Assembly: GCF_032062135.1 (NCBI RefSeq) | Contig: NC_092866.1 | Coordinates: 29,742,874 to 29,806,873 of the forward strand | Length of the DNA stretch: 64,000 nucleotides | Direction: 5' to 3' | From: Pyxicephalus adspersus | Lineage: Eukaryota; Chordata; Amphibia; Anura; Pyxicephalidae | Shown here: piece after piece, positions 1 through 64,000 of the stretch | Position numbering within the stretch: position 1 is the first letter of the stretch | Layout: the number at the start of each line of letters is the position of its first letter | Made by a program: the position numbers and the translations under genes | Notes under the pieces: model-generated | What the model saw: only the letters and a program-made list of their open reading frames with translations | Databases searched by the model: none | Told to the model about the DNA's origin: nothing

Positions 1-179
1 GCCTTAATTGGCAGATTCGCGCCCCCTATTGCTCATTATTATCAAGCCAGGAATCCGGCTGGCAGTGAGGAGGCGAGTGTACGAGCGCACTCGACTCCGG
101 ACCGCGGGAAACCGCGCTCGCTGGTCGTGCGTATTTTCGCGCTTCCAGCGAGCGCGGATTTTATTGATGAATCAGGGCC
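1..179. mobile_element. GC-rich MITE, right-hand part, cut by window start
   Basis: This is the right-hand part of the short inverted-repeat element found complete at 8452-8790. The two copies share the tract around ATCCGGCTGGCAGTGAGG, the palindromic GC-rich stretch near CGCTTCCAGCGAGCGCGG, and the terminal TTGATGAATCAGGG. The copy lies in the same orientation as the complete one. Its left end is outside the window, so its own target-site duplication cannot be checked. Confidence 0.75.
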
Positions 180-2644
180 ATTATCTTATTACCTTTTTTT
201 TTTCTTTTTTTTTCCATCTATGTGTATACTTTAAAAATCATATAAAGCACAGAAAACAACTGTATTTAAAAAAGCTCCTGATTATGCCAAGTCTACAAAT
301 CAGAATACTATTGTAGTGTGTGATCAGTCAAACACACATATTGATTGGTTATTGAAGTTAATAAGTTATATATTTATTTATACAGTTTTAGAGAATTAAC
401 ATAGTTGCAATTACCAAGAAAGAGCCTTGGGGTCCAAGCAACATCTATTTAATGCTTTATTTAGATTGGTTTCTAATTTAAGTGTCCTATTTGCACTGGG
501 ATTTAAACCCAAACTCATTATACAAAGCAGAAAAACAATTACTAGTCATGTTACACTTATAGCATTGTGTGTGATGGGTCTGATCACTTTTTATAATAAC
601 AGTTAAAATGTTAATTAATTGCTTATTTATAAAGCTTACTTCCAATAGAATACCAATAACTTCATTAGTAGAAATACAGAAGTCAGTCAGAGAGACAGTT
701 TAATGTGAGAGAAATCTAATACTGCAGGGATGCACCTATTTTTTTTTTCTTCTCTGTTGGATTATTTGTTCCTCTGTGTCCTGATTTCCAGGGAAGGTGT
801 GATAACCTTAATAAGAAATAATGACTTCATGCTGCAATTAGAAAAAATGAATATTGTGCCAAAAGATAATGAGTCTGTATGTGTGGTACATTTAAATATG
901 CTATCTAAAGAGGGTAGAAAGTTTGAAAATACATGTTATGTGCACAATACATCAGCCTTTCATATATAATACATATTGTTTTTCACTGTATAAAAACTAC
1001 ATTAGCATAATAAATTTATTTTGGGAATCTATCACAGAGACGTTATCAGGAGAAAAGCTATGCTGTGTCAGGCAGGGACACTCAGTTAAAATCACTGAAA
1101 CGAATGTTTCTGTAGGTAAATAAAAATCATAGATACAAAAAATAAAATAGAAAAGCACTGCTTTTACAATCTACCCCTTGTTGAATAAAGTCTGGTATTT
1201 AGTTTTACAACATACACCTTGTTAAGTACCAATAGATAACTTCTTTTTATTGATTTTATTTTTTGTGAATACCTTTATGCTTTGGGGACCACAGTATTCT
1301 ACACTGGAACCCAACCTGCAGCTGGAGCACTAATTGCAACAATTATTTTACTCCAGTCAGGACACAGTATAGACAAAAAACAACTGTGTACTTGTGGTAG
1401 CTGTGTGGCCTTCTTCATTTTTCTACATATTGCTCGAATGACAACCATTTCCAAGACAACCTGGTATGACTGACATTACAGTCTATATGTTCAAAGTCGT
1501 CCAACATGCATAGATGAAGCATTGTCCTGATTGTGGATTTTCTGTGTTGTGGGCATGTTGGATGGCATGGAGTTTTGATTTTTAAAGCAGGGAAAATGTA
1601 TAATTTCACATTTTTTCAAAACACTTGCTGTCAGCACATAGAGGAGGGGGACTGCAAATAGAAGAGAAGGCTGAAATGAAAGGAAGGAATCCAGCCCTAT
1701 TGCATAGTGATACAATAATACAATAAATGTTGCATTACCTTTTCCAGTAATGCTCAGGACTGAGTCTGCAGTAGTCAACATTATGTTTTGATTGCATTCT
1801 TCTACAGAACGCTCTGCATTTTTCTTTTGTAATCCTCAACTATTCAGCCCTACCCCCACAAGTGTGCTGAAGAAAGACAACCCAAGTTTACAATCTTTTT
1901 TTTTTTTTTTTTTTACAATCTTCCAATCTTTATACCCATATTGTACCAGGTGGAATTGTCTATGAATAAAAACAAAAGGAATCCCATTTTATGCAACAAC
2001 AAAGACAACGTTAAAAAAATGTGGCATGGACCAACAGGCAAATGTGCATCTCTTTATATCATTTAAAACTTTTTCATCATTGCTGGTGCATTAATTCAGG
2101 AAAAAACATACTGAATTATTTTTCATTTTCAGACCAAATCACCTTTTTTGGAGAACATATTTGTTTTTAAATGTATCAAGATATATTTATTATATTTCAA
2201 CAGTGCAGTTGTTCATAAGCTTAAGTGGCAATATAGTGCCAGTACTTTAGACAATCAAACCCATCTCCATTGAACATTTTCACTAGCCACCAGCTGTTTA
2301 AATGTATGACAGTTTATCTGTTGGTGTTTGGGGAGATTTCTTTCTTGTGCCATTTATTGGTGTATGTGGCATAGGTCTTAGATGAAAGGGACCATGCACC
2401 TCTATGACAGTCTATTGAACAACTTTGCTTGCCATGCAGACTTTCGTGAGATGTTTCATTTGCTGCTGCCTCTATTCTTTGTTGGATCAGTTCTGTACAC
2501 ATAAGCACTCCCATGTTTTTCTTCCTCATCTGGTTTAGAAGCTAGCAAATGATGTTAAATGCTGTATGATTGGGCGCACACGTTAGAAATAAAAACACAT
2601 TAAAAATAAAAAGAGGACACTAATATTCGCACTTATGAATTATG
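180..2644. other. AT-rich sequence without recognisable gene
   Basis: I see no conserved coding signal, RNA gene or intact repeat here. The stretch is AT-rich, with a run of about 18 T at 1897-1914 and short open frames of the size expected by chance. Confidence 0.5.
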
Positions 2645-4510
2645 TTGTATAAGAAAAAAGGCAGGATCGTCAGGAATTGGAGCCTCAGTCATATTCTGAA
2701 CAATGTCCCTGACAATCGATCAAGAGGTGCGTAGGTATGGACATTCCCAGAATATATGGGGGATAGAGGGCCTTGCCACCTGACATTGCCAACATCAGTC
2801 AGACACTTCCGGAAAGCGTTTATGGAGCTTTTCAGGAGTATGATACAACCTTGATATTATCTTGAAGTTAGACTCTTGAAACCTATTACTGATGGACGCC
2901 TTGTGGGTCCACAGTAGAAACCTTTCCTACTGCTCTGTTGTCAAAGTGATCCCCAAATCAGATTCCCATTCTTCAAAATACCTTGGTGTGTGAAATGGGG
3001 GTGAATCTTGTAAAAGGGTATAGAGTGCCAAGAGGGTGTTGCATCCCTTTCTCACCCAAACAAAGTTGTTCAAATTTTGTCAGAGATCTAGCGAACCCCT
3101 CACTCGGAAGTGAGAAACCTGCACCGCCCTCCAGAAGTCTAGACCATAACACTGTGTTGTGGAGCACATTGCATCCCTTCCAACCCACCTTCCTCATCTC
3201 AGAAAATGTTGGGCTCTGCAGATGTTTGCTGATTTTATTCTCGCAAAAGCAGGATCACCCATACCCGGTGTAAAGGTAGGATTGTCAAGGTAGGAAATAA
3301 ATGTGAAGGTGAGTGGGAGAGATCCAATTTATGAAAAAATTTAGTACAGAGCTTCCATGTGTATCCAAAGGTGGGGTGTAGTTTGAGCCCCAGGAAGGCA
3401 GTTGGAGGCAGCCAGGGCAGTAGGTTTAGGAGTGTCAGAGAAAAATACTGCTCGAGACACACCCACTGCTTGTATTTCTGGTTACGACACCAATCTACCA
3501 CCCTGGCCAAATAAGTCGCCAAATAGTAGTGGAAAAAATCGGGTACCCCCAGTGATCGTGGCCCACAGGGACTCCAGGGAGAATTTACTACCCTGAGGTA
3601 TATTAATAAATGCCATTACAAAGTGAGAGTTTAGGCTATCTTGAAATAGGTTGTAGAAAGACAGGGAAAGGCCATCAGGACCTAGTGTTTTACACGTAGG
3701 AGTACTTTAAATGGCTCCTCTGAGCTCTTCTACCGTTTTCAGAATTTCCGTTTCTCTTACTATGGTGGGGATTGATGGCATGTGTGATTCTGATAAGTTC
3801 TGATAGCCTCCAGTTTAAGAAAGCTTTCAATTTCTTGCGTGCACTCCTTTTTCAGTCTGGAACCATGCTTGATAAAAAGCCCACAAACTATTGCTTTATA
3901 AGCGTCCCTTACTAATAAGGGATCACTATCAGGTGTGCTGTTAGTCTGGAAGCAGTGCGTTAACGCCGAGGAGACCTCCACTGCCGCTACCACTTGTCTT
4001 GTAAGAGCGATATGTTTAATCGCCAATTCCACAATTTTGGTGTTGAGAATGATAAGTCTATTCATAATGAGATTGGTGCATGGTCAGAGAAAGTGGTTGG
4101 CTCAATAAAACATGGGTTTACCCTATGAAGGTCAGAGTGTGATAGCCAAAAGTGGTCAATTCTCAAGTAAGATTGGTGAGGGCGGGAATAAAATGTATAA
4201 TCCCATCCTGTGGGGTTGAAGAGCCTCCACAAGTCCATTAATTGAGAGGAGGTTATTAATTTATGAGCCTGTCTGCTAGCACGTAGCGGAGATCTGCCGA
4301 AGCCGCTGAATTTATCAACCATGGGGTCAAGAGTGAAGTTAAAGTCACCCCTTAATATCAACAAGCCTTCCTTAAAGTTGTCTAGAACATCCATAGTTTG
4401 AGAGAGAAAGGAGGCCCGACCAGTGTTGGGGAGATAGACAGTAGCCAATGTAACTAGACATCCTTTCATAAGTCCATAAGAACCTGCCCTTCGGGCAGCG
4501 GATGCATTAC
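2645..4510 (-). mobile_element. L1-type retrotransposon ORF2 remnant, RT core deleted
   Basis: On the minus strand the first part (4510 to about 3760) encodes the C-terminal half of an L1 apurinic-type endonuclease. GDFN lies in LRGDFNFTLDP, then YTFYSRPHQSYLRIDHFW, then SDHAPISL, which are the recognisable catalytic and DNA-contact motifs. After a linker, a fragment resembling the start of the reverse transcriptase (LGPDGLSLSFYN, near 3640-3700) jumps directly to the ORF2 C-terminal region (LARVVDWCRNQKYKQWV, LHNTVLWSRLLEGG) and a CCHC-like knuckle (CWQCQ). About 1.5 kb, including the RT catalytic core, is therefore missing. Frames shift repeatedly. The endonuclease N-terminus is also missing: the copy stops near 4510, next to an LTR. 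It is a dead copy. Confidence 0.85.
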
Positions 4511-4514
4511 TTGA

Positions 4515-5012
4515 GTTGCCAAGCGGCAGACGAGGCTATCAAGATACTGACACTGACTTATCTGCACCTGCTCATCCAGTCCCCGCCCAGCCTGCCTGTT
4601 AGCCTCACCATATAAGCTGTGTTCAGACTGACACTCCTTGCCTTTGCAATAGGTGCATTTACCTAAGGCTCCAGCTTCTATCTATTTCCAAGTGCTAATA
4701 TCCTGGTTCTGACTCTGGCTTGTTCTGACATTGATTGTTCGGCGCCTGCCCTGACGTGGTCCTGTTCTGGTTTTCGAGTTTGTCTACCGACTCGGATTTA
4801 CATTTTGGTTCTATCTGCTGTCAGCTGCTGTCTGCACCGGTGTGTCTGAGGGCCGCAACCTGGGCGCCGTCCGCAGCAAAGTCCATCACTCCTTGCGGGG
4901 TGCTCTGGTGAATGCCGGGAGGTTCTTTAGACTCTGCGCCTCAGTTCATACCTCTAAACGTACAGATTGCACAGAGAGTCCACTTCCCCACAGTTGTGGC
5001 AGATCTGTGACA
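4515..5012 (+). mobile_element. Ty3/gypsy-type LTR, 5' boundary unclear
   Basis: The right half resembles the other LTRs in this window. It has the block CCGCAACCTGG, the phrase around TTTAGACTCTGCGCC, and the terminal GTGACA at 5007-5012. No open frame of interest is present. The start is uncertain because no TGTCAC start could be found near 4515, so the copy may be 5' truncated or a diverged subfamily. It abuts the truncated L1 at 2645-4510. Assignment to gypsy is by similarity to the LTR at 6908-7890, which carries integrase sequence. Confidence 0.5.
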
Positions 5013-6244
5013 TTCACATTATAAAAAACTGTTTTAACAGCCCCATGTTGAAAAATTAAGTTCCTCAAATGGGCAGGGAATAGGAGAAGAGACACAAGGG
5101 GAAGAGGTTTGGGGGACAAACTGGGTTATGACATTAGTTGTGCGAGAAGAAAAATTGTGTCATTTATAGAATGCACACCTTGAATTATGAAATATCAAAA
5201 ACTGTGTGTAGTATTAAAGAGTGTGCGCAGGTCGTCTGCGCGATTTCCCTTAGAGGGGGAGGGGCTCAGATGGTCAGAGTGGGGCTCCCACCATCTGGGC
5301 CGGACATGAACTATCAGTAGCAGATAACACATGGGTAGAACTGAAAATGTCATATGTGTGGGGAAGGAGTATGAGAGATTAAACATGTATTATCCACTAA
5401 TGCAACAATTACTTAAGTGAACATAACAACTTCTGAACAAATAAGTCATATCCTTGAGGAAAAAAAAAAGAAAAAAAAAAAAGAAAGAAGACCTTAACGG
5501 AAAGATCATATTTAAACAAGAAATAACACGATAAGTTGACCGTCAGTAAAGCTACCAGTCAATGAAGGCTGGGCAAGTCCTTCCATCCTCAAGGTTGTGA
5601 AAAAGCCTCAGGTCTGTTTCCAGGTCTTTTCCCTTCTGATTGATTGCCATTCCCATGCCAATGGAGGAGTCAAAAGCGTGTGGGTTGTGCCCAATCAGGA
5701 AGTGCCACTTGAGGGAGTTCAAGTCCAAAGGAATGATGCCAGGTCACCTAGATGTCGGAATGTTGCCGATTTGTTTCCCCTATGAGCGATCAGTTAAAAA
5801 AGAAAGCCCCATCTGAACTTGATGTTGTTATCTCTCAGGAGAGGAATTTTAGGTTTTAAAGCTCCAAAAAGGGCCAAAGTTTGGCTGGATAGATCCCTAA
5901 GGAACATGATTGGTTTGCCATTCAATGTAAATCCTTCCTGGGATCTCGCCTCTAGCAATTTACATGTAAATTACGTGTACGTTAAGGTAACTAGAAACAT
6001 TTCAATTAAGTTTCATTTTAAATTAAAACCATTCTAGTTATAAACATCCGGCATTTAGTGGCCGGCATTTAGTGGTGTCATGATTTTTGTGTAAGAAATT
6101 CCCTTTGGATCTTTTGTCACCTTGCAGGTAAGCATACAATTTCATATCCCAAATCATTATTCAGATTGTTGTTACATAAGGTTATGTAGTTTCATATGGT
6201 AACACGTTTAACAGATTCTTCTCTGCTTCCTCAGACCCAGAAAC
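5013..6244. other. Unassigned sequence
   Basis: No gene is recognised. The stretch includes an A-rich tract at about 5459-5490. A moderately GC-rich part (5570-5790) could be old retrotransposon sequence, but I could not match it to a protein domain. Confidence 0.4.
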
Positions 6245-6575
6245 TATCATTATTATTATTAGTAATACTCAGTATTTATATAGTGCCATCATATTACGCA
6301 GCGCTGTACAAGCGCTGTCCCTCAAAGGAGCTCACAATCTAATGTGTGTCATATGTAATTAATGTAGTCTAAGGTCAAATTAGGGGGAAGCCAATTAACC
6401 TAACTGCATGTATTTGTGATGTGGGAGAAAACCGGAGCACCCGGAGGAAACCCACGCAGACACAGGGAGAACCTGCAAACTCCATGCAGATAGTTTCCTG
6501 GCTGGGATTCGAACCTAGAACCTAGCGCTGCAAAGGCCGGAATGCTAACCCCTGAGCCACCATGTTGCCCATCAT
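6245..6575 (-). mobile_element. tRNA-derived SINE with V-SINE-like core and L2-like tail
   Basis: Read on the minus strand, the element starts with a tRNA-like head: an A box within TGGTGGCTCAGGGGTTAGC (6543-6561) and a B box GGTTCGAATCC (6505-6515). The centre has the conserved core phrases TGGGTTTCCTCCGGGTGCTC and TCTCCCTGTG. The 3' part has AGCGCTTGTACAGCGCTGCG and ends in TATATAAATAC followed by (TAATAA)n, the kind of tail shared with L2-type LINEs such as the one at 56791-57400. This fits a pol III-transcribed, LINE-mobilised SINE. A short ATCATT repeat on both sides may be a remnant target-site duplication. Confidence 0.85.
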
Positions 6576-6926
6576 TGAATCCCCAAATTGCTAAATCAGA
6601 ACTAATCAGATATGTGTATGTTTTTAACTATGTATTGTTGATTATGCAATAAAGTATATATTTTTTCTATTTTTTGTAAAATGGTACAATTTTTCCAGAG
6701 CATGTGCCTCAACAGCCTTAATAAATTTTGTTGCTTTCTTGAATCTTGGAAATGTAATTGTGTAACACATGATTGCACTGCTGGATAAGAACACGAATAG
6801 GATTTTGTGGTAAAAAAAAAGTCTGGCATTAGACTACAAAGCAGTTTGTTTACATAAAAGGTCATTATTCCCCAAAGCCTATGTTGCTTAAGGTATTTGT
6901 TGCATTGTGTCACACTTACCTCTTAC

Positions 6927-7527
6927 TGTCACGGTCCCTCCCGTGACTGAGGTTAGAAGATCTGTGAGACAAGCTGCACGTGTGGTTATCTGACAGTCTC
7001 TTTGTTTTCACTTGTTTCAGTGTTGTTGTTTGTAATGACCACACCTCTTGTCTCAGCTGCAGCTGGTGGTCATTACTGCTCCTCTATTTAGTCTGGCCTC
7101 ACACTTCATGCTATGCAGTTGATATTCACTGCTTGGATGTGGAAGAGCTGGTGTGTTGTCCTCTCCAGAGGTCCTGCTCATCCATTTTCTATTTAAGATA
7201 AGTTGTACTGCTCTTGGTGTTTTGTTGTTCTCTTGTGCTTGTTGTTACTAGGCCTCAGGGAGATGCTGGTTTGTTCATCTGGAAAGAAACCAGTAGTCTC
7301 AAACCCTCTCACTATTCCTAGGGCAATTCAGGGCTACTAGGGCCTAGGTTCCGGTGTATGAGTATTCCCACCTTCAGGGTATATTCATACTGACAGGAGT
7401 CAGGGCTAGGTTAGGGTGTCCGTAGGTGGTGACCGTTTCCCTCTCCCTAGCCTTTGAAGGCCTAGTCCCTTGTCTATATCCTTCTGTTTTCCTTCTGGTG
7501 TTGCTCCCCTCCCCTTAATCTGTGACA
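6927..7527 (+). mobile_element. Solo LTR (type B) nested in type A LTR
   Basis: The unit begins TGTCACGG and ends CTGTGACA, giving TGTCAC terminal inverted repeats. It is flanked by perfect 5-bp target-site duplications CTTAC (6922-6926 and 7528-7532). This is the expected footprint of an LTR retrotransposon that integrated into the type A LTR and later lost its interior and one LTR by recombination. It is 601 bp long and has no coding sequence. Confidence 0.93.
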
Positions 7528-7692
7528 CTTACTTGCTATGCGCATGTGGGCAGTAGTGACCCTGGACGTGCCTGCTCCCAAGTTTTATCAGTTTCTCCTA
7601 TCACGCTGGCCAATCAGGAATTATTGCCTCCTAATCATCCCTGGTATTTAGCTAGCTCAGACACAGCCTGGCACACATATTGTGTCTGATCA

Positions 7693-7832
7693 TAGGGTTT
7701 AATTTACATCTCACTTTAGGAAAGGCTTTTGCAAATCCCTGGATATTTCTGTGGAGTTCTCCTTAGCCTAACACCCACAGACTAATGGGCAGACAGAAAG
7801 AGTAAATCAAGCCTTGAAGCAATATCTTCCCC
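7693..7832 (+). pseudogene. Ty3/gypsy integrase core fragment
   Basis: One frame reads FTSHFRKGFCKSLDISVEFS, then a stop, then HPQTNGQTERVNQALKQYLP. The block HPQTNGQTE.NQ is a hallmark of the C-terminal part of the gypsy integrase catalytic core, containing the last acidic catalytic residue (the E of QTE). Upstream catalytic residues are absent, an in-frame stop replaces the residue before HPQ, and only about 46 residues remain. The fragment is flanked on both sides by sequence of the type A LTR rather than by pol. Confidence 0.88.
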
Positions 7833-8451
7833 CAGCCTTTCTCGACCATTCTTCAGCTTTGTGATTTGATACCGTCTTTGTAACTGAGAAGTTGTAATAA
7901 AGTATGGTAATAGAGATCATATTGAAAAAGATACGTTTTCTTATTTCAGAGAAATGAAGGAAAACAGGAACTGGAATGCCTTACAAGGGATCAGTCAACT
8001 AGAAGAGATAATGTAAACAAATATACTTTATAACATATACTAGTGTGAGATAGAAAAATACTGGTTTAAATTTACGATTAGGTATATATGACACATCATT
8101 ATCACCAGCAGTAAATCATTGTTAGTATTAATTAGTAGGCTGTGAAAGGCAACAGCACAACATGTTACTGGCTATGTGAGTCATTAAAGTTTGTTTTCCC
8201 CTGCCTCCTTGTATTACTCATATCAGCATTTTTATATGAACCTGAACGCTGTTTCAGATAAACAGTTGTTAAAAAGTAAAAATGTGTATCTATTTTTTAG
8301 TTTGGAGTAGCGGAATAGATTGTTTTTCAATTTAGGGAAAAAGAGGTCAATTTGGGGAAATAAATCAGCAGAGCCTCACCTCATTCAGTATGTAAAGGAG
8401 CATTTTCCTTACAATGTAACACCTTATATTCCTTTAATAAATCAACCCTAT

Positions 8452-8790
8452 GCCCCTGATTCATCAAGCAGAATCGGATTATCGGTCGCGCATTCGCAAC
8501 TGAAAAAGATTGCGGCCGGAGCCGCGCATCTCCGGCAGCTTTACACTGGCGAGCTTGTATTAAAAGTCACTGTTCCCCTAAAAAATCATTCTTTCTAATG
8601 GCACACACATTACCCATAGCCCTAAAAAAAAATGTTTGCGCTGCGCTCCCTATTGTGAAGTCTGGAATCCGGCTGGCAGTGAGGCGAGTGTACGCGCACA
8701 CTCGAGTCCGGACCGCGGTAATCCGCGATCGATGGCCGCGCGTACTTTCGCGCTTCCAGCGAGCGCGGATTTTATTGATGAATCAGGGGC
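8452..8790. mobile_element. GC-rich MITE, complete (339 bp)
   Basis: The element has terminal inverted repeats GCCCCTGATTCATCAA (8452-8467) and TTGATGAATCAGGGGC (8775-8790). The flanks repeat TAT (8449-8451, 8791-8793). Alternatively, counting the outer base, the 5-bp sequence CTATG is duplicated (8448-8452, 8790-8794). The 3-bp reading would suit PIF/Harbinger-type elements. The interior is CpG-rich in an AT-rich neighbourhood and contains short palindromes near both ends. It has no coding capacity and would depend on a transposase supplied elsewhere. A related partial copy is at 1-179. Confidence 0.9.
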
Positions 8791-8794
8791 TATG

Positions 8795-9689
8795 TCTCTC
8801 CTTGTCTTTTGAGTCTATAAATTGGTAATAAATAAGGATTTTACCTGATTCCAAAGATGTAGACTGATATTACATGCTAGTAAGTATTTGATCTACCTGA
8901 ATAATTGGATATTTCTCTACTATCAACTGACCTAGGTTTACTCCTTCCAGACTGTATGATGTATGCAAGTTTTTAGCTCAACCTAATTTGCCAAGACAGC
9001 ATGTAAATCAGAGACATCTTGTAAGGACTTTATTCCACTACATAGTATTGTGCCATCTGTGAAATTAAACTAACAATTACAAATTTTATTAAACAGGATA
9101 AAAGATAACAGAAACAATGTGAAACCTTGAGGTACAAGACTACAAAAACCTTATTGTAAATCATTAATATTGGTATTATTATTAGTGTATATACTAATAT
9201 TATTATTATGAGTTTATATCTTAGTATAAATAATTAATCACTACTCTACATTGTCTTTAATCTAGTTTTTTATCCTTTTTCAGACTCCAACTCGCACACT
9301 AGCCGTTTATGGAGAACAGTGTCAAGCGCTTTAGACTGAATACCTCAATGTTTTACTTACACATAAAAAGAAAGTCAATTTGTTTAACAATTTCTCTCTT
9401 CCAGAAATCTTTGATGGCTATTACATACCCTATTGTTTTCTAGCAAGTACTAATGTATGCAGTACTATGGAAGCCACTGAGAATCTTCCTTAATACAGGT
9501 AAACTCAAAGGCTATTACTGGGTAAAAATGTTGATTCATATATAACTATGGGTACCACACTGACCTTGTCCCAATCTATTGGTACCATACAAGGTATTAA
9601 AGAGTCTACGAAAATGGTAAATAATGGCTTAGAAAAAAAAAAGAACTTTTCTAGGAAACATGAGTGTTAGCTATTTTATCCATGTGTTA
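8795..9689. other. AT-rich sequence without recognisable gene
   Basis: No conserved protein, RNA gene or complete repeat was recognised between the MITE and the 3' end of the minus-strand L1. Confidence 0.5.
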
Positions 9690-10065
9690 TTATTGAAAAT
9701 TTTTCTTTAAAACAAGGGTACAAAAATAGAGAAAACAAACAATAAAACAGTATAACAGTGAACAAAACCTAAAATAAATACCTGAGTATAACAGAGGTGG
9801 TACAACAATACAATTAGAGGCCTAGGAAGGGCTGGGGAATAACCAGCTCCGACCTTCTTTGAGGTTTACATTAGTTACATTAAACAAATAAAGAACCTCT
9901 AGTTATCCAGATTACCGAGTATACTAAACTCTTGTATATTCTCCATATAGTATATGTCAGGTCTCAAATAAATCAGTTTCAGTAAAATTGACAATTAAAA
10001 TTAACATATATGGGGCGTGGCTTGCCGCGGCTTTTTCTTCTGCACGGGCACCTCACTGCACGCAA

Positions 10066-11479
10066 GATGGGCAGAGCCATGAAATTCAAGGGGGGAAGCC
10101 TCCCCCCACCACAGCACGTCAACCTTCCTCTTCCCAGCCCTCGATTAGGGCTTTTTTTGGTGACTCTCCCGTGGCTCAACAGCCATCTAAGATGGCCCCG
10201 GCTCCATCTTCTCCCCCACACACATGACATGCAGCGGGATCTGAGGCACAGCACAGAGAGCATACAGTAGCTCCACACTCCAACACAGGCTTCCAGTGCC
10301 AGGAACGGAGGATCTGGAAGCAAGAGACAATATAGGGGTGAGTCCTTCTTCCTCTTCAGGGGATTCATCCCCACCAGGAAAATGCCATACTGGGGGGCTT
10401 TCCTACTCTCCTGGAGGTCCTTATACCTCCATGGATGACATCATACCAGTAGCATTCAGACCTGAGGCTGCCACTTCTTCTAGGGAGGGGATGACCCAGA
10501 GCACTCACAGACCACATGATTCAGGTCTCCCCAGGATTAGCAAGGAGGACTTCCCTCCTCTGGGCCCCTCATCACAAGCATATGGCTCTCCCTCAGCATA
10601 GCCTAATACTGCAACCCAGGGCTTTGCAGACCCCTCTAGGCTCCGCAAATAGACTGTGAGACTGTGCTAACAAATGCTGGCATAGACCCCCTGTGGCAGC
10701 AATATTTTCAAATGCTGCCCACCAAAGCGGACTTTCAGCAATTGATAGCAGGTGTACAAGCTACCTTCCGATCTGAAATTGGGGTTCTACGTACTGATCT
10801 ACAATCCTTGGCTGGGAGAGTGGAGGTTTTAGATGAGAATTTATAGCAGGCCAAGGGTGATATTGAAACTCTTACCCAAAATCCCGGGGCTATCACTTGA
10901 AAATCAGGGACCTTTATCGCCACCTGGAAGATATGGATAATAAGGGCCGCAGGAACAATATCAGAGTCCGTGGTCTACCTAAGGCTACCCAGAATTCAGA
11001 TTTGAAGCCAGTGTTGCAAGCTATTTTCAACTGCCTTTTGGGACGCCCTTCGTCACAAAATGTTGGCATTACCATGGCTTATCGGGCCTCGAGGCAACCC
11101 GCCTCGACCACAAGATAATCTTTGCCACCTTGCAGATGCAGAGTTGAAAGATGAGATTATGGCTGCAGCATGGAATATGCGTAATTTGGAATTTGATGGA
11201 GCTCCTCTACAGCTTTTTCAGGAACTCTCCTGGCACCCCTTACGGCAACGGCACTTGCTGCAACCGCTTCTGACTACACTGCGAGATCATCACATTCCCT
11301 ACAGTTGGGGATTTCCTTTTAGCTTGACAGCATGCAACAAAGGGATAACCACTGTTCTGCGATACCTAGAAGACCTTTCTACCTTTTGCCGGGGCTTGGG
11401 AATTGCTTTGCCTAAGCTCCCAGGGTGGGTACCTAAGGACCCTTTACCCCCTTCGCCCCCACCTTGGCAGGAGATTTAG
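10066..11479 (+). pseudogene. L1 ORF1 (RNA-binding protein), plus-strand copy
   Basis: ORF1 proteins of L1 elements are trimeric nucleic-acid chaperones that coat the element RNA. The ATG at 10066 opens MGRAMKFKGG; after a frameshift in a C-run, IRAFFGDSPVAQQPSKMAPA follows. A coiled-coil-like stretch (LRTDLQSLAGRVEVLDENL) precedes the diagnostic RRM start RRNNIRVRGLPKA (about 10950-10985). The C-terminal domain gives LADAELKDEIMAAAWNMRNL and IPYSWGFPFSLTA. Stops and at least three frameshifts break it. The host L1 encodes the same domains at 28006-29277 and 38114-38236. Confidence 0.88.
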
Positions 11480-12486
11480 GCACAGGATGCGATATTCTCC
11501 TCCGTCCCCGGTCCCCAGGGACAGCGGACAACCCTGTTGTGACACAGTATCTTTATCCTTTTAAGTACTCACTATGTTCATGCTGTTTGTCCCAGGGATT
11601 ATTGTCATTTTTGCCATATTTTGAAACTGCTGTTTTCATGCTGTTTGTCTAGGAAATACTGCGGTTTCACCATTCTGTTTACATAATGTTTAATGTCTTG
11701 CCTCTTCTTGTCTTACTCTGTTAGAGGTTGCCGCTGAGAATTTTCCTTTTTTCATTGCCCGCAACTATTATCCCTATCTTGCCTAGATAGGCCGCACTTT
11801 GTATTGGACATCCCTTATTTTGGGGATCCCATGTATCTATATCAGATATCTCAGGGATTATTGACATTTTCTATCATGCTATTATTTTACCTAGAGATAT
11901 GTCTGGCTAACAGTGAAATGTGCTAAAATTTCAGTTGTTACTCTGATTGCATTAAGATCTTGATCTTGCATATATCTGCTGAGGCATATGGTATTACTTT
12001 TAAGCATGTGTTCTTGCCCCACGATTCCTTGGGGGGTCCCACAATGGGCCTGGTTTTACTAGGCCTGGTTTTACTTGAGGCTTTTCTGCTGTTTGACCGC
12101 CGGTGCCGGTCGACTTGGTTAATTATGTTATCTCAGTTACTTGACGGTTGGTCCGGGGACTGTTGGGTCTTCGATCCCCTTGGGAATGTTGGTACACCCA
12201 CCAGGTATAGTTGTTCCCTAGTAGTCCTTAGGGACTCTTGGGGACCGGTGGGCACACTGCCCCAAAGGGTACTTGTGCACTATTTCACGCTGCTATTCTG
12301 GATGCAGCTGAGAAGTGTGGATGTTGTGTCATAATTTTAACCACATTGTACTTTAATGGCTACTAAAATCTTTTCCCTTATTGTTAAGGGGCTGAATTCT
12401 AACTCTAAGAGAAAACTGGTGCTCAGGGAATTTAAACGCCATTCGGCGGAGGATATTTGTCTGCAGGAGACACATCTAGATAATGC

Positions 12487-12721
12487 AAGTACTTGACTGC
12501 TGCAAGACATAGCTCGGTCAACTTGCCCCAAACTAAATCCCCTCAATCTTTAAACTTCACCCCCCCCCCCCCCCCGAAACATTACCCACCCCACCTATAC
12601 ACATTAAACACACCAACGTTGCTTAAATAGCCCGCAGGCCTATTATCAAACAAATATTTAAACATAACATATTAAATAACATATTAATCACAAATAACAA
12701 CAATATATAAATTATTAATTA

Positions 12722-12765
<44 letters not shown>

Positions 12766-13387
12766 ACCATTACAAACATGTAAATTATTTTAACTGAACA
12801 AATAAAATATATATATAACAAATATAACCAATATAAACAACAACAAATAACCTTGCAGTAAAACTCTTTATCATTTTATCATTTCCTAGTTACAGGTCCT
12901 CTGAGGGTCCACCACTTCTAAAACCTTGGGGTCTGCACCTTATCAACGAAATACACCCAGCTCGGGAACACCATGACCCTTACTCGTGCAGACCCCCACC
13001 AACCAATTTACCACACCGGAAACTCCATACCTTAGATGGGTCCCCCCAACATAAATATCAACAAAAACAACACACTCCCCCTGAGGACCTCAACCGCCAC
13101 CACACCCTATACCTTCATATCGCCCGAAACCAAAAACAAAAATGGGGAGGGAGGATGGGAAAGCTTTACCCTTCTTGCTGTCCCTCGTGAAAAAGGACTC
13201 TTTTGCCTCTTCCTGACCTTTTTATCTCCTATTGACCCCTCCTCTCATCTCTTCCCTGCGTCTCTTCCCTCCCCCCTTCTTCTTTCCTCTCACTCTCGCA
13301 CGTGCCACTTCTTAATAATTAACCCTCTGCTGTCTCCCCCCTGTCTGCACAGTCATGCTGGCCTACCACTATACTCCTTTCTCTCGT
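12487..13387. mobile_element. Unclassified 901-bp insertion in L1 endonuclease
   Basis: The endonuclease frame is interrupted after GATAATGC and resumes at TCCAGGCCTCCC. Removing 12487-13387 plus one ATGC (present at 12483-12486 and 13388-13391) rejoins the frame as DNAPGLPFNF, which aligns to the host L1. The insert therefore has a 4-bp target-site duplication ATGC, or 5 bp with one mismatch. Its plus strand is poor in G and rich in A and C in the first 600 bases, with a C-run at 12560-12575, and becomes pyrimidine-rich near the end. No terminal inverted repeat, LTR ends or coding region was recognised. Confidence 0.75.
12725..12761. repeat. (TA)n microsatellite
   Basis: A pure alternating TA tract of about 37 bp lies inside the unclassified insertion. 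Confidence 0.97.
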
Positions 13388-16300
13388 ATGCTCCAGGCCT
13401 CCCTTTTAATTTTGTTTCCAAACACTACCCGCATGCCTATATGGCTAACTCTCCTTCCAGGAAGAGAGCAGGGGTGGCTATTTTGATTAAAGATTCCTTT
13501 ACTTTAATTTAAGATAACTTTACGTTAAATTGCTCTGTTATTGACCCAGAAGGCCGATTTCTAATACTACATTGTACATTGCAGGGTATACCATTGACTA
13601 TGTGCAATATCTTTGCTCCAAATGTGGGACAGCTGCCGTTCCTTTCCAAAACATTTGCCCTCCTGGAAGAGTTTGCTCATACTTACCTGATAGTTGGGGG
13701 TGATTTTAATGCGACTTACTAATAATGCGACCCCTATGCAGGACAGATTGTCTCCTTTCACATCCCCCTCGCCAGCTTCTATTTTACAACAATCCAAGGC
13801 CTTCCAGCAGCTTATCAGACACTACCAGTTATTTGATGGCTGGAGAATTCAGAATCCCACAAGCTGGCAGTTCAATTTCTACTCTCCGCCACATCACACC
13901 CATACCCGTATTGACTACATTTTTATTAACCTACCGCTACTGCAGAACAGCGTCTCTGCCGACATACACCCTATTACATGGTCGGATCATGCCCCGATCA
14001 CCCTAGATGTCCTTTTCGCCCCTTCTAAAGTTAGAGTTTGCCATTGGAGACTGAATGACTTTCTCGTTAAAAATGTAGATACCAAATCGGTCCTCACTAT
14101 GGTTATACAAAATTACTTTACTGAAAATTAAGGCTCAGTGGTGCATACCTACACTCTTTGGGAGGCCCACAAAGCGGTTGTTGGAGGTCAGTGTGTGGCC
14201 TTGAGCTCTCACTTAAAACAGAACTCCAATTTGCAACGTTCCTTGACTGAGCAAGAGTTACGCTCTGCAGAAGAGAAGCCCAATGACAGGCCATCGACGG
14301 GTTTCCTGCGGAAAGTGACCTTCCTCCGCTCTAAATTGAGGGCTTTGGAGTTGAGGAAGGTCAGCTGGATGATGCAATGTACCCGCCAACTTTACTACTA
14401 AAAGGGCAACAAGGCAGACACGGTATTAGCAGGTAAATTGAGAGACACCCAGGTTAATTCCTCTCCTATGGTCATTAAAGATGATGAAGGGATAATTAGA
14501 TACGACCCCTCCCATATAGTTTTTCGTTTTGAAAACTACTATACTCAATTGTATCAGGTGGTACACCAGGCGCAGAATACCTTAGGGAGTAGCCTGCAGA
14601 AGAAAATAGACTCCTGTCTAGTGGAACTGGAGCTCCCTCAGCTGACGGAGGAGCACCTTGAACAAATTAATCGCCCCATTACAGAGGAAGAAATCTCAAA
14701 GGTCATTTCTCATCTTCCCTCTAATAAAGCCCCTGGCCCAGATGGCTTATCCTACCTATACTACAAAACATTTTTGCCGGATTTACTTTTGCACATGGAA
14801 GATTAGTTTATTGATTTTCTATGGGGCAAACCTATACCACCTTCTATGTCCAGCTCCGACATCATGGTTATTCCCAAACCTGGTAAGGATCCGATGGATT
14901 GTACTAACTACAGGCCTATAGCATTACTTAACTCTGATCTCAAAATCCACACCACGATACTGGCAAAGTGTTTTCCACACTTGCTAAAAAAATTTTTCAG
15001 GATTTTTTTGTTCAGGCAATTTAGTCTCTTTATAGAAGTCCTACAGCCTCTGTAAAATTGCCTCATGCCTCTTCTAAGCAATTTTCTATTAAAAATGGGA
15101 TGCGACAGGGTTGTCCCTTGCCCCTCCTCCTTTTTTCCCTGTGTATCAAGCCTTTAGCCCAAAAATAAGGGCTAACCCTGATATCCAGGGTGTCAAGGTG
15201 AAGGGATCTTCCTATAAGATTTTACTATATGTGGATGATGTGCTCCTAACGTTAACACAACCCACTATTACTGTCCTGAATCTGTGGTCTGAACTCCTTT
15301 TCTTTGGTGAAATCTTGGGTTACAAAGTGAATTAAAAAACGGAGGCTTTACCCTTACATATTCCGGTTTTGCAGCTCTCAGCCTTACAGGATAAGTACTC
15401 TTATGTGGCGTGAGCACTCTATTAGCTATTTAGGTACTCAAATCACTGTTACATATAATCAGTTATATTCCTGTAATTTTCCCCAATTGTTTCAGGAGAT
15501 TTATAACTACCTAAAGAAATGGAAAGTACATCCATTATCAATCCTGGGACATATAGCGTCTGTAAAAATGATGCTTCTACCTAAGCTTTTATATTTATTT
15601 GAGACTCTCCCAGTATCTCCTCTCTAGTTTTGGTATTGACAACCATTATCCACAACCCACTACTGCCCGATAGTCTTACCAGAGATAGTCTTACCATTTG
15701 GCAGCCCTGGAGAGAAAGGGGGCTATTTTATCTTAGGCATATTCTGCACCCTGTGGAGAAGAGGTTGCTTTCCTTCTCAGAACTTCAGACTAAATTTGAC
15801 CTCCCACAAACTTCCTTTTATGTGTATTTGCAGATCAGAAATTATGTCTGTTCCCTTACTCAGACGTCCAGATTTACAGAGGTTACTTCATTTGAAAGAA
15901 TATGTATGGATGGTCCCTATGCTAAAGGCCTTATTTCCTCAATATACCGTCTCCTTCACATATCTATACAAAAGACCTCTGGCACATTTGCATATATGAG
16001 TACATGGGAATCTATCCTAGGCCGTACACTGGATAGTGATGAGTGGTGGGATATTTGGGAAGCAGCACATAAAAGTTCAATCTGTACCTTATACAAAGAA
16101 AATTTATACAAAATAATTTTTGTTGTTTCCCTCTGTGGACCCTATTTGCTGGCGATGGGGGACCCAGAGGGGTGCCCTGGAACATATATTTTGGTATTGT
16201 ACCATTATTCAAATTTATTGGGACCGTGTCCACAAATTGCTTCAGGATGTGACCCAACAACAGCTCCACTTAATCATTTATTAGGGCCCTTTATTGCCCT

Positions 16301-19300
16301 TTACAGGTCTCCCTAAACTTTCCAGTAAACTTGCTACCCATATTTTAGTAGCGGCTCGCACCCTGATCTCAGTTAGATGGAAATCCAATCTCCCTCCTTC
16401 TGTGGAGGACCTATATACTTGAATTCAAGATGTTCGTCTGATGGAATACCTTACAGCCCTTCTTTAAAACAAAGTGGACAAATTTGAACTGATTTGGGAG
16501 CCCTGCGACACTTACTATTACCAATTGCAGGATTAGGGAGTGGCTTTTCTCCCCTTTTCTTTATCTCCTGTTGTTGTTATAATGTGTCTGTTTTTTATTT
16601 TAGTTGTGATGTGTTCTGTGGTTACTGTATTTATGCTTGTTTCCAGTACTACCATATGGGATCTTGCTACTTATTCTGGATTCCACATACTTTGAAAGTA
16701 GCTTTTGCTACCAATGGACATGGACATGTACTTTAACTGGACTATCTTTGTTTTTACTACTTGTCCTGCTCTATGTATATTGATCTCATACCTGTTTTGC
16801 TATGTTTGTTTGTTTCTTGTTGTTCTTGTTTAAAAACTTCAATAAAAATTCAGTTTAAAAAAACAAAATTAACAAATATTGAAACCATAGGAGTTGACCC
16901 AAGAAAAAAGGTAAAGGGGAGGAGGGAGAAAGAGTTTATCTACAGTATTCCTGAGTAGAGCTGTAAGGTACTCCATGAGACGTACCTTCTGAATCTGTGT
17001 ATATAGATCCTCCATGTAGGGGGGCAGAGTATCTTTCCAGTTGGAAGGAATTAGTGTACGTGTTGCCACTAGTATATGGGACACCAATTTGCGGGTGAAT
17101 CTTGGTAAAACTGTAAGTGGTTGACCCAGATTGGTGAGAGGGTTCAGAGAAACCTGTCGTTGGGTCATGTCTGTAGGTAATGTATTAACTTGAGATCAGC
17201 ACCCCTGAATAGGAGGAAAGAACCAGAGAATATGCTCTAAGGTGCCCCGGTGGATCCCACACCGCCAACACATGGGATCAACACTAGGGAACAACGAATG
17301 GAGCAAATCTGGTGTATGATACCATCTGAATATAATTTTTTTTATAAAGTGAACAGATAGAGCTCTTATGTGCCCCTCCCTGATCTCTGACCACTCTTCT
17401 GGATCCAAAGTCTGGCCCAACACCTCCTCCCACCTATACATATATCCAAATTTGTTTGAGGCTTCATGAATTGAGTCACATAGGAAGCGATATATAGTGG
17501 AGACAACACCCCTAGTGTATGGGCCCTCAGCACAAAATCTCTCAAAGGGATTCAATTTCTGGAACCTGGCCAAGGGCTGGAGGGATAAAACAAAATGCCT
17601 AATTTGTAAATATGCATATTGGATGTTTGAGGCAAATCTACTTTGTCACAAAGTTCAGTAAAGGAGAGTAATCTCCCCACTACTGGGTGTAGTAAATGTC
17701 TAATTTGAAAAAAGGCCTCTTTCTCTCCTGGGTCCCGACGTGACCCCTGTAAGACTATCTGGTATCTGTGGGGTGAGGATAATTGATGTTAACCTCAAAG
17801 CCTACGACATAAGGCTATATCTGCTTTTACAAGTCCTCCACAGGTTTCTTGTAAACACCATAGGTGCTGGTAGGTCGTGGTCAGCCAAAGCAAAACATTG
17901 GGGTGCACAGGGGCAATCCAATGCTCCTCCAGGTCCCTACAAACACTGGAGGGATTAACTGCCCAGCTCTCGGGGAGTGCATACAATACATTTAGCTAGC
18001 CTTTGCCTTTTCTAGGCCAAAATGAAATTCCAAAAATCTACTTGAACATTCTTTATGGCTTGAGGCAGAACTCGAACAGGCAATGTCTCAAACAAATAAA
18101 GCAGTTTGGGGAGGAGCATCATTTTTACTAATGCTATCCTACCAAGAAGTGACAAGGGATGGCTTTTCCATTTACTTAAGAGCGACTTTAGCTCAAGAAA
18201 CAACAGCAGGAAATTATGGGAGTATAACTGAATATACGATGAGGTAATCTGTACCCCCAGGTAATGAAGGGAGTGTTCCTTCCAGAGAAAGGAAGTAAGA
18301 GCCTGGTAAAGGCCAAGAGTTGCGAGGGGAGTACGTAAAGGGGCAAGGTCTCCGTTTTGGATGAGTTAACTTTGAAATACGATACTTCACCATACTTCTT
18401 CCCACAAGTTTGGGAGGAAAGTGATTGGTTGAGTCAAGGTTAAAAGAACGTCATCAGCATACAATGATATTTTGTATGGTTTCCCCTTAATTGGCACACT
18501 GTGAATATTCAGGTTAGACCTAATATAAGCTGCTAGGGGCTCAATACATAGGACAAAAAGCAGGGGTGACAGGGGGCAACCCTGCTGTGTACCATTCCTT
18601 ATAGGGAACACTGTAGATGATGCATGTGGCAATTCGATCAAGGCCGATGGAGATTTGTACAAGAATTCAACCTCCCTGATAAAGGGCCCAGAAAAACCCA
18701 TTCTGTGCAGAGCAGAAAGCATAAATGGCCAACTAAGACAGTTTGCCTATCCTGCATCTAAACTAAGCACTAGTGACAGAGCTTTCCACCTATTGACAAT
18801 ATCAATAACATTAACAACCCTTCTAGTATTATCGCTTGCATGACTGTGTGGTGGTATGAAGCCTGTCTGCTCACCATGGATGAGAAAGGAGAGGAATTTG
18901 GATAGCCCCGAAGCCAGAATTTTCATGAAAATTTTCAAATCTGAAATCAAGGGTGTTATGGGCCTGTAACTTGAGCAATCCATTGGATCCTTACCTGGCT
19001 TTGGCGCCACTGTAATGTGGGAAGTCAACATAGACAGGGGGTATGGTTATTGTTCATAAAGTCATTGAATAAAGCCAACAGATGCGGTAAAAGTTCTGGC
19101 AAAAATGTTTTATAGTATAAGTATGGTAAACTGTCCGGGCCAGGAGCCTTAGAGGAAATTTCATAAACAAAATTTCCTCCCCTGTAATTAGATTATTAAG
19201 TTGCCCTAAATATTGCAGTTTGATCTTGGGAAGGATCGCACTCTATAGGTATGAATCTATTTTCGGCTGTAGTAACTAGTGTAGTTTTTCAAATTCGGGT

Positions 19301-19564
19301 CGTCCTAATCTTCGACCTGAATATGGCCGTTCGAATTCGGGTCACCCCCGACCCGAATTTTGTTGAATTCGATGCCCGGAATTTGGCCCTCCCACAATGC
19401 CTAGGGACCTCCCCTTATAATGCCTAGGGCCCCCCAATAACAGCAGGGAAGTGAAAAAAAGTGCTTTACTTAGACTGTGTCACACTCACACTATTAGTCA
19501 GATTGTTGAATTGTACTGTATTGGTGCAGTCCTGAAAGCTACTGTACTCAGATGTGGAGTGTTT

Positions 19565-19612
19565 CACAGATAGATAGACAGATAGATAGATAGATAGACA
19601 GTCAGTCAGTGT
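19565..19612. repeat. (GATA/GACA)n microsatellite
   Basis: This imperfect tetranucleotide tract of GATA and GACA units lies in the left part of the hAT element, before the transposase. Confidence 0.9.
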
Positions 19613-19919
19613 GTTACATACATGCAGCCAGAGGCAGGGTACTCTCCCTGACTTCGTGCACAGTATCACACTTGTACTGAGAGACAGTCACACAGACGCA
19701 GTGTATATTGCAGTATATTATTTGTATACTGTGCTGCATATAACAAGCGTCACCACTGAAGGAAAGTGCTGCATACAACAGACACACAGTGCACTTGCAT
19801 TTTTGGAGTCAAAAAAAAAAATCCACTTACTGTACAAATTTACACTTTGTGAAGCATACTAGCTCCAAAGTATTTTGCAGGGTGTCAAGCCACACAAAAA
19901 ATTTGTACAATGTCTGGCC

Positions 19920-22900
19920 AAAGAGGGGGCAGCTTTGCCAGGGGTGGCAACCAAAGCAGTATGAGTTTGTAGCTGCAGACCCGAGAACAAGAACCGCTGC
20001 TATTAGTGATGAGGGTCCATTATTACCACTCCATGAACAAGAGGTAGTGAAGTACATGAGCCATCCTGGGTCAAGTGATTGTACCCCCTCTTCATCCCAG
20101 TCACAGGCCTCACAGGTGTCCCAAACAGTCCATTATACACCTGTTACTCCTAGTTCATTGGCTAGAAAGTCTTATGTACAGCAGTATGTAGAAGAGTCCC
20201 ATCAATGGGTTGGAGAGGCGGAACTACAAGCATTCCTTCAAAATGCTCATTTGTTTCAGTCATCTGACGAAGAGAGTCAGTTCACAGGCTTTCCCCCCAC
20301 TAACTTTTCAACCAAACACTCTGAGCCAGACAAGCCACTTCAAACTGGCTCCAAAAGGCAGCTGCTTCCTTTAGGCACATACAGGGAAACTGTCTCTTCT
20401 GATGATGATGTCCTTGATCTGGCATGGGGCGAACAAGGAGATCATCATAGGCAGGAAGGAGAAGAGGAGGAGGAGGAGGGGGATGAAGAAGAGGCGAAGG
20501 AGGTTGCAGAGCGCCTTCAAAGAGGAGAGGGAGGAAAAGAGTAAAAGCTGCCCACACTCTGCAGTCTTCACGTACCAGTGAGGCAAGTCATAGTCGTCCA
20601 TCATCAAAAGCTGTCACCAAAGCTATGCCTCAACAACTGCGGAGCACCACCACAAGCACCAGCTCCAGAGCACCTTTCATCCCAGTCGGATGTTCGCCCG
20701 TATGGGCCTTTTTTTTTTATGTCCATAGGGATGACAACACTATGGTCATCTCCAAACTGTGTGCTCAACACTTGAAATGAGGCAAAAACCCAAACTTGGA
20801 ACAAGTTGCATGAGTACACATTTAAAAAGGAACTACCTGGTAACCTGGCGGGAACACCTGGTCAAAGCACAGAGCTCTGTGCAACCACCTCCGCCCAAGA
20901 AGCAAGCTCAAACTGCTAGATCTTCCTCCGCTGCCTTTCCTCCTTCTGCATTACCTTTTTAAGGCTCCCCCAGCAGTGAGCAGGAGCTCCAACGCAGATC
21001 GGCTGTTGTTTGTCGCATTGCTAGCAGTCAAGACCAGGCATCATTGCCATCCCCCACACCTTCTACCCCATCACACAATCTTTCTGTGGTTAGCATTAGC
21101 AGCATCCAACCTTCCATCCCCCAGGTGCTGTAGCGCAAGAGAAAATATGACCCAAATGAATTGCACAGCTGATTGCATTAGAGCTCCTACCTTAATGGCT
21201 GGTGGACTCCAATGCGTTCTGTTACGCATTCCTCTGCACAAACCCATAGTACGTTATGCCCAGGCAACAGTATTTTGCAGAAAAATGTGTTCCTGCTTTG
21301 CATGAACACGTGCAGAGCAATGTGTCCATGGCCCTGCAGCACTCAGTTTCTGGCAAGGTGCGCCTGACAACCGACAGTTGGTTGAGCAAGCGTGGAATGG
21401 GAAGATATATTTCCTATACAGCTTACTGGGTAACTTTGGTGGCAGCAAGGGAAGATGCATCTGCAGCAAAGTCTGCATACCTACCTCCGCCCAGAGCACC
21501 CAGATCGCCATGCAATCTCCTCCTCGACCTCCACTTCCAGCACCTCCCATTCATCAGCATCTGTTCACCGCCAGCCAACAACCTGCAGTTTGCTATTTTG
21601 GTGCACAATTCAGACGTTGCCACGCAGTCCTGAGGTTGTGAAGCCTGGGTTCCCTCAGCCACAGGGGCGCAGCCATTCTCCAGCCAGGCAAGGTCCTGTG
21701 TCACAACGAGGCCAATCTGCTGGCAGCCCTGCGTTGTGGAAAACTCCCACACGTACCTTGCCTGGCTCACGTCATGAACCTGATAGTACAGCGGTTCCTT
21801 AGGAATTACCCAGGCCTCCAGTTACTGTTGCTGAAGGCCAGAAAGTTGTCAGCGCATTTCCGCTGGTCGTACACAGCCAGTGCCAGATTGGTGGATTTAC
21901 AGCGAAATCTCAATCTGCCAGTGCACCGGATATTTTGTGACGTTGGAATTCCACCTTTTACATGCTGCAGCGGCTGGCTGAACAACAGAAAGCGGTGGTG
22001 GATTACGTGGCAGAGTCTGTTAGTTTCAGATGTATGCCTACACTACCTTTCTTCAGCCCTGCGGAGTGACTGCAAATTGAGAACTTGTGCACTGTATTTT
22101 TTACATTTGAAGATGCGACCAGGATGATCAGCAGGAATCAGGCCTGTGTCAGTGACACCATCCCCATCATATGCCAAATGGAAAATATGATGGTGAATCT
22201 CGGACACGACACAGAGCGGACGCTGCATCAAGAGATGATGTTTCAAACATCATCTCGGACATGCGTACCTACTAGGCATAGTGCACCCCAAATTCAGGAA
22301 GATGAAGAGGTGGAAGAGGATGAGGAGGACATTGCAGGCATGGGAGAAGGGAAAGAAGGGGAAGAGGAGGATATTGAGGGTACATGGCATCCATCCACCC
22401 AAACACAGAGTGGCATGTTCTGTTGATGGCAATACCATGCATAGGAGGAGGACGACGACTCTGTGGTGCTGTTCGACCCACAGGAGTGTGGGTCCAGAAT
22501 TACCTCAGCTGTGGGTAGTTTGAGCCACATGACAGCCTTCATGCAGGAGTGCATAGCCAAAGATCCGCGCATACAACACATAAAAACAAAGACTGACGAC
22601 TATTGGATTGCTACATTACTGGATCCACGTTACAAGCCTAGGATACAACAACTCATCTTGCCTCAATACAGGGAACCTAAAATGCAACACTACCAAGAAG
22701 TGCTTGTAAGGGACTTGTGCTCCGCCTTTCCGGCTGCCAGCAGCAGCAGGGATCCCTATGGCAGTTCCACCAGCCATGGGAGCCAAACAACTACCATAAT
22801 CCTGTTTAATAATAATAATAATAATAAAAGGCATAGGTGGCAGCAGCAGTAGAGGTCGTCTAAGCCAAACTATGCAGGCTTTTTGTCAGCAGAAGAAAGC

Positions 22901-23245
22901 CGCCAGTCGTGCAGCAATTGCCAATGACACTCAGCAGCGCTACTCATGGTGCAGGAATACCTGAGCTCTACATGGGACATCTGCAACCTGCAAAGCCAGG
23001 ACCCACTGGGCTACTGGGTATCCAAGCTTGAGCAGTGGCCGGAGCTGGCAGAACATGCCATTCAGATCCTTGCCTGACCAGTCGCAAGTGTGTTATCTGA
23101 AAGAGCGTTTAGTGCAGCTAGGGGTGTAATGAGTGACAAGCGGATCTGGCTCTAGGCAGAAAATTTTGACCAAATCACTTTTATTAAAATGAATAAGGCT
23201 TGGCCCGGCAAAGACTTCAACTCTCCCTCTGCAGAGTGAACTGAT
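19920..23245 (+). pseudogene. hAT transposase (ZBED/BED-finger type), inactivated
   Basis: An upstream segment can be read from MSGQRGGSFARGGNQ (19910) and includes a glutamate-rich run (about 20456-20510). A BED zinc finger follows: VWAFFFYVHRDDNTMVICKLC, then, after a frame change, GTSCMSTHLKRN (20680-20850). The transposase body has YFAEKCVPALHEHVQ and VRLTTDSWLS (21270-21390), CGKLPHVPCLAHVMNLIVQR (about 21735-21790), WNSTFYMLQRLAEQQKAV (about 21943-22000) and YWIATLLDPRYKPRIQQL (about 22600-22660). The hAT dimerisation domain gives DPLGYWVSKLEQWPELA and SVLSERAFSAARGVMSDKRIW (about 23000-23155). Frameshifts and internal stops break it at least six times. Motif order and spacing match ZBED-like hAT transposases. 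Confidence 0.9.
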
Positions 23246-23254
23246 TAGTCGTCA

Positions 23255-24480
23255 ACATTTTTCTTGCTTTTTTGATAGATAGCAAGTAGGATCAGAATGA
23301 AATATTTGTATTTTTTATAGATAAATGCAGAACTTTTTCTGGCTTTTGTGATAGATTGCAAGAGGTATCATAATTAAATATCTGTATTTTTTAGAGAAAA
23401 ACTGAAATTTTTCTGGCTTTTGTGATAGATAGCAAGTGGTATCAGAATGAAATATCTGTATTTTTTTTACAGAAATGTTTCTGTTTTTTGGATAGATTGC
23501 AAGAGGTATCATAATTAAATATCTGTATTTATTGAAGAGAAATACACACATTTCTATAGCTTTTCTGATAGATAGCAAGTGGATCATAATGAAATATTTG
23601 TATTTTTTTTTACAGAAGTACAGAAAATGTTATGGATTTTTTGATGGATAGCAAGTGTTATCCAAAGGAAATATCTGTTTTTTTTATAGATAAGTACAGA
23701 AATTGTTCTGGCTTGTGTGATAGATTGCAAGAGGTATCATAATTATATATCTGAATTTTTTGGAGAGAAATACAGAAATTCGTATGGCTATTTTGATCGA
23801 TAGCAAGCTGGATTAGAATTATCTGTATTTTTTTTTTTTTTAGAAATACAGAAAATTTTATGGGTTTTTGGATAGATACTAAGTGCTATAAGAATTAAAT
23901 ATATGTATTTTTTATGGATAAATATAGAAACTTTTCTGGCTTTTGGGATAGATTGCAAGAGGTATCATAATTTAAGATACCTCTTGCAATCTACCACAAA
24001 AAGCATAAACATTTCTGTATTTATCAATAAAAATTACAGATATTTAATTATGATAGCACTTGGTATCCATCCTAAAACCCATACAACTTTTGGTATTTCT
24101 CTCCAAAAAATACAGATATTTTATTTTGATCCCACTTTGCTATATAACCCCCAAAGCCATACAAATTTCTGTATTTCTCTCCCAAAAATATAGATATTTA
24201 ATTCTGATAGTAATTAGTATCTATCTAAAAGACCATAAAAAAATTCTATATTTCTCTACATAAAATACAGATGTTTAATTCTGATCCCACTTTGCTATAT
24301 ATCCACAAAGCCATAAAAATGCATGTATTTCTCTCCAAACAATACAGATATTTTATTCTGATAGCACTTGGTATCTATTCTAAAACCCATAAAAGATTAT
24401 GTATTTATCTGAAACAAATACAGATATTTAACTAGGATAGCACTTGCTAGATATCCACAAATGATAAAAAATGTATGTAT
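23255..24480. repeat. Head-to-head inverted minisatellite inside hAT
   Basis: About ten units of roughly 76 bp run in one orientation from 23255 to 23967, each with GATAGATNGCAAG followed by ATATCTGTATTTTTT. From 23976 about seven units run in the opposite orientation, starting CTTGCAATCTACC and containing ATACAGATATTTAATT. The centre is a near-perfect palindrome: 23949-23967 matches 23976-23994 on the opposite strand at 18 of 19 bases, with an 8-bp spacer. The whole block could fold into a hairpin of several hundred base pairs. Confidence 0.9.
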
Positions 24481-24482
24481 TT

Positions 24483-25450
24483 CCCCGCTGATTCCACCAA
24501 GCCCGTTCCTTTTTATGTAGTTTCACTAGATAGTAGGTATGAACAGTCTGAATTTCGTTCATCCATTCATGTTTTGAATAGCTACAGCTTCTACACTGTC
24601 CATAGAGGTGATGGCCTCAACCTCTAATGCGGTCCTTGCTCCGTCACAGGGCCCACCGCCTCCTCCTCCTGCTGTTAGTGCTGCTGCCTGCCCAGTACCC
24701 AGCTCTAGATGCAAGATAATAATGCCGTCCACACTTGGTCCCAGAGCCCACCGCCTCCTCTTCCTGCTGTAACTGATGCTGCCCCAGTACCCAGCTCTAG
24801 ATGCAAGATAATAATGCCGTCCACACTTGGTCCCAGAGCCCACCGCCTCCTCTTCCTGCTGTAACTGATGCTGCCGTCTGCCCAGTACCCAACTCTAGAT
24901 GCAAAATACTAATGCTGTCCAAACATGGTCTGAGAGCCCACCGCCTCCTCCTCCTGCTGTTACTGATGCTGCCGCCTGCCCAGTACCCAACTCTAGATGC
25001 AAGATACTAATGCAGTCCACGCTCCGTCTCAGAGCCCACCGCCTCCTCCTTCTGCTGTAACTGATGCTGTCGCCTGACCAGTACCCAACTCTAGATGCCA
25101 GACTTTGACTCAACAAGGTCTTCTTTCCCCGCTGATTCCCTGAGGCCCATTTCCTTTCATGTGGTTTTGCTACATAGTAGGTAGGGACAGATTGGAATCT
25201 CGTTCATCCATTCATGACTCCAATAGCTACAGCTTCTACACTGTCCATATAGGTGATGGCCTCCACCTCTAATGCCGTCCTTGCTCCGTCTCAGGGCCCA
25301 CCACCTCCTCCTCATGCTGTTACTGCTGCCTGCCCAGTACCCAGCTCTAGATGCCAGTTGCCAATGCGGTCCCCACTCTGTCTCAAGGCCCACCGCCTCC
25401 TCCTCCTGCTGCTGCCTCCTCCTGCTCCTGCTCCTACTGTCAGTACTCCT
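24483..25450. repeat. GC-rich tandem repeats with a ~640-bp higher-order duplication
   Basis: Units of about 92-98 bp repeat CCCACCGCCTCCTCCTCC, GCCCAGTACCCA and CTCTAGATGC at least five times between 24640 and 25105, and again after 25290. A longer period is visible. The block from CCCCGCTGATTCC at 24483 through TACAGCTTCTACACTGTCCA recurs from 25127, an offset of about 644 bp. Open frames across the block are repeat-derived and show no conserved domain. Confidence 0.88.
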
Positions 25451-27699
25451 TTCACAAAAATTGTATACAGACTTCTAGGTGGCATTGACCATGCACTACA
25501 CTCAGCTTGAGATTCCAGTTAACAATGCGGTCCCCACTCCTGTGAGACCTATATACCTTGTAACAGAGCTGTGTAACTGGCTAATTTTTTGACTGAAAGA
25601 CCCCCTCAAGGTCCTCTGCCTGTACTCTGAAGCCTGTGTATGGCTTGTAACATAGCGGTGAAACCTGGCGGCTAATTTTTGGACCAGAGGAACCCCCTCG
25701 TGGCCCTCTCTGCCTCTACTTGGAGGCTGGTAAAAAATCCAGCATGTTCCCTTGACCGCCCCATAAAATTGCCTTGCCAGCAACATAAAAAAGTCTTCCT
25801 AATTATTTTTTTACTTGTACAGTGTTGTGCAGAGCTGGGGGAGTCTTGACGTGTCTTTTTAAATCTATTTATAGGCTGTAGAAGCTCTACACAGTCCCAA
25901 AAAACAACCCTATTTTTTCCCCAATTTGACATTCGTTCACCTGAATAATTTTGCTCTTTTTGACCGAAAAGCAGTCAAATCGAATAATGAGCTATTCGAC
26001 CAACACTAGCAGTAACATCCCCAGGGAGTTCTGGGTTTGGTGGACTGTTTAGTAAAGGCGGGCATAATAAGTCCCAAACCGCAAGACAATTTGGGAGGGG
26101 TCATACCGCACCACCCCGATCTAATCCTTAATGGCTATAGACGAAGAGTTAATTTGAATGTCCCTCAATTTGCGGGCAAGCACTGTATCAGCCTTATTTC
26201 CTTTCTAATAGTATAGTTGACCGGTTCTTTGCATCATCCAGCTCCAGAGCTCGCAAATCTAGAGTGGAGGGTGGTCAATTCCCGTAGAAGGCCCAAGGAA
26301 GGCTTTTGATTATATTGCACCTCAGCAGAGCGCAAAGCCTGTACTGTGATAGAGCATTGCAGGTTAGAGTCACATTTAGGGCGGGAGCTCAGGGCTATGC
26401 AGTGCCCCCTAAGAACCGTCTTGTTTTCACTAAAGTACTGCTCTATACCCGTGAAAAGGGCTAATCTGGTACCCGTGTGTTTAAACAAGAAGTCATTCAT
26501 TCTCCAATGACAAATTTGAATCTTGGTTAGAGAGAAAATAACATCTAGCGTAATCGGGGCATGATCTGACCAGGAAATAGGGTGGATCTCTGAGGAAACG
26601 CTATTCCGTATCAAAGGAAGGTTAGTAAAAAGGTGGTCAATTCGAGTGTGAATGCAATGAGGATGGGAAAAAAAAGTAAAATGTCTCCCCAATGGGTGGT
26701 GAATCCACCAATTGTCATAAAGTTGGTGCCTTCTAATCAGTTGCCCAAAGGCTCAAAAATGCTTCAGCACCCGTGCGGGAGGCGGGGATTGAAAGAGAGT
26801 ACGTCTGTCCTGAGTTGGGGAAAATGTTAAGGTAAAATCCCCGCCCACAATCAGGAAGGTATGTTCAAATTCTTTTAAACGTGATGTTTTGGAGAGGAAT
26901 TGGGTTTGTCCCAATTAAAGATTGCACAGGGTGATAGGAACATGTAAGATAAGGAATCTCCCTTCCGCATCAATAATTGAGCGGGACAGTGCAAATTTGA
27001 ACAAAGTTTTCAGAAGAAGAGCCACACCAACTCTTTTCCTACAAGGTGAATTAGCCATAAAAACCTGAGAGTAGAGTTTGGAAGTTAAGGTAAAGGATCC
27101 CAAACTGTCAAAGTGAGTCTCTTGTAGGAAAATGACCTCTGGAGACAAACGCCTAAACTCTTGCAAGGCCAGCTTCCATTTTGTGTTTGTGAGTGCAGGC
27201 CCTTGAAATTAAAAGACAAAATTCTGGTAGCCATAAAACAGTACCTATCAAAGATCTGGGAGGCGACATGAGTCCCTATCAACGGGCCCGTATGCCCAAA
27301 AGAGGTCAACCAATAAACCATCCAGGCCCAGTTATATTGCAGTGGCGTGTCACACTCAAGGAAGAAGGGATCAGGGTGGGGATCAGGGAAACCGATATTG
27401 TGATGGAGCAAAGTATTAAACCAAACAGAAAAAACTAACCAACAAACCTGAAGTCCCCCATAGGTGACCAAGAAAGGTATGATACCCACCAGTCCCTGCG
27501 ACCCCCATCGAGGGGCTAGGGTACAATTTTGCTTGGTGGGTGAACACACCCTCCTGAAGGGGCAGAAGGCCCGAGGGGCCACAAAAGAGGAGCCAATGAA
27601 CCATAGACATGACATCATAGTATCGGCCAGCGCCGACCACTTGCAGTCACAGTGCCAGGGAGAACCCACCACCCCGCCCAGCCGTAACCAGGCACAGCA

Positions 27700-27718
27700 G
27701 CAACCCCCCCCCCCCCCC
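27700..27718. repeat. Poly(C) run
   Basis: About 18 consecutive C residues in the inter-ORF region of the host L1. Confidence 0.95.
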
Positions 27719-28005
27719 AAGGACTGCGATGCAACCTGAGCACAAAGTAACAAACTCAAATTACCATTTAAGACAACACAGTAGCACTTAGCCGTACATA
27801 ACCGTAATGCAATTATAAAACAGCATATAGTAAAGGTAAGGAAGCGTTCTAAATCAAAATGGCACAAGATCAAAGAAAAAACATGCAGGATTAAGTTCCA
27901 TAGTAAGGACTAGCCAGTCAACTAGTAAGGTATTAGTGTCATAATCCAGAAGAGCATTCAAGTGGAGATTGGGATTCCCGGATTCTGCGCTTGGACCGCT
28001 TCTAA

Positions 28006-29277
28006 GATGCCACTGCCTGCCATGGGGAAGAATGTGGATGCGTAGGATCCTCAGGTTCCCAGCCCGGGTGTTTGAGGCGGTCTATCCCAAGATCTCTGCA
28101 AAAAGATAAAAGGGCCTCTGGATACTGGAGCGTGGCCGTTTTCCTATCCCTGCGAGCAGCAAGACTAAATGGAAACCCCCATCTGTTTTGGATACGATTG
28201 TCCCTGAGGACAGTCAATAGCAGCTGCAGTAGGCAGCACTGCTGTAGAGTATGACACGATAGGTCCTGATAAAGCTGAAGTGGAGCGCCATCAAAGTCAA
28301 GATTACGCATGTTCCTGGCAGTAGCCATAATTTCATCTTTCAGATCAGCATCTTCCAATTGGCAGAGAACATCAGGCGGCCTGGATGCTGTGCCAGGTTG
28401 GAGGTTAGAAAAAGGGTATCCCAGTACCCAACTAAAGAAGGCTTGTAGAACCAACATTAAATCAGCATCCTGAGTTGCTTTAGGAGACCCCGGACTCTGA
28501 TATTATTCCTGCGACTTTTATTGTCCAGGTACTCAATAAGACGGTAAAGGTCCCTGAACTTTTGAGTACTTTCCATAGCTTTGTGTGTGAGAACCTCAAT
28601 GTCCCCTTTGGCTTGCTGAACATTATCATCCAGGTCATCCACCCTGTCTGCCGGGGACTGTATATCAGTGCGCAAAGCCCCAATTTCTGAGCGTCAAGTT
28701 GCCTGGACTTCAGCTACCAATTTCGGAAAGTCCTCTTTTAGTGGGCAAAAGCTGTAGGGACTGTTGCCATGGGAGACTGGTATTATCATCCATAGAAGGG
28801 TGCCCTTTAGTGCAGTGTCTGGAAGAGTCCAAGGTCCCCAAGTTCATGGGAGTAGGTTCCCCTATTATTTCAGCATCGGGATACAGAGGGTCCTGCTGGA
28901 GAGCGGACCACTGTGGCATAAAGGGGAGGGCCTGGAGTAGTAATCCCTTGGGACCCCTGAGCTGGAGAGCTGAAGAAGAAAATCCCCTAACTAAAGGCTG
29001 CAGGGATCCCCTCTCCCAGGGAAGCATTCAGTGGTTCTGGTGATCGTGCTAAGCCCCTATAGGGAGAAGCTGCAGGGGAGGAGGATCCCTCTGAAGAAGC
29101 CGCAGGAATCACTGGACCCTTAGCTGGTGAACCCAAAGATTCTGGAGACCTAGGATGCTGTGAAGGGGTAGGTAGTGGATCTCTCTGCCGACTGAGGGGA
29201 GTATCCGGCTGCTCATAGGGGGTTGATGCTTCGAGGGCCCGCTCCCATTCTCCTCGCTGCTATGTGTGTGGAACCGA
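28006..29277 (-). pseudogene. Host L1 ORF1, main part
   Basis: Read on the minus strand this encodes the coiled-coil and RRM region (DIQSPADRVDDLDDNVQQ, then KSRRNNIRVRGL at about 28485-28520) and the C-terminal domain (LEDADLKDEIMATARNMRNL, WGFPFSLAARRD). It is co-linear with ORF1 of the plus-strand L1 (10066-11479). Its N-terminal part lies about 8.8 kb away at 38114-38236, separated by the inverted-repeat element. Frameshifts and stops are present, so it is non-functional. Confidence 0.87.
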
Positions 29278-30335
29278 TGTCCTAGACAAAAAAACTACCC
29301 ATGAAAAATAACTACCAGGGGGTGTATACCAATGGGCGTGTACAATGACTTCTTCATTAGGAAAGTTTCACTTTGACTGATTGCTTATGAATGCTACATG
29401 TCATGTACTGCAGCCTTACATCTCTCCCAGTACAAACCTCCCATTTCTCCTGAACAGTATGTCATAACCACATCTCCCCACCTTAACAACTTTCAAAATA
29501 ATTATAAAAACTAGTGAGTGTTGAACATTAGGGTTGCTGTTTCAAAAGTAAGTGTGTCTAGAAGCCCGAAATTAAACATACAAATAATGGACCCCCTGGG
29601 GCCACATACATAGCAAGAAGGTGCGAACCCCAAATTTATACCGACCTGTCACAAAACTAGAAAAGTCATACTACACTATCCTGTGACCTTCCATACGTTA
29701 AACCCCAGGTTCTCTGGAACAAGGAAATGTACAAAACCAAAAAGGTGCACGTGGGGGACACCTGTGGCTAGCACCCCCTAAAATTTCTTCATTAGGCCCT
29801 AATCAGAACATAAAAAAACTCTTCCCAAAAAAAAAAAAAATACCCTGTTACACATTGGTGAAGGCTTCCAGCACCTGAACCTTAGTTTCTCTGGAACGAG
29901 GGGAGGTATAGCTGAACAACAATATAGGTGTAAGTGGGGGACACCTGTGGCTAACACCCCCTAAAATTTCATCATTAGGCCATCGTCAGAACATAAAAAA
30001 ACTCTGCCCATAAAAAAAACTACACTGTTACACATTGGTGGAGGCTTCTAGCACCTGAACCCCAGTTTCTCTGCAACGAGAGATGCATGTGAACAAAATT
30101 AGAGATGCATGTGGGGGACACCTGTGGCTAACACCTCCTAAAAATTTTTTTATTAGGCCATCGTCAGAACCACTCTGCCCATCAAAAAAACTACCGTTAC
30201 AGATTAGTAGAGGCTTCAAGCACCTGAACCCCAATTTGTCTGGAACGGGTGGATACAGGTGAACAAAAACATAGGTGCAAGTGGGGGACACCTGTGGCTA
30301 ACACCCCCTAAAAATTTCATGGTTAGGGCATCTTC
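29278..30335. repeat. Left arm of inverted-repeat element, with four tandem subunits
   Basis: The arm starts TGTCCTAG. Its inner half has four tandem units whose marker GGGGGACACCTGTGGCTA recurs at about 29753, 29935, 30113 and 30283, so the period shrinks from about 182 to 170 bp. The outer half (29278-29740) aligns in inverted orientation to 32513-32050 and 38113-38089. The unit also carries CACCTGAACCCCAGTTTCTC and AACTACNNTGTTACACATT. Confidence 0.88.
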
Positions 30336-30703
30336 AGAAGAAAAATTAACCATAACCATTTTATTATGCTTCCATGTATGCAAACTTTTGAGTAGACATT
30401 CAATCTGGAGGAGTAGCTGGTGTGATCCACTCATTTCTTGTGTGATATTGTGGAAAATAATAATTCCTGAAGAAGAAGACATCATTTCAGTACGGCATCA
30501 AAAACTTTAAACTGAAATTAAAGGAGAGTCAAAGGGGAATTTTTCCTTCATCGTTTGTTTTTTAAATAATTGGTGGTTTATGTATTTTACAAAACAATTA
30601 GCTTTCACATGAGAATTTATTCTTAAAATATACTTTTAATTATAATAAATATTTTCATGACGCTTGTGATTATTTTTTCTTTCTATTCTATAACACATAG
30701 CAA

Positions 30704-31578
30704 TCTATATATATAATTTTGGATGTAAGTGTGTATGTATGTATGTATCTTCCACCATCACTCGAAAACGCATGGAGACATTTCAACCAAACTTGCTATA
30801 CATATGACTGAGACTCATGTGAGTGCACCAGTCATCTTTGTGTGACTGTGGGGGGACATTGGAGTGTCAACTCCTCTGTACAGAGACTGATGGGTCTAGC
30901 TCAGTGTTTAATTGTACAGCACTATGGTATATGTCAGAACAATATAAATCTATATATATAAAATTGGATGTATGTATGTATGTGTATATGTGTGTATGTG
31001 TGTATTTTCCACCATCACTCGAAAAGGCATGGAGACATTCCAACCAAACTTGCTTTACATATGACTGAGACTCATGTGAGTGCACCAGTCATATTTGTAC
31101 AGCGCTGTGCTCTATGTCAGAGCTTTTTTTGTATGTATGTATGTATGTATTTATGTATGTGTGTATGTCATCACTAGGAAACGCATGGAGAAACTTCAAC
31201 CAAACTTGCTATGTTCCACCATCACTCGGAAACGCATCAACACATTTCAACCAAACTTGCTAGACATATGACTCAGACTCATGTAAGTGCATCGCTGATC
31301 TTTGTACAGCGCTGTGGTATATGTCAGAGGTATATTTGCATGTATGTATGTATGTGTGTATGTGTGTATGTATGTATTGCTCAGTGACAGTGTGCCTTTT
31401 GCTTATATTTTTACCTACTTTTTTTACACGTAATGTAATTGGCCGAGTGCAATCAAAGGCAAAAAAATTAAACAACACTGTAGGCAAGAAAATCACTATA
31501 GCTTGTTTTGATTCCTTTTCCTGTATAATTTAGGATTGCAATAAATAAATACCCAGACAACGCCTGGTTATTAGTTAG
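30704..31578 (+). mobile_element. Helitron sequences, two 5' ends in tandem
   Basis: Two copies of a Helitron-like 5' end, TCTATATATATAA followed by TTGGATGTA, start at 30704 and 30949, each preceded by A. The 3' end at 31578 shows a short hairpin (CCAG and CTGG around ACAACGC, near 31552-31566), followed by TTAG and then T. This fits insertion between A and T with a CTRR-like end. The interior repeats the phrase AAACGCATGGAGACATTTCA and tracts of (GTAT)n. No Rep/helicase is encoded, so these are non-autonomous. The second copy appears to have inserted into, or replaced, the rest of the first. Confidence 0.75.
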
Positions 31579-31789
31579 TATTTTAAATACCAGCCACCTA
31601 TGGCTGGGTGTATGGACTGTTTCCGCAGCATTTAAACTGATTTTTTTAAAAGTCCATCTTTGAAATTCTCAATGTCATGGCGTTTCCTTGTTTTCCCATA
31701 CTTTCAATAACTTATAAAACATTGTATGTGTATGTGTAATACGTTAAAGGCGAAAAAATTTATTTTTTCAGCTTCAAAACTCTTAAAAA

Positions 31790-32513
31790 AGCGACAGGTG
31801 TCCCCCACTTGCACCTCTAATTTTGTTCACCTGTATCCCCGTTCTAGAAAAATTGGGGTTCAGGTATTAGAAGCCTTCACTAATGTGTAACAGTAGTTTT
31901 TTTATAGGCAGAGTTTTTGTTCTGACCATGGCCTAATGATTAAATTTTAGGGGGTGTTAGCCACAGGTGTCCCCCACTTGCACCTATAATTTTGTTCACC
32001 TGTATCCCCCCGTTCCAGAGAAACGGGTTGGTTTGGGAAGTGGACAGGGTAGTGTAGTATGACATTTTTAGTTTTGTGACAGGTAGGTATATTGTTAGGA
32101 GTTGCACCTCCTTAATATGTAAGTTGCCCCGGGGGTCCATAATTTGTATGGTAAATTTCAGGCTTCTAGGCACACTTACTTTTTAAAAAGCAAACCTAAT
32201 GTTTATTTTTCACTAGTTTTTATAATAATGACCCCCATATTTTAAAAAGTTATTAAAGGTGGGGGGATGAAATTTGGAATACTGCTAGCTATGAGGGTCC
32301 CCTGTGTACCCTGTGTACTTCAAGTCGTTATGACATATTGTTCAGGAGAAATGGAGGTTTGTACTGGGAGAGATGTAGGGCTGCAGTGGGAGAGATGTAA
32401 GTCTGCAGTACATGACATGCAGCATTCATAAACAAACAGCGAAAGTGAAACTTTTCTAACGATGAAGTCATTGTACATGCCCATTGGTATATGCCCTCTG
32501 GTAGTTATTTTTC
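31790..32513. repeat. Right arm of inverted-repeat element (outer tip at 38089-38113)
   Basis: This is the inverted counterpart of the left arm. It carries two copies of the subunit marker as ACAGGTGTCCCCCAC at about 31794 and 31963, versus four in the left arm. The arm is broken at 32513 by an L1 and its last 25 bases follow at 38089-38113. Confidence 0.88.
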
Positions 32514-33509
32514 TGTTTCAATTTCTTTGTTAATTTTCATTTTTATCATACAAATAAACAAGCCAGCATAAAATGTGTCATTCAATATTCAATTTCCAAC
32601 AAATCATAATTCAACAATATAAACCCTATACAACACAATCTTCAAGTTTGATTATATATGTCTATCCCAACCTTTAGTATTTCTCAGTTCTCGATTTCTA
32701 TCTTTTATTAAGAATATTATCTCAATACAAAGACTGCTCCCCCCCCCCATATATTCTTAAGTGACGAAATTATCTACTGTAACCCTTTACCTATTAGAAT
32801 ACTCAAAACAAACATGTGATTAATTTATCAATAAGAGGAGAAAAAGTATTAATACCTTTCGCTCCATTACAACAAAATTATATAAACCCTACTTCTATTT
32901 GTGACATGTGAATCCTTATCCAAATCTTATTTAAAATTGTGTATTTTATATAATATCCCCCTGTGATATATAGGGTGAGAGGAACTAGCCTTCCATACTT
33001 CATCTTTTGACCATTGCTCATTCTCTATTGTTTCAATCTCCATTACTCCCTTAATCTTAACAAAACAATAGGGGTTCACCTTTCTTAACCAATTCATCTA
33101 CTAATAACACTGTGTATTTTTATTTTGTTTAATTATAATTTACTTTTCCTACTTTACCTTTACCACTCAGTTAAGCGTGACATATATACCCAAATACTCT
33201 TAATTTTTTACAAACAATATCGACAACCACTAAAACACAAAGACCAAGGAAAGGTGGGGAACAGGAGGACAGGGGGCAGGCCAGCTAACACCCCCACATA
33301 TGGAAAGGGAACATATGTTACAGCCTACATAGTTAATAATGTGACTTTATGGTCAATATTGACCGATCCAAGCCGTTATTCATATAATGCTCAATCCATG
33401 GTGACCATATTTTTTAAATTTAGGAACCGAGGCAGTCAATATAGCTCTCATCGTTTCATTCACCAAAAACCAGGACATTTTATTTTTAACTTGTTGAACA
33501 TTGGGGCTT

Positions 33510-36500
33510 TTAGACCACCATGCTTTGGCCAAAACTATTAGCTGAAGTGAACAGATATGTTATCAATTTAAATTGAACTTTAGTACAAAACAATGGTTTC
33601 AAACACAAAAATGCCTCTGCCGTTTTTTTAGGAAATGCGTGTCCCATCAAAGTATAAGCTATTTGATATACCCTCGTCCAAAATTTTCTTATTTTAGGAC
33701 ACTCCCACCATATATGATAGAGAGTTTTTAGTTTATTACATCCTCTAAAACATTTACCCTCACAGGTCAGCTGGAATTTAGTAAGCCTAGATGGAACCAT
33801 ATGCTATCTTAACATCAATTTATAGTATAGTTAAAGTATTATACAGAGCTGATAAAACTCCTTTTACCTTTACGTTTTGTACACACAGTTTCTCAAACCA
33901 CGTCATATTATTAATTCCAACGGTTAATCTCAACCTAGTTTGTAAAAAATGCCTGATCTGGAGATACCTAAAGAGTTCCTCCGGTGGAGCTTCATATTTT
34001 TCTCCAATCTCACTAAAAGATAATATCTCTGCCATATTAATAAAATTACAAATTCTATATAAGTCCTTTTCTACCCACCATGAAAAACGCCTCGGTTCCT
34101 CCAGACCAGGAGGAAATAACGGGTTCCCAATTATAGAACTTACTGGGCTATGGCCAGACATAAGGCCCCCATATATAGGAAATTTAGCAATATTCTTTTG
34201 GGCATGATACTGTAACAGGAGTAGCTTGAGCAGCCTTATAGAATGAACTCAAATGCAGCACCAATAGGCCGCCCAGGTTCCTAGATCGATGTAAGGTATG
34301 TCTAGGAACTCATGGGTGCTTTGCCCCCCAAATATATTCTAACATTTTCCTTTTTTATTACCTGGTTAGGCATAGCTAATGGAAGAACTCTCATGGGATA
34401 TAGGAACTTTGTAACTTTGGTAACCAGGACATCTTTATAGAAGCTATGCGGCCCAACCATGAGATTTGATAACTTTTCCTTGTTTCTAATAAACCAAACA
34501 GATGTTTCACCAGATCAGAGATATTGACACTATACAAGAGCTCATATGATGAAGAAATATATATACCCAGGTAGCTAATTCTTTTTAACTCCCACTGAAA
34601 GGGAAAAGAATCTTTAGGCAGTTTTACCACTTCTGTTGATAAATATATACTAAGAGCCTTACATTTTGATTTATCTACCTGCAGCCCCGAGAAGGCCTGA
34701 ATGCCTTCCATTATCTTCATCAGGTTGGGCAACCAAACCAACCTGATTGGAGAATATCATTCGCAAAAAGACAGAGTTTATGTTGTTCCCCATTTATCTC
34801 TATACCCTGAATGTCAACATTATTTTGGATAGCTACTGCCAGTGCAAAAAGTAATAGCGACAGTGGGCAACCCTGCCTGGTACCCCTGCCTATAGAAAAA
34901 CGTTCAGAACAGTAACCCATATATTGTATAAAAGCCTTAGGGGAGTCATACAATGAGGAAACCCATTTACAAAAGTTCTCTCCAATGCCCCATTTGTTTA
35001 ATAATGATATAAGATATGGCGAAAACACGGAGTCAAACCCTTTACTTATATCCAAACTCAGTAGAAAAGCTGATGTCTTATTTTGTTTAGCTTGTTGAAT
35101 TAAATGCAATATCCTCCATGTACTATCTCCCGCTTGTTGTCTGAGTATAAAGCCCATTTGGTCAGCCGACACTAGGTCACCCAAACTATCTTCCAATCGG
35201 GACGACAATATCTTTGCATACAGATTAAGAAGAGAAATCAGCCTATAATTAGACCAATTCATCGCATCAGTAGAGGGTTTTGGTAGCATACAGATGGCTG
35301 CTTCCAACATACTCGAGTGAAGGGCTTCCCCTTTCAAAATCCCAATAAACGTCTCCACCAAATAAGGTCCCAGTATTTGCTTCTATTTAAAATATACTGC
35401 CATGAACCCATCAGGTCCTGGTCTCTTATTGGGTTTAGGATCTCCAATAGCTTTAATCACCTCCAACAAGGTGATAGGGGCTTCCATAATTTCAATTCTA
35501 TTAGCGGTAATTTTTGGAAGATTTATAGACTGAAAGAATGTTTCCATAGCTCTCTTATCAAAAGAATAAGGGGTATGGTACAGTCAGTCATTCTCAGCTT
35601 TTCATATTTAGATTCTAACTCCGTTACTTTTGCCCTACGTTCTTTTTTAATCTGTGTGGCTATCTGTATGAGTCGTCCCCTTACCACCGTCTTATGCGCG
35701 GCCCATAGCACAACCGGTGATGTCGAAAGTTGTTGATTTAAAGAGAAATACTCAACCAAAATCCCTTGTACTTTTTGGTCCACCTCAGGGTTACTGAGCA
35801 AAGAGTCATTAAGTGACCATCTAAACATATCAGGCATAGGAAAAAGAGAAGAAAATGTAGCCCAAACTGCGTCATGGTCTGACCATGAGATCGCCAAAAT
35901 ATCACAGGACAAAACCAAGGGCAATGCTTTTTGATGTAATAAAATTTTGGTCTATACAGGTAAATAGTTGATGGGGATGGGAAAAATATGTATACTCCAT
36001 TTCTTTAGGATGTAATTCCCTCCACATATCTGACAACATTTCAGATTTCACCAAATCCAGCAACTTATTTGATAATATATTATCCCCAGATACAGAAGTA
36101 TTCATAGATATTCATATCCATACTTGGTATTAGTGGAACATTGGTGACACCACACCTCATCAAATAACCTTCACATTTTTAAGCACCAAAATCATCAGCT
36201 GTTCAAAAAAAAGCAGCTGATTCTCATTAGGAGCATAGTAAGACACCAATGTCACTTTAGCGTCATTTAATGTTCCAACCAATATCAAGTATTGACCATC
36301 TTCATCCACCACCTTTCTATCCAATTGAAATGACACTGTCTTTCTAAAGCCAATAAGCACCCCTCTTCATTTTACTGCTGCATTAGCTTTGAAGACGATT
36401 GGGTAGGCCGCATGAAAATATTTTGGACAGGAGGAGGTAGGAAAAAGTGTCTCCTGTAGGCATATTACATCTGCTTTATGTATATGAAAATAACGAAAGG

Positions 36501-36564
36501 CTTGTGACCTTTTAACTGGGGAATTAAGACCTTGTACATTAAGAGAGAGTATTGAAATTACCAT
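33510..36564 (-). pseudogene. L1 ORF2 of third L1
   Basis: The ATG at 36564 opens MVISILSLNVQGLNSPVKRS, and VICLQETLF follows (endonuclease N-terminus). TLVSYYAPNENQ, MEYTYFSHPHQLFTCIDQNF and SWSDHDAV mark the rest of the endonuclease. The RT shows LPKPSTDAMNWSNYRLISLL, LLSLDISKGFDSVF (motif A), GTRQGCPLSLLLFALA and LCLFANDIL, where the usual A-D-D has become A-N-D, so the catalytic centre is damaged. The C-terminus includes a cysteine-rich segment, CEGKCFRGCNKLKTLYHIWW (about 33700-33760). It is inactive because of stops and the active-site change. Confidence 0.88.
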
Positions 36565-36895
36565 TTCTCTATATTTTCCAAGTAATTCGTATATACCCTT
36601 TTCCTATCACAAACATTTATACAATATGCAGTCTGCCTTACACCGGAAACAAAAGGGAAAAAACTAAGACAGGGGTAACACTGAACAAACAAAACACTAT
36701 ACATTATACATATCATATATACCCAGGGTGTGTGGAGTGGAGACCTGCTCTCACCCGCCTCTTCCCTTTCTGATAATACAAAAATGCAATATAAACTAGA
36801 GAAGACAGAATAAATAACCCCTAAATAAAGCAGGAAGAAAAAAGAAAAAGAGAGGGCACAAATGAATTAAGTATTTAAATATTGCTCTTTGTTTC

Positions 36896-37911
36896 TTAAG
36901 AGCAACTCAAATGTTTAAGTGGATCTGTGACCTTACGCTCCTTAGTCCTCTTTTGCTGATGTATTTCAGGTATTCGTGATGTTGGCGGGTTAGGATTTTC
37001 CACTCGGCCTGATTTCTCATATTGATCACAGGCATAAAGTCCCATTTCCTGAAACTGATTTCTGGCCTCCTCTAACGAAGAGACAGCTTGTAGCTTGCCC
37101 TCATATGTAAATAACAATTTAAAGGGCAAGCCCCATCTTTAGGGGATCTGTTGATTTTGTAGGATCCGAAGGAATGGTTTCATCTCTCTGCGGCGCAATA
37201 TCGTTGCTGGAGCCAAGTCCATAAAAAGTAATTATGACCTTGAAAAGTGAGGGGTTCCTTACTTCTGGCTGCCCTCATTATCGCATCTTTGACATAGGGA
37301 TATTGCAACTTAACCACTATGTTCCTTGGTGAACCATCAGCTTTTGGTTTTACTAATGTGCGATGTACACGGACCAATTCTAGCTTTTCCACTGCTATCT
37401 CTGGACATATATCACAAAAAATGGCAGTCACTGTTGTATTAAGATCAATTATGTTTTCTGGTAAGCCACGTATGCGGAGGTTAGAGCGACGAGCCCTGTT
37501 CTCATAATCCTCCATTTTATGATGTAAAAGCTGTACCTCCTGTTTCAAATACTCAATATCCTCTTCGTGCCCCTCTAGGACAGTGGTAACATCATCTACT
37601 CGCCCCTCAAAGTTGTACTGTACGCTGGCCCAGCTCTCTTAGCTCCCTTGTAAAATGCTCTGTAATTTTCTTAGAAGTACTCTCCAATGCTGTATGTAAC
37701 ATTAACTGAAATTTTTCCAAAAGGCTTTCTGAATCTGAAGGCTGTAACTGAACCACTGGTGTTGAGGGCAGGCTCTGTTTCACTAGAGCACACACTTTTG
37801 TTCTTGACACATGTGAATGTAGGAATCCTCCATCTTGGCCCTCCTGCATGCTGAGGCTGCCTGTGTTAACAAACGCTGCTGCTGGCTCTTACCGTGCGTT
37901 GGCATCTGATT
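36896..37911 (-). pseudogene. L1 ORF1 of third L1
   Basis: The reading runs from about MPTHGKSQQQRLLTQAASAC (37903), through a helical stretch (LLEKFQLMLHTALESTSKKI), to MEDYENRARRSNLRIRGLPE (about 37450-37515), the conserved start of the L1 ORF1 RNA-recognition domain. VRVHRTLVKPKADGSPRNIV and FKLLFTYEGKLQAVSSLEEA belong to the RRM and C-terminal domain. It is interrupted by several stops. It lies upstream of ORF2 in the usual L1 order. Confidence 0.88.
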
Positions 37912-38113
37912 TTCTCCACCTGCAAGCCTCCCTCTATACTTCTCCTCACTCAGGGAGCCTCCCGATGCCAAAACCGCCGCTTGATGTGCCCGTTTGCAGC
38001 CGTGTTTGTCCTGGTGTAGAGTGGAGCAGGCTCAGGATTCTCACATCCGACAGCCTGCTTTACGCATGCGCCCTGGTAGTTATTTTTCATGGCTATTTTT
38101 TTTGCTTAGGACA

Positions 38114-38236
38114 CTGGCACCATCTTTGAGGTCGACGGGGGAGCCGACAGAGGATCCGTGATAAAAGCCCGTATGAAGGGCTGATCCGAAAGGAGTTGCG
38201 ATGTCGAGGTGGGGGGGAGGCCCCCACCATATGCAT
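38114..38236 (-). pseudogene. Host L1 ORF1 N-terminal fragment
   Basis: On the minus strand it reads AYGGGLPPTSTSQLL, then IRAFITDPLSAPPSTSKMVP. This aligns to IRAFFGDSPVAQQPSKMAPA in the plus-strand L1 (about 10145-10205). It is the upstream piece of the ORF1 continued at 29277, so the 8.8-kb block between them is an insertion. The L1 5' end lies somewhere between 38225 and 38390; I could not fix it. Confidence 0.8.
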
Positions 38237-38469
38237 GGACATGCATGGACACACTAAAAATGTCGTTAAATCTGCTGATTTTTGCCCTCCTTGGTTCCTC
38301 CTTAATTTTACCTGATTTTAGATCCAGTGATACTAAGTCTCTGCAATGCAAGCTGGTCGAAGGAGCTTGCAGGGTATTGTACATAGCTATCTATAAAATA
38401 TAACGCTGTGGTAATGCCACATGTGACACTGAGTATTCATGAGTCTTTATGAGAATATAAGTAAACAGG

Positions 38470-39675
38470 TAGACAGTGGAATTGCACTGTAGTGATAGTA
38501 GTGATTAATGCTACAGAGAGTAGTGATTAATGCTTCATACTCTGAATAGTCTAAGGTTATTAGTGGCGTACCCCAGGGTTTAGTGTTGGGACCTTTACTG
38601 TTTAACATCTTTATAAATGATATAGAGTTTGTGATTAAACGTACCATTTCTGTGTTTGCAGATGACACCAAACTATGTAAAAGAATTAGGTCCATACAGG
38701 ATGTACTGTTTGATTGGGCAGCTAAGTAGCAAATGACATTTAATACAGAGAATTATAAAGTTATGCACTTGGGGGCTAACAACATGCATGCTTCATTTTG
38801 TCTAGGGGGAATACATTTGGGGGAGTCAGAAATGGAAAAGGATCTGGGGGTTCTGGTAGATCATAGGCTTAATAACAGCATGCAAAACCAAGCTGCAATA
38901 TCTAAAGCTAGCAAAGTACTTTTCTTAAAAGGGGAATAGACTGCAGAGATAGAGACATAATCCTGCCCCTGTACAAAGCATTGGTCAGACAACATCTGAA
39001 ATCTGCAGTCCAGTTTTGGGCACCAGTTCATCAAAAGGACATTGTGGAATTGGGGAGAGTGCAGAGAAGGGCAACTAAACTAATAAAAGAAATGGAGGAG
39101 CTCAGCTATGAGAAAAGATTAGCTGAACTGAATCTATTCTCCCTTGAGAAGAGAAGTTTTGAGGGGGGATATGATCACCCTGTATAAATATATAAATGGT
39201 CCATATAGAGAACTCGCTTCCCAATTATTCACTTTGAGATCATTAGAAAGAATAAGAGGGCACACTTTGCGTCTGGAGGAAAAGAATTTTAATCTCCAGA
39301 TAAGGAAGGGATTCTTCACTGTAAGGTCTGTGAAAATGTGGAATCGACTCCTTCAGGAAGTAGTTTAAGTAACTACTATAGATTGCTTTAAGAAAAATAT
39401 GGATGCTTTTCTAGAAGCACAGATTATAACTGGCTATTAAGGCTTTAAAGTTAAGATAACAGAGACTGTTGATCCAGGGAACATTGCAACATTGCCTCAT
39501 GGATTTAGGAAGGATTTTTTTTCCCGTTAAAGCAATTTGTACCAGTGTTATTTTTTTGCCTTCATCTCGACCAACTATGTCCATAGGGTTTTAAAAATGG
39601 GATATGTTTATTTCGATAGTGGTTGACCTTGATAGACTTTTGTCTTTTTTCAATCTAACCTACTATGCAACTATG
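38470..39675 (+). mobile_element. CR1-type LINE, 3' part (RT palm to 3' end)
   Basis: The reading begins NASYSE, a stop, then [20 protein letters not shown], followed by [10 protein letters not shown] (about 38648-38675), the RT catalytic motif. MTFNTENYKVMHLGANN and EKDLGVLVDHRLNN are typical of the CR1-type RT thumb and C-terminal region. The end reads KMWNRLLQEVV, and a 3' UTR finishes with GACTTTTGTCTTTTTTCAAT and CTACTATGCAACTATG. The 5' two thirds of the element, including the endonuclease, are absent, as usual for 5'-truncated LINE insertions. Stops and a frameshift near 38935-39100 show that it is inactive. Confidence 0.9.
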
Positions 39676-39959
39676 ATCAGACCGATATGAAGTGTGCTAG
39701 ATATTGCTGGATGTTCATTAACCATGAAATGAGATGGGTTATTTCTGGCTTACTGCAGCTTTTATTGTACACTATACAAAGCTGACAGTATGCAGTTATA
39801 TCAACTTTAATTTAGGCTTAGTTTAAACTTGCAGTGGTAACAGGTTGCTGTGCTGGTTCCTAACAAATCAGCATTTTCAATTTGGAGAGTAGGCAGTAGT
39901 AGGCACTCACAACTGTCCCCATTTATTCCCTATTGGTGACCAGAGGTAGGACGTTACAT
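39676..39959. other. Unassigned sequence
   Basis: I see no gene or recognisable repeat between the CR1 3' end and the hAT MITE. Confidence 0.5.
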
Positions 39960-40260
39960 CAGTGTTTCTCAACCTTTTTATTATTGGGGAACCCCTTGAA
40001 ATAACTTTCAGGTCTTTAGGGAAGCCCTACTATAATTACTAGACCGACAGCTCACAATACTTTTATGTGGTGGTCAGTAGAAATAACATTTCCTACTTTA
40101 CAGGCCATGGGGAAAAATGTCACACTTACAAATTCCTAAGAAAAAACAAGAAACATTGGTGTCTGTTAAACTGACCTGAGCGTTACAAACTGTTTATTGC
40201 TCAAGGAAGCCCTAGAAACCTTTTGTAGGAGTTCCACGATACCCTGATTGATAAACACTG
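39960..40260. mobile_element. hAT-type MITE, 301 bp
   Basis: Terminal inverted repeats are CAGTGTTTCTCAACC (39960) and ATTGATAAACACTG (ending 40260), which complement at the outer bases. Flanking 8-bp sequences are CGTTACAT (39952-39959) and CGCTACAT (40261-40268), with 7 of 8 identical. The CAGTG...CACTG ends and 8-bp duplication fit a Charlie-like hAT. There is no coding capacity. Confidence 0.9.
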
Positions 40261-40914
40261 CGCTACATGAAGTGTTTCAACTGTAGGCAAAGTTCACAGA
40301 TGACAAGTGGCAACTGTAATACAGCCTCACTGTCTGTCTGATCTTTATATTCGGTTTCAAAGTTGTAGATAAGATAAACAGTATATTTGGTAAGTAAAAT
40401 GTGTTATTGAAACATCCAGTTCTGTAGCAGGCATGCACATAAAAGTTTTGTTTTTCTAAATGTTTATCTTCATTGGATAAGCTGAACGAAATTAATGAAG
40501 CAAATTTATTGATTTAAGTGCAGCCATCACGAAAAAGCAGGATCCAGTCCAGTATCACAGAAAAAGGATTTTCCTTGTTGCTAGGAAAACCAAATAGTAA
40601 AAAAAATGTGGCTAAGTTATAGCAATTAAAAGTAAAGGAAAATGTTTAAAAAATGCAGATCTATAAAGTGTAAAAGAAATGATTGTCTTTTTTGCAAACC
40701 ATAGGAAGTGAGTGAAGAATCAATGAAAAGATTAGGAAAAGCCAACTGTTTATCTTTAAGGTAGCACCAGATGCTTGCAAAAGGATATCATTCCGCATGG
40801 CAGAATGCCTGTGTGAAGGCAATTAACAGAAACAAATATGGTTTGTCTGGGGGAGGGACACCCCCTGCCTGTGAAAAAAGATAATTTGATTACCTAAGTC
40901 TCAGGAGGGCATAG
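40261..40914. other. AT-rich sequence without recognisable gene
   Basis: Nothing recognisable is seen here. Confidence 0.5.
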
Positions 40915-41290
40915 CTTTCCCCAACCCGGTTTTGTATCAAGAGGCAGTTCATTTGACTAGAGTAATTGACTGGGGTAGACACAAGGTACTGAAACCCTGG
41001 GTTAGTCTGGAGACTACAACTCTACCTGTTCCTTTAGAGGGGATACCATGGTTGACACCAGAGCTGGTGGCGTGTGGTTCCAGGCATCCACTTATCAGTC
41101 CTACGCTATGGGTAGTCAGGAACTATTTCAGGTCGATGGGACTAAAGTCATACCCATCACCTCTGTCACCCATACTGGGACATCCCCACTTTCAACCTGG
41201 TTTGTCTGACCCAGTGTTTGTAATGTGACCTTCTTTGAGCCTTCCTGATTCCTTTGATTTTCCCCCCACTTTGACATCAAATCCCATTAC
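40915..41290 (+). pseudogene. L1 ORF2 C-terminal fragment
   Basis: A single open stretch reads YQEAVHLTRVIDWGRHKVLK, PLEGIPWLTPELVACG and HPLISPTLWVVRNYF. This is the region after the RT in L1-type ORF2 proteins, and it parallels LARVVDWCRNQKYKQWV in the copy at 2645-4510. It is an isolated fragment of about 100 residues, open in frame but with no start, catalytic domain or 3' tail. Confidence 0.75.
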
Positions 41291-42316
41291 CTATAACTTA
41301 ATTCAACAAACAAACCACCAAAACAGCAAAAATTGCCTAAATAATGGAATTTTGTAGGGACATAATCCAAGAATTACAAAACATGTTTTATTAGAATAAA
41401 ACCATACAAAATAAACATGTATTCTGAGCATGGGAGAAGTTTCTGAATCCTTCTCCACAAAATGAACACCTCAACATGTTTTACAGTCAACACTGCTTTT
41501 TCAAGAGGACAGGAGCTAGTAACACTTTCTACAAAAGAGTACATAAAAAAAATCAAGGTAAGTATAATAAATATAATACATACCTTATATACACACTGTG
41601 TATTAAATTTGTACTTACATTTGATACGTACTTATTTTGAACAACAAAACACAGATACAAAAAATTGAAGAAAACCAGGGAAATGTAGATATGAATATAT
41701 TTCGCATAACATTTAATACATCACAAGGGATTAAAGTGTAACTGTGTTAAAACTCCCTCAACCGTCAAGCTAGTTTTTATTTATACATTACAAACAACTC
41801 CCAGTTACAGAAGTCATACTACAAAGCAATATGACTGAGCAGAAAATCAACTGTGCGATTAAAATGTTAGTCCTGTCCTAACAAATACCTGAGCACTTAA
41901 CCAAGAATCAAGAGCACTTAAAAAAAGATATTTAAGATGACAAATATGCTTTAGTTAATTTTAAACATTTATCAATATACAAACATTTAAGGAAAACAAC
42001 CCTGTATCTTTATAAGATACTTTCCATTCTGGTTGGTAACTCTATGAGACACATATACAATTAGTTGATTTCCATTATGTTAATTATGAACTCCTATACA
42101 CTATATATCAAATCAGTCAATTTAAAGAATGACCATAAAATTCATCTGTTCCCGTCACCCAGCATATTATAAATTACAAAACTATAAATAAAAATTATAA
42201 TCCTTCCCTGCTTTATTATCAAAAATTGAAAAAAGTTTGGTCTATTGATACACTTTAAAACAGGTTACATATATTAATAAAACATATTGAATGGGGAATA
42301 TGTCACAATATGATCA

Positions 42317-42479
42317 ATGAAACAACAGAAAGAGAAGACCCGTATGTTCCAAAATGGGACTTTAAATTGGGAAACTTGAAAACATTATCATGAAATATTT
42401 CTATAACAATTTTCTCAAGTTTACAACATTTTAAGAATACTATTTTGACCAAATGGGTCTTCTCTTTCTGTTGGTTCAT
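42317..42479. repeat. 25-bp inverted repeat, 113-bp loop
   Basis: The left arm 42317-42341 contains CAACAGAAAGAGAAGACCC and the right arm 42455-42479 its complement, GGGTCTTCTCTTTCTGTTG. Including the outer bases the match is 24 of 25. The loop is 113 bp. It could be the termini of a very small MITE or a stem-loop transcript; no target-site duplication was found. Confidence 0.85.
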
Positions 42480-43306
42480 ACACGATAAAGCAGCGTAGAA
42501 AATGTCATGTAAATATGATAATGTTTTTGTATTGCCCAATCACTTTCTGGGCCAGGATTAATTACCTTGAACCTCCACTTCCAGTTTTGGAACAGAGTGT
42601 GCTTTCTAACGGGGATGCCTGGATCAAAATGTTGCTAATGTAGATGTGACAATGTTAATACCATATAACCTTTACTTTATGTGTTACTAAGACATAAGAA
42701 ATGTGTTGATTGGTTGCGTGGAGGAATACAAACAGTTCCTCCTTAAAATTTTTCCAAAATAAGACTGAATATATTTTGGCAAACCTGGTAATAGTCATTG
42801 ACTAACTGTCAATCACTGCTATAAAAGGTGAATTATTCTTTTGAGAGTTGTTCAGCCAGTCGGTACACAAATTACCATAGCAACTGAATTCCAAGTCAAT
42901 TCAATCACCAAGGCCTCAGCTGGATTTTTTTTTTGAGCAATGTTCTGTATATAGTAAAGAAGTGCAAACTGGAGAACAGATGTGATACTGCATTTCCCAA
43001 GTGTTCACTTTGCGAGGATCCCCCACTCCTCCCCCCCCCCCCCGACTGTACATGTTTTGCCCCATTTCTCATAGTGTTCCTCCTTTTCTTAAAACTTTTT
43101 TTTTTATTATCTTTACTATCTGAAAATATTGTACAAAAATGTATTGTGAAGTTCAGTTTTATGGTCATTTTGCATAAATCTAAATATATTTAGATATGAT
43201 GGTTGTGTAAAGCCTGTACAGATAGGTATATATGTTTCTTTTTTTCTTCTCTTTTACTAAGTAAAAGAAGTAAAAGCCGTGCTTTTACTTAAATACCAAG
43301 CTGTGC

Positions 43307-43308
<2 letters not shown>

Positions 43309-43345
<37 letters not shown>
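43309..43345. repeat. (TA)n microsatellite
   Basis: Alternating TA tract of about 37 bp. Confidence 0.97.
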
Positions 43346-43347
<2 letters not shown>

Positions 43348-44399
43348 TGTTTTTGTACAGACTATTGTTCAGATATCGATCCCTTGTAATACACACAAAT
43401 ATATGTTGTTTATTTAGTATTCTAATTCCTGGAACATCTAATTGCTGGAACATTTAAATAACCCTTCCGCAAAGCTGGTTATATTCATTCTACTTTAAAA
43501 TGGAAATGCTCTAACCCAAAAAATTATGCCCTCTATTTACTAAACTTTGGTAACACAATAAGCAATAGCAGTACATATGAAATGCATAGTAAAGGTAGCT
43601 GTAAAATTGAAATTAAGACAAATGTAAAATGTTTCTGAAAGAACAAAGAACTGTCGAAGGTGGGTGGTATTGTCATTGTTAGGAGAGAAAGATCAAAGAT
43701 ACAAGCAGAAAACTGCTGAAATTACCATAGCAAAACTCCTGCATGATGTCATCTGGAATAAGAAAGGCAGAATAAAAAACGGTTGGCAAGAAAACAAGAT
43801 GATATGACTAGTATGGATGAGGTGGGGGTCCTGCAGAGAAGAAAATCTTAAAAGAACATGTGGATACACTGCCTATGACGTATGCGCTATGAGTGTACAC
43901 TTAGCACTCTCAACAATTGTAACAATAAAGGCAGGTGCTGGAACAACATGCACATTATTAACACTGTCAATAGTCAAACGCTTTACCCATCAGTGGCTAA
44001 AGAGTGAATACAGCAGCAACAGCAACTGTATGCTATACATAATGACACATTATGGCAAGAGATGCCACCAGTCCATGCTACAGTTTATGCTACATTTATG
44101 TATAACAAAATCTGTTCCTGCTTAGAAAATATCCCCATTTGCAGATTCTGGGACCCAGATTTTGGGACCTGCTGTAAATTAATAAGCTAAGGTCCTAGTC
44201 TGAGTATTAAGCATACTGTCAGCAGCTCTTATTGCACAGATTGAAAAAAAGTTTACCAGAGATGTAAGATGAAGACCATTGCAAAGAAAAGTCTTTGAAA
44301 ATTGTTCTTGATAGGCAACTGTCAAATGCACAACTTCATATATATGGTAATAACGTGATCATTTGCAGATGTCAGGAGATCACTATACTAAAAGCAGAT

Positions 44400-45112
44400 C
44401 GTCACACTTACCTCTTCCTCACTAAGGCACAGGCGCCTCACGCCTGCACATGCGAGCAGCTCTGACCATGGGCGAGCCTACGCTCCCAAGTTTTATCAGT
44501 GTCGCCTATCCTGCCGGCCAATAAGGAAATAGCCTCTTAATCATCCCTAGCTATTTAGCTAGCTCAGGCACAACACACGTTTGTGCAATGTGTCTCCACT
44601 AGTGCCAAACCCCCTAGCTTGCTGAGCAAGTTCCTGCACTCCTGTTGCTTAATTCAGTGTTTCCCCTGTCCAGCTCCTGTGTTAACCCCTTATTGCCCAG
44701 TCTGATGTTTCCGAACCTTTTCCCTTGGGCTGTTGCAGTGTTCCTCTCTGTTGCTTCCAGTGTCCCCTTTTTTTCCCTGTGTCTGAATTTGGCTCCTGTG
44801 TCACTGGTGTCTATTTCCTGATTCCCTGGTATTTGACCCCTGGCTTGTGATCTGACCTCTCTTGCTTTCTGCCTGCCATGACCCCAGCCTTCCTTGATAA
44901 TTATTTCACCTAGTGATTTGATACCGTGTATCTTCCTGCCAACCCTGGTTTACCCAAGGACCGCAACCTGGCAGTAGGCAGCAATGCAACATCCTCACCA
45001 CTAGATGCTCTAGAGAATATCTGGTTACTGTTTAGACTCTGGGCATTGGCCCTTCTCAGGGCTTACACTTTTTCTGTGCCATAGCACCCCTAGTGGCTGT
45101 GTGTCCCCAAGT
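44400..45112 (+). mobile_element. Ty3/gypsy-type LTR (type A), degraded end
   Basis: The sequence parallels the LTR at 63280-63988 along its length. It starts near GTCACACTTACCT and shares TCCCAAGTTTTATCAG, ATTTAGCTAGCTCAG, TCCAGCTCCTGTGTTAACCC, GTGATTTGATACCGTG, CCGCAACCTGGCAGTAGG and TTTAGACTCTG. The canonical terminal TGACA is missing and the copy fades near 45112, so no target-site duplication could be assigned. It has no coding sequence. Confidence 0.8.
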
Positions 45113-46355
45113 TTTTTTTAAGTATAGATGTTTATAACAATGTATACAAACATCTGTTGTTACCTCCCCTCACTCCAAGACTTGGAAGGGAAAATTGTCA
45201 TCAAATAACACAGAACAGAAATTATATTATTACAAATCAACCCTATGAAAATGCAATGCAAAATATATTCAGGAAAAAAAAGGTTACATGTAAAACATCT
45301 ATGTGGCTCACTTCCAATGTTGAAAAAGCCATCAAGAATAGGGACATTCAAAAAATATATATATATACTAAATTGTTCATTATTAAAAAAAATAAATATA
45401 AAAGAAGATAAAAGGGAAACCAAGGCTGAAAGAATCCAACAGGTTATAAAAGAGAGTAAGAAAAACCCTCAAGATAATTTTAGTATGTTAATAGTAAAAA
45501 ATAAAAAAAACAGGTCTAAGCACCCTTTTTAAGATAAGTCACTATGGAGAAAAAAAGACAAATATAATAAATACCTTCTTTAGCTCTGTGTACACAAAGT
45601 AAAATGGTGTTGCTCTGGTCCATAATAGGGATAGCATTACAATGGCCTAAAAAAATAGAATAGTTCGAAACTGATATGTTCCAGAAACTAAAAACTACCT
45701 AGACCAGATATACCAACGTACCCTCAAAGAGTAGTTTTTTCAATGCCATGACCATTAGATTCCAATGGAAAATAAAAATGTGAAATAGAATTCCTTATGG
45801 TGTAGTTCTAGGCAGCTCAGTTAACTGATTAACTGACATATTTCTACAGTACACAGAATATACCTGGTCATAAATAGGTAATACATGTTAAAAATTATTT
45901 AATTATGCAAAGGATTGTTGATATTGGGGGTTGCCTTGGGAAAACATGAAGATCTTTTTCCCCTGCTGGATCACATTGGACTATGCTTTACAATTGTTTT
46001 GTTTTCAACAAAATATGCATACTTTCACATTATTTATCTTCCAGTTTCACTTGATGAACTGTGCCTTTGTTTGAACTTACCTTATGTAACTCCTTGATAT
46101 CTATAGTATTATCATAAGCCATTTTGGGAAAAATACACATATTTTCTATAGTTTACTTTCTTAAATATATAGAAAAATTTTTCTTTTAGAAGACTATCAC
46201 TAAAACAATGCAGTTCTTATCCTCAAAAAACAAGATATCATTTTGGTAACAGAAGTAATAACAAAGTAAATGCCAATATAGTAGGTACAGAAAATACTCC
46301 AAATAGTTGTATAATGTCCATGTGTATCCTTTTGTATTTGCAAGCACCATTTTAT
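45113..46355. other. AT-rich sequence without recognisable gene
   Basis: No conserved coding signal or complete repeat was recognised. Confidence 0.5.
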
Positions 46356-46591
46356 CCCCCCTAGCGTTCTAATTCTGTACATATTTTCATGCCAAAAGCG
46401 TTACATTTTTTTGCATGGAAATCGATTTTACATTGTAGGCCTATAATTCTTAGGCATAACTCACCGAAATTTGTCCAATATTCAATAAATTTAATAATAA
46501 ACTCTAAATAAAAAAACACAAAAATCTGAAAAAAATAATAAATACAGAAACCTGTAATATAACTGTACATTAGCATGTATAATATATATAT

Positions 46592-46658
<67 letters not shown>

Positions 46659-46952
46659 TATATAAAGATTTATTTGTATTGGACTCAATACAGCTATTTT
46701 GTATTGAATCCAATACAAAATTAATTGAATTTCCCGACGCCCCTCCCGCCCGTACTGACGCATGCACCAACGTCACCGGGAAACTCCAGAAAACGTCTCT
46801 GCACTCACTGGCTGAAGATCGAAGAAAGAAGACGTGTACCGAAGACCTGCAGGGACCAGCAGGACGCCGAGGGACGCCAACGGAATAAGGTAAGTGGGTT
46901 TTTTGATGTTTTTAGCGACCCCAAGTGTGACTCGGGAATACCGCTAGGAGGG
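46356..46952. mobile_element. piggyBac-like MITE, 597 bp
   Basis: The ends are CCCCCCTAGCG on the left and CCGCTAGGAGGG on the right (CCCTCCTAGCGG when complemented). The right end is followed by TTAA (46953-46956) and the left end is preceded by TTAT (46352-46355), consistent with a TTAA target duplication with one substitution. The right third is GC-rich and CpG-rich, and the middle holds a long TA tract. The termini and TTAA target fit a non-autonomous piggyBac element. Confidence 0.78.
46600..46655. repeat. (TA)n microsatellite
   Basis: Alternating TA tract of about 55 bp inside the piggyBac-like MITE. Confidence 0.97.
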
Positions 46953-47141
46953 TTAAAGTCTACTTCAGGTAGCAAAAAAGCTCCCACTACTAGAAGTTTT
47001 TGATAAGATTTCATTCAACTAAAGTCTTTTAATTTTGTTTATCAATATTTTCTTCAAAAAATACATCTACTTAAAATCACTTAAATCACTAAAAAAAAGC
47101 AAATCAATGAGCACACTGCCTCACTGATTTGCTCAATATGC

Positions 47142-47142
<1 letters not shown>

Positions 47143-47177
<35 letters not shown>
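47143..47177. repeat. (TA)n microsatellite
   Basis: Alternating TA tract of about 35 bp, followed by a short CA run. Confidence 0.95.
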
Positions 47178-47184
<7 letters not shown>

Positions 47185-47639
47185 AATATGAGTACTAAAA
47201 ATCTGACCGGAAAAAAAAATGACTGGAATTTTCTACTTTAATCTGTAAACTGCTTCTATACAAATATCTGTTGGGCCAGTAATAGTATGTTATAAATGTA
47301 CTGCACCACACTGTGTTACACATACTACACATTAGGTATTTTCCTCATATGCTTTCTTATAGTCACCTCAGTAAAAACAAAGATGAGCAAAAAAATAAAA
47401 AAACTGTCTTCCAGTAAAATAGGTAATCATTTGTGCATGATTTTTTTTTTTTAAGTTATTGCAATTACAAATGATTTGGTATTGTCATGTTTATTTATTT
47501 TGTTGGTGTTGAAAGAACACAAAAAAGCAGAGATATTCCACACAAAACTTCAAAAATGGTCTAGCAGCCTCAACGTAATACTTAGTAGCACACCCTTTGG
47601 AATAAATAATTGATGGTAATCACTTTCTGTAACAGTCAA

Positions 47640-48932
<1,293 letters not shown>

Positions 48933-48959
48933 GGTCAGTGTGTTAGACACTGACCTTTA

Positions 48960-49656
48960 TAACCTTATACTTGTATGTCACAATAGTTTCTTTTGATACA
49001 TACAAGATTTTGTTGTTGCCTGCTGAGGCACTATACAAAGGGGACACAGGGGACTCTACTATATTACCCCATTTTCCCAGAACTCTTCAACAGTTTGTTT
49101 AATGTTTGGGCTTGCATTATCATCACTACAGGATTAAGCCATATTCGAACTATGTAAGTGTGATATTTATTCCTACTTTATGTATTTTTGAAACTCCATT
49201 ACCTCAATTTATTGTGTATATATATGATCTATGTACATAGTATACCCTTTCAAAGACAGATTTACGTATGTAACCTTTATATTCATTCTACTTGATATAA
49301 TATATTTGTCAGAAAATTTTTTTTTACTTGAAATGAATTGAGTGAAACTATTATAAATATGATTTTTGTATTGTTTAACAATGCATTCTTTTGAACCTTT
49401 ATATTTATGTTTGTAAATTTAGACTACTTGAACCCTTTGCGTATACATAGAAGTTACTCATTGACCTAGTACTACCTGAGGAAGCCCATAATAGCGAAAT
49501 GCATAGGGTACTACGGTTGATATGAACAGGTTCATACTTACTTGACCATGTTATGGTGATGTATATGCGCTTATTGTTAGTTGAACTTTGTATAGTGCCT
49601 CAGCAAAATCTTTTATGTATCACAAGAAACTATGGTGACATACAAGTAAAAGGTTA
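48960..49656. mobile_element. TIR element of ~697 bp with ~80-bp arms, in Tc1 5' UTR
   Basis: The left arm 48960-49040 begins TAACCTTATACTTGTATGTC and the right arm, complemented, begins TAACCTTTTACTTGTATGTC. The match continues through ATAGTTTCTTNTGATACATA and GCTGAGGCACTATACAAAG. The flanking TA on each side (48958-48959 and 49657-49658) may be the target duplication. Tc1 sequence flanks it. The loop holds the phrase CCTGAGGAAGCCCATAATAG with GCGAAATGCATAGGG, a motif I have seen in frog repeats but cannot assign to a family. Confidence 0.8.
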
Positions 49657-51629
49657 TACATTTATTTTGGATTTTTGTGTGAAATTTGAATTACCAATAA
49701 TATTTCTTATATTTGTGCCGAAAACCCCATCTTTTCTGTTCTTTAATATAAAAATCTATACAATCTAGGGCTAGGCATATTCAAAATACCAAGTAACAAT
49801 ATAAGGTATCCACCACACACTACTCCAATTAAATATTACAGAAAGTAGTTAACATCAGTTATTTCTTCCAAAGGGTGCCAAAGAACTAAGTTGAGGGTGC
49901 CAAAAATATTGTACAAGCCATTTTTGACATTTTGTTTGGAATGTCTCAGATTTTTTTCTCTGCTTTTTTTGTGTTCTTCCAGTGCCAACAAAAGAAAAAA
50001 ACAATACCAAAGCTTTTGTAATTGCAACAACTTTCTGGTAGTGGTGCATTTTCTGACATAAATGCAAAGCTGCCAATATTTTCAGCCATGAGTGTATATA
50101 TATATATATGACATCATAAAGAAAGACAGAAATAGCCAATAAACTTACAAGGTAACCAATAGCAGTCTTTGTTTAAAGAAAATCCATCTGGACAAAAAGC
50201 CATTTGAGTTGTATTCGAAGTTGTTTGCTACAGGGCCACCTTCCTTATCCTTGCTTCACTAGTGAGTCACTGACCTCTTGCACACATGTGCGGATTGTGT
50301 TTCTAATACATATGCACTTCTTGACAAGTTACTTTTCAAATTACTTAAAACAAATTAAAGGTGACTACATAAGAATTTAGCTAATCACTTCTATCTAATC
50401 TGACCAATTTACAGTACTTAAAACTACTTTAATGAACAACTATTTTGAGATTCCTTACTCTCCAGGTCCATATTTGTAGGAGGAGTAACTTTCCATGCAT
50501 TGGACTTTAATGCACAGGCATGGACAGCTAGACACCAGATTTGTCAGGCTGTAGACAAAGGAGGAAGCAGCTCTTTAATAGGATGCGGGTTAGGGAGAAG
50601 GCCAGAGTGTTTTTTTTAATTATCATGTCATTTTAAACATATACTTATGAAAGCATCTGTGTGCACTCCTTTTAAGTAAAAAGAAAGGTTTGGCTACAAT
50701 AAACCAGTAGAATATTTACGGTCTGTGCTTGAGAAATTTGAAGAAATTATTTATATAAAGCCCTGTGCTTTAAATATTGTATAACAATAACAGGTACTAT
50801 ATTAAAAAAGTTGTTTCTATTTGTATATGAGACACAATAAAATTGTTACTTTTGGATGTTACAAACCACAAGACCCTTCTTTTGAGGCCTATTCATTTTT
50901 TTTTTTTTATGACCCTTACTATTACGCCTGTTTTATTTGCCATTCATGCCACAGAATTGTGGACAGAAGGTAAACTATAACCACGTATATTTTTTTTTCT
51001 TCTAAACATATTCTATGTAAAATATGCCTTTACAAACATTACTAAATAAATAAAACTGATAGTTCAGATAGTTTATTCATTTGCACTAATGCTGGTAAGG
51101 TTTTGCCTATACTGCACTATTGCTTGAACTACGTAGCCCAATATATTATAGAAAATACGTTTATTAGGTATTTAACAGTGAAATAAAAAAATTCAATAAC
51201 TCATTGCTACCATTGTTCACCTTAATGAAGTCTGGACAGTGCAAACAAATTTAGATTTGCTGCTCTTTCAAATGCCATTTAAAGTACTTTACATTATTTT
51301 AATAAAGAAATAAAGAAACCTGACAGAACATAATATTATCGGAAGCTATAGTTTTAGGAAGCTATAGTGTTAGGAAGCTAAAGAAGAGTGGATTATGTAC
51401 AAACCAGGAGATCAAAAAGAAGAAAACTGAATTGAAAGGATATAACCAGTTAACAAAGACAATTAAAATACAATAAAAGACAATGTAGGACCAGTAGAAT
51501 GGGGTGGCATGCTGGACACAAAAAAGACAGTAAAGGGAAGCTTGAAAGAGTATAAAAAAGGTGGTGGTCTGGATGTACTGTAGCTAGGACATGGTTAGTT
51601 CTCTGGGTACCACTTTATAAACATATGCA

Positions 51630-51664
51630 GTTTCCATGGAAACGAGCTCAGTCTCCACAGCAAC
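51630..51664. promoter_or_regulatory. Two adjacent RFX-type X-box motifs
   Basis: GTTTCCATGGAAAC at 51630-51643 is a perfect 14-bp palindrome that fits the RFX X-box pattern GTNNCC-N-GGNAAC. Seven bases later, GTCTCCACAGCAAC (51651-51664) has the same half-site arrangement with a 3-bp spacer. RFX factors bind such sites in ciliary, immune and neuronal genes. The motifs lie about 1.35 kb inside the putative intron 1 of the cornichon gene. Function is inferred only from sequence. Confidence 0.4.
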
Positions 51665-52066
51665 AGAGAGAAGCAAAAAAATAAAGGATGAACACATGGG
51701 GGAGGGTGGGGGCTAAGAAAATGTGACATATACAATTATACACACACACACATTTTAGCACAATCATACTTACACAATTAGACATGTACATTAGAAGAGT
51801 AACTGAGACATATTATCAAAAGTAAATAAAATAAGTAACGAGTACTGTAACATTTCTGGCAACTGTGACTTTTAAAATACACAATGAAACACAGCTAAAC
51901 ACAAGTATGGATAATTTCACCATTGCAATGAGTCAGCCTGATCAGTTAGCCATAATCACTTATACAAATGAGAGACATCTATTTTACGTATGGAATGAAT
52001 GCTAAATAGCATTCAGAGAAGATCCTTATGATATACTGTTTAGAAATCATGGAATAATATACATAA

Positions 52067-52068
<2 letters not shown>

Positions 52069-52142
<74 letters not shown>

Positions 52143-52143
52143 G
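52069..52143. repeat. (TA)n microsatellite
   Basis: Alternating TA tract of about 70 bp, continued by interrupted TATATG repeats. Confidence 0.97.
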
Positions 52144-53012
52144 TATATATATATACATACTCATACATTGATTCTCTAGGTGAACATTTTATAATGTACA
52201 AATCCTCTTTCATCAGTTACCACTTTAAAGCAGTATATCATTTTTTTTTAAAGTCCTCAAATATATATTGTCACATACACAGCATCCTTTGCTGTTTCAT
52301 ACCTAACTAGTTGTACATTGTTAGAGAACAGCACTGGTATAGCTAAACACTGTAATGGATGTATGGCATTGTATACATAAGGAAGCGTTCATATTTCATA
52401 TGCACAAAAATGTTACCTACCAGTGACAAAGCTTTTTAAATCAGGCAGATTCCGTTAACTACTGAAATAGGGAAAAAATGTACATATATATATATATATA
52501 TATTTACACCTTTACACACAATATAATTAAACACTGAAAATGAAATATTGATTTTCACTTGATAGAGCATAAATGCAGCTGTGACAGGGGTACAGGAGTG
52601 TAAAAAGGTACACCTGAGACATGTCGACATACAAAGGCAAATAACCACGGTAAGCATGAACATAACAGCTATGTTGCTTTACAGTACACTTACTGTATGA
52701 GAACCTATCTTTTCATGTATCTTGCTGTCAATTTTTTTCCCACCCTACATCCCCACATTGAAAGTCCACGTACTCCATCACAGACAAGCTGATCTCCTTC
52801 TCATTTTTCATAAGTCATATTAGTTTATATTGCACTGATCATTTTTGTGCATCGTTGCCACTTTGAAATCAAACATAATCTCACCGTTTCCTTGAACCAA
52901 AGACTACCTCACTATGACAATGAATATATTATATGGGGTAATCTCAATGTTCCAGTTATAGTATACTTTGGACGATTTGACCCCCCTGCACCATTTTAGT
53001 TTTGAGACTCAC

Positions 53013-53093
53013 GTGCCAGATGATGAAAAAGATGAGCGAAGCACAGAGGACGAGTGTTAGCATGTAACAGAACGCAGCAAAGGTGAACGCCAT
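53013..53093 (-). CDS. CNIH2: Cornichon family AMPA receptor auxiliary protein, first coding exon (CNIH2-like)
   Basis: The minus strand encodes 27 residues from ATG at 53093-53091: [11 protein letters not shown], then LTLVLCASL, then IFFIIWH. It stops exactly at a GTGAGT splice donor in phase 0 (CAC codon at 53015-53013). This is the first membrane segment of cornichon proteins, which act as ER cargo receptors; CNIH2 and CNIH3 also slow deactivation of AMPA receptors at synapses. T13 and S19 match mammalian CNIH2, while CNIH3 has S and A there. There is one apparent substitution relative to CNIH2 (I for V near position 24). A Kozak-like CCAGTGATGG surrounds the start. Later exons would lie at lower coordinates and were not found. 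A retrocopy is unlikely because coding stops at a consensus donor. Confidence 0.88.
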
Positions 53094-53330
53094 CACTGGA
53101 TGAGAGACTGCTGAATGCAAGACTGCTTTTTGGAGTACTCTTCAAGAAGGCTGAAAATCCTGCCAAGGACGACTTTCAAAGTATGTTAGCAGACAGTGCC
53201 TATTTAGAGTTCCCTGAGATAGTCCAAATGATTTGGGTACCAGTCCATCTGTTCAGCAAGTACTTTGTGTGGGTGCTTCAGTGGTATTCTGATAATTCAC
53301 ACAGGGTAGTCAAAGATTTAAGTACATATA
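53094..53330 (-). promoter_or_regulatory. Possible 5' UTR and TATA-containing promoter of the cornichon gene
   Basis: Upstream of the start codon on the minus strand lie about 220 bp without obvious repeats, then a TATA-like TTTTAAATATATATG near 53316-53331. There is no CpG island. The assignment as promoter rests only on position and this AT-rich motif. A further upstream non-coding exon is equally possible. Confidence 0.25.
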
Positions 53331-55440
53331 TATTTAAAACCAAAATAAAAAATTGTTAGAATACTGAATACAGGTAAACATAAGAAAGATTAGAGAACTG
53401 CATACTAGAAAGTATGATCAGAAATACAAATTAGGTAGTAGTTAAATAGGAAAGCTGTATATACAGTCCAAACCTATAAATTAGTAGATCAGCTATATAG
53501 CCAACAATATATGGTACGGTAAATAGTATTGATAATTTAAAAAATCAATCTTGTGAAAAAAAAGCTTCTCCTCTTCTGCAGGTAGCTTGCATTGTGTAGG
53601 AGTATGTGGCCCTTTACAGATTTACATCAGAACATCTTCATGTTCCTTTGTGTAGAAACATTGCTCACTTACACTAGTCTTATTTTCCCCTTTCTCTGTT
53701 TAGCACCCGTCTTCTTTGTTGGCACCCTAATGTCTCTTGCATTTGTTGTATATTTCTTTTCAAGCTGTCTGTTCTTGTGTATAATAAATCCGTTTTTGTC
53801 TTCCTCAGATGTTCATTAGAAGATAGCTTGACTTGAAGTAGCAGCTGACACCAGGATCTCCTCCTGGCTGGTCTGTGTTCTCAGCCTGCTCTCAGCTATT
53901 GCTCTTCAGTACTTTGCACTCCTATTGTTTGCCTCTCCCCCTTTTTAGGTTTATTCTCACCCTCCTTCGCCCTGTTACAACTCCTCCCTTGATCTTTATT
54001 GCCTTTTGCCTCCCTAATATTTGTATTTTAATATATTTCTGTATCTAACATTTATCAATAAATCTATCATCTATCCTATATTTGTATAGGCAGGCCTTTA
54101 CGTGAACTACACGCTTTTATGTTAACTTTTTTCTATTTTGCGCAGATCTCATGTCTCTCCCCTCTCTCTTTTGGCAATAGTGTACATACAGTCCCTGGAG
54201 TATATCTTCGATGCTGGGTATCACAGTCTATTCTGGAATGAACTGTCATTGACTTCATTGTATCTGTCTCAATGTAGAACATCACAGCATCCAGGTAATT
54301 TTGGTAAAAAAAAACAGACCAAAGTATTATTGTGACATCTAGTGGTAACATTAAACAATGCATTTGACACTTAAAAATTGAGTGAAAAAATGATTGCTAT
54401 AAAATTACCTATTGATACCACAAAGATATCAAAATGTTTTAACTCAAGTTCTTGTAAAGGCATATGTGCATTTTAAACTATATTTTATCTTGTTTTTAGA
54501 TGGATATGTTAGCATAAAATACGTATTTTATTGACTTTACATATATGATTTTCTGTGCTGCATCAGTTACAGTAATTAGGGGCAATATTAGACTCTGGCC
54601 ACTGAGTCTTCCACTGAGTGCAGTAACTGTTGATGCCAGTCCAAAAACAGTCTTCTAGACCGACAAATCAATGTTTGCTGAACTTTATAATAAACTACAA
54701 TATGTTTCAGTTTTAAAATCTGTCACATGATCATTATTTTAGACAATGTATTAGGTAAAATAGCTTAAACCCAGATCTGATCCATAAAATATATTTCAAA
54801 GTACAAAGTACAAAAATACTTCCATCAAGCTTAATAACAATGCACAATATTTGGTGTGATAGAAACAGTGGTATTGGAAGGAATAGAATTCTTTTGCAAA
54901 TTGAGTTTCTTTGGTTTGTGATCCCTGTAACCAAAGAACCAGATAATTTCCAGCGGAAAATAATCGAGTAGGAAAGGCAAAAAAAACCAAAGGAGGTAAG
55001 GCAAAAAACAGCTGATATGATAAAAAGCATTATGCTATCATCCATTCCTATTGGCTTGGGATGTGCTTTAAAACAGCAAGATATTTAATGAACTTATTTG
55101 TTTTACTACACTGCAACATGGCATACAAGGGTAAACAGAAGAGGCTTTGAACATAGCTATCCATTTATTTTTTGACAATAAAAAACCTTGAGCTACACAG
55201 GAGGCACCAACAACTGTAGAGGTCAAAGCAGAATTCCAGTTACTAGACAGGTTTTAGTTATTTGGTTAATGACTAAAAAAAGTTTCCAAAGTTTTTAAAG
55301 TACTCTAAACTGTAAGATGCTTGTTTATAATGTTATATAGTAAATTTGGGAAAATAGTTAAAATTTTGTATTATAGAAATAGCAACAGTAGAAAGGTTTC
55401 TAGTTCATTTGTTTTTCTAAAATTTTAGGTTTAGGAGCAT
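53331..55440. other. AT-rich sequence without recognisable gene
   Basis: No conserved coding signal was recognised. Open frames of up to 103 codons (54734-55045, minus) show hydrophobic composition but no known domain and are probably chance. Confidence 0.45.
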
Positions 55441-55441
55441 T

Positions 55442-55912
55442 AGGGGGTGTGTTAATAAATTCTGTGCCGGTAGATTCAATCCTATTTTCACTTATTATAT
55501 TTTTTTTCTGTCAGGTTCACTGTTTCTCTATTGCTCCAGTTTTCTCTGCTTACATTTTGCCCTAAATTCGTCCATCCACAATTTGGTAAACTATTCTTCA
55601 AAATAGCTAGGATTCACTCATGAGGCATTTTTACTGTCAGATGACATTTTACCCTGTAGTCAGTGGAAAAAGTCAGAATTTCATTTCATTTCATTCAGTT
55701 TTTATGGTTAAATTGACACTGAAATTGCTGGAAATGTCTGGAGAACCCATAGGACTAAACCAAAACATACAAGTGTTAAAAAGAATGTGATTTTGTCCAA
55801 AATTAACATTAAAAAGAAAATGAGCATTGAGGAAAAGTGAACCTGACAGGTAAAACAAATAAAATGAGCAAAAATAGGATCAAATCCACAGGCGAAAATA
55901 TTATAGAACCCT
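55442..55912. mobile_element. TIR element (~470 bp), MITE-like
   Basis: The left arm (about 55470-55545) has AATCCTATTTT, CTGTCAGGTTCACTGTTTCT and TTGCTCCAGTTTTC. The right arm (about 55805-55890), complemented, has GATCCTATTTTTGCTC, CCTGTCAGGTTCACTTTTCC and ATGCTCATTTTC. The arms match over roughly 80-100 bp with several differences. Outer boundaries and target duplication could not be fixed. No coding region is present. Confidence 0.65.
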
Positions 55913-56790
55913 AAAACTTACAATAATGAGAGTATGAGGAGTACAAAGGAGACTGCACAAACCCAGTGGAGGGGTAACAATGGGGAATAATTTCAGTGGG
56001 TTGTGTAACACAGAGACTAAGCAAGTACCTGTGTTACTGGGAATAAATCTTAGATGGACAGTATGTGGGACCGCAGTTTCTCTAGTTGTATTACTGAGGT
56101 GAAAACAGCAGAGATTTGTTTGCAAGGAAGCTTTCCCTGCTGGTTGTTTAAAATTTCTGCCCTGGGACTGGTTTTACTGGGAATCTGCAAGAGTAGGTTG
56201 GGGCAAATTTCCAGTTCCAGATCCCATGTTTTTTCCATAAGACCATAGGCCTATTTAGCACACATGGTGCTAAGCTGTAGTGGCTTTGAATGTGTGAGAC
56301 AGTTTACATGAGCTTGTGTCTGTGAAAGGAGAGCTTGCTAGTCAGGAAGCTATTCTTTTGATTTAAAAGACTTTTGTGTTGCTCACACAAACCCTGTGAG
56401 GGAAGACTTTTTGTTTTTTTGTCAAATTTTTGTACAATAAATAGGGGCAGGAGGCATAAAAAGAATCTGACCCCTGGAGTGGCCTTAATCCCATTCTCCC
56501 ATTTGATGCTAATCCTCAAAGTTGTAGTATGATCTTGGAAGAGTTACTACAGCAGGCAAATGTACCATAATGCTATAGGGAGATATCTCCGAGACATTGG
56601 GTTAGATAAAAAAAAAAGTAAGATGTGTGCAAGGGTGGGGAGAGGGAGAGAGGTCATGTTATGTGGAATGGAGAACAGCATAAGAAAATCCTTCATTTTG
56701 CAACTCTTCAGGGTCCGTAAATCTTGCTCATGGTATTACATAATCACTCATATATCTTAGATGCTGTAAAAATATATAAAAAAAGATATC
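55913..56790. other. Unassigned; possibly an old LTR-like repeat
   Basis: Nothing is firmly recognised. The stretch 56040-56500 has moderate complexity, an AATAAA near 56438-56443 and GC-richer sequence after it, which could be an old LTR. No TG...CA boundaries or target duplication were found. Confidence 0.3.
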
Positions 56791-57400
56791 AAGATATCTC
56801 CTTGATCTTTCTTCTGCTTTTGACACTGTTGATCACCCCCTTCTAATACAAATCATGCGCTCTATTGGTATCAGTGTCATTGCCCTTTCAAGTTTCTTTC
56901 AATGGCCTCCTTGCCCACTCTCCTCCCTGTTGGTGTTCCCCTTTTCTCTCTACACCTTCTCCTCTCGGTAGTCTCATATCCTCCTTTGGCTTACAGTACC
57001 ATCTGTATGCTGATGACACTCAAATCTATCTGTCCACCCCTGACCTGTCTCCCTCAGTCCTGGATAAGGTCTCATGCTGCCTGTCCTTTCATCTACGCAA
57101 CATTTCCAAAATCTACCCCTACCTGCCCCGAGTCCACCAAACTCCTTATACATGCTCTTATCATCTCTCATCTGGACTACTGTAACCTCCTCCTCTCTGG
57201 TATTCCACTAACCCGACTCTCTCCTCTACAATTATCTGCTTATTTAAAAGAGCACTCAAAACCCATTTTTTTCAAACTTGCCTATATTGTCTGTAGTTGT
57301 CCATCATTTGCAATCCCTACGTAATGTACTGGGCTGCGTAATATGTTGGTGCTATATAAATCCTGTTTATTAATAATACTAATATTATTAATAATAATGA
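56791..57400 (+). mobile_element. L2-type LINE fragment with 3' end
   Basis: The reading starts with ISLIFLLLLTLLITPF-type frames, in which LDLSSAFDTVDH (RT motif A) is recoverable near 56800-56835. [15 protein letters not shown] (RT catalytic motif) follows at about 57000-57045, with internal deletions in between. The remainder includes [20 protein letters not shown], the conserved L2 C-terminal block. The 3' end reads GGCTGCGTAATATGTTGG and TGCTATATAAAT, then TAA-rich repeats, the hallmark L2 tail in frogs that is also shared by the SINE at 6245-6575. It is 5' truncated and frameshifted. Confidence 0.88.
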
Positions 57401-57586
57401 GGTACCATGGAAAAAAATATTTGCATGGTATGACATTGTAAAGTTTAAAAAACTTTCATGTAGTGTCAGGCATTGAGTATACAGTACAAAGGAGTACTGT
57501 TTGAAACATTTAGACAGTAGCACTGACAAGCCTGAAATTTCAGGCCTTATATCCTTATAGGGTCATCCCTAAAAATTAGGTAGTAA

Positions 57587-58158
57587 TGTCTCATAGCTGG
57601 GGCTACCCCCGTGGGTGGAGACGTGCACGGGGCGCAGGGTCTAAGCAGTAGCTTGGTCTTCTCCAGAACCTCTAGAGGTGAGGATGTTGTGCAACAAGCT
57701 ACTGCCAGGTTGCGGCCCCCGTGACTGCCAACAAGCAGGGACAGAAGCGTAGTACAAAAGGGAAATCCAGGAAGGTAGTCAGACAAGCCAAAAGGTCAGG
57801 ACCGGCAGCGAACAAGGATGGTCAGGAAACAGGCAAGAGGTCAGGACGGGCAGCAAGCAACGAGCCGGGGTCGGTACACGGAGAATCAGAAAAAATAGGG
57901 ATAAACAACAGTAACCTGGAAGCAGAGCCAAAGGAACTCCTTGTTCAGGCAACTTCCTGTTGTCAGGTCACTTCCTTAAGAAGGGAAGATGGGCGTGGAT
58001 CAAGTGAGCTGCAGACATCAATCCCACCAGCAGAGGGAGTGCTGTTGCTGGGATGGTCTTAGGTGGTATTTAGATGTTGGCCAGAGGCAGAGATGGTGCT
58101 GGCAGCAGGGGGGCAAGAAGGAGGCACAGGTGACCTGGACCTGCGGGAATCTGTGACA
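57587..58158 (-). mobile_element. Ty3/gypsy-type LTR (type C), minus strand
   Basis: Read on the minus strand it starts TGTCACAGATTCCCGCAGG and ends GCTATGAGACA. It shares with the LTR at 60114-60838 the phrases GAACAAGGAGTTCCTTTGGC, GGGGGCCGCAACCTGGCAG, ACAACATCCTCACCTCTAG and TGCTTAGACCCTGCGCC. It is 572 bp long. Flanking 5-bp sequences do not match, so one end may be truncated or the duplication lost. It has no coding content. Confidence 0.75.
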
Positions 58159-58159
58159 A

Positions 58160-58703
58160 CCCCTCTATGCTTTCTAGCTACCATCCTTTCTCCCTTCTCC
58201 CATATGTCTCGAAACGTCTTGAGCACATTGTCAATAAAAGACTCATTGATTATCTAAACAATAACTATTTATCCCACTTCAGTCTGGCATTCCACCTGGC
58301 CATTTCACTGAAACAGCACTTACAAAAAAGGCCAAAGACTTCAGTCACATGGCAACTTTTCTTTCCTCCCTCTCCTAAATCTTTCCCCTGCTTTTAAAAC
58401 TGTTGATCATCCTCTTCCAAACTAGATAATGAAATCCATCGGTATCAGTGACACTGCTAACTCTTGGTTTGCTTCCTATCTTCCTATCACTCTTTTCAAG
58501 TTTCTTTCAAAGGTAATTCCTCCTCTCCTTTTAGTTGGTGTTCCCCAAGGGTCAGTCCTTGAACCTGTTTTCTTCTCTCTGTGAACCTGCTCACTTGGAA
58601 ATCCAAATCCCCTTTTGGTTTACATTACCATTTTATGCAGATGGCATTATACAAACACCCTCTATCTCTTCTTCTTCCATCGTCGTCCCAAGGATAGAAA
58701 CAT
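58160..58703 (+). mobile_element. L2-type LINE, reverse transcriptase fragment
   Basis: The frame reads FSLLPYVSKRLEHIVNKRLI, DYLNNNYLSHFSLAFHLAIS and LKQHLQK, the RT finger region of L2 elements. Degenerate SPAFKTVDHP (motif A) is near 58390-58410 and GVPQGSVLEP is near 58538-58565. YADGIIQTPS (about 58635) replaces the usual Y-A-D-D. It lies immediately right of an LTR and is in the same orientation as the L2 fragment at 56791-57400. The two do not look like halves of one copy because both contain motif A and catalytic regions. It is inactive. Confidence 0.8.
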
Positions 58704-58895
58704 CTTGGTCAAAGCCTCCCCATCTGTGTTTTTGGGCACTGACTTTGGGAGAATGTCAGGTCTTTCTGTTCATACTTCCTACCCTTCTTTCTTGGTCGAA
58801 GCCTCCCAATCTGTGTTGTTGGGCATTTCTTAGCTGGCACTGACTTTGGGAGAATAGCAGGTCTTTCTGTTCATATTTCCCACCCTCCTCATCTC
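58704..58895. repeat. Direct tandem duplication of ~90-100 bp
   Basis: The block CTTGGTCAAAGCCTCCCCAT...CACTGACTTTGGGAGAAT...TTCATACTTCC (58704-58790) is repeated as CTTGGTCGAAGCCTCCCAAT...CACTGACTTTGGGAGAAT...TTCATATTTCC (58792-58895). The second copy has about 14 extra bases. It follows the degenerate RT catalytic motif of the L2 fragment. Confidence 0.9.
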
Positions 58896-59020
58896 CCTCC
58901 CCTTCCTGACAATTTTTGTTACTTCATCAAAGTGGGTTAAAATGGCACAGACATTTTAGATTTGTAACCACTCCTCATGCATAAAGTACCCAAGCACAAC
59001 AGAGCATCTCATGCACATAT

Positions 59021-59473
59021 TGTCAGGAACTCTGCAGCTCCCTATGTTGACTGTTAGTGGTACTGTAGTTTAGCATGCCTTGTCTGTTCTTCGTCAGGCA
59101 ACCATCAGGTGGCTTACTGCTGATTCACCTCCTGGTTTGGCAACACTTGTGGTTCATAATTAGCAGGTCTATTTATTCTGCCTTCACAAGTCTCCCACTG
59201 CCTTAGCATTCGACCTGGCATCTTGTACCTAAATTCTTGCTGATATTTTGGCCACTTCCTCTTTGAAATCCTTCTCTTGTTGCCTATTGTATATATCTGT
59301 ATATAGTTGCTGTCACTGTATGTTTAAGGCTTGTTGCAGTATTCACTGTTTGCTGAATTTTTGAATGCATTCACTTCCAATAAATGCACTTAACTTATCC
59401 CTGACTTGTGGCTTTATAGTGTATGCTGCCAATGCTGGTCTCCCTCCTGTTCCTGTTGGTAGAAATCCTGAAA
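59021..59473 (+). mobile_element. Solo LTR, 453 bp
   Basis: The unit starts TGTCAGGA and ends TCCTGAAA, an inverted pair with one mismatch (the canonical end would be TCCTGACA). Perfect 5-bp duplications CATAT flank it (59016-59020 and 59474-59478). A polyadenylation signal AATAAA is at 59379-59384, as expected in a plus-strand LTR. It differs from the other LTRs in the window and has no coding content; the parent superfamily cannot be stated. Confidence 0.8.
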
Positions 59474-59478
59474 CATAT

Positions 59479-60113
59479 TTTATCACATCTGTCAATGTAG
59501 GGTTACAGCAATTAAATTAGATTTTCCTTACTATACCCAGCAGTGGCTCTAAACCTGGGTAGTTGGTTAAAAAGCATTCAAGTACCAAGTTTATCATGTG
59601 GATCAGACAAGCGTATAAGTCAACTATTTGAGGCAAGAGGCTGCCAAGAGGTTGAACTTATTATGACTCACAACCTTGCCTAGTTGGAGCTTGTGTGGGG
59701 GTCAGCCATATGTTAGCTTAGGTCTGCAGAGCCCTCAGCAGCTCCTATCCTGTGCGGCTAGGGTTGTCAAGGAATAAAAGTTTAAAGACAGCATGACACC
59801 TTTTTTCCTGAGGCAGTGCAGTGCTCTGTGATGTGTAGGACAAACACAAAGACGAAGGGGTGCAGGTGTCCATGGCCAAATCTCATAATAGGCAATTAAA
59901 GACCCAGTGTCCTACAAAAAATACACAATGCCTTTGTCCATCCATATTCATAGTCATATTCATATTCATTTTGCCATTGACAGCACACCAAAGTGACATA
60001 GAAGTCACAGGGAAAAAAATGGCTTCTTGTAAAACGTTGTGGATGCCGGGTGTGGTGTATTAGGGAAAAGCACTTGTCAAAAAATGAAAGAAGGGCTTGT
60101 TCACCAGTTACTT
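59479..60113. other. Unassigned sequence
   Basis: No gene or recognisable repeat was seen. Confidence 0.5.
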
Positions 60114-60838
60114 TGTCACAGATCCCTGCAAGACTAAGGGATCTGTGCTGCTGTCTGTGTTACCCACCTTGCATTCCCCTGTGGCCAGCACCAGCTCTGT
60201 TTAGAGATCCCAGTCCCTGCTCACTTCCTGGTCCAGGTCATGTGAATCTCTGTCAGCTGCGCTTTTGCCTCAGAGAACTAGAGTGTTTCGCAGACACACT
60301 CCACCTGCTGGCAAACATGTGAACAGCACCTGAACTGCCTCTTCTCCAGAACTCCCTCTAGTGGTGGGTTAGTATGTCTGCTGGTCACATGACCCCATCC
60401 ATCTCATGACCTTCCCTTTATTAGGAAGTGATTGGCAACAGAAAGTGGTCTGAACAAGGAGTTCCTTTAGGCTCTGTTTCCTGCTATTCCTGTCTGCATC
60501 TCCAGTTGCTAATTTTCTTTGTACCGACTCTGGCTTTGACCCTTGAATACTCCTGCTTGCCGCCTGCCCTGACCTCTGGCTTGTTTGACCACGCTTCTGT
60601 CTCACATTCCGGCAGCTTGCCTGATTCCTGCCTGTCAGCAGTCACTTGCCTCTGCATGCACAGGGGCCGCATCCTGGCAGTTGGTCGCAGTGTAACATCA
60701 TTACCTATTGAGGCTCTGGTGAAGAAGGGGCAGTTGCTTAGAATCTGTGCCCAGCGTTGGTCTCTGCCAACTGAGCTGGTGACATGGTGGGTCCCCCATC
60801 CTGCCTTGCAGCACCAGGACACACGTGTCCATGTGACA
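60114..60838 (+). mobile_element. Ty3/gypsy-type LTR (type C), plus strand
   Basis: It starts TGTCACAGATCCCTGC and ends CCATGTGACA, giving TGTCAC/GTGACA termini. It shares GAACAAGGAGTTCCTTT, GCCTGCCCTGACCTCTGGC and the block around GGGGCCGCATCCTGGCAG with the minus-strand copy at 57587-58158. It is 725 bp long. No clear 5-bp duplication is visible. It has no coding sequence; short open frames across it are in LTR sequence. Confidence 0.78.
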
Positions 60839-62261
60839 GCAGTTGCAGCCCCATCCAAAGTAGGGATGATTTGGGTTGTGCTCCAATAGCGGCAGAGAGG
60901 AAGGAAGGCTGGTTGCTGCAAAGTAATACAGAAGAACATGGACCCGTACTCTAGTTTGGGCAGGGTGATGGTGATTCCACATTCATGCTGCTTCTGGCTC
61001 TGCCAATTGCCCCTGATTAAGGGCGGCAGAGATTATTTGTTCACAAATGTACAGCAACTGGATCTAATCATACACATCCAGATATTGAAAAGCTTAAATG
61101 GCTTAATTTCACCCAAATTTGGAATCAAGTCCCTGTTAACAAATGACTACACTGAAATCAGAAGTACCTTTACACATCCAGATACCTTAAAAAAATTTTG
61201 GGAGAGCAAAATGAACCACAGTGACCAAAATGGCTGTGTGATCCAAATGTGAAATAAAATATTCAATTATAAATGCATCATGTTACTGGAATTAACTGCA
61301 CATATATAATGTAGGTTTCTTTGAAAACTTGAGGGAGCCAAATGAACCATGGTAGCTGGAAACAGCTTTGTGTCACCCAGATGTGCAATCAAATACCACA
61401 AATGTTTACTGGGTGAAACTGAAAAAGAATGCAGACTATGTTGAAATGGTCACAACCTAAGTGCGAAGCCTGCAATTAATAGACGATCACTGCTAGGTTC
61501 AGCACAGGTGTCACTACATAGTAGAGTAGAATAATTGTGCAGTATCTGCTCATCTGCTAGTATATATGCTGAGTAATACAGAAATGACTTGACTAGTATG
61601 AATCAGCAATGATCCAGAGTGAGCCTGTATGCAGTAATCCAGTCATCTTCCAGCCTCCACTGCTGTGAAATCTGGAGCCCTGACATAAAGGCAAAGGCTG
61701 AAATGGAAGCTGAAGTTTGCCTCTGCTTTTTATAGGATCTGGGTGGGAAAAACACCATGCGTTGAAGGTATTCAATTGGACACCTGCCAGGCTGCCAGGG
61801 TTTCTATAGTCCTGTTCCAGAGAAACTGAATTTTTGGCAGGATATCTGTGGTTTACAGATATAGCATAACCAAGCTATTTGTACAATGTTTTGGCCAATT
61901 CATTTACAGTCCAAATCTAAATAGCAACGCAAGTTGTATTTTCTAAGTCTAATAAATCTATTTGTTTCACTGTAATTTTGTGGTCACCTGAGCTGTCTAG
62001 CGGTAGAAAGGTATCATAACATTGTACTGTGTGAAAATATATACAAAGCAACTTCTATTGTATTTATTTTTACTTTGTAAGTAGATGCTGGGCATTCTCA
62101 TAACGAGATACAGTGATAACTTGTGACCTCTAGTAACAACAATGTTAACTGATCTTACTCTAAATAATAATGATTATGGCATAAAAGCTGTAGGTTCATT
62201 CAATCTGAATGTCAATCTCTTCAAAATGATGAGTCAATCGCTTCAAAATTCATAATAAATA
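60839..62261. other. Unassigned sequence with weak internal repetition
   Basis: No gene is recognised. Two loosely similar segments near 61185-61255 and 61325-61395 share GAACCA, AGCAAAATGAACCACAG-like and CCAAATGTG-like phrases, suggesting an old duplication. Nothing else was assigned. Confidence 0.4.
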
Positions 62262-63279
62262 CTTCCGGTTCCTGCGCCTGGTGGGTTAGGAGCGTGGTGG
62301 CGAGTTCGGTCCATTGCAGTCCAGGGCAAAATAAAACCCCCCATAAGCCATTAATCGATGCCTAAAGCAGCCAAGCACGGGAAACAGGATTGTTTCCTGA
62401 TGGGAACTCTGTGGCCTGGTAATAAAACATCTTTTAAAGACAGGGCAGCGCGGCCTCCTAAAATGGCGGGGGCGGAAGTTGGTACACAGTCGGGCGGAGA
62501 AGATTCAGACACGGATTCTAACCAGATTGGTAGGCCTTCGGGACTGGATTGTTTAATCTTGGCAAATGAAGTGACATCTAATTTAAAGGCTGATGGAGAG
62601 GAGAAGTCCTGAAAAACCATCTGTCATCCAATAACGAGCAGTTAACATCACAAACACAAGGCCTACAGGAAATGGAACAACGAATCGACACCCTGGAAAC
62701 AACAATGCAAGCTCAGGAAATCTCCACGGATGGGTCACATAGGCAATAACTAATATAGCTGAAAAAGTGAATGACCTGGAAAACCAATCCAGGAGAAATA
62801 TTCTGCGATTCATCAGGTTGCCGGAATCGGTGAGTGCTAAAGAGCTCAATCACTTATGCACCATTGTTATACCATAATCTTTGGGACTTACTCCTTCCTG
62901 CAAAGTAGAAAGAGTGAACAGATTGGGGCTCCCGTGTAGATACCAATAAAGACAGACTGATTGTTGCTCGCTATTATGACTATCAAGCTGGTCACAAGTT
63001 ACTAGTATTTGCTCACTACTCTGCGGAGTTTACTTGCATCCACAAATCTTTTAATCCGATATGTCAACATTTAGTAGATCAAATTTACTTTAGCATACCC
63101 TGCCAGTTGAGAGTTCACTTTCCTGATGGCACTCAAGCATTATTTACCTCGGCTGAGGGAGGAAAAAGTTTTTTATGGATAGAGATAACAAGATGGCAGA
63201 GTTATCTTCATCCAATATTGGAGGAGAGAATACTCAAATCAGGTTCTCACCTGCTAAAGATAGCACATCATTGTCTATG
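62262..63279 (+). pseudogene. L1-type ORF1 with 5' UTR, interrupted by a solo LTR
   Basis: The ATG at 62358 opens MPKAAKHGKQDCF, and the first frame stays open for 84 residues, including DRAARPPKMAGAEVGTQSGG. After a frame change, a coiled-coil-like MEQRIDTLETTMQAQ is followed by VNDLENQSRRNILRFI-type sequence (near 62770-62815), the conserved start of the L1 ORF1 RRM. RLIVARYYDYQAGHKLLVFA and LRVHFPDGTQALFTSAEGGK represent the C-terminal half of the RRM and the CTD. Stops and frameshifts are present. The solo LTR at 63280 cuts the element. This is a different L1 lineage from the copies at 10066 and 28006. Confidence 0.85.
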
Positions 63280-63988
63280 TGTCACGCTTGCAGTTCTGAA
63301 GCTGGGCGTGCCTCTGTTTCCAAGCTTTATCAATTCCGTTCAATCCGCTGGCCAATCAAAAGATAGCCTCTTGATCAGCCTTGGCTATTTAGCTGGCTCA
63401 TAGACTGCACTTTGTGTTCATTCAACAAGTCTTTCTAGTGCCGAGCTCCCTAGTTCTGTGAACTAGTTTCTGTACACCTGCTGCTTAATCCAGTGTTTCT
63501 TGTGTCCAGCTCATGTGTTAACCCTTCGTTGTCCAGTTTGTTGGTTCCCAGTAAACTTCTCTGTGCTGTTCCTGTGTTCCTGTCTGCCTGTGGATATCCC
63601 TGCATCATCTGTACCTCCTGCTGTTTCCAGTGTCTCCTGTGTTTCCTGTGCCCGCAGTGGCTTCTGTGTCATTGCTGTCTGTCTCCTGAATCTCTGGCTA
63701 TTAACCCCTGGAGTGTAACCTGACCTCTCTTGTTTGCTGCCTGTCTCGACCCTGGCTTTCCATGACTATCCTTCTGCTTAGAAATTTGTTACGGTGCTTT
63801 GCCTACCTTGGTGTGCCCAAGGACCACAACCTCCCAGTAACCAGCAGCGCAACATCTTCACCATCAGAGGCTCTAGAGAAAACCTGGTTACTGCTTAGAC
63901 TCTGCGCCTTGTCTCTTCTCAGGGCGCACACCACCTCCGTGCAATCCATAATGTCCCCTAGTGATCCTGTCTCTCCGAGAGCATGACA
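63280..63988 (+). mobile_element. Complete solo LTR (gypsy type A), 709 bp
   Basis: It begins TGTCACGC and ends GCATGACA, flanked by perfect 5-bp duplications CTATG (63275-63279 and 63989-63993). The sequence is co-linear with the LTR at 44400-45112 and, for its first 160 bases, with the type A LTR at 7528-7692. Since the type A LTR at 6908 carries gypsy integrase sequence, this family is assigned to Ty3/gypsy. It inserted in an L1 and then lost its internal region. Confidence 0.92.
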
Positions 63989-64000
63989 CTATGTAATTTT

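Follow-up and report, generated by a model that had tools for sequence, protein, structure and literature searches.

The window, a stretch of 64,000 nucleotides from Pyxicephalus adspersus, contains a minus-strand L1 (the host L1) with a total length of roughly 6.1 kb, which lies in four blocks around three direct inserts: a plus-strand L1, a hAT DNA transposon, and an inverted-repeat element (Table 1). Two of these three inserts were themselves hit again; the inverted-repeat element holds a third L1 and a Helitron-like sequence, and the plus-strand L1 holds a dispersed repeat of ~0.9 kb. A sequence-only reading of the region had placed the blocks and insert boundaries correctly to within a few bases, and its proposal of three direct inserts in one host L1 is borne out by junction alignments in relatives and by target-site duplications.

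Table 1. Features of the nested transposons, with positions in the window
Feature	Position	Strand	Evidence or sequence
Host L1 block 1 (5' part)	38114..38228	-	Homology to L010, L011, L012, and L015, each with block 2 too
Host L1 block 2 (ORF1 region and ORF2 start, endonuclease)	26009..29277	-	79 to 87% to L009
Host L1 block 3 (ORF2: reverse transcriptase and 3' portion)	16865..19276	-	RVT_1; L009
Host L1 block 4 (3' UTR with tail)	9683..10011	-	81% to L009, starts where block 3 ends
Plus-strand L1 in host L1	10012..16864	+	Begins GGGGCGTGGCTTG, ends A-rich; duplication
Left duplication, plus-strand L1	9997..10011	.	AAAATTAACATATAT; 14/15 identical to 16865..16879
Right duplication, plus-strand L1	16865..16879	.	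AAAATTAACAAATAT
Dispersed repeat, ~0.91 kb, in ORF2 of plus-strand L1 (third level)	12494..13404	+ as aligned	Relatives and genome copies
hAT DNA transposon, 6.7 kb, TAGTGT...ACACTA	19277..26008	+	Dimer_Tnp_hAT
Left 8-bp duplication, hAT	19269..19276	.	GTAGTAAC; 7/8 to 26009..26016
Right 8-bp duplication, hAT	26009..26016	.	GCAGTAAC
Inverted-repeat element, TGTCCTA...TAGGACA	29278..38113	.	Inverted arms; ends of other copies
Left half, probable 4-bp duplication of inverted-repeat element	29274..29277	.	CCGA, one step off CCGG
Right half, probable 4-bp duplication of inverted-repeat element	38114..38117	.	CTGG (CCAG on minus strand)
Helitron-like sequence, core of inverted-repeat element	30704..31578	+	A/TCTATATA ... 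hairpin ... TTAG/T
Third L1, in right arm of inverted-repeat element (third level)	32514..38072	-	RVT_1, duplication
Left duplication, third L1	32498..32513	.	16/16 identical
Right duplication, third L1	38073..38088	.	16/16 identical

Each host block was aligned separately, with no joined L1 built, to 27 related loci fetched from the window's own assembly (1.44 Gb, 8,082 contigs), in which the window occupies 29742874 to 29806873 of contig C9. In locus L009 (C5), block 2 stops at 3578 and block 3 begins at 3583, and block 3 stops at 1059 and block 4 begins at 1048; L016 chains from 2 to 6106 in summed block coordinates with no gap of >250 bp. The blocks thus join at adjacent positions in relatives that run through the junctions, and the earlier suggestion that the four minus-strand blocks are one L1 holds. 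Among the 27 related L1 loci, 13 differ from the host by an extra stretch of >250 bp, or nine when one shared position is not counted. Block 3 has 79 to 81% identity to L009, reaching 93% in one 59-bp piece, and encodes a Pfam RVT_1 match (E = 2.8e-9) at 18390 to 18746; block 2 has an Exo_endo_phos match (E = 0.0022) below the curated cutoff. Block 1 is probably short by about 0.1 kb at its 5' end compared to L012, which extends further 5'. The exact 3' end of the host is uncertain by tens of bases, and a search for the host's own target-site duplication gave just chance-like matches of 7 to 8 bp, none convincing.

The plus-strand L1 was classed as L1 by DNA similarity to relatives of the host; the two belong to diverged lineages (about 61% identity in 1,846 aligned columns). 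Its closest genome pieces have 85 to 91% identity, while most others have 65 to 81%, and it has probably undergone internal deletions near 14968 and 15615; its 80-amino-acid reverse transcriptase piece had no Pfam match. A GGC(G/A)TGGCTT motif similar to its start lies upstream in L012 and L015. L1 target-site duplications are roughly 7 to 20 bp long, and the plus-strand L1 has an A-rich 3' end and lies between copies of AAAATTAACA(T/A)ATAT. When the best pair per locus was taken at each junction among the 27 loci, four gave a pair for this insert, and just L009 shows the exact offset predicted by a 15-bp duplication. Both flanks of the dispersed repeat align and abut within 14 bp in 13 of the 27 loci. 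Genome comparison gave 428 candidate places for this repeat, 40 of which were scored; 16 matches were nearly full length, and of these 13 begin at query 22 to 25 and 15 end at 935 to 937. The right edge is less certain because the query stopped at 941. Read from its ends, the repeat shows no target-site duplication beyond a possible 3-bp CTT. The sequence-only reading had overlooked two features, this repeat and the probable CCGG target-site duplication that flanks the inverted-repeat element.

hAT elements duplicate 8 bp of target, and the hAT here resembles known hAT transposons in its 8-bp duplication, TAGTGT...ACACTA ends, and C-terminal dimerization domain (PF05699, E = 2.7e-12 with two stops read as X). 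It differs from them in long internal tandem and inverted arrays at 23255 to 25540, and its transposase is a remnant with stops and frameshifts. At its junction, 20 of the 27 loci gave a pair, 13 of them with exactly the −9 offset predicted by the duplication. The family has 1,872 candidate places in the genome, of which 40 were scored, with matches of >1 kb at 77 to 89%.

The earlier proposal that the inverted-repeat element contains another L1 is confirmed by the reverse transcriptase of that L1 (RVT_1, E = 1.5e-17) and by a 16/16 duplication in the right arm (CTGGTAGTTATTTTTC). The third L1 shares the L1-type reverse transcriptase with the host and a duplication of 15 to 16 bp with the plus-strand L1, and no difference from the L1 clade is claimed; its ORF1 RNA-binding domain is also present (Transposase_22, E = 1.4e-4, just above its cutoff). 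In a PDB search the top match was an RNA-directed DNA polymerase (4.8e-36), followed by four LINE-1 ORF2 proteins (1.1e-35 to 2e-35), and genome copies reach 95% over 852 bp. Helitrons have TC...CTRR ends and a 3' hairpin and insert between A and T. The Helitron proposed for the same element appears recognizable only by its ends, with a TC start after A and a hairpin (ACCCAGACAACGCCTGGT), but its TTAG before T is one base off CTAG; a second internal 5'-like end lies near 30948, and the sequence has internal repeats. Pfam searches of 10 fragments at 0.001 found no family in seven, and weak matches to unrelated Pfam names in nine fragments searched at a limit of 1 were treated as noise.

Without the third L1, the inverted-repeat element is about 3.3 kb long, with arms at roughly 29278 to 30345 versus 31790 to 32513 plus 38089 to 38113. 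This copy has no open stretch of >99 codons within 29277 to 32514. Its family has 1,683 candidate places in the genome, 40 of them scored; among 49 other matches, nine start at query 38 to 39 (29277 to 29278), seven earlier, and the rest further in. At its junction, 19 of the 27 loci gave a pair, 14 of them within 4 bases of contiguity. The flanks look like a probable decayed CCGG duplication. A simple insertion or rearrangement that made no target-site duplication, with the CCGG likeness arising by chance, is the improbable alternative. It would fit the flanking tetramers, which share just two of four letters on the plus strand, and the lengths of the empty sites, where nine loci show +3 versus the −3 predicted by a 4-bp duplication (length varies between relatives). 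Yet each flank differs from CCGG by a single step, and CCGG occupies the empty-site position in six of 14 readable relatives (L012, L018, L019, L021, L027, and L031). Furthermore, among 27 scored family ends, seven are exactly CCGG and 17 are within one mismatch of it, versus about 1.4 expected (13/256 each). Three other copies were fetched at both sides: one is flanked by CCCC on both sides and another by CTGG and TCGG, while the one without a readable left end leans toward the alternative.

The closest known system is Ginger1, described with a 4-bp CCGG or CCGT duplication, TGTNR ends, inverted repeats of 40 to 270 bp, and a gypsy-integrase-like transposase (PMC2836005). Likenesses to that description (PMC2836005) are the probable CCGG-type 4-bp site, TGT...ACA ends, and long inverted repeats; differences are a fifth base C, arms longer than 40 to 270 bp, and a transposase not found in this copy. 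TGT is present in 24 of the 27 scored ends; at the fifth position, 25 ends have C, one has T, and one has A. From its flanks and the CCGG-like target sites of its family, the element is probably Ginger1-like and nonautonomous, with one reported terminal base failing; because it is this fifth base that fails, the Ginger1 label was withheld. A tentative possibility, which we would not favor, is a large nonautonomous family with strong CCGG targeting and TGTYC rather than TGTNR ends, mobilized by a Ginger1-related integrase-like transposase. IS481EU, which is described from parabasalids with several duplication lengths (PMC10045372), was dropped as a candidate.

Two other readings concern the nest as a whole. 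The region is repeat dense, and the four blocks might be unrelated L1 fragments in chance order or an assembly chimera; this is very hard to credit, since the blocks adjoin in L009 and L016, each junction has an insertion signature, and the window contains no N. A true four-deep nest, with the host L1 within another transposon or a second insertion in the Helitron, is somewhat less implausible but still quite unlikely. Just right of the host, at about 38.55 to 38.93 kb, lies a reverse transcriptase fragment of another LINE (RVT_1, E = 7.9e-10), and 5'-like ends occur twice in the Helitron-like stretch. However, visual inspection of the left flank (8850 to 9690) in six frames showed no matching upstream LINE coding sequence, and a tandem array would account just as well for the internal 5'-like end. 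The deepest chain that could be shown, host L1 > inverted-repeat element > third L1, has a depth of three transposons, not the four levels earlier claimed.

Sequence divergence was compared with nesting order for the host, plus-strand L1, hAT, and third L1. Private branches, which are upper bounds on insertion age, were 0.079 for the host (95% bootstrap, 0.060 to 0.096; inflated because the host has one close relative), 0.038 for the plus-strand L1 (0.014 to 0.064), 0.027 for the hAT (0.008 to 0.047), and 0.024 for the third L1 (0.006 to 0.043). Private divergence falls as nesting predicts. The host is older than the plus-strand L1 in 99% of 2,000 bootstraps and older than the hAT and third L1 in all 2,000, in agreement with its earlier ranking as the oldest element (at least 99% throughout). 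The plus-strand L1 is older than the hAT in just 77%, consistent with the earlier statement that the order of the three direct inserts is unknown. What had been called a calibrated chronology is a relative one, with no absolute rate or dated event.

We are highly confident that independent transposition events piled up in one dead L1. The host L1 came first and then its three inserts, with no order implied among these, and each second-round insert is younger only than the element holding it. The 15- to 16-bp duplications and the A-rich 3' end of the plus-strand L1 suggest that the L1s arrived by target-primed reverse transcription, and the 8-bp duplication suggests cut and paste for the hAT. 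For the inverted-repeat element, the TGT...ACA ends and CCGG-type 4-bp site point to an integrase-like transposase supplied from elsewhere, and the Helitron, judging from its ends, may have inserted between A and T.

The nest is real and clean but an ordinary kind of genomic history, a further example of nested transposon clusters. Insertion order and sequence divergence, read independently of each other, agree here, and the locus is therefore a worked example that can be used for a small-scale internal test of dating methods within this genome. Taken alone, it raises no new question; if any part merits separate study, it may be the inverted-repeat family with its CCGG targeting. The logic is like that described for REANNOTATE (PMC2672092), TinT (PMC3014933), and interruption analysis (PMC2517846), with homology-joined fragments and inner elements younger than outer ones, although here it is applied to one locus only. 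LINEs are often interrupted, with 39% reported as nested on human chromosome 2 and 1.66 insertions per kb of LINE (PMC2672092). In comparison, the host L1, with three direct inserts in about 6.1 kb (~0.5 per kb), is not exceptional.

The nest is genuine, cleanly readable and three transposons deep, not four levels as the sequence-only reading had it, and its order matches divergence where measured. The window, at C9:29742874-29806873, contained no N, and the genome searched comprised 1.44 Gb in 8082 contigs. Relatives of the host L1 were 27 loci of 9.9 kb each around places matched by a single 789-bp query from block 2, a selection biased to loci carrying that block, and the host blocks were aligned one by one against each locus. 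The nearest of these relatives, L009, had identities of 79 to 87% in block 2, 79 to 81% in block 3 (93% in a 59-bp piece), and 81% in block 4, and its alignment was gap-free across the block 2/block 3 and block 3/block 4 joins. In a second relative, L016, positions 2 to 6106 of the summed block coordinates were chained with no indel of >250 bp. Both loci uphold the claim that the four minus-strand blocks are one L1. It carries an RVT_1 domain (E = 2.8e-9); a search for its target-site duplication found none that was convincing. Just outside it, at ~38550-38930 (+), lies part of the reverse transcriptase of a different LINE (RVT_1, E = 7.9e-10).

Coordinates of the host L1 and of the additional insert (window positions)
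Feature	Position	Strand	Location	Observation
Host L1 blocks	~38114-38228, 26009-29277, 16865-19276, 9683-10011	minus		
Dispersed repeat, ~0.9 kb	~12494-13404		inside ORF2 of plus-strand L1	flanks abut in 13/27 relatives; copies elsewhere in the genome

Target-site duplications claimed for the plus-strand L1, the hAT and the third L1 (in the right arm of the inverted-repeat element) were matched at 14/15, 7/8, and 16/16 bases. Junction offsets were scored in the 27 loci with the best pair per locus kept, which tilts counts to contiguity, and predicted offsets depend on block ends as cut in the analysis. For the hAT, an 8-bp duplication predicts −9, and a pair was present in 20/27 loci (13 exactly −9, 2 off by one base, and 5 off by more). 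The 15-bp duplication of the plus-strand L1 likewise predicts −9; pairs occurred in 4/27 loci, with L009 at the predicted value and the others at −57, +42, and +92. For the inverted-repeat element, 14 of the 19 loci with a pair at its junction (among 27) were ≤4 bases from contiguity and 5 were farther off, one by 356 bases. Because nine of those 14 show +3, versus the −3 predicted by a 4-bp duplication, length is no proof of a duplication there.

The dispersed repeat in the plus-strand L1 is a nesting level that the sequence-only reading missed. In 13/27 relative loci the sequences on either side of it align and meet to within 14 bp; elsewhere one flank is absent or the gap is wider (~0.6 kb in locus L024). 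When the repeat was searched against the genome, 40 of 428 candidate places were scored, with a best match of 92% over 909 bp. Among the 16 nearly full-length matches from those 40 (its own excluded), 13 start at query 22 to 25 and 15 end at query 935 to 937, although the right edge is less sure because the query stopped at 941. Longer versions seem to exist, since left and right parts lie 4.6 to 5.0 kb apart in three genomic places, and the insert may derive from a longer element by internal deletion.

To the inverted-repeat element, previously described with neither class nor duplication, we add flanks that resemble CCGG and a probable likeness to Ginger1. A 461-base left-end query had 1683 candidate places; the 40 scored gave 49 matches besides the window's own, of which 9 start at query 38 to 39 (29277-29278), 7 start earlier, and the others start further in. 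The end sample had 29 rows (26 short stretches near other copies' ends, one end of locus L020, and the two window ends), and 27 passed a crude register test (L052 and L054 failed); L036 and L051 are visibly mis-registered yet retained in the n = 27 counts. Terminal bases were TGT in 24/27 and TGTYC in 21/27. The outer four bases were CCGG in 7/27 and within one mismatch of it in 17/27, against ~1.4 of 27 expected (13/256 each). The window flanks, CCGA and (outward reading, other end) CCAG, are each one step from CCGG, and host-L1 relatives carry CCGG at this site in 6/14 readable loci (L012, L018, L019, L021, L027, and L031). Three other copies fetched on both sides had CCCC/CCCC, CTGG/TCGG, and, in the third, no readable left end. 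Ginger1 elements are reported to have 4-bp CCGG or CCGT duplications and TGTNR ends (PMC2836005). The target site resembles theirs, but the fifth terminal base does not fit. The element thus appears to act like a Ginger1-type element, judging from its ends, but we assign it no Ginger1 membership. Inverted-repeat elements with TGTYCTAA ends and target sites resembling CCGG form a large family in many places of the genome; for two shorter copies, of roughly 0.6 and 0.9 kb, both ends could be read.

Divergence agreed with the nesting order for the elements measured. By gapped identity, nearest copies were at 77% over 584 bp and 88% over 148 bp for the host L1 (longer blocks, 79 to 87%), 85 to 91% for the plus-strand L1 (most others, 65 to 81%), 77 to 89% for the hAT (matches >1 kb, 40 places scored), and 93 to 95% over 0.85 to 1.2 kb for the third L1. 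The inverted-repeat element (40 of 1683 places) had 80 to 82% over ~400 bp, 87% over 230, and 89% over 160; its place follows from nesting and these identities, since private branches cover only the other four elements. Branches were the smallest K2P on shared columns of small alignments with three near copies chosen per element (L009, L013, and L023, 3 of 27 loci, for the host). As upper bounds on insertion age, with a single close relative for the host, they were 0.079 for the host L1 (95% bootstrap, 0.060 to 0.096; 1291 columns), 0.038 for the plus-strand L1 (0.014 to 0.064; 335), 0.027 for the hAT (0.008 to 0.047; 288), and 0.024 for the third L1 (0.006 to 0.043; 295). In the same order, pairwise columns gave 0.068, 0.042, 0.028, and 0.025, and removal of CpG columns gave 0.053, 0.035, 0.023, and 0.019. 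The host was older than the plus-strand L1 in 99% of 2000 bootstraps and older than the hAT and third L1 in 100%; the plus-strand L1 predated the hAT in 77% and the third L1 in 83%, and the third L1 predated the hAT in 40%. The chronology obtained is relative, and the data do not support the "calibrated chronology" of the sequence-only reading.

The nest is what independent insertions into an old L1 ordinarily produce. Relative to the host L1, 13/27 relatives contain one or more additional stretches of >250 bp, counted by length alone in 9.9-kb fetches that would overlook very large ones. In 4 of the 13 the sole extra stretch sits at a common place (~1508-1570), possibly because the host L1 itself differs in length there; the others make 9/27. 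On human chromosome 2, one study reports 39% of LINEs nested and 1.66 insertions per kb of LINE (PMC2672092), beside which three direct inserts per ~6.1 kb of host L1 are not exceptional.

The third L1 contains RVT_1 (E = 1.5e-17) and Transposase_22 (E = 1.4e-4, slightly above the cut-off for that family); the same search found no family at 0.001 for 7/10 protein fragments submitted. Against PDB, a piece of it had its best match in an RNA-directed DNA polymerase (4.8e-36), ahead of four LINE-1 ORF2 entries (1.1e-35 to 2e-35); R2-type and similar proteins followed (~1e-10 and weaker). The hAT contains Dimer_Tnp_hAT (E = 2.7e-12, two stops read as X). It also holds long arrays (23255-25540): repeats of ~76 bp in both direct and inverted orientation occupy 23255-24483, and ~92- to 98-bp repeats, together with a ~645-bp duplication, occupy 24480-25540. 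Elsewhere in the window, a direct repeat of ~650 bp (70%) joins 44456-45068 and 63290-63931, with a partial further copy at 7539-7665. On the minus strand of locus L031, near its L1 relative, a 313-codon stop-to-stop stretch looks olfactory-receptor-like by eye.
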